From contig NZ_KZ987724.1 of the NCBI RefSeq assembly GCF_003614185.1, positions 2,924,171-2,988,170 on the forward strand: 64,000 nucleotides of DNA, written 5' to 3'. The first letter of the stretch is position 1; the number at the start of each line of letters is the position of its first letter. Positions 1 to 64,000 of this stretch are shown one piece after another. This stretch comes from Paenibacillus aceti. Lineage in GTDB: Bacteria > Bacillota > Bacilli > Paenibacillales > Paenibacillaceae. A model generated the notes under the pieces. The model did no database searches and was not told the DNA's origin. It was given only the letters and a program-made list of their open reading frames with translations. The translations under genes were made by a program, and so were the position numbers.

Positions 1-19
1 CAACTTGCGTAAATCCGAA

Positions 20-340
20 AACCTGCATTTCTGCAGGCTTTTGTGTCCAAAACCACCGGTTCTGAGCAAATTCCTGCATTTATGCAGGCTTTGGAAAGCA
101 CCGACAAGTCTCCTGAGCTCTAACGAAACTCCATATCGTTATTCCCACGAAATCAGCACCTATCCCAATCTAACGAAACACCTTATCGCTATTTCGCTGA
201 GAATTCACCATTTCGCCCCTGAATTGCCCCAATAGCGATACCTGGTTTCGTTAGATTTATAAAAGTCACCTTTTGACTCAAATAGCGATACCCTGTTTCG
301 TCACAATCTCAGAGCAGCCTCTGTTCTGTTTCGTATTCTT
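20..340. repeat. Composite hairpin / inverted-repeat element, copy A
   Basis: Gene-free stretch made of two motif types. Two short palindromes of the form CCTGCA-nnnn-TGCAGG lie at 22-37 and 73-88. Four copies of a ~25-base motif follow: two forward (TAACGAAAC..CC.TATCG.TATT, at 121 and 171) and two inverted (AATAGCGATACC.GGTTTCGTTA-like, at 231 and 281). The arrangement is head-head/tail-tail, so the single strand could fold into a long hairpin. The layout matches 26036-26318 almost base for base in places, and a weaker copy is at 5925-6168. No open frame here has a ribosome site. Seen directly; function unknown. Confidence 0.85.
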
Positions 341-480
341 AAATCCATACACTTACCAACCACCTGATCATTGAAGGCTTGTGAGGTCGATAACGATGGT
401 ACCTATCCGTTCGGAACATTCCGCATCCATATCCAAGCACTCTCTCCACTAGCTTGCAAAACAGAGATTCCCGTTATCCA

Positions 481-1788
481 CTACGACCTACGCCGCAGCT
501 CCTGATTATGTCGAATCTTGATCTCATTGCCTTGCTCGGTAGCTTCATAGAATACCTGACCTGACAGGCTGTCCGGCAGATACTGCTGCTTCACATAGTG
601 GCCCGGATAGTCATGCGGGTACTTATAGCCCTCATGCCCCAGCTTGACGGCGCCTTTATAATGCGTATCCCGCAGATGGAGCGGCACCTCCGCCGACTTC
701 ACCTCGTTGATGGCCGTCAACGCCTTATCGATCGCCATCGTTACTGCATTCGACTTCGGACTCTCAACCGCGAACAGGATAGCCTGCACAATGTTCAGCC
801 TGGCCTCAGGCCAGCCATTATTCCGGTAGGCCGCAAGAGCGCTGACCGCCTGTACCATCGCCTGGGGATTAGCCAAGCCGATATCCTCACTGCTGGCCGC
901 GATCAAACGGCGGATGAAGGTCATCGGGTCCATGCCCAGCTTCTCGACCGCATACAGGAACCAGAATACCGCGGCATCGCTGGAGCCGCGGATACTCTTG
1001 TGAAACGCAGACAAGACATCGTACTGCGTGGACTCATCCGCCTTAACCAGCGGACGGCGGATCGATTCCACCGCTACCTCCTGCGTCACATGGATCGTGC
1101 CATCCTCCAGCGGCGGTGTCGTCAGCGCCGCCAGCTCCAGCGCGTTCAAGGCGCGGCGGATATCGCCGTTCGCCATCGTGGCGATATGCTCCAGCGCCTC
1201 TTCATCGACACGCAGCTTCATAAAGCCGAGCCCCTTCTCGCGATCCTCAAGCGCTCGGCGCATCGCCAGCAAGGAGTGCTCCTTATTAAGCGGCTCAAGC
1301 TGGAACAGCGTCGAACGGCTCATCAGAGCCCCGTTCACATAGTGGAACGGATTCTCCGTCGTCGCCCCGATGAAGATGATCGTTCCTTTCTCCACCGCCG
1401 GCAGGAGCGCATCCTGACGGGAGCTATTGAAGCGATGCACCTCGTCCAGGAATAGAATTGTTTTGGTCCCGTAGAACGCCTTATCATTCTGCGCCTTCTC
1501 AATCACTTCGCGCACATCCTTAACGGAAGCATCCACCGCATTCAGCCGTACAAATTCCGCCTGAGTATGATGAGAAATAATATGAGCCAGCGTCGTCTTG
1601 CCGCAGCCCGGCGGCCCATACAGCAGAATCGAGGAGATTTGATCCGCTTCGATCGCCCGCCGCAGCAATTTACCAGGGCCGACGATATGCTCTTGTCCAA
1701 TATATTCATCCAGGGAAGAGGGGCGCATCCGGTCCGCAAGCAAGCGGCCAGACGGCTCCTGTTCCTGGCTATACGTGAATAAATCCAT
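481..1788 (-). CDS. rarA: AAA+ ATPase RarA/MgsA, replication-associated recombination protein
   Basis: 435-residue protein of the RarA (MgsA/WHIP) family, which acts at stalled replication forks together with SSB and the recombination machinery. The Walker A motif GPPGCGKT is near residue 58, Walker B LFLDEVHR near 112, followed by a sensor-1 segment GATTENP and the C-terminal tetramerisation region usual for the family (normal length about 420-440). A GTG at 1797 is possible, but the Shine-Dalgarno AAGGA sits directly against it; the ATG at 1788 has a better spacing of about 10 bases, so I chose it. It lies downstream of tcdA as in Bacillus (yrvM-yrvN), here separated by helD and a small gene. 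Identification is secure. Confidence 0.95.
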   Translation of the reverse strand: MDLFTYSQEQEPSGRLLADRMRPSSLDEYIGQEHIVGPGKLLRRAIEADQISSILLYGPPGCGKTTLAHIISHHTQAEFVRLNAVDASVKDVREVIEKAQNDKAFYGTKTILFLDEVHRFNSSRQDALLPAVEKGTIIFIGATTENPFHYVNGALMSRSTLFQLEPLNKEHSLLAMRRALEDREKGLGFMKLRVDEEALEHIATMANGDIRRALNALELAALTTPPLEDGTIHVTQEVAVESIRRPLVKADESTQYDVLSAFHKSIRGSSDAAVFWFLYAVEKLGMDPMTFIRRLIAASSEDIGLANPQAMVQAVSALAAYRNNGWPEARLNIVQAILFAVESPKSNAVTMAIDKALTAINEVKSAEVPLHLRDTHYKGAVKLGHEGYKYPHDYPGHYVKQQYLPDSLSGQVFYEATEQGNEIKIRHNQELRRRS

Positions 1789-2054
1789 ACCGTTCACTTC
1801 CTTACTTCAAGTTCAATAGCCATCGTTGCATAACATCAATTAACTCATAATGTGAATACAGCTCATTTCCACCATACACCATACACCCTACAATGTAACA
1901 GAACTGTATTCCTAGATTGTTCAGCCACTCCTTCTATTCTAGCACACCGAAAGTAAAAAACATTTATAATCATTCTTTCGCTTCCAAATGCTGACTATAT
2001 ATGAGTTAATATAGATGTCGGGCCGACGTATCACGGGAAAGGAGGCTGATCGAA

Positions 2055-2087
2055 GTGATTTCAGTGAGTGAGGTGGTTTCCGCGTAA
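2055..2087 (+). pseudogene. Remnant of a holin-like type I toxin (N-terminus only)
   Basis: A strong ribosome site AAAGGAGG (2038-2045) precedes a GTG start and ten codons reading MISVSEVVSA before TAA. The VISVSEV start resembles the N-terminus of the small putative holin-like toxins common in Bacillus and Paenibacillus, which normally continue for about 20 more hydrophobic residues. The stop lies in the loop of a perfect 9-bp inverted repeat (2076-2084 / 2088-2096), and a toxin-type terminator follows at 2106-2134. It could instead be an intact leader peptide. Family assignment is from memory of short sequences and is tentative. Confidence 0.4.
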
Positions 2088-2105
2088 CGCGGAAACACTA
2101 ACAGC

Positions 2106-2134
2106 GAGGGTGGCTTTACAGCCATCCTCTTATT
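2106..2134 (+). terminator. Intrinsic terminator after the toxin remnant
   Basis: A 10-bp stem GAGGGTGGCT / AGCCATCCTC (one G-T pair) with a TTAC loop is followed by TTATTT on the plus strand. Confidence 0.7.
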
Positions 2135-2270
2135 TCCGTTTGATCCAGACTATGCTAATATAGATGTGATGTACGACCAATAAAATTGCCGAAAGGGGGA
2201 CTACGTGCCATGTTGACTTTACTTGACCTGCATTTCAAATTCGAATTACTATGCAAGGAGGAACATGACC

Positions 2271-2570
2271 GTGAATTACAAAAATGGGAAGGATGTGCTT
2301 CCCCCTAGGCTGCTGAAGGAGCTCCAATATTATATACAAGGAGAGCTGCTTTACATCCCCAAAACGGAACGCGCGAAGGCGCATTGGGGAGAACTCAGCG
2401 GAACCCGTAAACAAATTGCCAAACGTAATGAAGAGATCTATTATCATTACCGTACCGGACGCTCTGTCAAGGATTTAGCAGAGGACTACTATTTATCCGA
2501 CGAGAGCATCCGTAAAATATTATGTAAAATGCGCGCTTCCCTCAAGGAAGTCGCCTCGGTTACCGAATGA
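2271..2570 (+). CDS. CD3324-like small helix-turn-helix protein
   Basis: 99-residue protein beginning MNYKNGKDVLPP, with a C-terminal segment (about residues 60-95: YYHYRTGRSVKDLAEDYYL then SDESIRKILCKM) that reads as a helix-turn-helix. Its overall look matches the small CD3324-family proteins of Bacillota, whose exact role is not established; DNA binding is inferred. The GTG at 2271 is preceded by AAGGAGG at 2255-2261 with 9-base spacing. The ATG at 2265 is only 3 bases from that site, so GTG is preferred. A 32-codon frame (2210-2308) with its own ATG overlaps the start. A strong terminator follows directly. Confidence 0.75.
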   Translation: MNYKNGKDVLPPRLLKELQYYIQGELLYIPKTERAKAHWGELSGTRKQIAKRNEEIYYHYRTGRSVKDLAEDYYLSDESIRKILCKMRASLKEVASVTE

Positions 2571-2590
2571 AGATGATGAATAAATTAAAG

Positions 2591-2630
2591 AGACCGCCTG
2601 AGCACATTGATCTGTGTCCAGACGGTCTTT
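2591..2630. terminator. Terminator between the HTH gene and helD
   Basis: Stem AGACCG.CTG..CACA / TGTG..CAG.CGGTCT with a T-run on the plus side and A-rich sequence on the other. It suits the plus-strand gene and possibly also helD, which converges on it. Confidence 0.8.
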
Positions 2631-2660
2631 CATTTATGGAGGCAGATCACTTCGCCCCCC

Positions 2661-4784
2661 TTATACCTCTGTAACTACATAGTCTGGAGCATGATCTCCA
2701 TAGAGCAGCCACAATTCATGCAGCGCCCGCGTGCATCCGACATATAGCAATTTTGCATCCTGCGGCCGGTAATGCTCGGCATCCACATCTGTAACAATGA
2801 CCGTATCGAATTCAAGCCCTTTGGATAAATAAACGGGCAGTACCGAGATTCCTCCCGCATATTGCGTCATTTCGCCATCGATCAGATTCACCGACAAGCC
2901 CTCGGCCGCAAGCGCCTCATGCAGTATTTTCGCGTCATCTAATGTTCTCGTCAGAATCGCCGTTGTACGGTATTGTCCCTCCAGCAGCTTCGTTAAGCCC
3001 TGCCTGATCAGCGCCAGCTTATTCTCTTCCGACGCATGCAGCAAGTGCACAGGATCACCGCTACGGAATACGGGAACCGCCAGTAAATCGGTACCTACTC
3101 CTCGTCTTAACACTTCATTAGCGTATTCGATAATTTCCATTGTGGAGCGATAGCTTCTTGTCAGCGCGTAATAGACTGTCTCTTCCTCAGCGAATAAGGA
3201 TTGCATCTCCTGCCATTCTCGAATTCCTTTATAGTAATGAATCCCTTGCGACAGATCACCCAATATAGTAAAAGAATGCCCCCTCACAAACCGGTCAAGC
3301 ACCGCTACCTGAAAGGGACTGAAATCCTGAGCCTCATCGATTACGATATGGTCAAAAGTCAGCTTGCTATCCAGTTCATTAGCTCCGGCATAGAGATATA
3401 ATAGTGCGGCAAGATCCTCTTCCTGCACGTTCCCCTTCTTCAGGCTGTCCTTCGTCTCCTTCCAGACCGCTGTCGGTATGCGGGCCTGCAAATCCTCCAC
3501 CGCAAAATCAGCATTCTTCTTCACCTGGAACAAATTCCGGTACAATTGCAGCGAATCCAGATCAGGCCACTTCTTCGCATAAGCCTTCTCGCGCTGCTGC
3601 GCCTTCTTCTTCCGCTCCTTCAATGCCGCCGCCGAAGGCGACTTCTTCAGCTCCATTTCCACCCAGCGGTGAATTCGAGCCAATACCCGCTCTTTGCGCC
3701 GGGCCACCGGATAATATTTGTACTCCCCTTCGAACCATTCCATGATTTCGTTCCGCGATAGCCGCTTGCCATCCCATGGCTCAAAATCAAGCTGAGGAAC
3801 ACACTCCGCCTCAATTCTCAATAAATAATCATCCAGTAGCTCCTTGAACTCGATAGAGCCTTTATATCTACCTGGATAGATCGGCTCTGCCTGGCTCCCC
3901 GCATTGCGAGCTTCATCGTCGAACCAGCGCCTCAGCCCTAGAGACCCGTCTGACGGAACCGTCTCCAATCCGATGACCTTGGCCGCCCAATCGGCAAAGG
4001 TACATTGCTGAATATCGCCAACTCCGAGCTCAGGCAGCACCTCAGATATATAATCGATAAACATCATATTCGGGGCAAAAATAACCATCCGCTCCGCCCT
4101 AATCTGCTCCTTATACTGATACAGCAAATAGGCCAGCCTGTGCAAAGCGACCGTCGTCTTTCCACTACCAGCCACCCCTTGAATGATCAGCGCGGTATTC
4201 TTCATCGCCCGGATAATCTGATCCTGCTCTGCTTGAATCGTCGAGACGATGTCGCGCAGCCGGTTATCCTTGTTCTCCCCAAGACGATATACCAGGAACT
4301 CATCAGACACCACCGGCGTATCAGCCTGCTCGCTAAAAGTATCAACAACCCGCTCTAGCTCCCTCTGGCGGATCACGATATTTCGCTTCAGAGATACTTT
4401 TCCTTCTATCAAGCCCTCCGGCGCCTCATAAGAGGTCGAATTTCCTCCGGTAAAGGAATAGAACAAGCTGGCGATCGGCGCCCGCCAATCAATGACTAGC
4501 GGCTGCTGGCCATCCACATTACTGACGCCCAACTTGCCGATATAGAGCGGCATGAGCTCCTTGTCCGTCTCCTCGAAATCCAATCGGCCGAAGTAAGGCT
4601 CTTGCGCAGATTGCGCCAGCTTCCGGCGCCGCTCCTCTCGGCTGGCTTCAAGCGTCTGCTCTGTGAAGTCATCCCCTACATATACCGGGATACTCCTGAG
4701 CTGCTGCAGTTGGGCATCAATACTCGCCAACGCGTGACCGAGCCGCTGCTCTTCCTCTTGATAGGCACTTTGAAAATCATCCAC
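2661..4784 (-). CDS. helD: HelD-type superfamily 1 helicase (UvrD/Rep-like)
   Basis: 707-residue protein. It opens with a charged coiled-coil-like N-terminus (QEEEQRLGHALASIDAQLQQ), followed by the GDD(F)..YFGRLDF region typical of HelD. The ATP-binding motif GVAGSGKTT is near residue 200, the Walker B motif VIDEAQDFSPFQ near 480, and helicase motifs such as TRSYRST and a C-terminal VSKGLEF-like segment follow. HelD proteins of Gram-positives bind RNA polymerase and remove stalled complexes. The closest alternative is a generic UvrD-like helicase. The start is GTG, with AGGAGGT 8 bases upstream. Single gene, convergent with the HTH gene. Confidence 0.85.
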   Translation of the reverse strand: MDDFQSAYQEEEQRLGHALASIDAQLQQLRSIPVYVGDDFTEQTLEASREERRRKLAQSAQEPYFGRLDFEETDKELMPLYIGKLGVSNVDGQQPLVIDWRAPIASLFYSFTGGNSTSYEAPEGLIEGKVSLKRNIVIRQRELERVVDTFSEQADTPVVSDEFLVYRLGENKDNRLRDIVSTIQAEQDQIIRAMKNTALIIQGVAGSGKTTVALHRLAYLLYQYKEQIRAERMVIFAPNMMFIDYISEVLPELGVGDIQQCTFADWAAKVIGLETVPSDGSLGLRRWFDDEARNAGSQAEPIYPGRYKGSIEFKELLDDYLLRIEAECVPQLDFEPWDGKRLSRNEIMEWFEGEYKYYPVARRKERVLARIHRWVEMELKKSPSAAALKERKKKAQQREKAYAKKWPDLDSLQLYRNLFQVKKNADFAVEDLQARIPTAVWKETKDSLKKGNVQEEDLAALLYLYAGANELDSKLTFDHIVIDEAQDFSPFQVAVLDRFVRGHSFTILGDLSQGIHYYKGIREWQEMQSLFAEEETVYYALTRSYRSTMEIIEYANEVLRRGVGTDLLAVPVFRSGDPVHLLHASEENKLALIRQGLTKLLEGQYRTTAILTRTLDDAKILHEALAAEGLSVNLIDGEMTQYAGGISVLPVYLSKGLEFDTVIVTDVDAEHYRPQDAKLLYVGCTRALHELWLLYGDHAPDYVVTEV

Positions 4785-4892
4785 TTTCAGTTACCTCCTA
4801 AGATTTTATGGTGTATTTTTCCCTTGTCGAAGTCAAAAGGAATTCAATTATATCACTACCATCCCTAAAAAGCGAATAAACTACGCGTACAT

Positions 4893-4930
4893 GAAAAAGA
4901 CACTTGAGCTTATACCACTCAAGCGTCTCC
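4893..4930 (-). terminator. Terminator of tcdA
   Basis: On the minus strand, GAGACGCTTGAG / CTCAAGTGTCTTTTT forms a 12-bp stem followed by a T-run, just past the tcdA stop. Confidence 0.85.
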
Positions 4931-4958
4931 TTCTGAGTAAAATGTCCAGTTGTCGTTA

Positions 4959-5711
4959 TTAATCTTGTTGCCCCTTGGCAAGCAAATCACGCACCGCCAC
5001 ACTGACCATAATCAGGCCGACTACCGGAGGCACGAAGGAATTGCTGGCAGGAGGCTGCTTCGCCTTGCGAATTTCCGGTGCATTATCAGGCACGATCTTC
5101 TTCGTTACCTCTGCCCGTGGCTTCACTGGCTGCTCTGTTGAGAAGACAACCTTAACCCCTTTTTTAACTCCCAGCTCCCGCAGCTTCGTGCGCACCACTC
5201 TTGCCATCGGGTCCATATGCGTCTTGGAAATGTCGGCAACCTGGAATTTCGTAGGATCCATCCGGTTCGCCGCCCCCATGCTCGATAGCACCGGGATGCC
5301 TCTCTTGCGGCATTCGAGAATAAGATGGATTTTATAAATGATTGTATCGGATGCATCGAGCACATAATCGATATCATATTTGAACAGCTCTTCATACGTT
5401 TCTTCCGTGTAAAACATATTCAAAGCGATCGCTTCGCACTCGGGATTGATTAATTTGATCCGTTCGCACATCAAATCGGCTTTTTTCTGGCCGATCGTCG
5501 TCGTCAGCGCGTGGATCTGCCGATTGATATTAGTAATATCGACAACGTCCTTATCGATCAGAATGATGCGGCCTACTCCGGTCCGGGCCAGAGCCTCCAC
5601 CGCCATCGAGCCTACGCCGCCGATCCCCAGCACCGCAACCGTGCTCTTCTTTAGAATATCCAGACCTTCAGCCCCGATAGCCAGCTCAGTTCGTGAAAAT
5701 TGATGAAGCAT
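4959..5711 (-). CDS. tcdA: tRNA threonylcarbamoyladenosine dehydratase TcdA
   Basis: 250-residue E1-like ThiF-fold enzyme. It performs the ATP-dependent dehydration of t6A37 to the cyclic ct6A form in tRNAs that read ANN codons. Seen: the nucleotide-binding loop GIGGVGS at residues 29-35, the DxxNxxRQ motif (DITNINRQI) near 58, the YVLDASD segment, and the family's RVVRTKLRELGVKKG region near 170. It lacks the paired Zn cysteines of MoeB/ThiF, consistent with TcdA. ATG start with GGGAGGT upstream. It follows aspS as yrvM does in Bacillus. Confidence 0.92.
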   Translation of the reverse strand: MLHQFSRTELAIGAEGLDILKKSTVAVLGIGGVGSMAVEALARTGVGRIILIDKDVVDITNINRQIHALTTTIGQKKADLMCERIKLINPECEAIALNMFYTEETYEELFKYDIDYVLDASDTIIYKIHLILECRKRGIPVLSSMGAANRMDPTKFQVADISKTHMDPMARVVRTKLRELGVKKGVKVVFSTEQPVKPRAEVTKKIVPDNAPEIRKAKQPPASNSFVPPVVGLIMVSVAVRDLLAKGQQD

Positions 5712-5924
5712 GATATATACCTCCCATTTAGCTCTGACGATAAATTCAATTCCTGTGTATGCAGATTAACAGTATTTAAATATACAGAAGTTTGTCCCGT
5801 TTGTCATCATAACACCTCGATACCGCTCTGCTCAAGATGATAGTCAAGTTTTACATAAAATGTACCAAAGCCCCCCCTGACCATCCTCATGACCATGCTC
5901 ACGGCCTTCCTCACGCCACCCATT

Positions 5925-6168
5925 CCTGCAAATATGCAGGCTTTCTACTTATTTGGCATACGTATGTAACACTATAGACTTCTAACGAAACGCTATAACG
6001 CTATTTACTCAAAAACAAGGCCCTTTCGAATCTAACGAAACACCATATCGTTATTTGAGCTAATTCCAGGTTATAAAGGACGATTTGGACCCAACAGCGT
6101 TACCCTGTTTCGTTACATTTTCTCGCGACCCTTTTGGGCGTGAATAGCGTTACCACGTTTCGTTAGAG
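5925..6168. repeat. Composite hairpin / inverted-repeat element, copy B
   Basis: Same architecture as copies A and C but more diverged. One CCTGCA..TGCAGG palindrome (5925-5940) is followed by two forward TAACGAAAC motifs (5983, 6033) and two inverted GTTTCGTTA motifs (about 6092-6115 and 6142-6168). It fills the tcdA-aspS gap. The rest of 5712-6280 shows no gene. Confidence 0.8.
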
Positions 6169-6280
6169 TTCATTGAAGCTCGATGCTAGTTTCACTGTAC
6201 AGCCGTTGTTTCCCCAAGCTTGCAAAATGTGAAACAGTTCACGCTACATGCATCATGCAGTTCGAGGAATCAGCCATAGC

Positions 6281-6324
6281 AAAAAGGACCTCGCCTCCGC
6301 AACGTAGCGGGGTAAGGTCCTTTT
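6281..6324 (-). terminator. Terminator of hisS-aspS
   Basis: AAAAGGACCTTACCCCGC / GCGGAGGCGAGGTCCTTTTT hairpin on the minus strand, just after the aspS stop. Confidence 0.88.
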
Positions 6325-6369
6325 CATCAAGAGCAGGCTCAGCGGGATATCCCGCAGCTGCTGTTATTT

Positions 6370-8148
6370 TTATTTTGCTGCCACTGGAGGTTTGGTTGCC
6401 AGCTTGATATGCAGCTGTTCCAGTTGAGGCGCATCCACCTCGGACGGTGCATTCATCAGCAGATCGGTCGCACTCGCCGTCTTAGGGAAGGCGATCGTCT
6501 CACGCAGATTGGAACGGCCAGCCAGCAGCATAACCAGGCGGTCGAAGCCGAAGGCGATACCACCATGTGGCGGAGTTCCGTATTCGAACGCATCCATCAA
6601 ATAGCCGAATTTGTCCTTGGCTTCTTCCGGAGACAAGCCGATCGCATTGAACATTTTCTCTTGTACATCCCGTTTGTAAATACGCATTGAGCCGCCGCCC
6701 ACTTCGTAACCGTTCAATACGAGGTCATACGCTTGCGCCAGGATCTTACCCGGGTCGGTATCGAACAGCTCCAGATCTTCATCCCGTGGACGGGTGAACG
6801 GATGGTGTTCTGCGACATAACGTTTCTGGTCTTCATCCCAGCCAAGCAGTGGGAAGTCTACTACCCAAGCGAATTTGTATACATTGTCGTCGATCAGGCC
6901 GAGATCGCGTCCGATCTTCAGACGGAGTGCGCCGAGTACATCGGCAACGACCTTCTTATTGTCTGCGGAGAAGAGCAGCAGATCCCCATCTTCAGCCCCG
7001 GTCCGTTCTTTCAACGCCTCAATTTCTTGCTCGCTCAGGAATTTGACGATCGGTCCGCGGAAGGTTCCTTCCTTCACCTGAACCCAAGCCAGACCCTTAG
7101 CACCATAACGCGCCGCATAAGGTCCGAGATCATCGATATCCTTACGGCTCCAGGTTCCACAGCCCTTCGCATTCAGGATCTTAACCTCTCCGCCCTTCTC
7201 GATGACCGAGGAGAACACCTTCACACCGCTTGTTGCGACGATATCACTAACATCAACAAGCTCCAGACCGAAGCGAAGATCCGGCTTGTCAGAGCCGTAT
7301 TTGCCCATAGCGTCGGCATAAGTCAGACGTTGGAACGGAGTTTCAATGTCGATTCCCTTTGTCTCTTTAAACAGACGGACAACCAGTTTCTCCATCATTC
7401 CCAACAGTTCATCCCGGGACAGGAATGAAGTCTCAATGTCCACCTGGGTGAATTCCGGTTGGCGGTCAGCACGCAGGTCTTCATCGCGGAAGCAGCGAGC
7501 GATTTGATAATAGCGCTCCACGCCGCTTACCATAAGGAGCTGCTTATACAGCTGCGGTGATTGCGGCAGGGCAAAAAACTCACCAGGATGCACACGGCTA
7601 GGAACCAGATAATCACGCGCCCCTTCTGGAGAGCTCTTCGTCAGAATCGGAGTCTCCACCTCGATGAAGCCTTCCCCATCCAGGAAATCACGGAATACCT
7701 TGGCTGCCTTGGAGCGGAGCCACAGCGTCTTCTGCATCTCCGGACGGCGCAGGTCCAGATAACGATATTTCAAGCGCAAGGATTCATCAACCTCTACCCC
7801 ATCCTCGATGAAGAAAGGAGGCGTCTTCGCTGTATTTAATACTTCAATTTCCGTAATATGCACTTCGATATCACCTGTCGGCAGGTTCGGGTTGATCGTC
7901 TCCGCATCCCGCTGAACGACTTTACCGCTGACAGCAAGGACAAATTCACTGCGCACCTTGTCAGCAACCTGCAGGGCTTCACCGGAATAAGCAGGGTTGA
8001 ATACGATTTGTACCAAGCCGCTGCGATCGCGAAGATCGATGAATAGCACGCCGCCCAGGTCACGGCGGGTCTGAACCCAGCCATTAAGAGTGACTGTTTC
8101 GCCAATGTTTGCAGCACTCAGTGTTCCACATTGATGAGTACGTTTCAT
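6370..8148 (-). CDS. aspS: Aspartate--tRNA ligase
   Basis: 592-residue class II synthetase of the bacterial type. It has an N-terminal OB-fold anticodon-binding domain ([20 protein letters not shown], residues about 23-42), the catalytic core with motif 2 ([19 protein letters not shown]) near 215, a GAD insertion domain in the middle, and motif 3 ([13 protein letters not shown]) near 525. It charges tRNA-Asp. The ATG at 8148 (MKRTHQ) with AAAGGAG 11 bases upstream is preferred over an upstream in-frame ATG, which would add ten unconserved residues. Co-transcribed with hisS behind the T-box. Confidence 0.97.
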
Positions 8149-8222
8149 AATATAAGTATCTCCTTTGCATTTTTGCATTTTTTATATAGAGGTTGTTCAG
8201 AAAAAGTTAGTTCACTTCATCA

Positions 8223-9470
8223 TTACTTCTTCAATTCATCTACCAGATCACTCAGCTTCACCGTCCGCTGTTCACCGGTCTCCATCATTTTGAGCACGAT
8301 CTCTCCACGCTCCAGCTCGTCATCCCCGAGAATCGCCGTATACTTGGCCTGCATCCGGTCAGCCGATTTCATCTGCGCCTTGATCTTGCGTCCCAAATAG
8401 TCACGGTCAGCAGATAGGCCTGCCTGACGAAGCTTGGATAACTGGATAGTCACCTCAGTATCGGCCGACGAACCGAGCGCTACAAGGTAAATATCAAGTG
8501 GTCTGACCCCGCTGATCCCGATTTCCTGCTTCTCCAGGATTAAAGCGATCCGCTCCAGACCAAGCGCCATGCCGATACCCGGTTGATCCGGTCCGCCAAT
8601 TTCACTCACCAGTCCGTTGTAGCGTCCGCCACCGCCAATCGTATCGATCGCACCGATTCCTTGAGCTTTATATTCAAACGCCGTATGCGTATAGTAGTCA
8701 AGCCCGCGGACTAGACGATGGTTAATTTCATAATCTACATCCATCGCGCTGAGCAGCTCCCGCACCTTGGCAAAATGCGCCGTACACTCCTCATCCAGAC
8801 TGTCCAGAATGGACGGAGCATTCACGAATTTATCCTGATCCACCTTGCAGTCGAGTACACGCAGCGGATTGCGTTCCATACGGGATTGACAATCCTTACA
8901 CAGCGTATCCTTCATCGGAGTAAGAAAATCGAGCAGCGTCTGGCGATAAGCAGCCCGGCTCTCCGCATTCCCTACCGAGTTAATCTCTACCTTAACGTCT
9001 TGGAGACCAAGCTCTCGGCAGAATTGATAACCGAGCGCCACCACCTCGGCGTCGATCGCCGGGTCCGTTGCTCCGAACGCTTCCACACCGAATTGGTGGA
9101 ACTGTCTTTGCCGTCCAGCCTGGGGACGCTCGTATCTGAACATAGGCCCGATATAGTAGAGCTTGCTAACATCAGGCTCCCCGTACAGCTTATTCTCTAC
9201 ATAAGATCGCACTACCCCAGCCGTTCCTTCCGGCCGCAGCGTCATGCTACGATCCCCTTTATCGGTAAAAGTGTACATTTCCTTCTCGACCACATCCGTC
9301 GTCTCACCAACGCCGCGTTCAAAAAGAGAGGTCTGTTCGAAGATCGGCGTGCGGATCTCTCTATAGTTAAACCGCTGGCACAAGTCCCGTGCCTTCTCTT
9401 CAATGAACTGCCATTTTTCCACCGTGCCCGGCAATAAATCCTGCGTACCTGTCGGTTTCTGAAAAGCCAT
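8223..9470 (-). CDS. hisS: Histidine--tRNA ligase
   Basis: 415-residue class II synthetase. The MAFQKPTGTQDLLPG start is typical. Motif 2 (MFRYERPQAGRQRQFHQFG) is near residue 110, the histidine-binding motif RGLDYYTHTAFEY near 258, and motif 3 GIGMALGLERI near 300; a C-terminal anticodon-binding domain follows. ATG start with GGAGG upstream. It is the first gene after the T-box leader, with aspS 74 bases downstream. Confidence 0.97.
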   Translation of the reverse strand: MAFQKPTGTQDLLPGTVEKWQFIEEKARDLCQRFNYREIRTPIFEQTSLFERGVGETTDVVEKEMYTFTDKGDRSMTLRPEGTAGVVRSYVENKLYGEPDVSKLYYIGPMFRYERPQAGRQRQFHQFGVEAFGATDPAIDAEVVALGYQFCRELGLQDVKVEINSVGNAESRAAYRQTLLDFLTPMKDTLCKDCQSRMERNPLRVLDCKVDQDKFVNAPSILDSLDEECTAHFAKVRELLSAMDVDYEINHRLVRGLDYYTHTAFEYKAQGIGAIDTIGGGGRYNGLVSEIGGPDQPGIGMALGLERIALILEKQEIGISGVRPLDIYLVALGSSADTEVTIQLSKLRQAGLSADRDYLGRKIKAQMKSADRMQAKYTAILGDDELERGEIVLKMMETGEQRTVKLSDLVDELKK

Positions 9471-9504
9471 AGTCGCTATCCTCCATCATTATCTATTTTC
9501 CTGA

Positions 9505-9890
9505 AAATAAAAAAATCCCGCCCCTGTCATCACAATAACAGGGACGAGAGATATTATTTTCATATCACCCGTGGTACCACCCACATTCCGAATACATGCG
9601 AGGAATCCGTGACATATGCATTACATACATGTACACAGGCTCGCTTCTACAAATATTCGCTCCATACGATTAACGCCCGTTAAGCGCCGCACGTCTACTA
9701 AGCTCCTCGCGCACTATACGTGTGAAGGCTTTTCGTCGCCAGTTCTCGGGGAAGTCCTTCCTTCAATCATCAACCAGAATCCTTCCAGCCGGCTAATTCA
9801 GATGCGTAAGCAGCAACTTGCTTCACCCTGCGCATCGAAATAGTCTGGGATTCTTCTCTGGGGCTGTGGGGTTGAATTACTCGTCCCGTC
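9505..9890 (-). promoter_or_regulatory. T-box leader of hisS-aspS
   Basis: Read on the minus strand, the leader opens with GACGAGTAATTC (the AGTA motif of stem I) and an AGAGA element. The diagnostic T-box core GGGTGGTACCACGG is at 9564-9580. It ends in a terminator hairpin (CCCTGTTATTG..GACAGGGGCGGG followed by seven Ts, about 9505-9550) 40 bases before hisS. Uncharged cognate tRNA would stabilise the antiterminator. I could not fix the specifier codon by eye; His or Asp is expected. Confidence 0.92.
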
Positions 9891-10320
9891 ATCAAATCTT
9901 TATAAAGGTTGTTCAAGGCCGCTGAAACTGGCCATTTTTGAACTCACACTTAAACTAATATATTTTTTGATTTTAAGTAACTAATGGGATAAAGTCAAGC
10001 CTTAGCTGCAGAAATGCAATTATTCCCGGAGATTTATTCGGGCAGAGGGCTATAACTGAGCTGATTCGGGACGGAGTATTCTGAGCATGGGGCACTAATT
10101 GCATGTAGTGTACTTAAAAGTTACAAAACAGGCTCGAGCTTCATTTTAATTGTAAAACATACACTAAAAAATAACGATTTTCCTCGATTCATCCGATATG
10201 GTTAGTTCTAGGTGTACAAAATACATTTACACGAGGGGACTTCCGATACATCCCGGAAAATAAGTGTATAACCTGCAATTACACACACACGCAGTAATCT
10301 GAAATTAAAGGCTATAGACA
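9891..10320. other. AT-rich intergenic region without genes
   Basis: About 430 bases between the hisS T-box and the terminator of the next gene. I see no supported frame. The segment at 9903-9945 (GGTTGTTCAAG..TTTTTGAAC) resembles the ends of the MITE-like repeat described at 23198. A promoter for the T-box transcript must lie here, but I cannot place it. Confidence 0.5.
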
Positions 10321-10324
10321 GAAA

Positions 10325-10354
10325 AAAACCTGCTACCAACGGGGTACAGGTTCA
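10325..10354 (-). terminator. Terminator of the 148-residue hypothetical gene
   Basis: Minus-strand stem AACCTGTACC / GGTAGCAGGTT followed by seven Ts. Confidence 0.8.
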
Positions 10355-10446
10355 AAAGGTATATATTAAAAAGGGGGTCATGCTCTTATTATAAACAGGC
10401 TATGTTAAAGGACTGTGAAGCCAATGTTACAGTTAGATTACAAAGT

Positions 10447-10893
10447 TTATCGTCCCGCTGTTTCAATAAAAGCCCCCAAAGAACGTAGTTTATGCACAAC
10501 GCTCTCATATTGTTCATCACTGACTTTTGTACTGAGCACATACTGATACTCATCGGTTTCATCCGTTACAGCCTCATCAAGCACATCATCTCGAACCGTC
10601 TCTCCGCGATCCGCATCAAAGCTATTGCTCCCATCGAGATCCCCTCGCACCTCGCCATCCCCCATATCCACTACATGAAACAGGCCTTGTGCCGACATCG
10701 TTCCCGGACCGCTGGCCACAGTAAATCCATTGTTGCTCATCGGATAGAAGGCCGGCGCAGACCAATCGCTGGCAGCTACCGAGTCAGACAGCCGCCCCAC
10801 TTCAACCTCTGCAGTCGTAACAGCAATCAGGCTCGCTCTAGCTCCTTCGGCCTCATCTTCATTACGGAAATAAGCTTGTATATGCTTGGACAT
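10447..10893 (-). CDS. Hypothetical acidic protein
   Basis: 148 residues, not recognised with certainty. The N-terminal 40 residues (MSKHIQAYFRNEDEAEGAR..) look like the small alpha/beta fold of general-stress proteins that start with a residue-counting "YF..EDEAE.A" segment. The middle is acidic (GDGEVRGDLDGSNSFDADRGE), and the C-terminus has a predicted helix (SDEQYESVVHKLRSLGAFIE). There is no signal peptide or membrane segment. The ATG at 10893 has GGGAG 8 bases upstream; an earlier in-frame start lacks one. It sits alone between dtd and the hisS leader, with its own terminator. Confidence 0.7.
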   Translation of the reverse strand: MSKHIQAYFRNEDEAEGARASLIAVTTAEVEVGRLSDSVAASDWSAPAFYPMSNNGFTVASGPGTMSAQGLFHVVDMGDGEVRGDLDGSNSFDADRGETVRDDVLDEAVTDETDEYQYVLSTKVSDEQYESVVHKLRSLGAFIETAGR

Positions 10894-11246
10894 CCCAGTC
10901 ACTCCCTTATTCAAGATCAATCTTACCCCCGCCCACATTAACGGCGTAGTAAATGCTCACTGGACGGTCTAACCTCCTGCAAGCAGGCTCGCTCCTCACC
11001 ATGCCCGGCCTTCGCAAGCCTCTCGGCTTCCCTCCGCCCTCCGGTCGGCAGAAGCGGGAGGCTCTGCAAGGCAGTTGATTTTAAAGATTGGCGCATAACA
11101 AAAGGCTCCCTCACTGGTCACTTCCATCATCGTTAAAATCCAGCTGCTCATGAAAAATCGCAATTATCTCATGGCTTGCTGTCTCTTTACTTAGAAGGGT
11201 ATCCAGTGAAGGAGCCAATTATCCGTTATTCAGTTCAGTCCGTTAA
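10894..11246. other. Intergenic region with a distant inverted repeat
   Basis: No supported gene. A 14-base arm GGCTCCCTCACTGG (11104-11117) is repeated inverted as CCAGTGAAGGAGCC (11203-11216), with about 85 bases between. On the minus strand the distal arm is followed by TTTTGTT, so the whole could be a structured RNA or terminator-like element downstream of dtd. Confidence 0.5.
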
Positions 11247-11693
11247 TTAAACAGCAGGGCTGTCCAACACCAGGGTAACCGGCCCCCAATTCGTCAAGGC
11301 CACATCCATAAGAGCGCCGAATTGACCGGTTTCCACCGTCAGGCCTTTCTCCCGCAGCATTTCATTGAAGCGATCATACAGCGGTTCGGCTTGTTCGGGT
11401 CTGGCAGCCGCTATAAAGCTGGGACGCTTGCCTTTGCGGCAATCCCCGTAGAGCGTAAACTGCGATACCGACAGGATCGATCCCCCAACATCGGTGACAC
11501 TAAGATTCATTTTGCCAGCTTCATCCTCAAAAATCCGCAGCCCGGCGATTTTCTCAGCTAGGTAAGCTGCTTCCTTCTCAGTATCGTCATGGGTAATACC
11601 TACGAGCAGCATCAACCCTTGCCCAATAGAGCCGATAACCTCATCGTCAACCGTCACACTAGCCGCCTTACAACGTTGTACAACTACTTTCAT
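11247..11693 (-). CDS. dtd: D-aminoacyl-tRNA deacylase
   Basis: 148-residue protein of normal length for DTD, which removes D-amino acids (and glycine) from mischarged tRNA. Seen: start MKVVVQRC, the SVSQFTLYG motif near residue 78 holding the catalytic-loop residues, and the cross-subunit NWGPVTL motif near 136. ATG start with GGAG upstream. It belongs to the relA-dtd unit, but here a repeat element of about 200 bases separates it from relA; in Bacillus relatives the two genes are nearly contiguous. Confidence 0.95.
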
Positions 11694-11721
11694 TTCACAT
11701 TAACTCCGTTTCTTCAATATG

Positions 11722-11923
11722 TGAGTTTTCAGCACCGAGAAGGTTGGATGAAGCAGGGCATGAGGAGCGCAGCGTACGTTGTGGGTACGTGAGCACCTGA
11801 GATGTTTCCGTAGGAAACATAACTTCGTAAGCATCTGCTTAGGCCACTGCTGAATTCAAGATTCTATGCCGAATCAGCTTATTGGCTTACTTCGTGATCA
11901 AAGGTGGAGTTTTTGAACTTCCG
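11722..11923. repeat. MITE-like dispersed repeat, copy 1 (between relA and dtd)
   Basis: Shares long blocks with 23198-23373: TTTTCAGCACCGAGAAG, TTGGATGAA, GAGGAGCG.AGCGTACG, GTACGTGAGCA, TGAATTCAAGATTC, and GTGATCAAA then TTTTTGAACTTCC at the right end. It contains no gene. Its right end abuts the relA stop codon. Confidence 0.8.
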
Positions 11924-14104
11924 CTATTGAATGATGCGGTGGACCGTGTAGACATCCTTCACCCTCTTGATCTTCTCCACAACAGACTGTAAATGATCCG
12001 TATTGCGGATCAAGATCGTCATGTGAACCAGCGCCATCTTGTTCTTATCCGAGCGGCCCGACACCGCCGAAATATTCGTCTTGCTCTCCGATACAGCTTG
12101 CAGCACTTCATTGAGGAAATTACGCCGATCATGACCGGTGATCTCAATGTCTACACTGTAATTGGCTTCGATCTCACCGACCCACTCCACCTCAATAATC
12201 CGTTCTGCCTCTTCCCCATCTCCGTCATGAGGAATATTCGGGCAATCGCTGCGGTGGACGGAGACTCCCCGCCCCCGGGTAATATAGCCGATGATATCAT
12301 CGCCTGGAACCGGATTACAGCATCTGGCGAAGCGAACTAGCAGATTATCGATCCCTTTCACGACAACACCATTAGTTGGACGCGGCTTGCGCGTCTCCGG
12401 CGCCGGCTTCACTTCCTTGATTTCCGAAGTAAGCTCGATCGAGTTGCTGCTCTCTTCCTGCTCCTTACGTAGCTTCTCTGTCAGCTTAGTGCATATCTGC
12501 GCCGCAGTGATTCCGCCGAAGCCGATAGCAGACAGCATATCATCGATATCATTGAAGGAATACTTCTTGGCTGCATCCAACAATTTATCATCCGTCATCC
12601 AAAGAGAGGAATCGATCCCGGCCCGCTTCAGCTCCCGTTCAATCGCTTCGCGTCCCTTCTCGATATTCTCCTCGCGCTTCTCCTTCTTGAACCACTGCTT
12701 GATTTTGCTGCGAGCGTGGGAAGACTGCGCAATCTTCAACCAGTCCTGGCTCGGCCCGTAAGAATGCTTCGAGGTCAGAATCTCAACGATATCCCCAGTC
12801 TTCAGTTTACAATCCAGCGGCACGATCCGCCCGTTCACCTTGGCACCTATCGTCCGGTTACCAACCTCGGTATGAATCCGGTATGCAAAATCAAGCGGAA
12901 CAGAGCCCGCAGGCAGCTCGATGACCTCTCCGGATGGCGTAAAGACAAACACCAAATCGGTAAAAAAGTCCATTTTGAGCGATTCCACGAACTCAGAAGC
13001 ATCCTTGGCCTCATGCTGAAGCTCCAGAATTTCATTGAAGAACGTCATCCTGTTCTCCGGACCGCCTGCATAGTTGCCTTCCTTATAGGCCCAGTGCGCC
13101 GCGATCCCGTACTCCGCCGTACGGTGCATTTCCCAGGTACGGATCTGCACTTCCGTAGGCTCGCCATTAGGACCAACCACAGTCGTATGCAAAGATTGGT
13201 ACATATTGGCCTTAGGCATCGCAATATAATCCTTAAACCGTCCAGGCATCGGCTTCCACAAAGTATGAATAATGCCAAGTGTCGCGTAACAGTCCTTAAT
13301 ATTGTTAACAATGATACGGATGGCCAGCAAATCATAGATTTCATTGAATTGCTTATTCTTCGTGGTCATCTTCTTGTACACGCTATAAATATGTTTGGGC
13401 CGGCCCAACAGGTCGGCCTCTACGCCCATTTCCTCTAGCTTCTCTTTGATCCTTGCGATAACATTCGCAATATATTCTTCCCGTTCCGCCCGTTTCTTCC
13501 GCATTAAATTAGCAATCCGATAATACTGCTGCGGGTTCAAATAGCGCAGCGCAATGTCTTCCATCTCCCATTTAATAGCGGAAATACCGAGCCGATTCGC
13601 AATGGGACAGAAAATTTCCAGTGTCTCATAGGCTATACGCCGCTGACTCTCTTCAGACTGATATTTCAAAGTCCGCATATTATGCAGACGGTCGGCAAGC
13701 TTAATCACAATCACACGGATGTCCTGTGCCATAGCGATGAACATTTTGCGGTAATTCTCGTTCTGCTGCTCCTCCTTGGAACGAAATTTGATTCGCTCCA
13801 GCTTGGTTAGCCCGTCAACCAATAAGGCGCACTCCATGCCAAACTGATTCTCGATCTCCTTCAGAGAAACGGTAGTGTCCTCTACCACATCATGAAGAAG
13901 CGCAGCAATAATCGACAAAATGTCCATTTGCATGCCGACGACAATATCAGCCACCGCTAAAGGGTGCAGTATATACGGTTCTCCAGACTTCCGCAGCTGA
14001 CCGTGATGGGCCTGCTCTGCGAAGTCATATGCTTCCCGAATGCGGGGAAGATCCGGTTCTTTTATATAGGCGGACGCCTTTTCAAGTAATCGCTCTATGC
14101 CCAT
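11924..14104 (-). CDS. relA: Bifunctional (p)ppGpp synthetase/hydrolase Rel
   Basis: 726-residue long RelA/SpoT homologue that makes and degrades the stringent alarmone. Domains in order: HD hydrolase (conserved HDVVED near residue 72, so hydrolase is likely active), synthetase (GRPKHIYSVYKK near 238, IYDLLAIRI, YQSLHT near 303), TGS (FTPSGEVIELPAGSVPLDFAY near 392), a helical/zinc-finger-like region with RFARCCNPVPGD near 575, and a C-terminal ACT domain. ATG start. It normally sits directly after apt, but here a divergent permease pair intervenes. Confidence 0.96.
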   Translation of the reverse strand: MGIERLLEKASAYIKEPDLPRIREAYDFAEQAHHGQLRKSGEPYILHPLAVADIVVGMQMDILSIIAALLHDVVEDTTVSLKEIENQFGMECALLVDGLTKLERIKFRSKEEQQNENYRKMFIAMAQDIRVIVIKLADRLHNMRTLKYQSEESQRRIAYETLEIFCPIANRLGISAIKWEMEDIALRYLNPQQYYRIANLMRKKRAEREEYIANVIARIKEKLEEMGVEADLLGRPKHIYSVYKKMTTKNKQFNEIYDLLAIRIIVNNIKDCYATLGIIHTLWKPMPGRFKDYIAMPKANMYQSLHTTVVGPNGEPTEVQIRTWEMHRTAEYGIAAHWAYKEGNYAGGPENRMTFFNEILELQHEAKDASEFVESLKMDFFTDLVFVFTPSGEVIELPAGSVPLDFAYRIHTEVGNRTIGAKVNGRIVPLDCKLKTGDIVEILTSKHSYGPSQDWLKIAQSSHARSKIKQWFKKEKREENIEKGREAIERELKRAGIDSSLWMTDDKLLDAAKKYSFNDIDDMLSAIGFGGITAAQICTKLTEKLRKEQEESSNSIELTSEIKEVKPAPETRKPRPTNGVVVKGIDNLLVRFARCCNPVPGDDIIGYITRGRGVSVHRSDCPNIPHDGDGEEAERIIEVEWVGEIEANYSVDIEITGHDRRNFLNEVLQAVSESKTNISAVSGRSDKNKMALVHMTILIRNTDHLQSVVEKIKRVKDVYTVHRIIQ

Positions 14105-14400
14105 TGAATCCTGTCCGAGTCCTTTCTATATATAAATCTAGATTGAGTTCTGTACGTCAGAGGGCACTATACCCCCATTTTTGATTTCCTATAATTATGA
14201 CTCTTACATACCCTTCCGTCAACTATTCTCTCTGGCTTCCAGCGATTCTGTGAAATTAGAGCACAGCCTTTTCGACATCTTTCAAATTTTTTCTTGTTTA
14301 TTCGAAAACAATGTTTCATTCGTGGAAGGAATTACCTACCAACTTAACGAATATCCATGTATCATATAATTACACTTTATCTAGGAGGAATCCCATTTCC
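14105..14400. other. Divergent control region relA / DUF4870 gene
   Basis: About 295 AT-rich bases between two divergent genes. It must hold both promoters. I see no hairpin or repeat strong enough to annotate. Confidence 0.4.
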
Positions 14401-14748
14401 ATGAACAATTTGAATGCCGAACCATCCTCGACCGGATTAGACCCCAAGGTGGCCGGTCTGCTGTGTTACGCATTTAGCTTCATCTCAGGTATTATTTTCC
14501 TCGTGCTCGAAAAGAACAGCCACTTCGTTAAATTTCACGCCGCCCAATCCATCATCGTATTCGGTTCCCTAACACTGATTAACATCATCGTAGGCTTCAT
14601 CCCTATTATCGGCGCTTTAATCTCCTTGATCATCTGGCCGTTAATGTTCGTTCTGTGGATCGTCCTCATGTTGCTTGCACTCCAGGGGAAACAGACCAAA
14701 TTACCGATCGTCGGCGATTTTGCCGAGCAGCTTAGCAATAGCTTCTAG
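14401..14748 (+). CDS. DUF4870 (Tic20-like) membrane protein
   Basis: 115 residues with three hydrophobic segments (about 18-36, 50-72 and 76-98). They contain the LCYAFSFISGIIFLVLE and VKFHAAQSI motifs that mark the DUF4870/Tic20-like family of small integral membrane proteins. Function unknown. ATG at 14401 follows AGGAGGAA with a longish 12-base gap. Terminator directly downstream. Its position between apt and relA is not the usual one. Confidence 0.82.
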   Translation: MNNLNAEPSSTGLDPKVAGLLCYAFSFISGIIFLVLEKNSHFVKFHAAQSIIVFGSLTLINIIVGFIPIIGALISLIIWPLMFVLWIVLMLLALQGKQTKLPIVGDFAEQLSNSF

Positions 14749-14782
14749 AATTTCACATCATTTCGCATAAAGAATTATAGAG

Positions 14783-14823
14783 AACCCGACGTTTGCGGTA
14801 GGTGCAAATGCCGGGTTTTTTAT
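14783..14823 (+). terminator. Terminator of the DUF4870 gene
   Basis: Stem ACCCGACGTTTGC / GCAAATGCCGGGT with a T-run. Confidence 0.88.
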
Positions 14824-14898
14824 TTGTCTGGAGGCCAGGTATATTCAATCCGCTTCAGGGAAATCTGGAAAAAGACGCTCAGCAAGCAAAAAATATTG

Positions 14899-14927
14899 TT
14901 GAAAAATGTCGGGATTGTCCTTATCAT
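14899..14927 (+). promoter_or_regulatory. Putative sigma-A promoter of the uracil permease gene
   Basis: TTGAAA (14899-14904), 17 bases, then TATCAT (14922-14927), about 45 bases before the TTG start. Confidence 0.45.
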
Positions 14928-14973
14928 ATTAAGGATGCCATAAGAACGTTTAATTATAGAGGAGTGACCCTGC

Positions 14974-16260
14974 TTGCAACGTGAAATTCAAGTTAATGAG
15001 AAAGTCCCTGTCGGGCCTGGCGCCCTGCTAAGTCTCCAGCATTTATTCGCCATGTTTGGCAGTACCGTGCTGGTACCGAACCTGTTCGGCGTAGATCCAG
15101 GCATGATTCTGCTGATGAACGGGATCGGCACCTTGCTCTACATTCTGATCTGTAAAGGAAAAATACCAGCCTATCTCGGCTCGAGCTTTGCTTTTATCGC
15201 ACCGGTACTTTCTGTAATCGAGAGAAATCCAGGCAACGGATATGCGCTCGCTCTGGGAGCTTTCATCATTACCGGTCTTATCTTCATCGTAGTAGGATTA
15301 CTCGTAAAATATGCGGGAACCAAGTGGATTGATGTCGTATTCCCGCCAGCAGCTATGGGCGCAATTGTCGCGCTGATCGGTCTTGAACTGATCCCTGTTG
15401 CTGCCGGTATGGCTGGCTGGATCTCTAAAGATCCAGGCGTATCGTTCACTCCAAATGCAACGAATATTACCCTCTCACTGGTCACCCTCGGTGTAACTAT
15501 TCTGGGAGCAGTGCTATTCCGCGGCTTCCCGAAGATCATCCATATCCTTATCGGTATTGTGGTCGGTTACGTGCTTGCCTTAATCCTTGGTGAAGTGAAG
15601 ACCGAGGTGATCGGAGCGGCTCAGTGGTTCTCCATGCCGACCATAACAACGCCAAAATGGGATTTCTCGGTCATCGTTTCGATCATTCCGGTTGCACTCG
15701 TCGTCATCGTTGAACATATCGGTCACTTGCTCGTTACTAGCAATATCGTAGGTAAAGATCTGTCGAAAGATCCAGGCTTGCATAGATCCTTGCTCGGGAA
15801 CGGTATTTCTACCGTGATATCCGGGTTTGTCGGCTCCACGCCGAATACGACCTATGGCGAGAATATTGGGGTTATGGCTTTGACCAAGGTATATTCTACC
15901 TATGTAATCGGTGGAGCGGCTGTCTTTGCTATCCTGCTCTCCTTCTCCGGTAAATTCTCGGCCGTGATCGCTAATATTCCTGAACCGGTAATGGGCGGAG
16001 TATCGCTGCTCTTGTTCGGCGTCATCGCTGCTTCCGGGCTTCGTATCTTCGTCGAACAGAAGGTCGACTTCTCCAAAGCCACGAATATGATTCTGGCCAC
16101 CGTCGTATTTGTCGTCGGACTCAGCGGCGCTACATTAAAACTCGGCAACGTGGAATTAAAAGGGATGGCTCTTGCAACGATTGTAGGTATCGTGCTCAGC
16201 CTGTTCTTCAAATTTATTCAGCATTTTGGTCTCTCCAACGAGAGTGAAGATGCCGCTTAA
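14974..16260 (+). CDS. Uracil permease (NCS2 family)
   Basis: 428-residue polytopic membrane protein of the nucleobase-cation symporter-2 family, with about 12-14 membrane segments. The N-terminal LQHLFAMFGSTVLVPNLFG and the central EHIGHL and GSTPNTTYGENIG motifs (about residues 245 and 290) are those of uracil transporters (UraA/PyrP), where the Glu and Gly/Asn residues contact the base. The start is TTG, with GGAG 9 bases upstream. It is not beside pyr genes. It is an insertion in the apt-relA region. Confidence 0.88.
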   Translation: MQREIQVNEKVPVGPGALLSLQHLFAMFGSTVLVPNLFGVDPGMILLMNGIGTLLYILICKGKIPAYLGSSFAFIAPVLSVIERNPGNGYALALGAFIITGLIFIVVGLLVKYAGTKWIDVVFPPAAMGAIVALIGLELIPVAAGMAGWISKDPGVSFTPNATNITLSLVTLGVTILGAVLFRGFPKIIHILIGIVVGYVLALILGEVKTEVIGAAQWFSMPTITTPKWDFSVIVSIIPVALVVIVEHIGHLLVTSNIVGKDLSKDPGLHRSLLGNGISTVISGFVGSTPNTTYGENIGVMALTKVYSTYVIGGAAVFAILLSFSGKFSAVIANIPEPVMGGVSLLLFGVIAASGLRIFVEQKVDFSKATNMILATVVFVVGLSGATLKLGNVELKGMALATIVGIVLSLFFKFIQHFGLSNESEDAA

Positions 16261-16271
16261 TTAAAAATAAA

Positions 16272-16331
16272 AACGAGGGCGGTCCCCCAAGTAGTTAACT
16301 TACTATCACTACTCGGGAGGCCGCCCTTCTT
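16272..16331. terminator. Bidirectional terminator between uracil permease gene and apt
   Basis: Long stem GAGGGCGG.C.CCC.AGTAGT / ACTACT.GGG.GGCCGCCCTTC between convergent genes. Confidence 0.85.
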
Positions 16332-16363
16332 ATAGATAAATCAGAGGATCTGCTAGGCTCTGA

Positions 16364-16882
16364 TCAATAATCATACTTCGCAAGTGAGAATACGTTGATG
16401 TCCGGCAACTTGGACCGTCCGTTCAGCTCGCTGAGCTCAATCAGAAAGGCTGTCCCCACAATATTCCCACCGAGCTCACGAACGAGCTTGACGGAAGTTG
16501 CGATCGTACCGCCCGTTGCCAGCAAATCATCAGCGATCAGTACGTTCTGACCAGGTTTGATCGCGTCCTTATGCATCGCCAGCTTATCCTTGCCATATTC
16601 AAGATCATAGCCTGCTTCAATCGTCTCATAAGGCAGCTTGCCGCTCTTGCGGATCGGCACGAAGCCAACCCCGAGTGCATAAGCAAGCGGAGCGCCAACG
16701 ACAAAACCGCGGGCTTCCGGACCAGCGATCACGTCTATTTTTAAATCGGATACCAACTCTTTAAGCGCATTAATAGCCGCCTTGTATTTCTCACCATCAT
16801 TCAATAAGGTCGTAATGTCCTTGAAGCTGATACCCTCCTGCGGGAAATCGGGGATTACGCGAATATAAGGTTTTAAGTCCAA
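16364..16882 (-). CDS. apt: Adenine phosphoribosyltransferase
   Basis: 172 residues. It salvages adenine to AMP using PRPP. Seen: [15 protein letters not shown] near residue 12, AGPEARGF near 60, and the PRPP-binding loop [13 protein letters not shown] near 118. I place the start at TTG 16882 because GGAGGAG lies 6 bases upstream and the resulting [13 protein letters not shown] matches the usual N-terminus. The longer in-frame starts (16933, 16897) would put that ribosome site inside the gene. Downstream of recJ as in Bacillus. Confidence 0.94.
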
Positions 16883-16939
16883 CAAAATCTCCTCCATAAA
16901 ATTAAAATATACTACCATCCCTTGCTTGGACAAAATCTA

Positions 16940-19354
16940 TTATGAAACCCCCTGTAATTGGCAGGTGATCCATTCCGTAATTTGTGGCACTTCTTCATAA
17001 AGCAGGATTTGCTCCATCTCCGCAAGCAGTCCCAAGGCCTGATAACTCTGCGCGGATTCCAACGGACGCTTGGAAGGCTCCGGATTGACCATAATCCTTC
17101 CTTCAGTCCGGCTTACGAAGTCCAGCTCTGTAAATATGTCCAGAATAAAATATACCATACGGCGTGTAATTCCTAAACGGGACATTATATTTACAATCAC
17201 CTGTTCCTCGGAGCATCCATCCGGGCCAACATATTTCCTGAGAAATACATAGACCTGCTTGAATCGTTCGCGGGACGGCGCCTCGATCACTTCCACGGAT
17301 GAACGCGGATGAAGCAGGAATACCCGTTCCAGATTGGCGAAACCAGACAGCATTTTGTTCCAAATATCCGGTGACTCCGGCAGTTCCATAACGAATAATG
17401 TTTTTACTGTAACCGCTTCGTCCCATTCCGATTCAGCGCTGCCAGGATAGATTCCTCGCTCCTTGTCATAAACCCACGCCGATATTCCCGGTAAATGACC
17501 GATCGAGAGCAGATCCGCCCGACGTGTTGAGACAACCGCGAGCGAGCCAGCGCTGCAGTATGAGATGTTTAGCATTTTGCTGCATAGCTCTTCGATTTTC
17601 ATCCCGGGATCCAGTGGATCTCGATAATCGAACACCTGCAGATCAGGAATCGAAATATCCTGAATGAATAATTGCGGCTTACGCCGCCCATTCCATTCGT
17701 TAATCCCCGCTTCTACGACTAGATTGACTCTCGCTTCCGGAGATAACAGAGTATAGATCTCACCTTTGCCAAAAGCTACGGCCTCCATCACATTCCCATC
17801 CTGACGGATCGTCAGCTTCAGATGCTTGCTATCCTTGCCCATCTGTCTGTAATCCAGCAGTTCAGCTTCCCGGAGAAGCAAGCGCGGAGAAGGATTTCCC
17901 ATTCCGAAGGGCTCCAGCTGGGCCAATTGTTCAATCACAGGCAGTGTAATCTCTCCCAATCTGCACTCCAGCTCGGCCTGCAAGGACGGAATGAAATGCT
18001 CCGGCTTAAGGATAGCCTGCGAGAAATCATTAAGTCTCTGTTCGAATTCCTCCAGATGGCTAACATGTAATGACATCCCGGCCGCTGCAGGGTGACCGCC
18101 ATAATGATCGAGCAATTCATCGCAATGCGTCAAGGCTTCGTAAATATCAAAGCCGGGTATAGAACGCGCAGAGCCCTTACATTCCCCTGTAGCTGAATTG
18201 ATACCGAGCACTAGAGTCGGGCGGTAATAGCGTTCTAATATTTTTGAAGCGACGATACCGACCACGCCCACATTCCAGCCCTCACCTGCGACGACTAGCA
18301 CATTCGGCACAGGCCCGACAGCTTCTATCGCCTCGATCCGTTCGAAGGCTTCGCGCACAATGTCATCAACCAGTTGCTGACGCTCCCGGTTGAGCAGATC
18401 CAGCTTCTCTGCCGCGGCTTCCGCCGCCTCCATGTGGGTCGCTGTCAGAACATCAAGCGCTTCGAAGGCATGGCTCATGCGACCAGCCGCATTAATACGC
18501 GGCGCAAGACCGAAGGCCACATTCGTCGCAGAGACCTCGCCTGGATTCCAGCCAGCGATGTGAAGCAGTGCGGACATTCCCGGAAATGAAGACTCCGTCA
18601 TCTGCTTAAGTCCTTTGCGGACAAGCACTCTGTTCTCATCTATCAATGGCATTAAATCTGCAATTGTCCCCAAGGCTACAAGCTCCAGCCACGCATCCGG
18701 CGTGTCCTCACCAAGCAATGCTGAGGCCAGCTTATAGGCCACTCCGACACCCGCCAGCCCCTTGAAGGGGTACGGGCAGTAGGGAAGCTTCGGATTGATA
18801 AGCGCATAGGCTTCCGGAAGCTTGAGCGGCGGCTCGTGATGGTCAGTAACAATCACATCGATTCCCAACTCAGATGCATAGCTGATCTGTTCTACAGCGC
18901 TAATTCCGGTATCTACGGTAATAATCAGACTGATTCCATTCTCATGAGCTTGCTTCAATGCATGATTATGTAATCCATAGCCTTCCTTCGAACGATGCGG
19001 AATATAGAACTCATAGCTCGCCTTAAGCCTGCGCATCAGCTCTATCATAAGTGCGGTAGAAGATACTCCATCCGCATCATAGTCTCCATAGATTAATATT
19101 CGTTCACCAGATTCAACAGCCTGGCGGATTCTTGGAACCGCTTCCTTGACTCCGCTCATCTGATATGGATCATGCTGGTCCAGCAAGGACTGATCCATGA
19201 ATCTTGAAGCTTCCTCGGGATGCTTGATCCCACGCGTCACCAATAGAGAAGCGAGCAAGGGTGGAATACCTAGCTGCTGCTCCAGTCGACGCGACGCTTC
19301 AGCATCGCAAGAAGATAGCTTCCACTGATACTTCGATTGTAGCAACGACTTCAC
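16940..19354 (-). CDS. recJ: Single-stranded-DNA-specific exonuclease RecJ
   Basis: 804 residues, normal for Bacillota RecJ. The DHH-family metal motifs are present: DYDADGVSS near residue 94, TVDTG near 147 and TDHHEP near 170. The DHHA1 motif GGHPAAAGM is near 425, and an OB-fold follows. The last ~200 residues form the extra RecJ C-terminal domain of Bacillus-type proteins. It acts in 5'-3' ssDNA degradation during repair. The start is GTG with GGAG upstream; apt lies just downstream. Confidence 0.95.
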   Translation of the reverse strand: MKSLLQSKYQWKLSSCDAEASRRLEQQLGIPPLLASLLVTRGIKHPEEASRFMDQSLLDQHDPYQMSGVKEAVPRIRQAVESGERILIYGDYDADGVSSTALMIELMRRLKASYEFYIPHRSKEGYGLHNHALKQAHENGISLIITVDTGISAVEQISYASELGIDVIVTDHHEPPLKLPEAYALINPKLPYCPYPFKGLAGVGVAYKLASALLGEDTPDAWLELVALGTIADLMPLIDENRVLVRKGLKQMTESSFPGMSALLHIAGWNPGEVSATNVAFGLAPRINAAGRMSHAFEALDVLTATHMEAAEAAAEKLDLLNRERQQLVDDIVREAFERIEAIEAVGPVPNVLVVAGEGWNVGVVGIVASKILERYYRPTLVLGINSATGECKGSARSIPGFDIYEALTHCDELLDHYGGHPAAAGMSLHVSHLEEFEQRLNDFSQAILKPEHFIPSLQAELECRLGEITLPVIEQLAQLEPFGMGNPSPRLLLREAELLDYRQMGKDSKHLKLTIRQDGNVMEAVAFGKGEIYTLLSPEARVNLVVEAGINEWNGRRKPQLFIQDISIPDLQVFDYRDPLDPGMKIEELCSKMLNISYCSAGSLAVVSTRRADLLSIGHLPGISAWVYDKERGIYPGSAESEWDEAVTVKTLFVMELPESPDIWNKMLSGFANLERVFLLHPRSSVEVIEAPSRERFKQVYVFLRKYVGPDGCSEEQVIVNIMSRLGITRRMVYFILDIFTELDFVSRTEGRIMVNPEPSKRPLESAQSYQALGLLAEMEQILLYEEVPQITEWITCQLQGVS

Positions 19355-19399
19355 ACCTCTTTCTCCGGTCGATCCCTCGATTTTCAGAATAAATAATTA

Positions 19400-20371
19400 C
19401 TATTGCAGGAGGTTAGGCATATCATCATTCGCTCCCAGTTGATTGCTCTTGTAGGGATACCCCGGGTCATACGGCAGTACAAGAATACTGACATCATTCA
19501 CATGAGAGAAACGGTGCATAAGCAGCACCTTCGCCCGATTGGCTATATCATTCGCCTCTGTAACAGTGATCTGCGGATTTACGCTGATCTTGGCGACCAC
19601 CCTCACATAATGCCCGTGCTCGAGGGCGCGCAAATCCTCAACGGTGATAATCCCATGGACGCGCTGAACCGTCTCTATGAACCGTTCGGTATCCTCTTCC
19701 ACGAGCGTTGTAGCTATCAAGCCGCTGATCGTTCTCTTCACCATCAAGTAAGCGCGATAAGCCACAATAAAGGCGACAATAATGGCTGCAATCGGATCAA
19801 AATATAGCATCACGGGTACATCTAGCGCATGACCCGTCATCGCTCCAAATATACCAAGCATAACGATAATAGAACAATATAGCGAATAGCGGTGGTTCTC
19901 CGCATAACTCTCTCGTTCCTTCTCCGATTGTGCAGAGGCTGAACGATACTGAATTTGAAAGAGCACTTCCTTGATCACCAGAGCCGCGACGACAACGACC
20001 CCCGCAACATAATCGGGAGCATGAATATCTCCTTCAACAATGGCTGTCATCGTCGTAATGATGGTCTGCAGTGCGCCGAGCAGAATCAATACTGCGATGA
20101 ATACTGCGATGGGCAGATTCAGATTCGCCTGCTGCGTAGCGTTTGGCCGGGAAGCAGGTTGCTTATGGCGATCATACAGCCTCCATTTGACATTCATCAA
20201 CGCATTGGCGACAGCAGACAACACCTCTGATAACGAGTATATGGCATCTGCCAGCATAGCGCGGCTATTAAACAATAAACCTACAGTCCCTTTTAGAGCA
20301 GCTAGGGCGAAATTGCATACCATACTGACTGCAGCAACGGAATCTGTAGCAACAGTTTGTTCGCGTCTCAT
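19400..20371 (-). CDS. CDF-family cation transporter, degenerate metal site
   Basis: 323 residues with the six-helix CDF layout and a C-terminal cytoplasmic domain. Position between secF and recJ matches the CDF-type gene (yrvC region) of relatives. The usual TM2 motif HSxxD reads AIYSLSEV here (His to Tyr, Asp to Glu). The TM5 HxxxD reads NHRYSLY (no Asp). The C-terminal domain ends SILVLPYDP instead of the usual IHVEP. The DPI of TM6 is kept. The fold is clear, but zinc-type transport is questionable; substrate unknown. ATG start after GGGGGG. Confidence 0.8.
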   Translation of the reverse strand: MRREQTVATDSVAAVSMVCNFALAALKGTVGLLFNSRAMLADAIYSLSEVLSAVANALMNVKWRLYDRHKQPASRPNATQQANLNLPIAVFIAVLILLGALQTIITTMTAIVEGDIHAPDYVAGVVVVAALVIKEVLFQIQYRSASAQSEKERESYAENHRYSLYCSIIVMLGIFGAMTGHALDVPVMLYFDPIAAIIVAFIVAYRAYLMVKRTISGLIATTLVEEDTERFIETVQRVHGIITVEDLRALEHGHYVRVVAKISVNPQITVTEANDIANRAKVLLMHRFSHVNDVSILVLPYDPGYPYKSNQLGANDDMPNLLQ

Positions 20372-20411
20372 TATAACCCCCCTGAAGCCCGAGAACTAAT
20401 CATAGAATGAC

Positions 20412-20439
20412 AGAGCCGCGTCGATTACGACGCGGCTCT
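20412..20439. terminator. Perfect 12-bp hairpin after secF
   Basis: AGAGCCGCGTCG / CGACGCGGCTCT with a 4-base loop. The T-run is poor on both strands, so it may be a weak terminator or RNA-stabilising hairpin. Confidence 0.6.
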
Positions 20440-20472
20440 CCATGCCCAGCAACAATACACTTATATAATCGC

Positions 20473-21375
20473 TTAAGCCGCCTTAGCCGGTTTTTTCTTT
20501 TTTCCAATCTTAAGTAAATACCACAGCGGACTGGCAATAAAGATACTGGAATAAGCTCCGAACAGAAGACCGATGGACATCGCCAGGGAGAACATCTTGA
20601 TAGATTCCCCGCCGAGTAAGAATAAGAAGAAGGCGGCGATGAACACCGTCAGAGCCGTGTACAAGGAACGCATGATCGTCTGTGCAATACTATGATCGAC
20701 CAGCTCCTTAAGGTCCTCATCGGTCTTCAATTTGGCAAAGCGCATATTCTCGCGAATCCGGTCAAAGATAACGATCGTATCATTGATAGAGTAACCGATA
20801 ATAGTTAATACAGCAACGATAAACGTAAGGTCGACCTCCAATTGGAAGATCGAGAAGACCGCTATAACCAGAATAGCGTCATGCAACAATGATGCAACTG
20901 CAGCTACAGCAAACCGCCATTCAAAACGGATACTGACATAAATGATAATCCCCAGACAAGCGAACAGAACGGATTTAATCGCATTATGAGCCAGTTCCCT
21001 GGCCATATCCGTATCCACAGTATTGATTTCAAACGCAGCATTCGGATCAAGCTTGCTGATCTCCTGCTTCAGTACCGAATCCTGATCCTCGCTAAGCACT
21101 TCGTTGAACCGGATCGAGATCCGCTGCTCCCCTTCGTTAATCGTGGTTCCATGAGCAATATCTAGCTTCTCCAGAATCGGAGTAATCTCGTCCTTGGTCA
21201 TCGGTTTCGTAATGTTAATGTCAACATTGGAGCCGGATTGAAAGTCTACGCTATAATTCAAACCAAATACAGACAGGAAGACGACACCGATCACCATCAA
21301 AGCGATCGAGAAAGCAAAGAAGTATTTACTTAAGTGTACATAATCCAGTTTCTTAATGCTCTTATCAAAGTGCAC
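20473..21375 (-). CDS. secF: Protein translocase subunit SecF
   Basis: 300 residues with six membrane segments. It partners SecD at the Sec translocon to pull exported proteins across. Seen: NYSVDFQSGSNVDI in the first periplasmic loop, and the conserved GYSINDTIVIFDRIREN near residue 190. The GTG at 21375 (MHFDKSIKK) has AAGGAGA 9-10 bases upstream, inside the secD 3' end, giving an 11-base overlap. Separate secD and secF contrast with the fused SecDF of B. subtilis. Confidence 0.94.
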   Translation of the reverse strand: MHFDKSIKKLDYVHLSKYFFAFSIALMVIGVVFLSVFGLNYSVDFQSGSNVDINITKPMTKDEITPILEKLDIAHGTTINEGEQRISIRFNEVLSEDQDSVLKQEISKLDPNAAFEINTVDTDMARELAHNAIKSVLFACLGIIIYVSIRFEWRFAVAAVASLLHDAILVIAVFSIFQLEVDLTFIVAVLTIIGYSINDTIVIFDRIRENMRFAKLKTDEDLKELVDHSIAQTIMRSLYTALTVFIAAFFLFLLGGESIKMFSLAMSIGLLFGAYSSIFIASPLWYLLKIGKKKKPAKAA

Positions 21376-22618
21376 GAATTTCACTCTCCTTAACACCGAA
21401 GTATTTCGGTTTCATCAGCTTACCCGCTTTAAGCAGCAAGTGAAGAAGGAACCGGGAGAAGTAGATATTCGTGGCGAAGCTAAGCACGATTTCCACAATG
21501 AGTACAAGGGCGAAGCCTTTTACCGATCCTGTTCCATATGCGTACATCACGATGGCTACGATAATCGTCGTAATGTTGGAGTCCATAACCGTACGGAAGG
21601 AATGCTTGCCCCCCGCTTTAACCGCGGACATTACGCTCTTACCGCTCTTAAGCTCTTCTCGGATCCGCTCATTGGTAATGATATTGGCATCGACGGCCAT
21701 CCCAATCCCGAGTATAATCGCCGCAATCCCCGGCAAAGTTAGCGTGAAATTCGCCCAAGCGAACACGGCTATAAGCAGCCAGGTATGCAGGATCAGGGAG
21801 AAGCTGGCGATTAGGCCTGGCACCCGGTACATCCCGATCATGAATATCAAAATAAATGCTGAGCCGATCAAACCTGCCTCAATCGTAGAGGTCAAAGACT
21901 GCTGACCGAGAGTTGCCCCGATACTTTGTGAGTATTTCTCTGTCAGCTTCAGTGGCAGAGCGCCCAGGTTGATAACGTCGCGAAGCTCATTCGCCTTAAC
22001 CCGATCGCCACCTACGCTGATTGAAGCTGTTCCATCAGTAAGGACAGCTTGTACAGTTGGATCAGAGATCAATTCATCATTCATATAAATAGCAAGTGGT
22101 TGACCGAGCAAACGTTTCGTTACTTCAGCAAATTTATCTTTACTCTTCACTTTGATGCTGACCAGAGGCTCGTTCATCTGTCCGAGCTCGACCTTGGCGC
22201 CGTTCTCAGCGAAGTCAGTACCGATCATTTCAATTTTGTTATATTCATCTGCATTCTTCTCAGTTCCATCTTTACTACGGAACGTCAATTCCGCAGGCTC
22301 TTTCATCATTTTGCGGACCTCAGACTCATCGGTTACACCGGCCAATTTAACACGAATCCGGTTCGTTCCCTCCGTAGTAACCTCAGGCTCGCTCGTTCCG
22401 AGCTTGTTGGCGCGTTTCTCCAAGCTTTGCGCTGTTTTGACCAGCGATTCCTTGGTAACTTTTGTCCCGCCCTCCAAAGGTGAAGCCTCATACAAAATCT
22501 CGAAACCGCCTTTTAAATCCAGGCCGAGACGCATGCTTTTCAATAAACCTGGGGTTGACCAACACATTATGGCTGTTACGACAACCACCACGGATATGAA
22601 TGCCACTATTCTTTTCAT
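21365..22618 (-). CDS. secD: Protein translocase subunit SecD
   Basis: 417 residues: an N-terminal membrane anchor, the LGLDLKGGFEILYE motif near residue 32, a large extracytoplasmic domain, then five membrane segments. GMAVDANIITNERIREE is near residue 325. It is shorter than E. coli SecD but normal for Bacillota. The ATG at 22618 is preferred; the 35-residue upstream extension lacks a ribosome site. Downstream overlap with secF indicates translational coupling. Confidence 0.94.
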   Translation of the reverse strand: MKRIVAFISVVVVVTAIMCWSTPGLLKSMRLGLDLKGGFEILYEASPLEGGTKVTKESLVKTAQSLEKRANKLGTSEPEVTTEGTNRIRVKLAGVTDESEVRKMMKEPAELTFRSKDGTEKNADEYNKIEMIGTDFAENGAKVELGQMNEPLVSIKVKSKDKFAEVTKRLLGQPLAIYMNDELISDPTVQAVLTDGTASISVGGDRVKANELRDVINLGALPLKLTEKYSQSIGATLGQQSLTSTIEAGLIGSAFILIFMIGMYRVPGLIASFSLILHTWLLIAVFAWANFTLTLPGIAAIILGIGMAVDANIITNERIREELKSGKSVMSAVKAGGKHSFRTVMDSNITTIIVAIVMYAYGTGSVKGFALVLIVEIVLSFATNIYFSRFLLHLLLKAGKLMKPKYFGVKESEIRAL

Positions 22619-22727
22619 CCCGTACTTCGATCCCCTTTCAATTCTCAATATTCCTATTATAGCTACGTGAGAATCGACCGTCAATTTGACCAATTTTGTC
22701 AGTTTTATTACGGCGGCTCTCAACAGT

Positions 22728-22785
22728 GTGTTCAGGAAGGTCCATTTTCAGCACCAAAGCTATTGAACTTCCCTTCCTAGAACAC
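22728..22785. repeat. Short deletion derivative of the MITE-like repeat
   Basis: Imperfect inverted repeat GTGTTCAGGAAGG / CCTTCCTAGAACAC style, enclosing ATTTTCAGCACC and TTGAACTTCC, which are the left and right end blocks of the repeat at 23198. It lies between comN and secD. Confidence 0.6.
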
Positions 22786-22797
22786 AAAAAAGACCCC

Positions 22798-23055
22798 TTA
22801 ATCTAAACGGGATCCACGATAAGCGGAAAGCGTTAAATAATTCATAAAATGGGTTATCTTCAAAGAAAGGATATCATTTACCAATTTGTATAATGGCGGA
22901 AAGCCATCCTTCTCATACTTCTGGCTGACGCAGCTCCATATTTCCTCTTCTGTCACATGTTCATATCCGATCAGCCGGAATTCATCTACCTTGCTACGGC
23001 ATAGATTCTCGATCGTCTCGAACAGTTCCTTCCTCGTGTAATCCTCTTCAGCCAT
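22798..23055 (-). CDS. comN: ComN-like post-transcriptional regulator
   Basis: 85 residues matching the small ComN/YrzD family by position (between spoVB and secD) and by content: YTRKELFETIENLCRSK, then EEIWSCVSQKYEKDG. In B. subtilis ComN affects comE mRNA levels and is tied to DivIVA. No membrane segment. The ATG at 23055 has AAGGAGG 8 bases upstream. Confidence 0.82.
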   Translation of the reverse strand: MAEEDYTRKELFETIENLCRSKVDEFRLIGYEHVTEEEIWSCVSQKYEKDGFPPLYKLVNDILSLKITHFMNYLTLSAYRGSRLD

Positions 23056-23197
23056 TCTTGGTGCCTCCTTCCTCATCCCCATCTACATTAACATTCTACT
23101 TCATTTTCCCGATTCCTGCTTGATAGAATTATCGACTATAAATAAGAGATGAAAATGCGAGGGTAGTGGACTTTTTGAACTTTCTCTTAAATAGCTT

Positions 23198-23373
23198 GTT
23201 CAAAAAGATCGGTTTTCAGCACCGAGAAGATTGGATGAACCTAGGGCCTGAGGAGCGGAGCGTACGTAGTTTGTACGTGAGCATCAGAAGGCCCGGGTGA
23301 ATTCAAGATTCGACGTCGAATAAGCTCCCCGTGTTACTTCGTGATCAAAAGCGAACTTTTTGAACTTCCTCTA
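23198..23373. repeat. MITE-like dispersed repeat, copy 2
   Basis: Bounded by terminal inverted repeats GTTCAAAAAG (23198-23207) and CTTTTTGAAC (23356-23365), with another CTTTTTGAAC immediately left (23171). The interior shares long blocks with 11722-11923. It carries no coding frame. Size and ends fit a miniature inverted-repeat element; no target duplication was established. Confidence 0.75.
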
Positions 23374-23464
23374 AAGACAAGTCATGAATTGGGAGAGGAC
23401 TAGCATATGGTTAATTAACATCGCTATTCGGGAGATGCTCATTTAGGGGAGAGAGGTAATCGAT

Positions 23465-25057
23465 TTGAATAAACAAACCTTTATCCAGGGCACGATGATC
23501 CTGCTCTTGGCAAGTATTATTAATCGCATTCTAGGCTTCATTCCACGTATTATGCTGCCGCGGATCATCGGTACAGAAGGCGTCGGCTTGTATCAATTGG
23601 GTTACCCTTTTTTCCTGGTGATTGTAACGCTTATAGCTGGAGGGATTCCTCTTGCCATCGCCAAGCTGGTAGCCGAGGCAGAGTCGACTGGGAATTCTCA
23701 GCGATCTGCTGCGATTCTAAGGACGAGCCTGGTCTATGCGACTGCTATCGGGTTCCTGTTCACTTTTATATGTCTGTTCGGGGCCCCGTGGGTAAGCCAG
23801 CATATTCTGACCGATCCGCGTGTCTTCCAGACATTCATCGCGATGAGCCCGATGATCGTCATCGTCGCTGTATCTTCCGTATATCGCGGATACTTCCAGG
23901 GCAAGCAGAACATGGTGCCCTCCGCCGTCTCCTCCGTCATCGAGACCGTCGCCAGGATCATCTGCGTTCTATGGTTCTCCTACTTGCTGCTCCCCTGGGG
24001 AATCGAATATGGCGCAGCCGGAGCGATGCTCGGGGTTGTCTTCGGAGAGATTGTCGGCCTAGCTGTTCTGCTCTGGCAATATCAACGTTTTCGCGGCAAA
24101 ATACAGGTCAAACCAAAGCCAGATTCTACAGCATGTACGGATACCGCCGTTGAACAACAAAGTAAAGTCTCCTTCTTCTCGCTCCTTAGACAAATCTTTA
24201 AGGTGGCCCTGCCTGTAACAGGCGGCCGTCTGGTCGGCTCCATGTCCTATCTGCTGGAATCAATCATCACAGCACGCAGCCTCGCCATAGCCGGAATTGC
24301 TACGGCAGTCGCCACTTCTCAATATGGCGCATTGCAAGGTATGGTCATCCCGCTCATGCTGCTGCCCGGTGCGCTTACCTCGTCGCTGGCTATCTCGCTC
24401 GTCCCTTCTCTGGCAGAAGCTCAGGCCAAAGGAGATATGCGAACCATTCATCTGAGATTGCATCAGTCTATCCGGCTGGCACTGGTGACCGGCGCTCCGT
24501 TCGCGGCCATTATGTATGTCCTGGCTGAACCGCTGTGCTTGCTTCTGTATGACAATGTTAGTGTGGCCGGAATGCTTAAGGTCATGGCCCCTATCGCTCT
24601 CTTCTCCTACGCTCAGGCTCCGCTGCAAGCCACGCTGCAGGCACTCGATAAGCCTGGACGCGCGCTGATCAATACTCTGATCGGTGCGGTCGTGAAGCTC
24701 ATTCTCATCTATTATTTGGCGTCGAATCCTAGCCTGGGCATCTATGGAGCTATCTTCGCGATTATTATCAATATCATTATCGTAACTTTACTGCATGGGA
24801 TCAGCGTATCAAACGCGCTTCGCTTCCGCTTCCCCACTCTGGACATCATTAAGGTTGGCGGCCTGATGATCATCATGAGTGCAGCAGCGGCCTATCTTTA
24901 CAATGAGCTTGTACTCATCAGTAACCAAGGCCTTCATTTCATCGTTACTTGCTTAATCGCTGGCGTTATTTATTTGATTCTGGCGGCTTGTCTGAGATTG
25001 ATAGATTGGCATGATATTAAGCGGATTCCAATTTTGCGTAGATGGATCAAGAGCTAA
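23465..25057 (+). CDS. spoVB: Stage V sporulation protein B (MOP flippase)
   Basis: 530 residues with about 14 membrane helices of the MATE/MOP flippase fold. SpoVB is the lipid II-type flippase for spore cortex synthesis. Seen: the N-terminal GTMILLLASIINRILGFI and PRIIGTEGVGLYQL motifs, and a cytoplasmic loop near residue 220. The start is TTG, preceded by GAGAGAGG. Together with yrzE it forms a short plus-strand unit. Confidence 0.93.
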   Translation: MNKQTFIQGTMILLLASIINRILGFIPRIMLPRIIGTEGVGLYQLGYPFFLVIVTLIAGGIPLAIAKLVAEAESTGNSQRSAAILRTSLVYATAIGFLFTFICLFGAPWVSQHILTDPRVFQTFIAMSPMIVIVAVSSVYRGYFQGKQNMVPSAVSSVIETVARIICVLWFSYLLLPWGIEYGAAGAMLGVVFGEIVGLAVLLWQYQRFRGKIQVKPKPDSTACTDTAVEQQSKVSFFSLLRQIFKVALPVTGGRLVGSMSYLLESIITARSLAIAGIATAVATSQYGALQGMVIPLMLLPGALTSSLAISLVPSLAEAQAKGDMRTIHLRLHQSIRLALVTGAPFAAIMYVLAEPLCLLLYDNVSVAGMLKVMAPIALFSYAQAPLQATLQALDKPGRALINTLIGAVVKLILIYYLASNPSLGIYGAIFAIIINIIIVTLLHGISVSNALRFRFPTLDIIKVGGLMIIMSAAAAYLYNELVLISNQGLHFIVTCLIAGVIYLILAACLRLIDWHDIKRIPILRRWIKS

Positions 25058-25123
25058 CTTGTCATAACCGTTCAAGCTTGACCATAAAATAGGTACCATT
25101 AATATGGAATGGAGGATCGCGTC

Positions 25124-25516
25124 ATGAATTTCATCCGCCGTATAGCTTCAATTCGCATTTCCCATCCGACTTTGTCCGGCCTGTGGTACGCTTTTCTCTG
25201 GATGATGATCGGTGCTCTCGCATTATCCCTGTTACTGCAATTCGACATGCTAGAGGAACAAGAGCTCAACTTATACACATACATTGTTCATTCGATTGCT
25301 ATTCTGTTCGGAGGGCTAGTCTCCGGCAAACGGGCGCAAATGAAGGGATTATACCAAGGCTCCATAACCGGTCTGATCTATGGCATTCTCGTCTTCGTGA
25401 TCAGCTTCCTCGCCCTGGACAGCTCGATTCAATGGGCTACACTAGCCTGGCTGCTCCCGGCACTGGCGATCGGAGCGATCGGGGGCGTGTTCGGAGTGAA
25501 TTTGAATCGACGATAG
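25124..25516 (+). CDS. yrzE: TIGR04086 family membrane protein (YrzE-like)
   Basis: 130 residues with four hydrophobic helices. The motif FGGLVSGKRAQMKGLYQGSI near residue 70 is typical of this small family, which lies next to spoVB and yajC in Bacillus. Function unknown. ATG at 25124 with GGAGG upstream. Confidence 0.85.
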   Translation: MNFIRRIASIRISHPTLSGLWYAFLWMMIGALALSLLLQFDMLEEQELNLYTYIVHSIAILFGGLVSGKRAQMKGLYQGSITGLIYGILVFVISFLALDSSIQWATLAWLLPALAIGAIGGVFGVNLNRR

Positions 25517-25683
25517 TTAGGTACTGACCAGTTGCACATCAATTGCTAATAGACGAGCATTAGGTCGCTCAGTATCGTAATAGCAGGCGCGCATTAGACG
25601 TACATTAAGACCTCTGCAAGCCCACCAAATGTACACCAGAGCACAGCAGAAAGACATTAGATCGCTCTGCACGCACGACAGAT

Positions 25684-25917
25684 GCACACCCGCACCCCCA
25701 AACACACATTAGGACGTTCAGTATACACACCTCAGACGAATACCAGATACGCATTAGGACAGTACGCGCACATCAGGACACTCTGCACACCAAACGCAAC
25801 GCACACCGGTACACCCAAAACACACATTAAGAATTCAGTATACGCACCTCAGACAAATACCAGACACGCATTAGGGCGGTACACGCATATCAGGACACTC
25901 TGCACACCAGACACATC
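25684..25917. repeat. Two-copy 117-bp tandem repeat
   Basis: Copy 1 is 25684-25800 and copy 2 is 25801-25917. Landmarks such as TTCAGTATAC, CACCTCAGAC, ACGCATTAG and ATCAGGACACTCTGCACACC recur at exactly 117-base spacing. A more decayed partial unit extends left to about 25540. Between yrzE and yajC; no supported gene. Confidence 0.85.
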
Positions 25918-25923
25918 AAAAAA

Positions 25924-26400
25924 CCTGCAAATATGCAGGAATTTAGTAGATACCTCCGCCCGAAAGAGTAAATTCCTGCGTAAATGCATCCTTTTTCTCC
26001 AAACTAGCTCGATTCCAGCCCAAAGTGGGGAAAAGCCTGCACTTTTGCAGGAATTTCCTCAAAACAGGGGAATTCAGGTGCAAAAGCCTGCACTTTCGCA
26101 GGCTTTTGCAAAGCACCTAAGTGACCCCGAGCTCTAACGAAACTCCATATCGTTATTCTCACGAAATCAGCAGCTACCGGAATCTAACGAAACGCCATAT
26201 CGTTATTTGGGTGAAAATCCGCCATCTAGCCCCTTTTTTGCCGCAATAGCGATACCCTGTTTCGTTAGATTTCCAAATCGCTCCTTTTGACGCAAATAGC
26301 GATACCCTGTTTCGTTACAATTAGTTAGAACGTTCGAGCATCCTCAGTTTCGTGTTCGCCAAGTGACACATTTATTAACAACCTGCACGTTTGCAGAACT
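25924..26400. repeat. Composite hairpin / inverted-repeat element, copy C
   Basis: Palindromes CCTGCA..TGCAGG occur at 25924-25939, 26036-26051 and 26087-26102, with a partial one at 26383. Then come two forward TAACGAAAC motifs (26135, 26185) and two inverted GTTTCGTTA motifs (about 26245-26271 and 26294-26318). From 26131 on it parallels 117-305 closely in order, spacing and sequence. It ends about 140 bases before the yajC terminator. Confidence 0.85.
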
Positions 26401-26536
26401 TCCTAAAGAGCAGGGAACTCTAATCTAAAAAGCTCACACTTTCGGGCCCGTTTAAGCATTTTCGAAGTTCTCGAAAGCACCTTTGAAATTATCAAAAGTT
26501 TCCAGTCCTGCAGCGGGAAGTAGCTTCCATATCCAA

Positions 26537-26566
26537 ACAAAAAAAGAGCCCGATTCAGGCTCTTTT
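26537..26566 (-). terminator. Terminator of the ruv-queA-tgt-yajC operon
   Basis: AAAAGAGCCTGAATCGGGCTCTTTTTTT on the minus strand, directly after the yajC stop. Confidence 0.92.
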
Positions 26567-26572
26567 CTCATC

Positions 26573-26884
26573 CTATTTTTCTGGCTCGGAAACTCGGTGA
26601 CTGATCGCGCTGCGTTCAAATGTAAGCTTGGTTACATCGTTGACGCGCAATACGACGATGTCGTCTGTCATCTCCAAGATCGTACCATGCAAGCCGCCGA
26701 TCGTTACAATCTTATCGCCCTTTTGCAATGCATTCAGCATGTTATTGCGCGTTTGTTGCTTTTTCTTTTGCGGACGAATCAGCAAGAAATAAAATACCGC
26801 AAACATAATGATCAAAGGCACAATAAAGGATAGCAATTGGCCAGATGTCGATGGTGTTGCTGTACCTTCTGCAAGTTGAAACAT
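26573..26884 (-). CDS. yajC: Preprotein translocase subunit YajC
   Basis: 103 residues with one N-terminal membrane helix (about 18-38) and the signature YFLLIRPQKKKQQTRNNML. The cytoplasmic part carries KGDKIVTIGGLHGTI. It is an accessory of SecDF. Last gene of the operon, 33 bases after tgt. Confidence 0.94.
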   Translation of the reverse strand: MFQLAEGTATPSTSGQLLSFIVPLIIMFAVFYFLLIRPQKKKQQTRNNMLNALQKGDKIVTIGGLHGTILEMTDDIVVLRVNDVTKLTFERSAISHRVSEPEK

Positions 26885-26917
26885 ACTCTTCCTCCTTCCA
26901 TTTATATCCTGATCCCT

Positions 26918-28066
<1,149 letters not shown>

Positions 28067-28082
28067 TCATTCCTCCGTAAGC

Positions 28083-29111
28083 CTAGTATATAAACATTGC
28101 ATCGCCGAAACTGAAGAAGCGGTATCTCTGTATAATCGCTTCCTGATAAGCATTCAATATATTCTCCCGGCCAGCTAATGCGCTAACTAACATCACCAGC
28201 GTAGATTTAGGCAAATGAAAATTAGTAATCAGAGCATCGACCAGCTTAAACTCATATCCGGGATAAATGAAAATTCCTGTCCAGCCATTGCTCTTCACAA
28301 TCGGACCGTCGCCGCATTTCTGCGCTACCGTCTCCAGCGTCCGCGCCGAAGTCGTGCCTACAGCCACGACCCTGCCGCCCCGTTGCTTCGTGGCATTTAG
28401 CAGATCGGCTGTCTCCTGCGGCAGCATATAATATTCCTCATGCATCACATGGTCTTCGACCCGTTCTACAGACACCGGGCGGAATGTTCCCAAGCCCACA
28501 TGCAGTGTGACAAAGGCAATATCTATACCCTTATCGCGAATCTGTCCAAGCAATTCCTCGGTGAAATGCAGACCGGCTGTAGGCGCCGCCGCTGATCCTT
28601 CATGCTTGGAATAGACCGTCTGATAGCGTTCCTGATCATCCAGTCTCTCTTTAATATAAGGAGGTAGTGGCATTTGCCCCAGCCGATCGAGGATCTCATT
28701 GAATATCCCATCGTAGGAGAAGCGCAGCACTCGGCCACCCATCTCTTCCTCCGATTCAATGACGGCCTTCAATTCATCGCTGAAGACGATTACCGCACCA
28801 GTTTTAAGCTTCTTGCCTGGTTTAACGAGCGCTTCCCAGCGGTCATTGCCCAAATTTTTGAGCAGCAGCACCTCCGCCTTGGCCCCTGTATCTTCCTTGA
28901 TACCGAACAGACGGGCCGGGAGCACCCTTGTATCATTCAATACAAGCGTATCTCCAGGCTGCAAATACTCAATTATCTCAGAAAAATGGTGATGCTCGAC
29001 GCCGCCGGTCTGCTTATTCAGTGTCAGCAGGCGCGAAGCGCTCCGCTCCGCTAGAGGAGTCTGGGCAATCAGTTCCTCGGGGAGCTCGAAGTCATACATA
29101 TCTATATCCAT
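28083..29111 (-). CDS. queA: S-adenosylmethionine:tRNA ribosyltransferase-isomerase
   Basis: 342 residues. It makes epoxyqueuosine in tRNA from preQ1 and SAM. Seen: [15 protein letters not shown] at the N-terminus, [14 protein letters not shown] near 55, [12 protein letters not shown] near 178, and [10 protein letters not shown] near 205. ATG at 29111 follows AAGGAA. It begins 7 bases after the SpoIID-like gene ends and is followed closely by tgt. Confidence 0.96.
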
Positions 29112-29118
29112 ATACTGT

Positions 29119-31221
29119 TCATTCCTTAACGATAGTCACATTTTGATAGTAGTGTTGCAATATTTGCTGGTAATCATACCCTGCATCCGCCATCCCTTTG
29201 GCTCCCCATTGAGAGAGACCGAGGCCATGGCCATTGCCGCGTCCAACGAATAAGAACTGGTTAGATTGGTCGATGACTCTGGCCGTTCCATTGCCGTCCA
29301 TCACAACCATATTGCCGCCGCTCCAGGTCTGCGGGCCGGAAGCCGTCATAACTGCCGTGCCAGAAGCGGCCGTACCGCTTACAGTTGCTCCTGAAGCACC
29401 CAGTACAGTATACCTTCCTGTTGCCGCAATATCAAACAGGGTGCTTGGCAAGCTGCCTAATGCAGAGCGGTACGCATCCGGGTACTTCACATCAAGCACC
29501 TGTCCATTCGCCTTGATCTCGGTCACCCGTCCGGAAGGTCCTCTTTGGGTGATTTCCAAATTATATATCGGTGAAGACATGGGGGTGGTCGTCTTTCCTT
29601 TCAATGTCTTCAATAACTGATCCGACGTAAACGGACCGCGAAGCCAGGCATAAGTGCTGGATTCATCTACTTTATCCAGTACGATCACTTCATCGCCAGG
29701 ATTCAGCTTCGCGACAGGGTTGACATCGGACTGAATCAGCGGTAGCGGTCTGACCATCACCGATTTGGTGGTCACGCTCAGCTTCTTCAATCCGGCAGCC
29801 GTAGTGCCGCCTGTTAGCTCCGCATTATCTTCCCGAACATAGCCTGTCTTCCCATTTGATAACAGAACATGATACCAGGATTTCAATGAGGCAATTGCGG
29901 CCTTATCCCATTCACTGTTCACGCTGGAGAAGGTTGGATTAACGCTGCTCCACACCTCGGAGGAGTCCGCCGATACGCCGCCGCTATTGGACGAGAAGAT
30001 GGCTTCGACAATTTTTCCGTTCGCCTTGATAACCTCTCCGGCTGTACTATCTACCGCTTGAATGATACTGTCCTTCTCGTTGTCTACGCCATTATAGACC
30101 TGACTTAACGTTGAATCGACAAGTCCGGCAATTTTGAAGCGGTTGGTCGAAGCAGAATAGAGCGCATAGCTGCGTGCAGCTACTGCCTGCGCTTTTAGGG
30201 ATTCCTGCGGCCATGATGCAGGAACTTCGCCCGACAGGACTGAATAGAGATACTTCTCAAGGGGAAGTTCATTAACGAGCGCAAGCTGACCGTTCACTTG
30301 ACTGATCTCGAAATCGCCCCGATAACTGCGAGCCGATCTTTCCACGACTTGAGTTGCCATGGAATCATCGCCATCTATCATCAACTTGCTATTCGTCCCA
30401 CTCAGCTCGTAATGATCTACTGGAGAGGGCGAGCTCAGATTAAGCGTAACATCCTGATGCACGATAACGCCTGGCTGGGAAGCATCAACGATGGACCAGG
30501 AGGCCTGCGGCAAGGAGCTTTGCACCGCTGACAGCTCCGCTGCACTAGCAGCCCCGCCAGCCCACACCGTATATTGCTGCGGCCCGGTCAGGACAAGATA
30601 AGCGTCTACGCCTGCTGCCATAGCGGAATTACGCAATGCTTCCGCTTCAGCCCTGCTGCCGAGGGTTCCCGCCGAATAATAGCTGCTGCCCTTAACTACC
30701 GGAGCTTGTCCACTCAAGGTTCCGGCCAGGCTGCCGGATACCCGGCTCACAGCCTTCTGAGCTTCTGCCGCACTGGCATAGGGCCCGGTATAGATCTGGT
30801 AGGTCGTTCCGCCCGCCTGATCTACGGCATAAGCGACTGGACGGTCTGCTGTAGCCTGCAATTTCTTAACAGCAGCAGCGATCGCTTTCCAATCGGCACT
30901 CTCTGCTGCCTTTATTTTATAGCTTCCTGCGCTGAAGCGGACAGTTTGACCCGCTGCCAAGGTCAGCAGCGGGCTCGTCCCTCCATCAGCTTGGAGTCCC
31001 ATCTCCATAGCTGAACCAGGCTTCAAGGTGACCGCAGGCACCGTCGCTTTATAAGTGCTGCCCAGGTCAAGGAACAACGCTACACGTACATGCTCCCCTG
31101 CCCCTTGATCCGCAGATGCCGGGACGGATACAGGGAGCTGCAATGCTCCTGCAAGCAGAATTCCCGCTAATATCCCCCTTCCCCATTTTCGTATCTTGGC
31201 CGTTGTTTTCTTCACCTTCAA
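29119..31221 (-). CDS. SpoIID/LytB-domain secreted protein with SPOR-like repeats
   Basis: 700 residues. A signal peptide (basic start, hydrophobic 15-36, cleavage near ASA) is followed by two SPOR-like units (about residues 128-165 and 170-215, with [18 protein letters not shown]) that may bind denuded glycan strands. The SpoIID amidase-enhancer/transglycosylase domain follows ([21 protein letters not shown] near 320; ending [19 protein letters not shown]). It likely acts on peptidoglycan during sporulation. A gene of this type between ruvB and queA is an addition to the Bacillus order. Confidence 0.88.
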
Positions 31222-31257
31222 TTTGTTCGCTCCTCCTTCACGCTGTCTTATATAGTG

Positions 31258-32265
31258 TTAACCTCGATCCTCAGGATAAGGAATTCCCAGGTGAGTGTAA
31301 GCCGCAGCCGTCACAACTCTGCCGCGCGGCGTGCGCTGCAAATAACCGATCTGCAGCAAATATGGCTCATATACATCTTCGATGGTCTGACTCTCTTCAC
31401 CAATCGTAGCTGCAATAGTGTCCAGACCGACCGGGCCGCCTCTGAAGCTGGTAATCATGGCGTTAAGCATCTTATGGTCGATCATATCGAGTCCCTTCGG
31501 GTCCACCTGCAGCATCTGCAAGGCTTCTTCGGCGATCGCCTCGGTGATCACTCCGTCGCCGCGTACCTGGGCATAATCCCGCACACGCTTAAGCAGACGG
31601 TTCGCTATTCTCGGCGTCCCCCGGGAGCGCAGCGCGATCTCGTCAGCTGCATTGCCGATAATCTGAATGCCGAAGATATCCGCCCCGCGGGATACGATGT
31701 AGCTTAGCTCCTCCATCGTATAGAATTCAAGCCGGCTGACAATGCCGAAGCGATCCCTGAGGGGAGCCGACAACAGCCCGGCCCGGGTCGTGGCCCCTAC
31801 CAAGGTAAAAGGCGGCAGGTCCAGCCGCACCGAGCGCGCACTAGGCCCTTTGCCGATCATAATATCGAGAGCCGAATCCTCCATCGCCGGATATAGCACC
31901 TCTTCCACGGTGCGATGCAGACGGTGAATCTCATCGATGAACAGGACATCGCCCTCCTGCAGATTGGTCAGCAAGGCTGCCAGATCCCCGGGACGCTCAA
32001 TCGCCGGCCCAGAGGTTGTCCGCAGATTCACTCCCAGCTCGTTGGCGATAATATTGGCAAGCGTCGTCTTCCCCAGCCCCGGAGGGCCGTACAGCAACAC
32101 ATGATCCAGCGCCTCTTTACGCATTTTGGCAGCTTCGATATATATTTTCAAGTTCTCCTTGATCTGATTCTGTCCGATATATTCAGACAAGTAGCGAGGC
32201 CGAAGGCTCAGCTCCTCCGCTTGATCCTCCATCATTAAATTCGCGGAAATGATTCGATCCTCCAC
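31258..32265 (-). CDS. ruvB: Holliday junction branch-migration ATPase RuvB
   Basis: 335 residues. Walker [11 protein letters not shown] is near residue 62, Walker B LFIDEIHR near 111, sensor [10 protein letters not shown] near 155, and the C-terminal winged helix ends in [12 protein letters not shown]. It drives RuvA-bound branch migration. It follows ruvA by about 33 bases. Confidence 0.97.
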
Positions 32266-32298
32266 CGCTCTCCCACTCTCCTTCCATCCCGTTGCAAG

Positions 32299-32916
32299 TT
32301 AACCTGCATACAGCATCTTCAGGGCTTTCTTCATCAACGAATCTACCGCCTCATCCGGATGAAGCTGATCCTTCAATTTCGCCCATACACGATCCAGCTC
32401 AGCATCCGTATAACCGAGCGCCTTCAAGCCTTCTTTGGCCTCTGGCCAGCCTGGAGCAAGGGTATCCTCTGCCGCCGTATCTGCTGATATCGGATTGAAC
32501 AGCGTTGCTCCGCCCAACCCTTCGAGCTTATCCTTCAAATCGAGAATCATTCGCTGCGCCGTCTTCTTACCGATCCCTGGCAGCTTGGTCAAAAAGGCGA
32601 TATTCTCATTATGAATCGCCGCGATCACTCCGTCCGGATTCCCCCCGCTTAAGATACCGAGCGCGACGCGCGGTCCAATTCCCGACACCTCGATCAGCTT
32701 GCGGAACAGCCGCTGCTCATCCTTCGTCGGAAAACCGAACAATAGCTGGGCATCATCACGCACATGGTGGTGGGTGAACACCGTCACCATCTCCTGCCCT
32801 TTGGCCGGAAACACATACGGATTAGGACAGAACACACGGTATCCTACTCCCTGTACATCAAGCACAATATATTCCGTCTCAATATATGCAATCTGACCTC
32901 TCAAAAAATCGATCAT
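32299..32916 (-). CDS. ruvA: Holliday junction DNA-binding protein RuvA
   Basis: 205 residues: OB-fold (MIDFLRGQIAYIE), tandem helix-hairpin-helix motifs (VSGIGPRVALGILS and LPGIGKKTAQRMILDL near 75 and 115), a flexible linker, and the C-terminal RuvB-binding domain. The ATG overlaps the ruvC stop by 4 bases. Confidence 0.97.
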   Translation of the reverse strand: MIDFLRGQIAYIETEYIVLDVQGVGYRVFCPNPYVFPAKGQEMVTVFTHHHVRDDAQLLFGFPTKDEQRLFRKLIEVSGIGPRVALGILSGGNPDGVIAAIHNENIAFLTKLPGIGKKTAQRMILDLKDKLEGLGGATLFNPISADTAAEDTLAPGWPEAKEGLKALGYTDAELDRVWAKLKDQLHPDEAVDSLMKKALKMLYAG

Positions 32917-33416
32917 GATCTCAGTACCTCATTTAACTTAGAATTTAAAGTATATGAATGCGCATGGCAGATCGCAACCGCAAGCGCATCGGCCACATCA
33001 TCCGGCTTCGGAATCGCCTTAAGCTTCAGGAACATACGGGTCATTTCCTGCACCTGGCGCTTCTCTGCCTTACCATAACCGACAATCGCCTGCTTCACCT
33101 GCATCGGTGTATATTCCGCTACTGGCAGTCCCTTCTGAACCGCAGCAAGCACAAGTACACCTCTCGCCTGACCTACCGACATAGCGGTCGTTACATTACG
33201 GTTGAAGAACAGCTTCTCCAGCGCAACTGCGTCAGGCTTATACTTCTCGATGAGCTGAACCATTCCTTCATATACATAGAGCAGCCTGTCTTCCTCCGGC
33301 GTATGGGCCTTCGTCTCGATGCATCCATACTGTACCGGCGTGCATTTGCTGCCCTGCTTATCAATAAATCCGAACCCGACAATCGCAATCCCCGGGTCTA
33401 TTCCCAATATACGCAA
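32913..33416 (-). CDS. ruvC: Holliday junction resolvase RuvC
   Basis: 167 residues. The RNase H-fold acidic residues are visible: first Asp in GIDPGIAIVGFG (residue 7), Glu in VALEKLFF near 68, and the C-terminal Asp pair in KPDDVADALAVA near 142. First gene of the operon behind a promoter with an extended -10. RuvC is absent from B. subtilis but common in Paenibacillus. Confidence 0.96.
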   Translation of the reverse strand: MRILGIDPGIAIVGFGFIDKQGSKCTPVQYGCIETKAHTPEEDRLLYVYEGMVQLIEKYKPDAVALEKLFFNRNVTTAMSVGQARGVLVLAAVQKGLPVAEYTPMQVKQAIVGYGKAEKRQVQEMTRMFLKLKAIPKPDDVADALAVAICHAHSYTLNSKLNEVLRS

Positions 33417-33605
33417 GGCATAATCTCTCCCTAGTTAAGCGAATTTCTTAGCTAAATTCAGGCCATAAACTTCCAGCTTCCCACGATTAACAATGGGTGC
33501 GACGCTGCTATCCAAATCAATCTGATGACCGATGATACCTTTCAATCCACACTTCAATATAAGAAAAAAACGCATGTCCGATAAGCGAACATATGTATTC
33601 ACCTC

Positions 33606-33614
33606 ATTATAACA
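33606..33614 (-). promoter_or_regulatory. Extended -10 promoter element upstream of ruvC
   Basis: Minus-strand TGTTATAAT is a perfect TATAAT with a TG extension; no good -35 is visible. It lies about 190 bases before ruvC, and the leader between holds no supported gene. Confidence 0.5.
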
Positions 33615-33651
33615 AAAGATTTCCGCACTTGTAGAAAAAGTTTGCGCACAG

Positions 33652-33708
33652 CACAAAAAGAGCTGCTCCAAGTAGAAATAACTACTTACAGAACAGCTCT
33701 TGCTTAAA
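33652..33708 (-). terminator. Terminator of bofC
   Basis: AAGAGCTGTTC..GTAG / CTAC..GGAGCAGCTCTTTTT hairpin just after the bofC stop. Confidence 0.88.
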
Positions 33709-33726
33709 AAGGTTATTCAAATCGGG

Positions 33727-34260
33727 TCAATGTTTATTCTGCTGCAATACTTCCTCCGTCACGTCAACAGCGAAATCGCTGAATGTCGATAGTACACTAT
33801 TATATTCATCCATATCCTGAACGCGGATTCCCTGCTGCAGCTGCTTGATCGCTTCTTCAGGCAGTACACTTTCCATCGTCTCAACATCTAATTGGAAAAA
33901 AGTACGCAACACCTTTTCATCCTCAGGCGGTCCTTCAAACAAGCTCAGATTACCATCTTTATCAATTCCCATATATCCTGAATGGATGATCTGAGACCAC
34001 TCTTGATCCTGCAGTGACTCAAGCCGATCCGCAGACGGGTGTTCAGGCTGTTCCGCCTGTTCCGCAGTCAGACTGCGCAGCTTGCCCAGCGTTTCAAGCG
34101 CCAGCGGCTCACCGGTCATCAGCTTCTCAAGCTGACCGGACAACTGCAATCCCATCCAGGCCATGACCGCTACTAAGGCGCAGGCACTAATGGTCCAAAT
34201 CGCACGTCTCCATCTTTTCCAACGTCTTCTCCATTGTTTTCTCGTTCGGAATATGCTCAC
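33727..34260 (-). CDS. bofC: BofC-like intercompartmental signalling protein
   Basis: 177 residues: a strongly basic N-terminus (RTRKQWRRRWKRWRR), one membrane helix or signal anchor (20-42), and a C-terminal domain with GYMGIDKDGNLSLFEGPP then LRTFFQLDVETME. This matches the BofC C-terminal domain, which restrains SpoIVB signalling to pro-sigma-K processing in the forespore. The GTG at 34260 has AAGGGGA upstream. The location beside ruv genes agrees with Bacillus. Confidence 0.85.
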   Translation of the reverse strand: MSIFRTRKQWRRRWKRWRRAIWTISACALVAVMAWMGLQLSGQLEKLMTGEPLALETLGKLRSLTAEQAEQPEHPSADRLESLQDQEWSQIIHSGYMGIDKDGNLSLFEGPPEDEKVLRTFFQLDVETMESVLPEEAIKQLQQGIRVQDMDEYNSVLSTFSDFAVDVTEEVLQQNKH

Positions 34261-34370
34261 GATGATCCCCTTCTATCAGCACTTTTTGAACACGCACTAT
34301 CATGTACTTCTATTGTGACCGATAGGATCAGGAAATATACCGTAATATTGCCGGAGTTGTTATCGTAAAA

Positions 34371-34401
34371 ACAAAAAAACAGCCATTCGAAAATGACTGT
34401 T
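34371..34401 (-). terminator. Terminator of tRNA-Pro
   Basis: AACAGTCATT-TTCG-AATGGCTGTT followed by a T-run, with a UUCG-type tetraloop, 7 bases after the tRNA. Confidence 0.92.
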
Positions 34402-34407
34402 CTGTGA

Positions 34408-34481
34408 TCGGGACGACACGATTCGAACATGCGACCCCCTGGTCCCAAACCAGGTGCTCTACCAAGCTGAGCTACGTCCCG
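34408..34481 (-). tRNA. tRNA-Pro (anticodon TGG)
   Basis: Cloverleaf on the minus strand: acceptor CGGGACG / CGTCCCG, D-arm GCTC..GAGC, anticodon arm CCTGG-TTTGGGA-CCAGG with anticodon TGG, T-arm with GTTCGAATC, and discriminator A. CCA is not encoded. Reads proline codons, CCA and by wobble the others. Confidence 0.97.
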
Positions 34482-34627
34482 AAGTAAAAAACCTGACAAA
34501 GAAGATAATATCATAATCATCCGAGTATGGCAAGAAAAAAATAGAGATAGAGGAATCATTTCGAAAATGAATCGGCCGACCCCGGCAAGAAAGCCACGGA
34601 ACGGCCGCAGAATCCATAATTATATTA

Positions 34628-36367
34628 TTATACCGCCGGCATGGCCACCCAATGTCCCTGAGAGACCTCTACTAACCGCGAATGCTCAACCTGAAACGGA
34701 TCGACAGCAGAATAGTCCTCTTGAATAACTCTCTTCTTCCTCGCTTCAATCTTCGGGTCCGGCACCGGAATCGCCTCAAAAAGAGATTTCGTATACGCAT
34801 GCTGTGGGTTGGCATACAGTTCCTCGCTCTCAGCCAGCTCCACAATTTTGCCCATATACATCACAGCTACCCGATCGCTGATATGCTTCACCATAGACAG
34901 ATCATGAGCGATGAATAGATAGGTCAGACAGAGCCGCTGCTGCAGCTCCTCCAACAGCTTGACAACTTGGGATTGGATCGACACATCGAGTGCGGAGAGC
35001 GGCTCATCACAGACGATGAACTTCGGCTCGACCGCAAGCGCACGGGCGATTCCGATCCGCTGCCTCTGTCCGCCCGAGAACTCATGGGGATAGCGCATCG
35101 CGAAGGCCGGGTCCAGCCCTACCATATCTAGCAGCTCCTCCACCCGCCTCTTGCGTTCCTCCCGGCTTCCGACTAGACGATGCACATCCAGCGCTTCGCC
35201 GATAATATCCAACACCTTAAGGCGCGGATTCAATGAGGCGTAAGGGTCCTGGAAGATCATCTGCATATAACGGCGCATCGTCTTCATCTCCGATGAAGAC
35301 AGGCGATTGACCGCCATCCCCTGATACAGCACCTCTCCCCCTGTTGGCTGATGTAATCGCAGAATCGCCCTCCCGGTCGTCGACTTGCCGCTGCCAGATT
35401 CACCGACAAGCCCCAGCGTCTCTCCCTCATGGATATGGAAGCTGATATCATTCACCGCCTTGAGCACGTTCCCCTTGCCCAGATCAAAATGCTGTCGCAG
35501 TGATCTAACCTCTAGCAACGGACGAGCATCATCCGCACTGGTCAATATATGAGGCGCAGGCTTTGCCTTCTTCTTCTCATCCAACCTAGGCAGCGCATTT
35601 AATAGCTTCAATGTATAGGGATGTGTCGGCTTCTCGAAGATTTCCTCGGTCGTCCCACTCTCCACAATAACGCCTTCCTTCATGACAACAACACGGTCGC
35701 ACATCCCCGCTACAACCCCAAGATCATGGGTGATCAAAATAATCGAGGTGCCGAATTTCTCCTGAATATGCTTCATCAGACTAAGAATTTGCGCCTGAAT
35801 CGTCACATCGAGCGCCGTGGTCGGCTCATCGGCAATCAATAGAGCCGGTCGGCAGGCCAGAGCAATTGCGATCATGACGCGCTGACGCATCCCGCCGGAA
35901 AATTCATGCGGATATTGATTGTACCGCACCTCCCTATTACGAATCCCCACCAATCTCAGCATCTCCATCGCCTGCAGCTTCGCTTCCTTTTTCGATAAAT
36001 GCTGATGCTTGATCAGGCTCTCGGATATTTGTTCTCCAATCTTAATCGTCGGATTTAACGAGGTCATCGGATCCTGAAAGATCATGCCTATGTCACGGCC
36101 GCGGATATTCTCCATTTCTCTCTCGGAGTAATCGGCCAGATTTTTGCCCAAAAAAGTAATTTCTCCGTCTTTCATATAAGAAGGCGGTGAGGGCAGTAGA
36201 CGCATAATCGACCGGGCCGTTACACTCTTCCCACTGCCGGATTCGCCAACGATTCCCAAGGTTTCTCCCTTGCCTACCTCAAAACTGACCCCACGGACTG
36301 CCGCAAATTCCTGCTCCCGATTCTGAAAAGAAACCGTTAAATTTTTCACTTCGAGGATAGTTTCCAT
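34628..36367 (-). CDS. Fused double ATPase of a peptide/nickel-type ABC importer
   Basis: 579 residues: two complete DppD/DppF-like ATPase domains in one chain. Each half has Walker A (GESGSGKSV near 40; GESGSGKST near 330), the signature (SGGMRQR; SGGQRQR) and Walker B (ALLIADEPTTALD; FIVCDEPLSALD). Each domain ends in the oligopeptide-type C-terminal tail with THPYT/QHAYT. It would power the permeases encoded divergently from 36502. ATG at 36367 with AGGTG 8 bases upstream. Confidence 0.9.
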   Translation of the reverse strand: METILEVKNLTVSFQNREQEFAAVRGVSFEVGKGETLGIVGESGSGKSVTARSIMRLLPSPPSYMKDGEITFLGKNLADYSEREMENIRGRDIGMIFQDPMTSLNPTIKIGEQISESLIKHQHLSKKEAKLQAMEMLRLVGIRNREVRYNQYPHEFSGGMRQRVMIAIALACRPALLIADEPTTALDVTIQAQILSLMKHIQEKFGTSIILITHDLGVVAGMCDRVVVMKEGVIVESGTTEEIFEKPTHPYTLKLLNALPRLDEKKKAKPAPHILTSADDARPLLEVRSLRQHFDLGKGNVLKAVNDISFHIHEGETLGLVGESGSGKSTTGRAILRLHQPTGGEVLYQGMAVNRLSSSEMKTMRRYMQMIFQDPYASLNPRLKVLDIIGEALDVHRLVGSREERKRRVEELLDMVGLDPAFAMRYPHEFSGGQRQRIGIARALAVEPKFIVCDEPLSALDVSIQSQVVKLLEELQQRLCLTYLFIAHDLSMVKHISDRVAVMYMGKIVELAESEELYANPQHAYTKSLFEAIPVPDPKIEARKKRVIQEDYSAVDPFQVEHSRLVEVSQGHWVAMPAV

Positions 36368-36501
36368 ATTAATCACACCTGTCTACTATGAAATTTATGT
36401 AGATTATCCTTAATAACTGTTGACAGAAAAACCATGCTACCATAATATATACTATATCCATCGGAATAATGCAAATTCATACATCAGGAGGGGAAGCCGT
36501 T

Positions 36502-37953
36502 GTGGGAGCTGCCAGAATCGCCAAGCCATCTCATGGATCAAATCTCAGCTGTTACATAAGTGATGTCTATGCCAAAATGCTGCTCAACCCATCCTATAAG
36601 TACTGGTTACTAGTCCTGGGTGCGCCGGTCAATCTCATAGTTCTGCTCTATTATGGGCTGCACAGGAAAAATGATATCTATCATGCCCTGATGAATGAGA
36701 CCCGAAGCGAGTTGCTGGAAGCCGGATATCTGACTCAACTATTAGAAGAGACGCAGGAGCAACTGCTTAGGAAGCAGCAATTCTTCAAGCAGCATGTGAG
36801 CGCTGAGCGTACAGAACGTCAAGCGAAGCATATAGCCGAAGCCAAATTCAAAGAGACGCTGTTCGAAGAGACGAACCGCAAGCTGCAGTCAGGCGGACAA
36901 CAGAGATTAAGCTATGCTGCCACCTTCGCCAAATTGATCGAGAATCCAGTATTTCTGCTCCTCTCGATCCTGCCGGGCTTGCTGATGTACCTGCTAATTG
37001 GCCTCTATAGCAATCCCTATGTGAAGTATGTGTTCGAGAGACTCATCATGAGCCTGTTCGTCATCCTTGGTGTATCGGTGCTCGTATTTACGATTCTATA
37101 CTTGTCGCCCATGAATCCGGCGGCCAATATACTTGGGGAAACCGCGACGGAGGAACAGATCGCTAACTTCAACCGAATCTATGGGCTCGATCAGTCCTAT
37201 CTGTCGCAGCTATGGAGCAATATCAAGGGAATCGCCAGCTTCGATCTGGGCAAATCCTTCTCTGGGAATGAGCAGGTGACGGCGACCATCGCCAGAAAAT
37301 TCCCGATTACTTTTACACTGACGGTCATTTCTCTACTGCTGTCTATGCTGATCGCCATCCCCGTCGGAATCATCTCGGCCACGAGGCGCAACTCTCTCTG
37401 GGACTATACGTTCATGTTCATCGCGCTGATCGGCCTGTCGATCCCAAGCTTCTGGCAGGGGCTGATCTTCATCTTGAATTTCTCAATCAAGCTGCACTGG
37501 TTGCCGGCAACCTATAATCCGCAAGATTGGCTATCGATTATTATGCCGACGATTGTGCTCGGAACCGGACTTAGTGCTTCCGTGGCCAGAATGACCCGAT
37601 CCTCCACCTTGGAGGTTATCCATGAGGATTATATTTTGACCGCTAAAGCGAAAGGGCTTAGCAAGCGTCAGGTTCTGCTCCGGCACGCCGTTCGCAACGC
37701 TATGATTCCGATCATTACTGTCATCGGGCTTCAATTCGGCGGAATGCTGGGCGGTTCGGCGGTCACGGAGAAGGTGTTCAATATTAGCGGACTCGGCAGC
37801 TATATCGTCGATAAGCAATTTATACCCGATATTCCGAGTATTATGGGCGGAGTAGTGTATACTGCAATCACCATTTCACTGATCAACGTCATTATCGATA
37901 TTTTATATGCCTTTCTCGATCCGAGAATCCGAACCAGAATGAAACAATACTAA
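36502..37953 (+). CDS. DppB-type ABC permease with N-terminal extension
   Basis: 483 residues. The C-terminal ~310 residues are a normal DppB/OppB permease (VFERLIMSLFVILGVSVLVF, then the EAA loop ILTAKAKGLSKRQVLLRHAVRNAMIP). In front stand about 170 extra residues: a membrane helix (33-52), a long charged coiled-coil-like stretch rich in Glu, Gln and Lys (60-135), and another hydrophobic hairpin (145-165). The GTG at 36502 has AGGAGGGG 8 bases upstream; the earlier ATG (36469) has no ribosome site. Coupled to the next gene (14-base gap). Confidence 0.85.
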   Translation: MGAARIAKPSHGSNLSCYISDVYAKMLLNPSYKYWLLVLGAPVNLIVLLYYGLHRKNDIYHALMNETRSELLEAGYLTQLLEETQEQLLRKQQFFKQHVSAERTERQAKHIAEAKFKETLFEETNRKLQSGGQQRLSYAATFAKLIENPVFLLLSILPGLLMYLLIGLYSNPYVKYVFERLIMSLFVILGVSVLVFTILYLSPMNPAANILGETATEEQIANFNRIYGLDQSYLSQLWSNIKGIASFDLGKSFSGNEQVTATIARKFPITFTLTVISLLLSMLIAIPVGIISATRRNSLWDYTFMFIALIGLSIPSFWQGLIFILNFSIKLHWLPATYNPQDWLSIIMPTIVLGTGLSASVARMTRSSTLEVIHEDYILTAKAKGLSKRQVLLRHAVRNAMIPIITVIGLQFGGMLGGSAVTEKVFNISGLGSYIVDKQFIPDIPSIMGGVVYTAITISLINVIIDILYAFLDPRIRTRMKQY

Positions 37954-37966
37954 AGCAGGTGTAGAT

Positions 37967-39193
37967 ATGATCCAGACAAACTTGAAAACTTCCGGGGGAT
38001 ACAGCAAGGCTGCCTTACAGCGGGTAAAAAGACACCGAACTACAGAGTACACATTAGCGGTACATACGTTGCTTACAGGGCTGCTCGTCCTGGCGGTGTC
38101 CGCACTCAATCTGTTCAAGCCTTATGTATCGGATACTTTTCTGCCGGCGATGTCCGTTTTGCTAGTGATCTCCCTGTTCCATGCCATCGCGCTTTTGCTA
38201 GTCCTCAAATTTGTGCGGCGCAATAAGAGGATCGCTCCACGGATGGCAGCCATTGCTGGTCTACTTATCCTAACCTCGGCGACCGGCAATCTCTTCGCCC
38301 TGCTGCTCGGTATTCAATTACTCAGAAGAATCCGTGGCCAGGAGAATCCTACTTCGGCAAAATGGGAGGATATTTGGGAGAGCCTCACCCGAAATGTCGC
38401 AGCGATGACAGGACTATCCTTCATTATTTTCCTGTTCTCGATCTCCGTCTGTAGTCTGTTCACCTTCGACTATAGCATGGCGACCGAGAACAATTATAGC
38501 GCCATATTGCAGCATCCTAGCCTGGCTTATCCGCTCGGCACAGACAATTTCGGCAGATGTCTATTCTCACGCATCATCTTCGGAGCGCGGACCTCCTTGA
38601 TTGTCGGGCTGATCTCTACCGCGATCCCCGTCGTTGTCGGCGGCATCCTTGGAGCCGTATCCGGCTATTACGGGCGCCGCACCGACAATATCATCATGCG
38701 GCTGCTCGATATTTTGTACGCCATTCCAGGGATTCTGCTGGCGATCGCGATCATCGCCGCCTTCGGCGCGAATACCGTGAATCTGATTCTGGCGCTTAGC
38801 ATCGGCTCCATACCTACTTACGCCAGAACAATGCGGGCGAATGTGCTGCTGGTCTCGACCTATGAATATGTCGATGCCGCCCGGGCCTTCGGATCTGGAG
38901 ATGCCAAGATCATATTCAAGCATATCGTGCCTAACTCGCTCGCCCCGATGATTGTCAAGGCTACCCTGACGATCGGCGCAGCGGTCATCTCCACGAGCAG
39001 TCTGAGCTTCCTCGGTCTCGGCGTAGAGCCGCATATCCCGGAATGGGGCAATATTCTGAAGCTGGGCAGCACTTATCTGGAGACAAATTCTTATCTGGCC
39101 ATCTATCCGGGCCTGGCCATCATCGCCCTCGTCCTGTCCTTTAACTTCCTTGGCGACGGACTTCGCGATGCCCTGGACCCTAAATTGAGTTAA
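37967..39193 (+). CDS. DppC-type ABC permease with N-terminal membrane extension
   Basis: 408 residues. Residues from about 140 on are a normal DppC/OppC permease (LGTDNFGRCLFSRIIFGARTSL, GYYGRRTDNIIMR, and the EAA loop YVDAARAFGSGDAKIIFKHIVPNSLAP). About 110 residues precede them, with roughly four hydrophobic helices not found in the standard family. This parallels the extension on its partner. ATG start with a GCAGGTG ribosome site. Confidence 0.87.
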   Translation: MIQTNLKTSGGYSKAALQRVKRHRTTEYTLAVHTLLTGLLVLAVSALNLFKPYVSDTFLPAMSVLLVISLFHAIALLLVLKFVRRNKRIAPRMAAIAGLLILTSATGNLFALLLGIQLLRRIRGQENPTSAKWEDIWESLTRNVAAMTGLSFIIFLFSISVCSLFTFDYSMATENNYSAILQHPSLAYPLGTDNFGRCLFSRIIFGARTSLIVGLISTAIPVVVGGILGAVSGYYGRRTDNIIMRLLDILYAIPGILLAIAIIAAFGANTVNLILALSIGSIPTYARTMRANVLLVSTYEYVDAARAFGSGDAKIIFKHIVPNSLAPMIVKATLTIGAAVISTSSLSFLGLGVEPHIPEWGNILKLGSTYLETNSYLAIYPGLAIIALVLSFNFLGDGLRDALDPKLS

Positions 39194-39218
39194 TTACATT
39201 TACAGGAGGAAATGAATC

Positions 39219-41045
39219 ATGAGAAAAACATCTTTGCTCGCACTATTACTTACCTTTGTACTGGTGGCCAGCGCTTGCTCCTTAAAGACCAAGACGGATG
39301 TGGCAAATAAGCCCGACAACTCCGGAACAACAACAGCCGCCCAGAATGATACCCGAGTCGACATTGAATTGCTCAGCATGAGCTCTAATGAATCGGAAAT
39401 TAACATTATTCGTGACCAATTAACGAAGAACGGCTTCAATGTGAAGCTAAACCTGCAGCCGGATTATGGCAGCTTCAAGGCGCAGGAGGATGGCGGCAAC
39501 TTCGATATCGCTCTTTCAAGCTGGACCACGGTGACGGGGAACCCCGATTATGCTGTCAGATCGCTGTTCAAGACTGGCGGGGATTACAGCATTATCTCTG
39601 ATCCAGAGCTCGACAAGCTGATCGATGAAGCTGCCACCGAAACTCCAGAGCAATACACAGATACGTATAAACAATTGGAGCAGCATCTCGTGTTTGATAA
39701 GGCCTATATCGCACCGCTCTACATTTCCTTGAAGAGCCAAGCCGTCAATAAGGAGGTTCTGAACCCGGATACAGTCAGACTCTCTAAATCCCGCGCGCTG
39801 GCTTGGGAGACTATCGATTTCAAGGATACCTCCAAACGGGACAAAGAACCGCTGATTCTGACGCAATCATCTTCGGTGCTGACCTCCCTGGATCCGATCA
39901 AAGGCAATGATGGCTCGATCAACCAGCTCAATACGAATATGTATGTACGGCTGATTAATCTGACGGATGATGACAAGATCACCTCCGACGGCTCCCTGTC
40001 CTATAACCACAGCATTGCTGAAGGAAATACGGAATACTACTTCCTGCTTAGGGACGATATCAGCTTTGCCAAGATCGACAATAAACAAGCCGTTGACACT
40101 GGTGAGCGCGTAGGTGCCGATGATGTGATCTTCTCCCTCGACAGAGCCAAGGATAAAAACTCCGTGCCGGATCATCGGACCTATAGCTTGCATGAGCATA
40201 TTAAAACCATTGAAACGGTGACCGATCTTGCTGCTCTAGACAATGTGAAGCAATCCTCCGGCAAGGGGAGCATCCGGGAAGCGCTGGACGCCGGTCTCGA
40301 CACGAAGATCAAGGAACTCGTTGCCGACAAAAATCAGGCGGATCATACAGCAGGTAAGTATCAGGTCGTTAAGCTGACGACAACCGAGCCATTCCCGCAG
40401 GTGCTGAACTATCTCGCCCATCAATCCGCCGGGATCGTCTCCAAGAAGCAAGTGGAGAGCATTAACACCTATGATGTCGCCAAATTCGATGTTAACAAGG
40501 ATATCCCTTACGGCGATCAGAATACGGTGACAGAAGGCAGCAAATACAATAATACTTTGTACGCCAGCGGCCCTTATATTTTGTCCTACAAAAATGACTA
40601 TGAAGGCATCTTCTACAAGAACCCGGGCTACCGCAAAGGCTCCAAATTTGAACCGAAGATCGCAACTGTGAAGGTGCGCTTCATCGCGGATTCCGATAGC
40701 GCCCTGTCCGCGTTGCGCAGCGGGGAAATCCACCTCTATTACGGGGTCCCGGAGACGAAATATGACACGATCGAGAGCGACAGCAAATTGAAGCTGCAGA
40801 GCATCGAGAGCAACGCCGTATCTTATCTGCTCTTCAATACGAGCAATCGAGACGTCGCCAAGAACGAGGATTTGAGAAAAGCGGTCCTTTACTCGATCAA
40901 TCAGGATGATTTCCTGCAATTCTACAGCAATAAGAAGATCAAGGCAGTATCTACCGTCAGCCCGATCGTCAAGACGGGTAATGAGCTGACAGCTGATCCG
41001 GCCAAGGTGAAGGAATATCTGGATAAATACAAGGCTACAAAATAA
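39219..41045 (+). CDS. Family 5 solute-binding lipoprotein, apparently circularly permuted
   Basis: 608-residue lipoprotein: signal peptide with lipid cysteine at residue 20 (VASAC). Residues ~45-205 resemble the C-terminal lobe of DppA/OppA-type binding proteins: DIELLSMS, QLTKNGFNVKL, GNFDIALSSW, NPDY, DPELDKLIDEA, and YIAPLYI. Residues ~210-600 resemble the N-terminal part: LTSLDPIKGND, EGNTEYYFLLRDDISFA, GADDVIFSLDRA, and ALSALRSGEIHLYYG, ending at DPAKVKEYLDKY. So the segment order appears inverted. Likely the receptor for the adjacent permeases; ligand unknown. Confidence 0.85.
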   Translation: MRKTSLLALLLTFVLVASACSLKTKTDVANKPDNSGTTTAAQNDTRVDIELLSMSSNESEINIIRDQLTKNGFNVKLNLQPDYGSFKAQEDGGNFDIALSSWTTVTGNPDYAVRSLFKTGGDYSIISDPELDKLIDEAATETPEQYTDTYKQLEQHLVFDKAYIAPLYISLKSQAVNKEVLNPDTVRLSKSRALAWETIDFKDTSKRDKEPLILTQSSSVLTSLDPIKGNDGSINQLNTNMYVRLINLTDDDKITSDGSLSYNHSIAEGNTEYYFLLRDDISFAKIDNKQAVDTGERVGADDVIFSLDRAKDKNSVPDHRTYSLHEHIKTIETVTDLAALDNVKQSSGKGSIREALDAGLDTKIKELVADKNQADHTAGKYQVVKLTTTEPFPQVLNYLAHQSAGIVSKKQVESINTYDVAKFDVNKDIPYGDQNTVTEGSKYNNTLYASGPYILSYKNDYEGIFYKNPGYRKGSKFEPKIATVKVRFIADSDSALSALRSGEIHLYYGVPETKYDTIESDSKLKLQSIESNAVSYLLFNTSNRDVAKNEDLRKAVLYSINQDDFLQFYSNKKIKAVSTVSPIVKTGNELTADPAKVKEYLDKYKATK

Positions 41046-41050
41046 GCCGA

Positions 41051-41100
41051 AAAACCCTTGAATCCGCCAGTATCTTCCTGGTAGATTCAAGGGTTCTTTA
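41051..41100. terminator. Bidirectional terminator between importer and biosynthetic operon
   Basis: ACCCTTGAATC / GATTCAAGGGTT stem with A- and T-runs on both flanks, between convergent genes. Confidence 0.88.
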
Positions 41101-42357
41101 TTACCCTAGCCAGCTTACATCCTGAAGAGAACCGTCAGGAGCGAGCCATATCTCTTTAGGTAAGGTGTGAGACAGGAAATAAAGATTGCCACAACTCAGC
41201 CCATAGGCCCCGGAATTAGGGAAAATAAGAATATCCCCCCGATCCAACGCTTCCGGCAGCTGCACCCCGCTCTGGACAACATCCGTAGGTGTGCATAGTT
41301 TGCCTACCACATTGGTAGGCACATGCCCCTCATGAGCACCGCTGACCTCCTCCCTAATCGTATCCTTCTTGTCCTGCAGAATATAACGGATCGGAAGATG
41401 AGCTTTGAAGCTTCTGCCCATGACCGTACTGAACGCCCGATGGTGGGTGCCCCCGTCGATAATGGCGAATCTTTTGCCATGAGAATGCTTGACGTAAAGC
41501 ACCTGACTAATATAGCAGCCCATTCTGGCAGTAATGAACCGCCCCGATTCCACAAAAATATGAGATAAATTCAAATCTTCATTTTTGCGCAGCTCTTCCG
41601 CTACGATGCGGCCAAATTCCATGATTGGAAAGGGCTCATCCCCAATGAAATGCGGAACTCCGAATCCCCCGCCCAATCCGACTGTGGAGAGATGCAGATC
41701 GAACTGGCGATTGATTTTACGCACCCAATCGAACATTCTCGGCACACTTTCCCGGTAATAATCCAGGTGGAAATTCTGGGTTCCCTGATACGTATGCAGG
41801 CCGATAAAATGAAGCTGCGGCTTCATCAGCAAAGTGCGGATAGCATCCTCCAGCTGATCCTCGTCGATTCCAAATTGAGAAGGGATGCCCACCGAAGCCA
41901 TACGGGAGCCTGCACGGGTGGTCTTCAGATTGACTCGGAGGGTAACAGGTACCGTTGCGCCAAGCTGTTGCGCTTCCTCTTGAATCACTTGCAGTTCCTG
42001 CACCGATTCGGCGTTAATGCAGAATATGCCCCCTTCGATACATGCACGTATCTCCTCGCGGCTCTTGCCCGGGCCAGTAAACACAATTTCCTCAGCGGGT
42101 ACACCGATAGAAACTGCCCGCCGATATTCCCCGATAGAAGCCACCTCGATCGGAGAGTCCAGTTGATGGATCGTACTGCAAAGATAGGGATTGGGATTGG
42201 CTTTCATCGAGTAATAGAGCCTTACTGCCTGGGGCAGAGCCTCCCGGATCGAGGCATAATTGGCTACCAGCCTGGATTCGTCATATAAAAATAATGGAGA
42301 ACCGAAACGCTCGATCGCACTTACAATCGTTTGGGCTTCATGAACCGCTACTTGCAT
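41101..42357 (-). CDS. PLP-dependent decarboxylase (LysA/BtrK fold type III)
   Basis: 418 residues of the ornithine/DAP decarboxylase family. PLP lysine K52 lies in YYSMKANPNPYL. Seen further on: HTYQGTQNF near 195, GLGGGFGVPHF near 225, ESGRFI near 270, the active-site Cys in GKLCTPTDVV (where LysA has a Cys-Glu loop), and YGLSCGNLYF near the end. The Glu of the LysA Cys-Glu pair is Thr here, so meso-DAP is an unlikely substrate. Relatives include BtrK, which decarboxylates an ACP-bound glutamyl unit, and siderophore decarboxylases. The ACP and ATP-grasp context favours such a role. Last gene of the operon. Confidence 0.8.
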   Translation of the reverse strand: MQVAVHEAQTIVSAIERFGSPLFLYDESRLVANYASIREALPQAVRLYYSMKANPNPYLCSTIHQLDSPIEVASIGEYRRAVSIGVPAEEIVFTGPGKSREEIRACIEGGIFCINAESVQELQVIQEEAQQLGATVPVTLRVNLKTTRAGSRMASVGIPSQFGIDEDQLEDAIRTLLMKPQLHFIGLHTYQGTQNFHLDYYRESVPRMFDWVRKINRQFDLHLSTVGLGGGFGVPHFIGDEPFPIMEFGRIVAEELRKNEDLNLSHIFVESGRFITARMGCYISQVLYVKHSHGKRFAIIDGGTHHRAFSTVMGRSFKAHLPIRYILQDKKDTIREEVSGAHEGHVPTNVVGKLCTPTDVVQSGVQLPEALDRGDILIFPNSGAYGLSCGNLYFLSHTLPKEIWLAPDGSLQDVSWLG

Positions 42358-42361
42358 ACAC

Positions 42362-43639
42362 TCACCTCTTCTCCACCAGCTTTTTGGAGTCCATCATCCC
42401 CTGCATATATTCGATTAAATTCAGCAGTTGCTGTTTCTCCCTCGCCCAGCACAATACGAATACGCGATAAACATATATTTGCTGCTTCGGATCAAGCACT
42501 TCATGAAAGCCATAGATCAGCGCTCCTCTTTGACCCGCTAAATCTAGCTCTTCAAACTGCTGCTCAAGCGAGCTAAAGGGAATGCGCTCAGGCGATTTCA
42601 AATCATAGAACCGGATGGCGATATAAGCGAAACCGTCGCTAATCAACTGATCTCTTATAGCAAGCATATACGTGACCATAGTTAACCTGGCATTAATTTC
42701 AATGACCGGAATCAGCCTGCCCTGCTTATCAATGATGGAATCTACACCGGCGAAGCCCTGGTAACCCTGCTCTAATAGAATGCGGCCAAGCTGCTCCAGC
42801 TCGCTCTTGTAAGCTTCCATGATCTGCTCCGGGACAGCCGGATTCAAGTCACTTCCTTTATAGACACCTACATCATTAATTTCTTGGCTAGTGATGGCCA
42901 AAATTCTGCATGTCCCGTTCCACAGCAATAGCTGCGCATTCAGATTGTAATCCACCTCATGCCAGCGCTCGATAGAAACCATGAAATCGGCCTTTTCCCT
43001 CTGGCGGGATAAGTAGGCGTTAATAAACTCGAAGTCCTTCGAATCGCGGATATGAAATAAATTTTTGCCGGAAGAGCCATAAGCGGTCTTCAGTACAAAA
43101 CGGCTCGCCTGCGTCCGTTCCTGTAATGCATGAAACTGCGGGGCCAACTGTTCATAATGATGACAAATCACCCCGTCACTGACAGGGATCGAATGCGATT
43201 CGCATAGCATCCTTGTGAAGATTTTATTGTTCAGATCCAAGGCCAAGGTAGGCGGTGGGCCGATCACCGTACTATGATTTTCACGAAAAAAATCAAAATT
43301 ACTGGCATCCAGCAGATAAGGGATAACAGGCCTGTCCCGAAATTTATCGGGATGCTCATAGGGATTGCCGATAAAAAGCTGCGGAAGGCGCACCCCCTGC
43401 CGCTCCAAATAAGCCAGATAGTCCGGGTTCGGCGCTTCCTTGATGATGACCTCATCATGTTCATCGGCTAAATAGACTTGATGCCAATGCATCTGCTCGA
43501 CAATAGCGTCACTGGCTGCGTTCTTAAATTGAGGCAGCCGTACGCCCAATTTGATTTTCTGCTCCCAATTGAGGTTGGAATACCACAGCTTCGACTCTGG
43601 CACATCAAGTAATTTTCCAATAAATAAATCCTTCTTCAT
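42362..43639 (-). CDS. ATP-grasp amino-acid/peptide ligase
   Basis: 425 residues. An N-terminal pre-ATP-grasp region is followed by ATP-grasp elements: FVLKTAYGSSGKNLF near 185 (ATP-lysine and glycine loop), VSIERWHEVDYNLNAQL near 220, and the metal-binding VIEINARLTMVTYM near 305. A C-terminal extension resembles the PGM1/BtrJ type rather than D-Ala ligases. BtrJ loads glutamate onto an ACP; PGM1 makes peptide bonds. Either would suit this operon. Substrate unknown. ATG overlaps the previous stop by 4 bases. Confidence 0.72.
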   Translation of the reverse strand: MKKDLFIGKLLDVPESKLWYSNLNWEQKIKLGVRLPQFKNAASDAIVEQMHWHQVYLADEHDEVIIKEAPNPDYLAYLERQGVRLPQLFIGNPYEHPDKFRDRPVIPYLLDASNFDFFRENHSTVIGPPPTLALDLNNKIFTRMLCESHSIPVSDGVICHHYEQLAPQFHALQERTQASRFVLKTAYGSSGKNLFHIRDSKDFEFINAYLSRQREKADFMVSIERWHEVDYNLNAQLLLWNGTCRILAITSQEINDVGVYKGSDLNPAVPEQIMEAYKSELEQLGRILLEQGYQGFAGVDSIIDKQGRLIPVIEINARLTMVTYMLAIRDQLISDGFAYIAIRFYDLKSPERIPFSSLEQQFEELDLAGQRGALIYGFHEVLDPKQQIYVYRVFVLCWAREKQQLLNLIEYMQGMMDSKKLVEKR

Positions 43640-44496
43640 CCGCTTACCTCAAATGAGGTTCGTCCAGATACGGTACGAATCCAATCCATTTCGGCGCTTA
43701 AATATTGAAAAGGCTGCGGGCCGAACCACTCGATCGAAGCTGTACACTTCATCTCATCCTCATCCAGGCAAGAAATAATGCGGGTGTAATCGACCACCCC
43801 TTCACCTAATGGCACCATTCCATCCCGGGAACCGCTGGGCGAATAGACATTGTCCGGGCTAAACTGGCCGAGCCTCTCCTTACTGCTCACGTTCTTCATA
43901 TGAAAATGAGCGACCCATGGTTTTAAAGCCTGATAAGCTTCCACCGGGTCTGTCCCTCCTTCCCACATATGGAGGAAGTCCAGATTAATCTGCAAGGCCT
44001 TATGATTCACCTCATGGATCAAGCGCAGCGTAGAATCCAGAGTGTCAGCAAGGGTATCCGGATGGGTTTCGATAACGAGCACAAGCCCGCATAGCTCCAT
44101 TAATTCCGCCAGCCTTCCGAGTCGGCTGATACATAACCGCCATTCCCCTTCATTAACCTGACCACTACCCCGATGACCCGCAAAAATCCGGATATACTTT
44201 GTTTCGAACTTTTTGGTCAGCATCAGCCACTCAGCCACTTTTCCTTCCAACACCCCACTTTGCATCTCTTCATCCAATAGATTCACATAATCGCTAATCA
44301 TCGGGATCTGTAAATCTTGGGCTTTCATCTTCGCGATCCAGGGATTAGTCTGCGCTGCGGAGACATCTATAAGTGCTCTGGCATGAACGCCCCATAGCTC
44401 GATTCCAGAAAATCCGGCTTTTCCGGCGAAATCTATCAGATGATCGAAGGAAACCAACTCATGCCGAAATGAAATCGTGCATAAATTATATTTCAC
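43636..44496 (-). CDS. asbF: 3-dehydroshikimate dehydratase, AsbF-like
   Basis: 286-residue TIM-barrel protein of the sugar-phosphate isomerase superfamily. It matches what I recall of Bacillus AsbF along its whole length: MKYNLCTISFRHELVSF at the start, GFSGIELWGVHA, PMISDYVNL, ETHPDTLADTLDSTL, NLDFLHMWEGGTDPV, HFHMKNVSS and ASIEWFG. AsbF converts 3-dehydroshikimate to 3,4-dihydroxybenzoate, the catechol of petrobactin. The GTG at 44496 reproduces the AsbF N-terminus and has AGGA about 10 bases upstream; the GTG at 44505 is too close. Overlaps the previous gene by 11 bases. Confidence 0.85.
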   Translation of the reverse strand: MKYNLCTISFRHELVSFDHLIDFAGKAGFSGIELWGVHARALIDVSAAQTNPWIAKMKAQDLQIPMISDYVNLLDEEMQSGVLEGKVAEWLMLTKKFETKYIRIFAGHRGSGQVNEGEWRLCISRLGRLAELMELCGLVLVIETHPDTLADTLDSTLRLIHEVNHKALQINLDFLHMWEGGTDPVEAYQALKPWVAHFHMKNVSSKERLGQFSPDNVYSPSGSRDGMVPLGEGVVDYTRIISCLDEDEMKCTASIEWFGPQPFQYLSAEMDWIRTVSGRTSFEVSG

Positions 44497-45451
44497 GAAG
44501 TTCACTTCCTATCTGTTCTATTTTGGTAAGGAACTGTATTTCTCTTTGCTTGATCTCCTCTAATTTCTCCAATAGACTTTCGAGTAAATGGGTATCGCCG
44601 TTCTTCTTATATTTAATGAGTAGAAAATTCACGGTCGTCCATAGCTTCACGATGGAATCAATCCATGAATTCCCCTCCTCGATTTGCGACGGGCTCATCA
44701 TATGCATCTCGCGGAAGCTGTTCCAGACAGCGGCTCTCGTTTTAACAATCGAGGAAATCGTAATATTATTTTGAAAGATCCATTGATCTCTGAGTTCTTT
44801 GTTCCAGTTCGCGGACTGCACCAGCTCTTCCGAAAATTTATCAATCGCTTTCCGCCCGAAGTTATGATCGCTTTTCACGTATAATTGCAGATTTTGGCTG
44901 GCGGCATAATGAAAAGCCTCCTTAGGATCAGGCGATACAAAGTCAGAGGACGACGGCTCCAGGGTATGATAGTACATAGAAACGCTGTCCTTCCTATCCG
45001 CACCGGCTTTGCTTAGCTGCGCGCTGGTGATCCGCCCCGTAAAATCAGCGGTAGGATCGGCGACCAGGAACTCATCCTTGTCCTGATCATAACCCTGGAT
45101 CAATATGAAATGGCGGATTCCGTTCCCTTCATGAGTCATTAATTCCCGTGGAAAATAATCCAGATTGGTCGTTTTGCACATGAGCATCGCCATAGAGCCG
45201 CTATCCAGTAGATGAATAAGAGCATCCTTCGTACCTTTCTTCAGCTCCGAACGAATCCCGTAGAAATAATCAAGTCGGTACAAGCGAATCTTTTTGCCTG
45301 ACATAATCAGCTTCGAATCATAGACCAGGCTCCAATAGTTCATCAGAAAATAACGATAGCTCATGCCTTTCATTTGCAAGTACGTCATTAAACAAGAAGC
45401 AGCGCATTCCATGGCGGCAAGCTTAACGACAGTTTGCTTCGGTTGCTTCAC
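44486..45451 (-). CDS. BtrH-fold acyltransferase/cysteine peptidase-like protein
   Basis: 321 residues. The N-terminal ~190 residues have the BtrH/papain-like pattern: Cys at 16 or 20 (MECAASCLMTYL), His in GIRHFILIQGYD near 120, and Asp in FLVADPTADF near 135. BtrH moves an acyl chain from ACP to an amine in butirosin synthesis. The C-terminal ~130 residues are helical with a Glu/Lys-rich coiled-coil end. GTG at 45451 has AGGAGGT 9 bases upstream; the longer frame from 45493 puts that site inside the gene. I infer an ACP-to-amine acyl transfer. Confidence 0.7.
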   Translation of the reverse strand: MKQPKQTVVKLAAMECAASCLMTYLQMKGMSYRYFLMNYWSLVYDSKLIMSGKKIRLYRLDYFYGIRSELKKGTKDALIHLLDSGSMAMLMCKTTNLDYFPRELMTHEGNGIRHFILIQGYDQDKDEFLVADPTADFTGRITSAQLSKAGADRKDSVSMYYHTLEPSSSDFVSPDPKEAFHYAASQNLQLYVKSDHNFGRKAIDKFSEELVQSANWNKELRDQWIFQNNITISSIVKTRAAVWNSFREMHMMSPSQIEEGNSWIDSIVKLWTTVNFLLIKYKKNGDTHLLESLLEKLEEIKQREIQFLTKIEQIGSELREI

Positions 45452-45485
45452 TTCTTTTCCACCTCCTAGTTGCGCATACGCCATA

Positions 45486-46604
45486 TTAGACAAGACTTAT
45501 GAAGGATTGCAGCTTCCCGTTATTCGAAGGGAGAATGCCGTCCTTCCTCTCGATGGTCAGCCTCACTTCCGTCGATAGGCTCTGGCTTAGAAACTTCTCC
45601 AGTTTATTGTGCAGGAGAGGCTCCTCCAATTGCTCTGCAACGACTAATAATCGAAAATCGGTATAAGTCTCCTGAATGACCTGAAATTGTCGGATACGGT
45701 TATGCTCGGCCAACTCATAGAAGAACTTGTCCAGGTAACGGAATATGGAAGAAGGAATTTGACCGTTCGGCAGCTTGATCTGTTCGTTCCGGACCGGGAA
45801 CAGTTCCAGCAGCAAAGCTCCTGAAGGATCGCGGAATATACGGCCGATATCTCCTGTCCGATATCTGATAAAGGGGATGCTCCGCATCACGAAGGAAGTC
45901 ACGACCACTTCTCCGTACTCTCCCTCCTGAACTGCTCTGAAAGTGCCCGGCTCCAATATTTCCAAATATACGGATTGCTCATCCACCTCCAGTTGGCCGT
46001 TTCGGTTGGAGAAGGCGATGGCCCATAGCTCTTCCAGCCCGTAATAATCAACGAACGGAACCTGGAACACCTGTTCAATTTCTTTCTTCTGAAAAGCATG
46101 GACAGGCTCGCCCCAATTCTGAATGAAGAGCAGTGAGTCCGGCACCTGCACCCCTTGATCCGAAATATATTGCGCCAAGGACAGCAGCGCTGAGGCTCTT
46201 CCCTGGATCATGTGATAGCGGTTCTTCATCAGCTTGGATACGTAATGACCCAAATGATGCCCTTCTGTCAAGCTGCGATTGCTTAATAGGAGCATCTGGT
46301 GGTTGGCGGGCAGTCCCCATTTTTTCCTCTGGCGGTACAGGGCCATTGACAATTGCAGTCTTTCTTCCGCGGTTTTGATGCAGCGAAAGGGGATTCCCGT
46401 CGTTCCCGAAGTAAAGGTTTCGTAGATTTTCCCTGTCACTGGCCGTTCAAACTGCTCCCGTTGCTCGTTGATCATTCTCTTGTCCACGACAGGCAGTTCA
46501 TGCAAATGAGCCACCTTCCCGAACGGCCGGTAAAAAGGATACTCCTGCAAGCGATCCAGAACGAACCGCTGCAAGCGTTGTTCGACTTCGTAAGAATTAT
46601 TCAT
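45486..46604 (-). CDS. PaaK/CapK-like adenylate-forming enzyme
   Basis: 372 residues, shorter than phenylacetate-CoA ligase (about 430) but with its hallmarks: TFTSGTTGIPF near 65 (phosphate loop), DYYGLEELWAIAF near 185, and IPFIRYRTGDIGRIF near 245. A reduced C-terminal domain with NGKLQSFI at the end follows. Such enzymes activate aryl or acyl acids as adenylates, often for transfer to an ACP. The ATG overlaps the stop of the ACP gene by 4 bases, implying the pair works together. Acid substrate unknown. Confidence 0.78.
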   Translation of the reverse strand: MNNSYEVEQRLQRFVLDRLQEYPFYRPFGKVAHLHELPVVDKRMINEQREQFERPVTGKIYETFTSGTTGIPFRCIKTAEERLQLSMALYRQRKKWGLPANHQMLLLSNRSLTEGHHLGHYVSKLMKNRYHMIQGRASALLSLAQYISDQGVQVPDSLLFIQNWGEPVHAFQKKEIEQVFQVPFVDYYGLEELWAIAFSNRNGQLEVDEQSVYLEILEPGTFRAVQEGEYGEVVVTSFVMRSIPFIRYRTGDIGRIFRDPSGALLLELFPVRNEQIKLPNGQIPSSIFRYLDKFFYELAEHNRIRQFQVIQETYTDFRLLVVAEQLEEPLLHNKLEKFLSQSLSTEVRLTIERKDGILPSNNGKLQSFISLV

Positions 46605-46861
46605 TCGCCCGTCTTCCCCAAGACAAAATGAATCACGGATTGAACGGACCGGAACCGTTCGGGCTGTAAATCATCGACTTCCATTTCAAAGCCGAAATGC
46701 TCCTCCAAGGTGGAGAGAAGCTCCAGAAATTGAATCGAGTCGACCGCTAGATCATTGGCCAGTGATTGATATTTAGCAATCTCTGTCGCCTCTCGCTTGC
46801 ATAATTGGGCTATGATATGAATTACCTCTTCTTCAACCTGGTGAAGTGAATGTTGCGGCAT
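46601..46861 (-). CDS. Acyl carrier protein 1
   Basis: 86 residues. Four-helix carrier protein with the phosphopantetheine serine S42 in LAVDSIQFLELLSTLEE. Helix II and III residues (FGFEMEVDDLQPE) are typical. ATG 46861, with AAGGAGT 8 bases upstream, overlaps the ligase gene before it by 29 bases. Flanked by two adenylate-forming enzymes, one or both of which may load it. Confidence 0.88.
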   Translation of the reverse strand: MPQHSLHQVEEEVIHIIAQLCKREATEIAKYQSLANDLAVDSIQFLELLSTLEEHFGFEMEVDDLQPERFRSVQSVIHFVLGKTGE

Positions 46862-48413
46862 CTTCCCACTCCTTTGCCATAGTTCTTAGAGCCAGTCTGT
46901 TTATTTTGCCAACGATCGTTCGCGGCAGCTGCTGTTCATCGACAATGATCCATTTCCTGGGCCGTTGCACAGGTTGGAGATGTAGCTTGCTGAATTCAGC
47001 TAATTCACTGATCCTGCCGTTTCCATCGCTCAAGACGACAAAGGCCACCATCCTCTCTCCCCAGATATCATCGGCCACGCCGGTAACGGCTACCTCTCGA
47101 ACAAAAGGAAGGCCAAGGAGGATGCGTTCGATCGTCTCAGGATAGACGGTATGTCCCCCCACATTTAAGGCGTTATCCATCCGCCCAGTGATATAAATAA
47201 ATCCGTCTTGATCGATATAGCCGATATCCGAGGTATACAATCCTTCGGGCTTAAGCTGTTCTGAGGTCAATCGGTCATTATTGTAATAACCGAGCATGAC
47301 ATTGGGGCCAGTGACGACAATTTCCCCATGCTCTCCCGGTTCCGCCACAACGCCGCTCCGATACACGGATACCTGCACCCCCTTCACCGGAATGCCGACG
47401 GAGCCCGGTCGCACCTTTAACTGCTGGGCAGGCAGATAAGTCACCCTGGGCGAAGCCTCGGTCAGCCCGTAAGACGGCATCAACTCAACCGAGGGCATTC
47501 GCGAGCTTAAGTGGAGCAAGCTGTCACTAGGCATCGGGCCACCCACAATCGTCATCTTCCTCAAGCTCGCGACATCCTTCTCCCCCCAACGCTCCGTCTT
47601 GACCAAGGGCAGAATGGCGGAAGGGACTGTACACATAAAAGTAGTGCCATATTCTCGCACGAACCGGAGCATCTCGAACGGATGCATAAAAGCATCGGTC
47701 AATTGCAGATCACAACCCGCAAATAGCGCCGTTAGCCATTCCCCGGTAATAGAGGAACAGTAGCCTAGCGACTTGAAGGCAAGCAACTTATCGCCCCTGT
47801 TAAGCCAGACGTAATCCTGGATCGATTCGACATTCGAGATAATGTTATGGTCGCTCAGCATAATGCCTTTAGGCCATCCCGTAGAGCCTGAGGACATAAA
47901 GATCACTGCGGTCTCTGTCGGAGGCGTATACTCCCGTTCAGCGAATTTCCCGCCACCATGTCCGCTACCATGTGATGCGTCAGATCCATCCGAGCCTGCT
48001 AACAACCGTCCGGTATCCAGATCAATCCAATAGGGCGAGCGCTGCACATCCATTAGTGATAGAGAAGAATGAAACATGCGGAACTTAGCTGTCGACACCA
48101 CGACCATATCCGCCTCCAGCCTGCGGACCGCTCCCGAAATATCTTCGACGGCTGAAAAAGAATGCATCGGAACCGGAATCCCACCAGCGAGCACGACAGC
48201 CAGAAAGGAGCGCAAGCCGTCAAGACTCTGTTCCATCCATACCACCGCAATAAAGCGTTCCCTGAGCTTCAGTGTCCGCCAGGATGCAGACAGCTCCAGA
48301 GCGGATTGATACAGCTCGCTATAGGCTATGAATCGCTTATTCTTCTTCTTCACTTCATAAATGCCACGATCTCCCCGGGAAAACTGACGGATGAACGTAC
48401 CGAGATCATTCAT
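46833..48413 (-). CDS. AMP-dependent acyl/amino-acid ligase
   Basis: 526 residues of the ANL superfamily. Seen: phosphate loop SSGSTGWPKGIML near 170, PSYGLTEASPR near 315, the TSDIGYIDQDGFIYITGR hinge near 415, and catalytic Lys in RTIVGKINRL near 505. A Gly/Ser/His-rich insert (DGSDASHGSGHGGG) lies before the phosphate loop. Fatty-acyl-AMP ligases and stand-alone adenylation enzymes look similar; the substrate cannot be read from sequence. Overlaps the exporter gene by 8 bases and the ACP gene by 29. Confidence 0.85.
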   Translation of the reverse strand: MNDLGTFIRQFSRGDRGIYEVKKKNKRFIAYSELYQSALELSASWRTLKLRERFIAVVWMEQSLDGLRSFLAVVLAGGIPVPMHSFSAVEDISGAVRRLEADMVVVSTAKFRMFHSSLSLMDVQRSPYWIDLDTGRLLAGSDGSDASHGSGHGGGKFAEREYTPPTETAVIFMSSGSTGWPKGIMLSDHNIISNVESIQDYVWLNRGDKLLAFKSLGYCSSITGEWLTALFAGCDLQLTDAFMHPFEMLRFVREYGTTFMCTVPSAILPLVKTERWGEKDVASLRKMTIVGGPMPSDSLLHLSSRMPSVELMPSYGLTEASPRVTYLPAQQLKVRPGSVGIPVKGVQVSVYRSGVVAEPGEHGEIVVTGPNVMLGYYNNDRLTSEQLKPEGLYTSDIGYIDQDGFIYITGRMDNALNVGGHTVYPETIERILLGLPFVREVAVTGVADDIWGERMVAFVVLSDGNGRISELAEFSKLHLQPVQRPRKWIIVDEQQLPRTIVGKINRLALRTMAKEWEDAATFTSPG

Positions 48414-50211
48414 ACTCTACACCTGCCGCAACGGGAACCTCTTCATGCTGTTCAGCCTCGTCTCCATCCTCCCGATTCATATCGGCGACTAAGGAGGTAT
48501 ATAAGGGACTGCGCTCCAGCAGCTCGGTATGGCTGCCTTGATCCACGATCTTCCCTTTATCCATCACGAAGATCGTATCCGCATAAGCTATTGTGCTAAG
48601 CCGATGAGTAGAAATCAGGATGGTCTTATCCTTCATCACATTCCTCAATTCTCCCATCACTTCATTCTCTGTAATTCGATCCAGAGCGGAGGTCGGCTCA
48701 TCGAGAATTAGGATATCCGGCTTCTTCAGGATCGTCCTAGCAATCGCGAGGCGCTGTCGCTGTCCTCCGGATAATTGAAAGCCTTTATTATCGATCATCG
48801 TATCGATTCCCTCTGGCATCTGATCGAGGACCTCCTGCAAACCTGCGATGCGTGCCGCTTCATGTACTTCCTCTTCCGTAGCCTCCAAATTTCCCAGTTT
48901 AATATTTTCACCGATCGTCCCTTTGAAAATATAAGATTCCTGAAAGACGACACCGATCCGGGAATTCAGCTCTGCTCTTGTCATATTATCCATGTCTCTG
49001 GAGTCAATCTTGATCGTTCCTGACTCTATCGGCATAAAGCCCGCTAACGTTCTGAATAATGTCGTCTTGCCAGAACCGCTTCGCCCGACAAAGGCGACGG
49101 TTTCATTGTGCTTGACGCTGAAGCTGATATCCTTCAAAATATGAGCTCCATCATAGGAGACATTGACTTGCTCTGCATCGACAGCGATATCAGAACCAGC
49201 GTATGGCGAGGCTTCATCCCCTTCCTGACCAAACTGAGCAACCAATGCTTCAAAAGGGGTCTCCAGGAAGGCTTCGATTCTTTGCAGCGCTACCTCAGAT
49301 CTTTGCAATTCAGCGTAAAAATTATTGATCGCTTGCACTGGATTGAGCGCGTTGTGCAAATAGTTAACCGAGGCGACCAGCATCCCGATCGATAAAGATT
49401 CATACAGTACCTGATTGCTGCCGACCCAATAGACAAACACGATCACCAGACTGATCACCAGGCTGCTGGCCTGATAAGACAGCGTCCGATAGAACGTCTC
49501 CTTCGTGCTGGATTTGACCAGACCCGCATACATCTTCTGATTCCGGCCCCTCTCCCATTCCTCCAAGCCGTACACCCGAATTTCCCTGGACCCGTCCAGG
49601 CATTCTAATAAATGCGTTCCGATTTGCTCGTTATGCGTTCGGACATGATCGATGTGGGTCGTCAGCTGTTTCTTGAAGATCCGGGGTAGCCACAATAAGA
49701 CAGGCAAGCCTACCAGGGCGAGCAGCCCTAGCTTCCAATCCATTGTAAAGAGCACGCCGAAGGCAAGTAACATGATGAACAGCTGAGAAATCAGCTCTAC
49801 GAGGACGTGATTCATATAATCTCCCATCGTAGCTGTATCATAGCCCAGCATGGCCAGGAATTTGCCCGCCCCATGTTTCTCAATCTCCGGAATCGGTATT
49901 TTACGGATATGAGAGGTCAGCACCTCGCGGATATCAAGTGTATGCGTAATGCCAAGATAGCGAAAAATTCCGGCACGTATGAGCGAGAAAATGACGGACA
50001 GGCAGGCCAAGCCTATAGAAAGGAAGATGAGAAGCGGAAGCAATTCTGTTTTTTTCTCAATGAGAACTGTATCGATTAAATAAGCGAAGATCAGGGGCTG
50101 TCCCATCAAGGAGCCTAAGTGCAGGAAAGTACATAAATAAGCGACTCCTGTCAGCCTCCAGCGAATCTTCACATATGGCGCCAGACGCAAAAACAATCTA
50201 ATGCTGTGCAT
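48406..50211 (-). CDS. ABC exporter (fused permease-ATPase half transporter)
   Basis: 601 residues: six membrane helices (about 1-310), then an ATPase domain with Walker A GRSGSGKTT near 378, signature LSGGQRQRLAIARTI near 480, Walker B ILILDEPTSALD, and the switch His in STHRLSTIAY. It would act as a homodimer. Of the MsbA/MdlB type, it lacks the N-terminal peptidase domain of bacteriocin exporters. Embedded in the operon with 14- and 8-base overlaps, so it most likely exports the product or confers self-resistance. Confidence 0.92.
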   Translation of the reverse strand: MHSIRLFLRLAPYVKIRWRLTGVAYLCTFLHLGSLMGQPLIFAYLIDTVLIEKKTELLPLLIFLSIGLACLSVIFSLIRAGIFRYLGITHTLDIREVLTSHIRKIPIPEIEKHGAGKFLAMLGYDTATMGDYMNHVLVELISQLFIMLLAFGVLFTMDWKLGLLALVGLPVLLWLPRIFKKQLTTHIDHVRTHNEQIGTHLLECLDGSREIRVYGLEEWERGRNQKMYAGLVKSSTKETFYRTLSYQASSLVISLVIVFVYWVGSNQVLYESLSIGMLVASVNYLHNALNPVQAINNFYAELQRSEVALQRIEAFLETPFEALVAQFGQEGDEASPYAGSDIAVDAEQVNVSYDGAHILKDISFSVKHNETVAFVGRSGSGKTTLFRTLAGFMPIESGTIKIDSRDMDNMTRAELNSRIGVVFQESYIFKGTIGENIKLGNLEATEEEVHEAARIAGLQEVLDQMPEGIDTMIDNKGFQLSGGQRQRLAIARTILKKPDILILDEPTSALDRITENEVMGELRNVMKDKTILISTHRLSTIAYADTIFVMDKGKIVDQGSHTELLERSPLYTSLVADMNREDGDEAEQHEEVPVAAGVEYE

Positions 50212-51541
50212 AAATCATTCCCTCCCCCGCAAAATGGCGGATTAACGGCTTTACCCTGCTCATCCACTCAGCCAATGGCTCAGCGCTTTCCAGCGACAGG
50301 ATCGACAGCGGCGTCTCATGCAGCCAACCTGATGGCTTCAGGCGCTCTATATCGTAAATATGCGGCAATTCCCGCAACGGAGTAGTCGCAACGCTCTCCA
50401 ACGGGAGCTTGTTCTCGATCCGGCCTGATAAAGCTAGATGAGCTTCTACGGTTTGAACAATCTTGGGCATGATCACTCTATAGTCATAAAGAAGAGCGTT
50501 CTTCCGCGCTCCCTCAGACAGTTGCCGCTGCAGCCTGGAGTCGGTCAGAAGCCGAACACAGGCTTGCGCAGCTTTCTCCAGATCTATGCAGGGCTTCTCC
50601 CCGTTCCAGCTGCTATCCACCAATAATCCGTCCTCGTCCGGGGAGACCAGCGCCTGAAATCCGTCCCACTTCGTACATACCACGGGCAAGCCCCATACTT
50701 TCGCTTCCAGTAGATTGAAGCCAAAGGTCTCGCCGGGATCGGTGGAGAAATTCACAAGCAGGCTAGCCGCCGAAAATAACTGATCCTTCGCCTCCCCCGT
50801 CTTTGGCCCAACGAATTCCACAGCTTGATGGAGCTCATACCGATCCATTAGCTCTTCAAGCATCTGCTTATATTCACTTATTTGCTGCTGCGAACCGGTA
50901 AATTCACCGGCAATCGTTAATTTAGCTCCCGGTACCTGCTCGCGAACTCGGAAGAAGCAGGAGAGCAGAGCATCGATATTCTTCACATTCTCAAGCCTGC
51001 TGATCGCTAAGATCCGCTGCTCTGCCGCTTCAGAAGGCGCTGTGTTCCGCATGCCAATACATAGCGGTATTTCGGTAGCAGACTCATACACCGGCGCGAT
51101 ATTGGTCAGCGCTCGCTTACATGAGCGGGTACTAGTTAAAAGGATATCCCTATCCGTCAGGAAGGGAGTGATGCCGATCCATTGCTTCAACCAGAAGGGA
51201 GAAGCGACCGAATGCGCCATGAACAGTATGCTGAGATCCAATTGCTTATAGTTCCTCGCCATCAATAGAAAGGGAATCATCATCGGAAGATTCATATAGA
51301 GGACTTGAACATCGTACTTGGCGCATACTCGTCTTAACCCTTCCCCCAGCTCATCCAATCCATCGGGAAATCGCCTCATCCATTTATTAATGGAGCCGCC
51401 GAACAAGCGGATAAAGACAAAGGGAGGAATTCTGACCAGATCCGTATATTCCCCGAGGTAGGCGGTCCACTGATCATCGATCACCCGCTCATTCACCTTC
51501 GCTGAGTGTCCGCCTACGTATCCGATTCGTAAAGGACGCAT
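50198..51541 (-). CDS. GT4-family glycosyltransferase
   Basis: 447 residues with a GT-B fold. LRIGYVGGHSAKVNERV starts the N-terminal domain. The nucleotide-sugar-binding C-terminal domain has ILAISRLENVKNIDALL near 200, and the E-x7-E motif in GETFGFNLLEAKVWGLPVV near 300, typical of retaining GT4 enzymes. A C-terminal tail of ~70 residues extends past the usual domain. The ATG at 51541 is one base after the preceding stop; the 50-residue upstream extension is an out-of-frame read of that gene. Acceptor and sugar unknown. Confidence 0.86.
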   Translation of the reverse strand: MRPLRIGYVGGHSAKVNERVIDDQWTAYLGEYTDLVRIPPFVFIRLFGGSINKWMRRFPDGLDELGEGLRRVCAKYDVQVLYMNLPMMIPFLLMARNYKQLDLSILFMAHSVASPFWLKQWIGITPFLTDRDILLTSTRSCKRALTNIAPVYESATEIPLCIGMRNTAPSEAAEQRILAISRLENVKNIDALLSCFFRVREQVPGAKLTIAGEFTGSQQQISEYKQMLEELMDRYELHQAVEFVGPKTGEAKDQLFSAASLLVNFSTDPGETFGFNLLEAKVWGLPVVCTKWDGFQALVSPDEDGLLVDSSWNGEKPCIDLEKAAQACVRLLTDSRLQRQLSEGARKNALLYDYRVIMPKIVQTVEAHLALSGRIENKLPLESVATTPLRELPHIYDIERLKPSGWLHETPLSILSLESAEPLAEWMSRVKPLIRHFAGEGMIYAQH

Positions 51542-51542
51542 C

Positions 51543-52472
51543 CTACTGAGCCTCCTTCCACTGCCGCTGTACAGACCGCAGGCATGCTTTGATTTCTTCC
51601 TCCTGCTGCTCCAATTGCACCGCTTTATCCCAGAGCTGCTCCAGCTTGGCTGCCCCCATCGACGCTTTAATCGCCATATATCCAAAGGCATTCCAGCCTT
51701 TGACTAACGACTCTACCTTACTGGCAAAGTCATTGTCAGGGGATGTTGAGGCTACAAGATAGTCGTACAGCAGTTGATAGCTAAGCTTCCTCTTGGCGAG
51801 GATGCCAATCTGGGAAAAGGTGCGCACCAGTCGTTTTTTGGGAAATTCGGCTGCGTGATCGGTAAATTTGCGGATCGTCTCTTTTACTTCCTGTACCAGG
51901 CTGTTATGCCCCTGCACAAGCTCTTGCTCTAAATAGCTGGATACGGAATGGATGTCGGGCCTGGAGAGGTTCGTGGTATCCAATAGAAATCCTTCGCCCA
52001 AGGGGTTCTCACAGAAAGCGGATGAGATCTCCTCTTCATGCAATCTCCCTTCCCATGAGAAATAGGGGTCTACGACGGACCAATGCTGGTCCTGTTCTTC
52101 AAGAATGATCACGAAATGCGGTTGATGAATCTTGCGATAGCACCTCGTCTCATACTTCAGATAGAATAAATCCAACTGTACGAGTAGGTACTGATTCGGC
52201 TGAATTCTCATAATCATACGCCGTAGTCTCTCGAAATTCTGCTGCTTGTTCAGCCTGTGATCGTACCAGGCATGGAGCTGCTGCCGATAGAATTGTTCGA
52301 ACATCGTCCTGTAAACTTCATTCGTAATGGAGGCGGAGAAATAAGAGATACGCCCATCCTCCTCCACCTCGAAAGGGGTATTCCACGCTCCGATGAACAG
52401 CGGACGATAATCTGTCCCCGGATGCAGGGCATAAGCCAGACAATCTAGCAGACAATGAATTTGCCGTAACAT
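51543..52472 (-). CDS. asbE: AsbE-like catechol amide synthase (DUF6005/BtrH fold)
   Basis: 309 residues resembling petrobactin AsbE by recall: Cys at 7 or 11 (IHCLLDCLAYAL), GAWNTPF, HQPHFVIILEE (His), VVDPYFSWEG (Asp), SAFCENPLGEGFLLD and FSQIGILAKRKLSY. AsbE transfers 3,4-dihydroxybenzoate from AsbD to spermidine. Here it probably caps an amine; which amine is unknown. The ATG directly abuts the TGA of ACP 2, so that carrier may be its partner. Confidence 0.75.
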   Translation of the reverse strand: MLRQIHCLLDCLAYALHPGTDYRPLFIGAWNTPFEVEEDGRISYFSASITNEVYRTMFEQFYRQQLHAWYDHRLNKQQNFERLRRMIMRIQPNQYLLVQLDLFYLKYETRCYRKIHQPHFVIILEEQDQHWSVVDPYFSWEGRLHEEEISSAFCENPLGEGFLLDTTNLSRPDIHSVSSYLEQELVQGHNSLVQEVKETIRKFTDHAAEFPKKRLVRTFSQIGILAKRKLSYQLLYDYLVASTSPDNDFASKVESLVKGWNAFGYMAIKASMGAAKLEQLWDKAVQLEQQEEEIKACLRSVQRQWKEAQ

Positions 52473-52745
52473 TCAGACCCCTGAGCTTACTTTGTCATTG
52501 ATGATTTGGCCGATCTTGCCGATCGTTGCGAAGTTCTCCTCAAGCAATTCATCATCTTCATAGAAAACCTGATATTCCTGTTCAATGTGAACCATGAGAT
52601 TGACCAGCATCACCGAATCCATGCCGATCTCCGATAGTTGTGTATCGGCAGTCAGTTCCTCCAACAGCTCCGGACGCTCCAGAAGGCTGGAAATTGCTTT
52701 TTTCAAAAAAAGATGAATATGCTGTTCGCTCTGTACTGTCTCCAT
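52473..52745 (-). CDS. Acyl carrier protein 2
   Basis: 90 residues. Phosphopantetheine serine S44 lies in EIGMDSVMLVNLMVHIEQ. The acidic helix II/III region follows (YEDDELLEEN). ATG with GGAGG upstream. Placed between the aminotransferase and the AsbE-like gene. Confidence 0.87.
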   Translation of the reverse strand: METVQSEQHIHLFLKKAISSLLERPELLEELTADTQLSEIGMDSVMLVNLMVHIEQEYQVFYEDDELLEENFATIGKIGQIINDKVSSGV

Positions 52746-52760
52746 TAGAATCCTCCATCA

Positions 52761-53882
52761 TTAAACTTGTATTGTACCTAGCACGGCTCTGAGTTCTTCT
52801 GCCATAAACTTCACATCTTCCTCAGTAATCGAAATATTCATAGGCAATGACACGATCTCCCGGGCATAACGCTCGGAAACAGGGAAAGCTCCTTGCTCAT
52901 AAGGCAGATGGGCGAACGCCTCTGTTAAATGCACGGGACTTGGGTAATGGATCGCGGTTAGCACGCCCTTCTTCTGCAGATGCTTCCGGACTTTATCCCT
53001 TATAGCCGCGTCAACCCTGACAATATATAAATGGAATACATGGCTCTCATCCTGCCGATGCTTCGGCAGAACAATTCCGCCTAGATGCTGCAAATAATGC
53101 TCGTACAAGGAGGCTGCGTGGCGCCGCTTGACTGACCATTCATCCAAATGCTTCAGTTTGAGCTCGAGGGCAATCGCCTGCAACGGGTCCAGTCGGCTGT
53201 TGAAGCCGGGGAATTCATGACGATACTTCGCTTCTCCCCCGTGATTGCGTATTCTCCTTAACCGGGAAGCCAGTTCGGGGTCAGAGGTTGTAATCCCTCC
53301 GCCGTCTCCGAGAGCGCCGAGATTTTTATCGGGATAAAAGCTGAAGCAGCCCGCAATCCCCAGCGTGCCCGCCATTTGACCATGCAATCTGGCTCCCGCC
53401 GCCTGCGCGCTATCTTCCACAATAGCGATATTCCGCGCTTCAGCCCAGACTGTTAATTCCGACAGATCCACCATCTGGCCATATAAATGGACGGGGAGGA
53501 TCGCCTTTGTCCTTGGGGTCACGGCCTGCTTGGCCCGCTCCAAATCGATCAGATACGTATCGGGATCACAGTCTACCAAGACCGGTGTTGCCCCCGTATG
53601 ATGAATAGCTTCGACCGTCGCAATAAAGGTATTGGCCGCGGTGATCACTTCATCTCCCGGTCCGATCCCAAGCGCTTTCAACGTTAAAAACAAGGCATCT
53701 GTTCCGTTACCGACACCGATCGAATAAGCACTGCCCGTGTACTGTGCAAATGCTGACTCGAAGGAGGTCACCGGTGTTCCGCCAACAAAGACACCTCTGC
53801 GAGCTACTTCCTCTACCCCTTCAAGCCATTCGTCTCGAATCACTTGAAATTCAACCTGTGGACTTGAAAACAATATCCCCAT
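52761..53882 (-). CDS. DegT/DnrJ/EryC1/StrS sugar aminotransferase
   Basis: 373 residues. PLP lysine K186 lies in CFSFYPDKNLGALGDGG. Other motifs: GNGTDALFLTLKALG near 60, LPVHLYGQ near 129, EDSAQAAGA near 156, NHGGEAKYRH and GFNSRLDPLQAIAL. It uses glutamate or glutamine to aminate a keto-sugar (or keto-cyclitol). The preceding gene is an NAD(P)-dependent sugar oxidoreductase, which could supply the ketone; together they resemble pairs that build 3-amino sugars. ATG at 53882 with GGGGAGG upstream; the longer frame lacks a ribosome site. Confidence 0.9.
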   Translation of the reverse strand: MGILFSSPQVEFQVIRDEWLEGVEEVARRGVFVGGTPVTSFESAFAQYTGSAYSIGVGNGTDALFLTLKALGIGPGDEVITAANTFIATVEAIHHTGATPVLVDCDPDTYLIDLERAKQAVTPRTKAILPVHLYGQMVDLSELTVWAEARNIAIVEDSAQAAGARLHGQMAGTLGIAGCFSFYPDKNLGALGDGGGITTSDPELASRLRRIRNHGGEAKYRHEFPGFNSRLDPLQAIALELKLKHLDEWSVKRRHAASLYEHYLQHLGGIVLPKHRQDESHVFHLYIVRVDAAIRDKVRKHLQKKGVLTAIHYPSPVHLTEAFAHLPYEQGAFPVSERYAREIVSLPMNISITEEDVKFMAEELRAVLGTIQV

Positions 53883-53898
53883 GAGATTTCCTCCCCTG

Positions 53899-54891
53899 TT
53901 ATGATCGATGCGACTGACGGTTCCTCGATATTTCCTCCAATATGCGCATACTATCCACTGCTTCCGGCAATGTAACAGCCAACGGACCATCCCTTAGAAG
54001 ATGATCGCAGACCGATTGATAGATCGGCAGAGCCGACTCTCGCGAGACAGGCTCCAGCACCAGCGGTTCAGGCTGCTTTCCTTTCTCCAGCACATAAGCT
54101 TCACTGGGAGATACAACGATCACCGTCCCTTTATCCCCTCCCACTACCCACATAGGGGCAGCTGCCAGAGAGCCGAAATTCACTTCCATATTCAAGATGA
54201 TATTGTTGTCCAGCACTATATTGGCGCGAGCATAATCATCTACCTGATTCTGATCCCAGTCATAGCAATGCATGAAGGAGCTAATTTCGCGGACAGTTCC
54301 CAATTTCAGCTGCAGCAGTTGGTCGATCAAATGCACTCCCCAATCAAAAAGAGCGCCTCCGCCATATTCGGTAGTATTTCGCCATCCTTCATGGAAGGAC
54401 TTGACCCCAAAGGTCGCCCCGGAACCGAACATGTGATGACGGCGCTCCACGAACAAAATGTCCCCGATTGTCCCTTCATCCAGCACTCGCTTGACCAGCT
54501 TGAAATCTGGATCATAACGCCGATTTTGAAATACCGTCACGAACCTTCCAACCTGTTCCGAGGTCTTCAATAGCGATGAGGCTTCCTCGTAGGTTACGGT
54601 GACCGGCTTCTCGATGATGACATGCTTGCCAGAGTGCAGCGCCTGATTAGCAATCGCATAATGTGAGTTGGGAGGTGTCGAGACCAGGATGATATCGGCA
54701 TCGCTTGCCAGCAAGTCATCCAGGCTGTCCAAGGTATGAAATCCTCGTTTGGCCGCCAAGGCCTGCCGTTGTTCGGTTATATCATGCACTCCGCTCACTT
54801 CTATTTCAGGGAGCCGCTTAATTAAAGGCAAATGAACCAATTCTACAATTCTGCCGAAGCCGACGATTCCAAGCTTGATTTTACGCTCCAT
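53899..54891 (-). CDS. Gfo/Idh/MocA oxidoreductase
   Basis: 330 residues. N-terminal Rossmann fold with GIVGFGRIVELVHLP, and the family motif EKPVT (GKHVIIEKPVTVTYEEA near 92) carrying the conserved Lys. The C-terminal domain has YGGGALFDWGVHLIDQLL near 175, with the catalytic His. It oxidises a sugar or cyclitol hydroxyl to a ketone. The ATG at 54891 is 6 bases from AGGAG; the ATG at 54894 is only 3. Followed 16 bases later by the aminotransferase. Confidence 0.9.
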   Translation of the reverse strand: MERKIKLGIVGFGRIVELVHLPLIKRLPEIEVSGVHDITEQRQALAAKRGFHTLDSLDDLLASDADIILVSTPPNSHYAIANQALHSGKHVIIEKPVTVTYEEASSLLKTSEQVGRFVTVFQNRRYDPDFKLVKRVLDEGTIGDILFVERRHHMFGSGATFGVKSFHEGWRNTTEYGGGALFDWGVHLIDQLLQLKLGTVREISSFMHCYDWDQNQVDDYARANIVLDNNIILNMEVNFGSLAAAPMWVVGGDKGTVIVVSPSEAYVLEKGKQPEPLVLEPVSRESALPIYQSVCDHLLRDGPLAVTLPEAVDSMRILEEISRNRQSHRS

Positions 54892-54900
54892 CATGTTCTC

Positions 54901-55161
54901 CTAAGCCGCATTCGCTTGCAGTTCTTCGATGAAGGTAACCAATGAGCCGAGCGTCTGAAATACCGCTGGATCTACGTCCTCTTCAGGGACATCTACCTGG
55001 AATTCCTCTTCGATATATACAACCAATTGAAGCACCATAATCGAATCGATGTTCAGATCCTCGTAAATGCGATCAGCCTCATGTATTTCCGCTGGAAGGG
55101 AATGCTCCAGGCTATCCGTAATCAGCTCTTTTAACTTATCCATAATCTCCGTTCTACTCAT
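54901..55161 (-). CDS. asbD: AsbD-like aryl carrier protein (ACP 3)
   Basis: 86 residues. Phosphopantetheine serine S40 lies in LNIDSIMVLQLVVYIEEE. The later VPEEDVDPAVFQTLGS and EELQ closely parallel the AsbD carrier of Bacillus petrobactin clusters as I recall it. It would carry 3,4-dihydroxybenzoate loaded by the ligase encoded just upstream. ATG with AAAAGGAGAG upstream. Confidence 0.85.
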   Translation of the reverse strand: MSRTEIMDKLKELITDSLEHSLPAEIHEADRIYEDLNIDSIMVLQLVVYIEEEFQVDVPEEDVDPAVFQTLGSLVTFIEELQANAA

Positions 55162-55182
55162 TAGGTCTTCTCTCCTTTTGGA

Positions 55183-56421
55183 TTAATAGTTCTCGCTTAA
55201 CCATTTTCTGCTGATCTTGCCTGATGCTGCTCTAGGTATCTCTTCTACAATGTCAAAAGCGCTGGGGATTTTGTACTGGGGAAGATGCTCTATGCACCAT
55301 TGCTTTGCCAGCTCTGACGACAGGCTAGAGGTGCCCACGATCATCGCCTTCACCGCTTCCCCCCAAACTTTATGTTTAGTCCTGTAGACGACTACCTCTT
55401 GGATTTCTTCCATCCCGAGCAGTACCTGCTCGACTTCATAAGGAATGACCTTCTGCCCGCTGACATTAATCAGATCATCGATTCTTCCCTCAACCTGAAT
55501 TCTCCCTGCGGAATTTATCCAGCCCAGATCGCGGGTAAACACAGGACTTCCGTCCATCATCACAATGATTTCATCCGGTGACTCCGCATGACCATCGACG
55601 GTTACTTCAAGATGCTGCAATGGCGTGCCCACATCTGCGTGGGTAGCCGGATCGAAGCCTAGCGAGATACAGCCGAGCTCAGAGCATCCGTACTGCTGAA
55701 TGACCAGCTCAGAGCGAGCTTTCACGGTATCGAATACTTTTCCGGTAAAAGGGGCGCCCGAACTGATGATTTTATGGAATGCCCTTTCATTTCTCATGAC
55801 GGACAGCAAAATATGAAACAGATAAGGCACACCATAAACGATAGATTCTCGTGTTGATTGAATAACATGGGCTGCGAATTTAGGGTTCTTGTCGGTCACA
55901 ATCACCGGCTGCGCCTTTCGCTCCAAGGCTGCAAGTACACCTGTAATCAGACCAAAGGAATGTGAGACGGGAACGAGAATAATTGGCACTTCTGAGGAAT
56001 TGGATGATAGTCTAGCATTATAATTGGCAATCTCTCTTTCTACTTGCTGCCAGGATCGCCTTATAATCTTGGGGGTGCCAGTTGTTCCGGAACTGAATTG
56101 AAGCAATGAGGGAGTATCGATCACGGTGCTGTCGGAGAGGAATTGGACTGGTTCTGACAAACTCCCGTATAACAGTGCAGTGCTGCCAGCTTCCTGAGCC
56201 AGCTTCAAGGCTTGTCCTCTTGGCATTTCGCCGTTGATTAGAAGAACGGAGCCGTGACAGAAAATCACTTGCCTGAGTACAGACATAATTTCTGGAGGAT
56301 CCTTCAAGCATATGGCTGTGATCCGGTGCATCATTTGCTGATGCGGAATCATATCGGCAACATGCCTCCTGATCCGTTCCAGATCATCGACGGCGAAAAA
56401 TTTCGAGTTTACAAATAACAT
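55183..56421 (-). CDS. asbC: AsbC-like 3,4-dihydroxybenzoate--AMP/ACP ligase
   Basis: 412 residues, the AsbC length, shorter than typical ANL enzymes. It shares by recall the start MLFVN, CLKDPPEI, LLQFSSGTTGTPKIIRR (phosphate loop), PVSHSFGLI, VTDKNPKFA, IVYGVPYLFHIL, QQYGCSELGCIS, GRIDDLINVSGQKV and ASGKISRK (catalytic Lys). AsbC adenylates 3,4-dihydroxybenzoate and loads AsbD, which is the next gene here. First gene of the operon, with ATG after AAAGGAAAA and a sigma-A promoter upstream. Confidence 0.86.
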   Translation of the reverse strand: MLFVNSKFFAVDDLERIRRHVADMIPHQQMMHRITAICLKDPPEIMSVLRQVIFCHGSVLLINGEMPRGQALKLAQEAGSTALLYGSLSEPVQFLSDSTVIDTPSLLQFSSGTTGTPKIIRRSWQQVEREIANYNARLSSNSSEVPIILVPVSHSFGLITGVLAALERKAQPVIVTDKNPKFAAHVIQSTRESIVYGVPYLFHILLSVMRNERAFHKIISSGAPFTGKVFDTVKARSELVIQQYGCSELGCISLGFDPATHADVGTPLQHLEVTVDGHAESPDEIIVMMDGSPVFTRDLGWINSAGRIQVEGRIDDLINVSGQKVIPYEVEQVLLGMEEIQEVVVYRTKHKVWGEAVKAMIVGTSSLSSELAKQWCIEHLPQYKIPSAFDIVEEIPRAASGKISRKWLSENY

Positions 56422-56490
56422 AAATTTTCCTTTCGTGGAAGGATGTCATTTTTCGTCAATTTTCTAGTTGGTAGAATCAAGTTTATATTA

Positions 56491-56519
56491 ATCTTATTTA
56501 TCCAGACAGGAGCTGTCAA
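56491..56519 (-). promoter_or_regulatory. Sigma-A promoter of the biosynthetic operon
   Basis: Minus strand: perfect -35 TTGACA (56514-56519), a 17-base spacer, and TAAGAT (56491-56496). The leader to the asbC-like start is about 70 bases and AT-rich. I looked for a 7-1-7 Fur box (TGATAAT.ATTATCA) and did not find a convincing one. Confidence 0.6.
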
Positions 56520-56562
56520 TATCTGCCTGATAAATGACACGTATTTGTCGACAGTTCATGAG

Positions 56563-56778
56563 TTACAAATTGGGTTCAATATGGGTCCGCACCTGATCCG
56601 GCGCCTCTAATTCCTTGCCAGGGATTTCGTCAGCAGTATGGAGCATTAGCTCATTCGTCCCCCACTGCATGACCAGTGAAATAATCAGTACCTTCCCTTC
56701 ATAATACATGCGAGAGAAATTATCGGCGGGCTTGGAGGCGCAAATCTGCTTCACTACCGAGGCTTTACCTCTGGGCAT
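56563..56778 (-). CDS. Small hypothetical protein, doubtful
   Basis: 71 codons between the pgmB terminator and the biosynthetic operon promoter. The reading looks compositionally coding (YYEGKVLIISLVMQWGTNE, then a charged tail ending HIEPNL), but no clear ribosome site precedes the ATG. It may be a decayed fragment. I do not recognise it. Confidence 0.3.
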   Translation of the reverse strand: MPRGKASVVKQICASKPADNFSRMYYEGKVLIISLVMQWGTNELMLHTADEIPGKELEAPDQVRTHIEPNL

Positions 56779-56829
56779 CGATACGATTGATGGTGAGACG
56801 GGAATTCAAGGAGCTGAGAACAGCAAAAA

Positions 56830-56902
56830 CCGAGGAGTCCGAAGCAGCAGGGCAGCTTAGTTGTACTTAGACTAAGCTGGCTGGCGCTCGGTCTCCTCGG
56901 CC
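56830..56902 (-). terminator. Strong terminator of the GH65-pgmB operon
   Basis: On the minus strand GCCGAGGAGACCGAGC ... GCTTCGGACTCCTCGGTTTTT, with an inner CAGCTTAGT / ACTAAGCTG stem. The whole forms a long double-stem hairpin with a T-run, about 35 bases after the pgmB stop. Confidence 0.88.
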
Positions 56903-56936
56903 GTTGTGTCTTATAGAAGATAGAAGTAGTCGAAGC

Positions 56937-57599
56937 TTACAGTAATGAACTCAGTAGTTCCACATTCAATCCCGCGGTATTCGGGAGCACGATATCGGCG
57001 CCAGCAGCCTTCAATGCCTCTGCTTCACCGATGCCGACAGCCTTCATACCAGCGGCCTTGATCGCTTCGATTCCAGCGGTGGCATCCTCGATGCCGACGC
57101 AATGCTGCGGATTCGCTCCTACTTCTTCGGCGCCGCGCAGGAACAGGTCTGGCGCTGGCTTGCCCTGCTTCACGGAATCCGGGTGCACGACATAGCGGAA
57201 TAGCTTGTCGATCTCCAGCGAGCGCAATATTTGCGGCGCATTTTTGCTTGCCGACGCGATAACGGCCGGGATTCCTTGAGCATTGAGCTCGCTCAATAAC
57301 TCCGTGATCCCCGGATAAGTATCAGCCGGAGTAAGATTAACCAGCAAGGAGACATAATGCTCATTCTTCTGCCGAGCCAGCTCCGCCTTTTCCTCCGCAG
57401 TGTAGTCATTCTCCTTGCCGCCCAGCCGCAAGATGCGCTCCAACGATTCACCGCGGCTGATGCCCTTCAACGTCTCGTTAAAAGCACGGTCGAATGGAAT
57501 GCCAATCGATTCGCCCAGCTGCTTCCAGGCTACATAATGATATTCCGCGGTATCGGTAATGACTCCGTCAAGATCGAAAATAACTGCTTCCAGCTTCAT
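56937..57599 (-). CDS. pgmB: Beta-phosphoglucomutase
   Basis: 220-residue HAD-superfamily enzyme with the nucleophile motif FDLDGVITDTAEYH (residues 8-21), a cap domain, ASASKN near 115 (motif II), and KQGKPAPDLFL and GIEDATAGIEA (motifs III/IV). It converts beta-glucose-1-phosphate to glucose-6-phosphate, the expected follow-up to a GH65 phosphorylase, which is encoded at the head of this operon. ATG start. Last gene before the strong terminator. Confidence 0.93.
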   Translation of the reverse strand: MKLEAVIFDLDGVITDTAEYHYVAWKQLGESIGIPFDRAFNETLKGISRGESLERILRLGGKENDYTAEEKAELARQKNEHYVSLLVNLTPADTYPGITELLSELNAQGIPAVIASASKNAPQILRSLEIDKLFRYVVHPDSVKQGKPAPDLFLRGAEEVGANPQHCVGIEDATAGIEAIKAAGMKAVGIGEAEALKAAGADIVLPNTAGLNVELLSSLL

Positions 57600-57667
57600 G
57601 CTCTCTCTCCAACTCCTCTAGTTCATTGAAATTATGTCTTTGCGTATGGCCTCTGTTATCCGAAAAG

Positions 57668-57683
57668 CCTGCAATTCTGCAGG
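57668..57683. repeat. Isolated CCTGCA-TGCAGG palindrome
   Basis: A single copy of the short palindrome found in the composite repeats, flanked by AAAAG and TATTT, between the glycosidase gene and pgmB. Confidence 0.7.
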
Positions 57684-57788
57684 TATTTCGGACATTTTCC
57701 GATCCAAGCTGGTAAATAAACTCCCACTCAAACTCGACGCAGGCTCATGTTCGTTCCCCTGCTAGGGTACGGTACCTTCGCCACGCAA

Positions 57789-60005
57789 TTAAGATGATTG
57801 CCCTGACATAGTCAGTTCAATTAGCTTGTCTTCGCTCGATATAGTCTGTCCATTCCATTCCACAGTTACTTTCCAACCCGCTTCATTGCGGATATACCCC
57901 GTCAAGGCGCCTGACTTCTCAGTCAGAGACAGGTCGAACTCAGCGTCGGCGATCACCAGTTGCTCAAGTGAGCAAGCTTTACCGCTCCAAGCGGAAGGCA
58001 ACTGCGGACGCAGCTTCAGCTCCCGGCGGGAGGCAAATGGCTCTACGCCGAAGAAATGGCGTACGAACGGTACGGCCAGTGCATAGATCGTCCAGGCCTG
58101 CACCACACAGCCATAGTCCGGCGACATCTCGGAAAATGAGCCCGGCAGCACGCGTGAGAAGCTGCGACGCATCCGGTTCAGAAGATCGAGCGCAGCGTTT
58201 GCATTTCCATTGACTGCCTCGGCCACTGCATGCACGCCGGTAGAGATCGTCATCGTACCTTGCTGGAATGTTCCAGACAAATAGGTCCCGTATTCCCCGA
58301 TAAATGTGTCGTTACGCATATGATTCAGCGCTCTGCGCGCTTTATCAGGATCGGCGATCCCCGCTTCCATCGGGGTCACGATAACCCAGTTCTTGTTCAA
58401 TAGCCAGCCGCGATCCTCGCTAGCCGTCCCGTTAGCGTTGGCCTCCGCCAGCAGGCCCTCTACATATTCGCGATAGCCCGTCACACCCTGTGCCTCTGCT
58501 AATGAAACCAGATAGTCGACCTTCGGAGCTACATCGCTGGCCGGGGCTACTGCATCAGCGTACAAGCCTTCCTCCTCTTGCCAGAACGAGCGGTTAACAG
58601 CTTCAATGCAGCGCGTTGCCAGTTCACGGTACTTGCTCTCTGCAGTAGCGTCCTGCAAAAAAGCGCTCATTTCCGCCATAGCTTGCAGCGCCTTTGCTGT
58701 ATACACAGCACTGTCGACCAACTCCATATTTAGCCCGGCGATTTCAATTATGCCGTAGCCGGATGGGAATAGATCTTGATCCGGGTCCATCTCCTCTAGC
58801 AGCCAATCGATACCCTTCACACAATAGGCATAGTGACGACGAAGCAGTTCTTCATCCCCGGTCCAGCGGAATAAATCCCAGACAAAGGCGATATAATGCG
58901 CTGTCTCCTGCGTATTGCCCGGATTGGATACAGCACCGAGCGTTGTCACCTCATGAATGAAGCGGCCGTTGCCGTTCACCTCTTCGGACTTCTGCAGCAG
59001 TAAATTCAGTGTATCCTTGGCAAGCTGCGGGTCGCCAATCGCTAGCACACCTTGCAAGGAATACGTATTGTCACAGCCGAACCACCAAGGATAAGTCGGC
59101 CCACCAGCAGTCAAAGCCCGTCCGACCCCGTCTACCTTCTGGATCAGCCATTGATTATTCCATTTGGCCCAGGTGAATACCTCGTTCCAAGCGTCTTCTC
59201 CTTCGATGGTAAGCCTGGCTCGGTCAGCTACAGCATGGTATACCGCCAGCTTCTCGGCAAGCAGCTCTTGATGCCCCACAGCAAGCTGGCGGTAAGAAGC
59301 AGTGCATTCCTCTGCGGAAACATAGGAACCGGCGACGAACAGATTGAAGCGGCGGCTCTCGCCTGCCGGAATCGTCAACTCCGTGTGGAAGGCGATGCCA
59401 CAGCCCACACCGGTCGTAAATTCTGGCCCGTACAGCTCGGGGCCCACCTCCAATTGATCTCCCGGCAAATCTGTGCCAACCTGCACGAACCAGTCATTCT
59501 CAGGATCGCGAACCAACACTTCACGCGGGTTCAACACCTTAGCCTGATCTCCGCTTCCCTTGTGAACGCCGACTTCATCCGAGAACCAGACCGCCCGCAG
59601 ATCGGTACGCACGAGCAGTTCCACCTTCAGATGAAGCTCACCCTCACCGTAATGACGAAGCTCATAGCCCGCGGTCATGCCTTTAACTTGCTCAGGTGCA
59701 AACTGTGTCCGCTCCATCGCAATCGGAATATGGCTGAGACCATGGTCATACTGGAATCGGCTGCCCCACGGCTCGCTTGTAAAGCCGTCAGCCCGGGACC
59801 AGACGGAAATATTCCGTTTCGTGTCGGTCAGCTTCAGCCAGAAGCCATCCAGCAGCTTGATCGGATGCAGCCAGATCCCGCCCATTTCATTCGCCACATG
59901 ATGGCCGAAATCCGGAAAATAACCGTCCTGCGAGCCACAAATTTTAACGTATTCTCCGCCGTTATAATACAAATTGAATGGATGTTTGCTAGTGATGCCA
60001 GCCAT
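57789..60005 (-). CDS. (alpha/alpha)6-barrel glycosidase
   Basis: 738 residues. An N-terminal beta-sandwich (to about 250) is followed by a six-hairpin barrel with GPTYPWWFGCDNTYSLQGVL near 305, TQETAHYIAFVWDLF near 370, and FQQGTMTISTGVHAVAE near 600. A short C-terminal beta domain ends the protein. It resembles glycogen-debranching or GH63/GH15-type barrels; the exact family and substrate cannot be fixed by eye. No signal peptide, so intracellular. The ATG at 60005 has GGAGGAG 9 bases upstream; the ATG at 60023 would place that site inside the gene. Confidence 0.8.
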   Translation of the reverse strand: MAGITSKHPFNLYYNGGEYVKICGSQDGYFPDFGHHVANEMGGIWLHPIKLLDGFWLKLTDTKRNISVWSRADGFTSEPWGSRFQYDHGLSHIPIAMERTQFAPEQVKGMTAGYELRHYGEGELHLKVELLVRTDLRAVWFSDEVGVHKGSGDQAKVLNPREVLVRDPENDWFVQVGTDLPGDQLEVGPELYGPEFTTGVGCGIAFHTELTIPAGESRRFNLFVAGSYVSAEECTASYRQLAVGHQELLAEKLAVYHAVADRARLTIEGEDAWNEVFTWAKWNNQWLIQKVDGVGRALTAGGPTYPWWFGCDNTYSLQGVLAIGDPQLAKDTLNLLLQKSEEVNGNGRFIHEVTTLGAVSNPGNTQETAHYIAFVWDLFRWTGDEELLRRHYAYCVKGIDWLLEEMDPDQDLFPSGYGIIEIAGLNMELVDSAVYTAKALQAMAEMSAFLQDATAESKYRELATRCIEAVNRSFWQEEEGLYADAVAPASDVAPKVDYLVSLAEAQGVTGYREYVEGLLAEANANGTASEDRGWLLNKNWVIVTPMEAGIADPDKARRALNHMRNDTFIGEYGTYLSGTFQQGTMTISTGVHAVAEAVNGNANAALDLLNRMRRSFSRVLPGSFSEMSPDYGCVVQAWTIYALAVPFVRHFFGVEPFASRRELKLRPQLPSAWSGKACSLEQLVIADAEFDLSLTEKSGALTGYIRNEAGWKVTVEWNGQTISSEDKLIELTMSGQSS

Positions 60006-60052
60006 CAATATTTTCTCCTCCATTTATAAGAACATGAACGCATTTCGCCGCA

Positions 60053-60892
60053 TCAGCCTTTCACAGCCGAAGAGATCGAGATGCCTTCGATGAAATATTT
60101 TTGCGCAATAAAGAACAGGATCAACGCCGGTAGCATGATTAGAATCGTCGCCGCCATCAGCATGTTCCACTCGACATTATACATCCCCTTAAACATAGAT
60201 AGTCCAAGCGCCAGCGTATATTTCTCATTGGAGTTCAAATAGATCAACGGTCCTTGGAAGTCATTCCATACCCCCATGAAGGTGAAAATGGAAACCGCGA
60301 TGAGCGGTGCCTTCGAGAGCGGAACCATAATCCGGGAGAAAATCTGCCACCGGTTCGCCCCGTCCACAAACGCCGACTCATCCAGCTCACGTGGAATACC
60401 GCGCATGAACTGACGGATCAAGAAGATATTAAACGCCCCACCGCCGAAAAATGCAGGTAAAATCAACGGTAAGAAGGAATTGGTCAAGCCGACCTGTTTG
60501 AAAAGCAAGAACGTCGGGATCAGGGTGACCTGGCTTGGCAGCATCATCGTAGCGAGCAGGATGAGGAACAAGGTTTGCTTGCCGCGGAAATTAAAGCGCG
60601 CGAAGCCATAGGCACTAAGCGCCCCTGTAAAGACGGTCCCGATCATCGTAGGAACGAGAATAATCAGTGTATTGCGAAGAAATAAAAAGAACGGAATGGC
60701 CTGAACTGCATCCGAATAGTTAGACCAGATCCACTTCTGTGGAAAGAAAGAATCGCCGAATACTTCGGCTGGTGTCTTCAATGAAGTTGATACCGTCCAC
60801 AGCAGCGGTACCAGTACAATAGCCGAGCCCGCGATCAGAATAAGAAGAGCGAGCCACTGGGATGGATTGAATTTTCTCTGTGTTGCTTGCAT
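60053..60892 (-). CDS. Sugar ABC transporter permease, MalG-type
   Basis: 279 residues with six membrane helices. The EAA loop ESAFVDGANRWQIFSRIMVPLSKAPL is near residue 185, and the C-terminus YFIEGISISSAVKG is typical of CUT1 permeases. Partner of the permease encoded upstream. No ATPase in the operon; a shared MsmX-type ATPase is likely used. Confidence 0.93.
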   Translation of the reverse strand: MQATQRKFNPSQWLALLILIAGSAIVLVPLLWTVSTSLKTPAEVFGDSFFPQKWIWSNYSDAVQAIPFFLFLRNTLIILVPTMIGTVFTGALSAYGFARFNFRGKQTLFLILLATMMLPSQVTLIPTFLLFKQVGLTNSFLPLILPAFFGGGAFNIFLIRQFMRGIPRELDESAFVDGANRWQIFSRIMVPLSKAPLIAVSIFTFMGVWNDFQGPLIYLNSNEKYTLALGLSMFKGMYNVEWNMLMAATILIMLPALILFFIAQKYFIEGISISSAVKG

Positions 60893-60913
60893 AGTAGGGC
60901 CTCTCCCTTCCTT

Positions 60914-61807
60914 TTAGTCTCGATCATCGCCCTGGTAATATACCCAGAAGGACGAGCTGCGGATAACCAGAAGCGTGAATAATAGAATGATAATGAACAA
61001 AATCCAGGAGAGCGCGGAGGCATACCCCATATCGAATTCGATAAATGCTTTGTTATACAAATACAGATTGTAGAACAAGGTAGAGTTGAGCGGGCCCCCA
61101 TTCGTCATCACGAATGCCTGGGTAAAGTATTGAAATCCGCCGATAATCCCCATAATCAGGTTGAAGAATACTGTCGGCGTAATCAGCGGCAAAGTGATGC
61201 TGAAGAAACGGCGGAATACGCCAGCGCCGTCCAGCTCCCCGGCCTCATACAAGTCCTCAGGCACGCCCTGCAAACCTGACAGATAAATAATGATCGTATT
61301 GCCGATGCCCCATAACCCCATGACGATCAGCGCGCCGAGCGCATAGTTAGGGTCCTGCAGCCAAGCCGGACCTTGAATGCCGAACCAGCTTAACGCTTGA
61401 TTCAGAATCCCGTATTCCGGATTGAAGATCATCACCCACATCATCGAAGTGGCAACAGCTGGAATTACAGATGGCATAAAGTAAATAAGGCGGAAGAACT
61501 TCATTCCGCGTGAACGCATATTAAGCAGTACGGCGATCAGAATCGAAGCGATCTGGAACAGCGGCACCGACACCAAGGCGAAGATAAAAGTAACTTTTAA
61601 AGATTGATAGAACAGTGGATCGTGAAAGATAGCTTTAAAATTGTCCAATCCTACGTATTGAATGGATTCAACGCCGGTGATAACATCCCATTTGCTGAAG
61701 GACAGGATCAGCGAAAAGATCATCGGTCCAAGCGTGAAAATGATCAGTCCCAGCAGCCACGGGAGAATAAACCAGTATCCCGCCCGATCCGATTTGGTAT
61801 TGTTCAT
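60914..61807 (-). CDS. Sugar ABC transporter permease, MalF-type
   Basis: 297 residues with six membrane helices. GYWFILPWLLGLIIFTLGPM at the N-terminus and the EAA loop EAGELDGAGVFRRFFSITLPLI near 210. ATG 61807 has AAGGAGG upstream (the 15-residue longer frame does not). CUT1 family, importing an oligosaccharide with the neighbouring lipoprotein. Confidence 0.93.
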   Translation of the reverse strand: MNNTKSDRAGYWFILPWLLGLIIFTLGPMIFSLILSFSKWDVITGVESIQYVGLDNFKAIFHDPLFYQSLKVTFIFALVSVPLFQIASILIAVLLNMRSRGMKFFRLIYFMPSVIPAVATSMMWVMIFNPEYGILNQALSWFGIQGPAWLQDPNYALGALIVMGLWGIGNTIIIYLSGLQGVPEDLYEAGELDGAGVFRRFFSITLPLITPTVFFNLIMGIIGGFQYFTQAFVMTNGGPLNSTLFYNLYLYNKAFIEFDMGYASALSWILFIIILLFTLLVIRSSSFWVYYQGDDRD

Positions 61808-61869
61808 GACAGCCTCCTTGATGGGAAGCGGGCGAGGCACTGATAGTAGCACCTCACCCGCAACTATTT

Positions 61870-63183
61870 TTACTTAACTTTGGAATCTGCGGTTTTAGCC
61901 GCTTCATCGAGTGCACTCTTCACGTCCACCTTGCCAATCAGGATCTTCTCAAGAGCTTGAGTGAATGCATCCTTGAAGATCGGACCGTTAGCAGAGCGCA
62001 TAGTTACCGGCTTGCGGGCAAAGCTCATCATCTCAATGACCGGTTTATCCTTCTCTTCCGTCGCCTTAACTTGATCCAGTTCTGCTGTAGTAGCTGGCAA
62101 CACTAGACCGTCTTTGGAACGAAGCTTCTGAGCGTCGGTACCGGATAACCATTTCATCAATTCGAAGGCTTCTTCTTTATGCTTCGTCTTCGAGTTCATC
62201 GCCCAGCCTGCAGCTGCGATAATACTTGCGCGGTCACCATTCGGGCCCTCTGGAATTAGCGCGGAACCATACTCTACATTCGATTTATCCAAGTCAGACT
62301 TGATCCAGCGTCCCGTAATCATCATAGCCAGCTTATCCGTCATGAACATCGAGGAGTCGCCGCCCATCGTCTCCGTATCTTGCGGAGTCGGGGAGACTCT
62401 GTTCGCGCCGATGGACAGGTCTACGTATTGCTCCATCGCTTGAACCGTCTTATCGCTATTCATGAAGCCTTCCGCCTTAGTGCCTTCTTCGTTCGCAATA
62501 TCTGTTCCATATGCCCACAGATAAGTGTAGATCGGGTATTCCCAAGTTCCTGCGTTAAAGCCGAATTGGGTGTACTTGCCGTTCTCTTGCTTCGTCAGCT
62601 TCTTCGCTGTCGTGATCAGATCATCCCAAGTCCAGTCATCGCTTGGATAAGCTACGCCCGCTTCGTCAAAGATACGCTTGTTATACCATAGAGCCAGCGG
62701 ATTGAAGTCCTTCGGCAGGTAGTACAATTTGCCGTTGATACGCTCCATATCGATCAGATCCTGCTGATACATGTTCAAATCGAAGGATTGATCCTTCGCA
62801 ACATAATCATCAAGCGGCTCAACCACGCCTTTATCTACATAAGCGTAGAAGTCGCCTTCGCCGATCAGGAACACGTCAGGAGCCGTACCACTAGCGAGCG
62901 AAGTCGTCAGCTTGGTCGCATAACCGTCGCCAGGGACTGGCTCGAACTTCACTTCGATATTAGGGTGAGCGGCATTGAATTCATCAGCCAGCTTTTGTTC
63001 ACTGGAGCTGCTGTTTACGTCTCCCCAAGTAGTGAAGGTAAGCTGAACCTTCTCTTTGCTACCGCTGTTGCCCGCAGCCCCATTGCTTCCTGTATTAGCT
63101 GCATTGCCACCTGAAGAACAAGCGGACAGTAACAGAACCGAGCTTAGAATCGTTGCCATTGCAATAGACCATTTCTTTTTCAT
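61870..63183 (-). CDS. Sugar-binding lipoprotein of CUT1 importer
   Basis: 437 residues. Signal peptide with lipobox LLSACSSGG (lipid Cys near residue 22), a Gly/Asn/Ser linker, then a family 1 solute-binding domain (FTTWGDVNSSSSEQKLADEFNAAHPNIEV; later LWYNKRIFDEAG). The ligand is probably a glucose disaccharide, because the same operon has a GH65 phosphorylase and pgmB. ATG with AAGGGAGG upstream. Confidence 0.92.
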   Translation of the reverse strand: MKKKWSIAMATILSSVLLLSACSSGGNAANTGSNGAAGNSGSKEKVQLTFTTWGDVNSSSSEQKLADEFNAAHPNIEVKFEPVPGDGYATKLTTSLASGTAPDVFLIGEGDFYAYVDKGVVEPLDDYVAKDQSFDLNMYQQDLIDMERINGKLYYLPKDFNPLALWYNKRIFDEAGVAYPSDDWTWDDLITTAKKLTKQENGKYTQFGFNAGTWEYPIYTYLWAYGTDIANEEGTKAEGFMNSDKTVQAMEQYVDLSIGANRVSPTPQDTETMGGDSSMFMTDKLAMMITGRWIKSDLDKSNVEYGSALIPEGPNGDRASIIAAAGWAMNSKTKHKEEAFELMKWLSGTDAQKLRSKDGLVLPATTAELDQVKATEEKDKPVIEMMSFARKPVTMRSANGPIFKDAFTQALEKILIGKVDVKSALDEAAKTADSKVK

Positions 63184-63216
63184 TTCAATGACCTCCCTTA
63201 ATATTTGAATATATGA

Positions 63217-64000
63217 TTAAAAAATAGCATGACCTAGAACTTCCTGGAGTTCACCGTTAACGAATAGTTGTACCGGCTCGCTGGCCGTATTCATGATGGA
63301 AATCTCCTGGGGCGTGATGCTGATCTCCAATAGCTTGCCCTGCCAGTGCAGCGGGAAGCTCAGTTTCTCCCAATGCTCTGGCAGCTTAGGCGCCAGATGA
63401 AGCTGGCCGTCCAGCATTCTCACTCCGGCAAAGCCCATCACGACACATTCCCAGATTCCACCGAGAGATGCGGAATGAATACCGGCATCTGATGAGTGCA
63501 CCTTCGGCCCCAGATCGATTTCAGCCGCTCTCTTGAAGAGATGATAAGCCAATTCTTTGTCACCGAAGTCGCTGGCCAGAATCGAGTGGGTCGACAAGGA
63601 CAAGGATGAGTCATGCAGCGTCTTCTCCTCGTAATACTCGTAGTTTGCCAGCTTCACTTCAGGGGGGAATTTATTTTCCAGCAAGAAGAACAGCATCATG
63701 ATATCCGCCTGCTTCGAAATCTGCATATTCCCAACCTGATCCAGGTTGTAATCATTGAATATGCTGCCCACTTTTTCCTGATCCTAGTAAGGCGTAAGAT
63801 CTATAATTTCTTTTTGCAAATACGTATCGTCCTGCGGAATAATCTTGTTCTCATTCGGCTGTGGCAGATAGATCAGATCCAGCTTGCTCTCCCATACCTT
63901 CCGCGCCTCCTGCAAGTTAAGCAGCTCATCATAACGCTGGAACAGCTCAGGGCGTTCTTCTTGTAGCTTGCTGTAATATTCCAACGCCAGCTCGATATTG
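63217..64000 (-). pseudogene. GH65 disaccharide phosphorylase, C-terminal part, interrupted by an amber codon
   Basis: The frame enters from the window edge and reads LEYYSKLQEERPELFQ, IIPQDDTYLQKEIDL-like sequence and LTPY. A TAG follows (63784-63786), and the same frame continues DQEKVGSIFNDYNL, SKQADIMMLFFLLE, HSILASDFG, LGGIWECVVMGFAG. This is the standard GH65 (maltose/kojibiose/trehalose phosphorylase) C-terminal sequence with no gap, so one base change explains the break. GTG 63771 would give only a non-functional C-terminal piece. Sequencing error is the main alternative. Confidence 0.85.

Follow-up and report, generated by a model that had tools for sequence, protein, structure and literature searches.

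Closthioamide is assembled with the ATP-grasp ligase CtaD, the carriers CtaE and CtaH, the ligase CtaI, the transacylase CtaG and CtaJ, and CtaG is reported to hand an acyl group from one carrier to an amine on a second carrier. In butirosin biosynthesis, BtrJ is reported to load an amino acid onto the carrier BtrI, where BtrK decarboxylates it. In petrobactin (asbABCDEF), dihydroxybenzoyl is joined to spermidine. The family of AsbE, DUF6005, has been tied to siderophore contexts (PMC10318531). Here, we describe an operon in which counterparts of these systems occur together. It lies in a stretch of 64,000 nucleotides from Paenibacillus aceti, referred to below as the window.

All fifteen predicted ORFs were found at their expected coordinates on the minus strand (Table 1), which confirms the fifteen-gene operon as an observation. 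The revised start of g04 lies just 3' of the ribosome binding site ggggagga and agrees with an ortholog length of about 373 aa; the ribosome binding site of g07 likewise lies just 5' of its revised start. With these starts, the gaps from g01 to g07 are 21, 6, 16, 15, 0 and 1 bases, the junctions from g07 to g14 are overlaps of 14, 8, 29, 4, 8, 20 and 4 bases, and g14 and g15 are separated by 4 bases. The tight packing claimed by the original prediction holds, with gaps of 0-21 and overlaps of 4-29 bases. The terminator it had placed at the operon end is a hairpin (none of 200 shuffles folds as well), but one that the operon has in common with the convergent gene 39219-41045; a consensus terminator scan did not have the hairpin at 41098-41050 among its listed sites. 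As operon-free relatives carry a similar element at the same place (L105, by BLAST; L106, by eye), the hairpin may be older than the operon. Taken by itself, the promoter-like site is weak evidence for a promoter, because such sites were not above chance across the scanned region (17 versus 19.9 in shuffles). The ORF remnant matched positions 3584-3764 of L105 with 78-80% DNA identity, and the stretch 56603-56756 matched L107 likewise.

Table 1. Features of the operon and its flanks (positions within the window)
Feature	Position	Strand	Evidence
g01, AsbC-like aryl-acid adenylating ligase, presumed ACP1 loader	55183..56421	-	PF00501/PF13193
g02, ACP1, AsbD-like carrier	54901..55161	-	NF005798 (AsbD) 86.0 bits, below cut-off 100
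g03, GFO/IDH/MocA sugar dehydrogenase, optional module	53899..54894	-	PF01408, PF22725
g04, DegT sugar aminotransferase, optional module; start revised from 53990 to 53882	52761..53882	-	PF01041, 380 bits
g05, ACP2, BtrI-type aminoacyl carrier	52473..52745	-	best window match of ACPs adjoining ATP-grasp homologues
g06, AsbE/DUF6005 papain-like acyltransferase	51543..52472	-	PF19468, 215.5 bits, cut-off 25
g07, GT4 glycosyltransferase; start revised from 51691 to 51541	50198..51541	-	PF00534, 81.8 bits; RBS aaggagg; 22/22 loci
g08, ABC exporter, MsbA type	48406..50211	-	PF00005, PF00664; 20/22 loci
g09, full-length AMP-forming ligase, presumed ACP3 loader	46833..48413	-	PF00501, 184.1 bits; 22/22 loci
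g10, ACP3	46601..46861	-	PF00550, 42.0 bits; Ser in 22/22
g11, short PaaK-type adenylating enzyme	45486..46604	-	profile against PDB, best 9s3l (ClxA), E 4e-14; 22/22 loci
g12, BtrH/CtaG-type papain-like transacylase	44486..45493	-	predicted fold and conserved residues
g13, AsbF-like 3-dehydroshikimate dehydratase	43636..44505	-	PDB AsbF 3dx5, E 2.5e-72
g14, BtrJ/CtaD-like ATP-grasp ligase, presumed to load an amino acid onto ACP2	42362..43639	-	PF02655, 28.7 bits, cut-off 23.2
g15, BtrK-like PLP decarboxylase	41101..42357	-	PDB BtrK 2j66, E 9e-80, best match
Promoter-like site TTGACA-17-TAAGAT	56491..56519	-	consensus scan, 10/12 matches; 69 bases 5' of g01 start
Hairpin then T-run, terminator common to operon and convergent gene	41050..41098		fold -29.7 kcal/mol, z -6.2
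ORF remnant outside the operon; 322-aa ORF full length here in two relatives	56574..56751	-	DNA match

A genome search gave 25 matching genomes. The operon is carried by every one of the 19 (the source included) whose match reached E 1e-118 or better; besides the source, 17 were mapped on their own or a named contig, and G838 was counted as P. solani. Left out of this count were six weaker genomes, namely three with other clusters (L084-L086) and G088, G282 and G723. From a second set of 53 other genomes, flanks were fetched for 20 and later for G182 and G221, and the 11 whose identity reached at least 45% (our own included) were all mapped, G162 by way of P. tritici. Gene presence was judged across 22 loci by bit-score limits that we set. 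The loci span Paenibacillus, Longirhabdus and Fictibacillus. Diverged relatives keep the gene set and order, and those presumed catalytic residues that were checked do not vary, which indicates that the operon is more than a chance arrangement.

The loci differ in discrete cassettes. The ATP-grasp gene g14 is present in 16 of the 22. L077 and L078 lack it and have an extra AMP ligase adjoining the BtrK homologue; L080 and L082 lack g14/g15 and carry instead an ACP2-like carrier, a further protein (in L082 with a weak BtrH_N match below cut-off) and a class-II aminoacyl-tRNA-synthetase (aaRS)-like protein. L076 and L081 lack g06; L076 also has no g14 or g15 at the locus, and L081 ends at a contig end after g11, so that its missing g14/g15 are uninformative. 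The Longirhabdus locus L047 keeps g14 and has neither g13 nor g15 at the locus, suggesting that some members of the family may do without dihydroxybenzoate or decarboxylation. In P. piscarius, ACP1 and ACP2 are one protein. A carbamoyltransferase, a zinc dehydrogenase and other genes lie 3' of g15 in L042. The operon had been described as a hybrid, and its petrobactin-type and butirosin-like modules were both recovered, but it belongs to a family of related operons and is not a single hybrid.

The catechol arm was compared with 15 fetched DUF6005 loci. In all 15, the four genes compared (AsbC-D-E-F) form one run in the same order, the ligase preceding DUF6005 is 35-45% identical to g01, the ACP is nearest to g02 among the three window ACPs, and the protein at the AsbE place has g06 as its best window match (25-30%). 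Against the AsbC-type model NF006167, g01 scored 447.6 bits across residues 1-407, below the cut-off of 513. The A10 Lys of g01 and the carrier Ser of g02 are invariant in 22/22 loci, C7/H119/D135 of g06 in 20/20, and in g13 the eight positions that we take to be the AsbF active site (R102, E142, H144, D172, H175, H198, K200 and E253 in 3dx5 numbering) in 21/21. A plasmid search with g06 gave 71 records; the two inspected, named operons from Phaeobacter and Azospirillum, both carry the arm after two IucA/IucC genes. Petrobactin needs the synthetases AsbA and AsbB. In the whole P. aceti genome, the IucA/IucC family (PF04183) to which these NIS synthetases belong gave no match, while the control was positive in E. 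coli and Haloferax. The label petrobactin-type is apt for the AsbC/D/E/F-like genes, but the synthetases that define petrobactin are missing.

For the aminoacyl arm, g14 is 31% identical to the ATP-grasp protein of a butirosin-type cluster; against the PDB, its profile (A1) retrieved no more than distant ATP-grasp chains (best E 8e-6), and a plasmid search gave two weak matches only. Of 13 mapped loci, six have a homologue (about 30% identity) that adjoins an ACP, and g05 is the top window match of all six ACPs (38.9-46.7 versus at most 18.1 bits). The ACPs of the three aaRS-like cassettes likewise have g05 as their best match in the window, by a wide margin in L080 and L082 and with 31.0 versus 22.8 bits in L086. 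By these comparisons, ACP1 pairs with the catechol arm and ACP2 with the amino-acid loaders. The PLP Lys of g15 is invariant (17/17). In one further locus, L035, there are genes resembling those for DHQ synthase, an aminotransferase, luciferase, BtrH, an ACP, an ATP-grasp ligase and BtrK. Of these, the ATP-grasp protein is closest to g14, the ACP to g05 and the BtrK to g15, and this BtrK matches PDB BtrK with 570 bits; the BtrH shows only weak similarity to g06 (E 0.04) and does not match g12.

A papain-like transacylase fold with a Cys-His-Asp triad was found for g12 in its model and residues, and for g06 through Pfam and residues. The predicted fold of g12 is that of CtaG/CcbD/AziU3, and kinship with these proteins rests on this model; the triad was placed from the alignment. 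The g12 sequence profile matched five designed coiled-coil chains only in the PDB, and that of g06 had CtaG as a weak top match (E 0.029). Profile comparison of g12 with g06 (E 1.2e-4, probability 55) is suggestive only of kinship. A third protein in relatives, g16, matched neither g12 nor g06 in profile comparison and, for two copies, gave no Pfam match; the protein just 5' of g01 in L048 and L076 matches BtrH_N below cut-off and has no match to the g16 alignment.

We accept a PaaK-type fold for g11 mainly on its sequence profile; the predicted model is poor (pLDDT 64.5), with PaaK1 as top Foldseek matches. Pairing of ACP3 was inconsistent, as the ACP in three g11-like loci best matches g05, g10 and g02 in turn. 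In a phylum-wide sample of 398 genomes, the g11 alignment matched the source genome alone and added no distant carrier. The best solved relatives of g04 are 7b0d and QdtB (3frk). The predicted aminosugar pair g03/g04 is present, but it is optional: g03 occurs in 8 of 22 loci, each time with g04.

The original prediction had listed AsbC-, AsbD-, AsbE-, AsbF-, BtrK- and BtrH-like proteins, an ATP-grasp ligase, a sugar oxidoreductase/aminotransferase pair, a GT4 enzyme, three carriers, an exporter and two more adenylating enzymes. Our searches agree, and among the matches listed, literature titles and abstract openings held no paper on this gene set; the interpretation given in that prediction is supported overall. 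The operon probably makes and exports a small molecule by joining a catechol acid to an amino acid and a further acid on three carriers. We consider it fairly likely that this is an NRPS-independent thiotemplated assembly on stand-alone carriers, from which a dihydroxybenzoyl-aminoacyl product is exported.

We infer the substrates and step order, the transacylase assignment, the roles of g11 and the GT4, and the product as follows. Protein g13 would supply 3,4-dihydroxybenzoate, which g01 would place on ACP1. The ATP-grasp ligase would charge ACP2 with an amino acid, and g15 would decarboxylate it there, in the manner described for BtrJ/BtrK on BtrI; by analogy, the default would be glutamate to GABA. 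Like CtaG in the closthioamide account, g06 would take dihydroxybenzoyl off ACP1 and transfer it to the amine carried by ACP2. The carrier domain fused to DUF6005 in Phaeobacter and the single ACP1-ACP2 protein of P. piscarius are what such a hand-over would predict. ACP3 would be charged with a further acid by g09, with or without g11. Finally, g12 may release a chain by transfer to an amine; the simplest acceptor would be the amino group on the g03/g04 sugar that g07 attaches, and g08 would export the product. Analogy is the sole basis for GABA, for the sugar and for the third acid as building blocks; a plausible product class is a 3,4-dihydroxybenzoyl amide that carries a sugar and is exported.

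The intact AsbC-D-E-F arm, the exporter and the reported context of DUF6005 could also point to a catecholate siderophore, in which the dihydroxybenzoyl arm sits on a new amine scaffold replacing citrate-spermidine and is secreted for iron. We scanned 17 of the 22 operons (L048, L076, L079, L081 and L083 left out; short stretches for L042 and L047) with what we take to be the Fur-box consensus. A Fur-box-like site was present upstream in L078; the other 16 regions, the window's included, had none above mononucleotide shuffles. This 1/17 and the missing NIS synthetase led us to demote the siderophore from first choice to rival. As the fifteen genes include no iron-uptake gene either, we regard it as unlikely.

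Petrobactin's union of dihydroxybenzoyl with spermidine, and the Orn/DAP/Arg decarboxylase fold class of g15, would also fit conversion of a free amino acid by g15 to a diamine that replaces spermidine as acceptor, with g14 as an off-carrier peptide ligase. This seems improbable, since the PDB chain scoring best against g15 is BtrK, which acts on a carrier-bound substrate, and the ACPs adjoining g14 homologues are g05-like. Decoration of an envelope glycan or glycolipid, with the GT4, AMP ligase and decarboxylase in a cell-surface system and g08 flipping a lipid-linked unit, is equally hard to credit. The GT4 is in all 22 loci, g08 is MsbA-like (364 bits), and g09 and g15 match the exosortase-A-associated ligase and decarboxylase models (TIGR03098/TIGR03099) with 217 and 275 bits; these scores are, however, far from the cut-offs of 592 and 478, g15 is closest to BtrK, and the fifteen genes include no polymerase, anchor or exosortase.

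If the carrier-based assembly is correct, the catechol arm of petrobactin, the amino-acid arm of butirosin and the carrier-to-carrier transfer of closthioamide are one toolbox meeting in this operon. The operons would then mark a conserved metabolite family in Paenibacillus, Longirhabdus and Fictibacillus. That they form an undescribed Bacilli family of 3,4-dihydroxybenzoyl-aminoacyl glycosides, built on three carriers and diversified combinatorially by swapped amino-acid loading and aminosugar cassettes, is a tentative proposal. The family offers natural carrier/transferase pairs, an ACP1-ACP2 fusion and three apparently interchangeable loading routes (ATP-grasp, AMP ligase and aminoacyl-tRNA-synthetase-like enzyme), so that carrier recognition by CtaG/BtrH/AsbE enzymes becomes directly testable.

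Compared with petrobactin, counterparts of AsbC, AsbD, AsbE and AsbF are all present, but other genes interrupt the catechol arm, which here is combined with a second carrier system. From butirosin (btrI, J, K, H), homologues of BtrI, BtrJ and BtrK are found in g05, g14 and g15, and the papain-like transferase family is common to both systems; a 2-deoxy-scyllo-inosose synthase and a BtrO luciferase-type oxygenase are absent from the fifteen genes, and L035 has candidates for both. CcbD and AziU3, of the celesticetin and azinomycin pathways, are about 11-15% identical to g12. Those pathways use NRPS parts, and the Pfam matches of the fifteen genes include no condensation domain. The closest working logic, which the original prediction did not name, is the thiotemplated assembly of closthioamide (CtaD/CtaG), with its stand-alone carriers, ATP-grasp ligase and papain-like transacylase. 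A thioamide synthetase of the CtaC type (AANH family) was not among the Pfam/NCBIfam matches listed for the fifteen genes. Closthioamide draws hydroxybenzoate from chorismate, whereas this operon is predicted to make dihydroxybenzoate with an AsbF-type enzyme, and it adds to the closthioamide scheme a BtrK-type decarboxylase, a third carrier, a GT4 and aminosugar genes.

The 15 ORFs of the operon (see table), all on the same strand, are separated by gaps of 0–21 bases or overlap by 4–29 bases once the starts of g04 and g07 are corrected, and the tight 15-gene unit of the original prediction is thereby borne out. The families that it named were also found: AsbC- and AsbF-like proteins, BtrK, BtrH, ATP-grasp, the GFO/DegT pair, GT4, two more adenylating enzymes, three carriers and an exporter. 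A strong hairpin-T terminator lies downstream of g15; it also serves the convergent gene, and relatives lacking the operon have a similar element at the corresponding place. A promoter-like site precedes g01, in a region whose number of such sites does not exceed chance. The GC content of the operon is about that of its surroundings. The claim that no described pathway has this gene set agrees with our literature search, in which no publication on it appeared in titles and abstract openings among the matches listed; a description elsewhere is possible.

Features of the operon and of related loci (L-numbers)
Feature	Position	Strand	Description
Operon	window 56421–41101	minus	15 ORFs, g01–g15
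g01		minus	AsbC-like ligase
g02		minus	carrier, ACP1
g03		minus	GFO dehydrogenase; PDB sequence match, uncharacterised oxidoreductase
g04	likelier start 53882	minus	DegT aminotransferase; PDB sequence matches, scyllo-inositol-type transaminase and QdtB; listed start too long (good ribosome-binding site, ortholog lengths)
g05		minus	carrier, ACP2
g06		minus	DUF6005
g07	likelier start 51541	minus	GT4; listed start too long (good ribosome-binding site, ortholog lengths)
g08		minus	ABC exporter
g09		minus	AMP-forming ligase
g10		minus	carrier, ACP3
g11		minus	short PaaK-type ligase; PDB profile match 9s3l, entry title ClxA
g12		minus	BtrH/DUF6005
g13		minus	AsbF-like; PDB sequence match AsbF, E 2.5e-72
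g14		minus	ATP-grasp
g15		minus	BtrK-like; PDB sequence match BtrK, E 9e-80
ORF remnant	window 56574–56751		180 bases, DNA match; 322-aa ORF full length in two relatives
g16	downstream of g15 in L022–L026, L028, L046, L073, L074, L083; upstream of g01 in L075		extra protein of relatives' operons
Cassette	L082 15417–17991; L080 2272–4811		ACP2-like carrier, further protein, class-II aminoacyl-tRNA-synthetase-like protein; past g13 and a divergent gene
ACP1-ACP2 fusion	L043 (P. piscarius) 3612–4127		171-aa two-domain protein, both serines kept
Esterase gene	L076 14668–15930		erythromycin-esterase family; after g13
Further genes	L042 (P. solani) 15512–18256		carbamoyltransferase and zinc dehydrogenase; after g15, first at most 18 bases away

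In three close relatives (G011, G031 and G032), both flanks are present at ~80–85% DNA identity and the operon is absent; two of them carry three other ORFs at its site, and a remnant of one such ORF persists in the window. Because the flanks are present without the operon and the remnant is still there, the sequences argue that the operon was either gained at this site, displacing local genes, or lost in the three relatives.

At E 1e-20, g14 was found in one of 41 genomes of the genus, the window's own. A g14 homologue of some kind occurs in 54 of 296 genomes in the family sample, with at least 45% identity in 11, own included. The g11 alignment matched 25 of 393 genomes of the order; in 19 the match reached E 1e-118 or better, and every one of these has the operon. 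In the phylum sample its one match among 398 was the window's genome, with no other carrier found. Seven loci came from a scan of named genomes (Paenibacillus solani, P. piscarius, P. kobensis, P. silagei, P. tritici, Longirhabdus pacifica and Fictibacillus norfolkensis), and P. solani has all 15 genes in the same order (51–76%).

We compared architectures over 22 loci (the window and 21 others), judging presence by bit-score limits of our own setting. Seven genes (g01, g02, g07, g09, g10, g11 and g12) are present in all 22, as is g05 if the fused copy in P. piscarius is counted. Next come g13 (21 loci), g08 (20) and g06 (20, absent from two), then g15 (17) and g14 (16), the last two not judgeable in L081 because its contig ends after g11. 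At the Longirhabdus locus, g13 and g15 were not found. Gene order is the same everywhere except in L081, where g12–g13 precede g09–g11. The g03/g04 pair occurs jointly in eight loci, including that of P. solani; P. silagei and P. tritici are without it. These eight are scattered over several branches of a six-protein tree, and the g03/g04 tree retains the pairs of that tree (the window with P. solani, L047 from Longirhabdus with L048, L080 with L082). Compared without formal reconciliation, the trees fit an old module that was lost at times. The further genes of P. solani may represent additional tailoring. The conserved protein g16 (~350 aa) is encoded in 11 of the 22 operons, and a search of the window's genome did not find it; two copies searched had no Pfam match. 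A 42% relative of g16 lies inside a different cluster, at L085.

DUF6005 is present in 31 of 398 genomes of the class. In all 15 DUF6005 loci fetched from these 31, a ligase gene is followed by genes for a carrier, DUF6005 and a TIM barrel, in that order, and g01, g02, g06 and g13 are the respective best window matches; the stretches are short and were compared for this run, AsbA/B lying outside the comparison. In Phaeobacter inhibens and Azospirillum lipoferum, plasmid operons have two IucA/IucC genes and then the same run, the Phaeobacter DUF6005 protein bearing an N-terminal carrier domain. Given this order and these matches, g06 is assigned to the AsbE position.

Locus L035, with genes for DHQ-synthase-like, aminotransferase, luciferase-like, BtrH_N, ACP, ATP-grasp and BtrK proteins (the last scoring 570 bits against the PDB BtrK), is a butirosin-type cluster; it belongs to a genome of the window's own family (G081). 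Its ACP prefers g05 among the window ACPs. An ACP adjoins the g14 homologue (~30%) in 6 of 13 mapped loci; five of these match g05 ahead of the next window ACP by >20 bits, and the sixth matches no other window ACP. Since the ACPs adjoining g14 homologues match g05, g14 is predicted to pair with ACP2, and g15 likewise by context.

Some operons have other genes in place of part of this arm. L077 and L078 (genomes G104 and G137) lack g14, and an extra AMP ligase adjoins BtrK (44–45%). L080 and L082 (G234 and G156) lack both g14 and g15 and carry the cassette; its further protein matches BtrH_N weakly in L082, with a score under the cut-off, and the aminoacyl-tRNA-synthetase-like gene of L080 is split across two frames. 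From a C-terminal motif, the divergent gene may encode an AraC-type regulator. L076 also lacks g14 and g15, and no replacement was found adjoining its operon. Seryl-tRNA synthetase relatives that charge carriers have been described (PMC2922099), and the swapped cassettes would fit a shared role in amino-acid charging of ACP2. ACP1 and ACP2 are separate proteins outside P. piscarius, whose fusion is consistent with direct hand-over. Different clusters at L084, L085 and L086 combine an AMP ligase, a carrier and a g11-like protein, next to thymidylate-synthase-like, arginine-deiminase-like, sulfotransferase or aminoacyl-tRNA-synthetase-like genes; L084 and L086 belong to the window's own genus.

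In closthioamide assembly, an ATP-grasp enzyme puts beta-alanine on one carrier, a ligase puts hydroxybenzoate on a second, and CtaG links both (PMC6772006); BtrK acts on a carrier-bound iso-glutamyl group (PMC7756342). From this scheme and the BtrK action, combined with the operon content, we infer the operon's substrates, product and function. Most likely, dihydroxybenzoyl-ACP1 would be made, aminoacyl-ACP2 would be made and decarboxylated, the dihydroxybenzoyl and decarboxylated aminoacyl groups would be joined, an ACP3-borne acid and a sugar would be added, and the finished product would be exported.

Set against petrobactin, the petrobactin-type genes of the original prediction hold for the AsbC-D-E-F run, with g01, g02, g06 and g13 as counterparts, but a whole-genome search found no AsbA/AsbB relatives in the window's genome. 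The butirosin-like genes that it proposed are upheld: the ATP-grasp, BtrK and ACP of the butirosin-type cluster L035 correspond to g14 (31% identity), g15 (37%) and g05.
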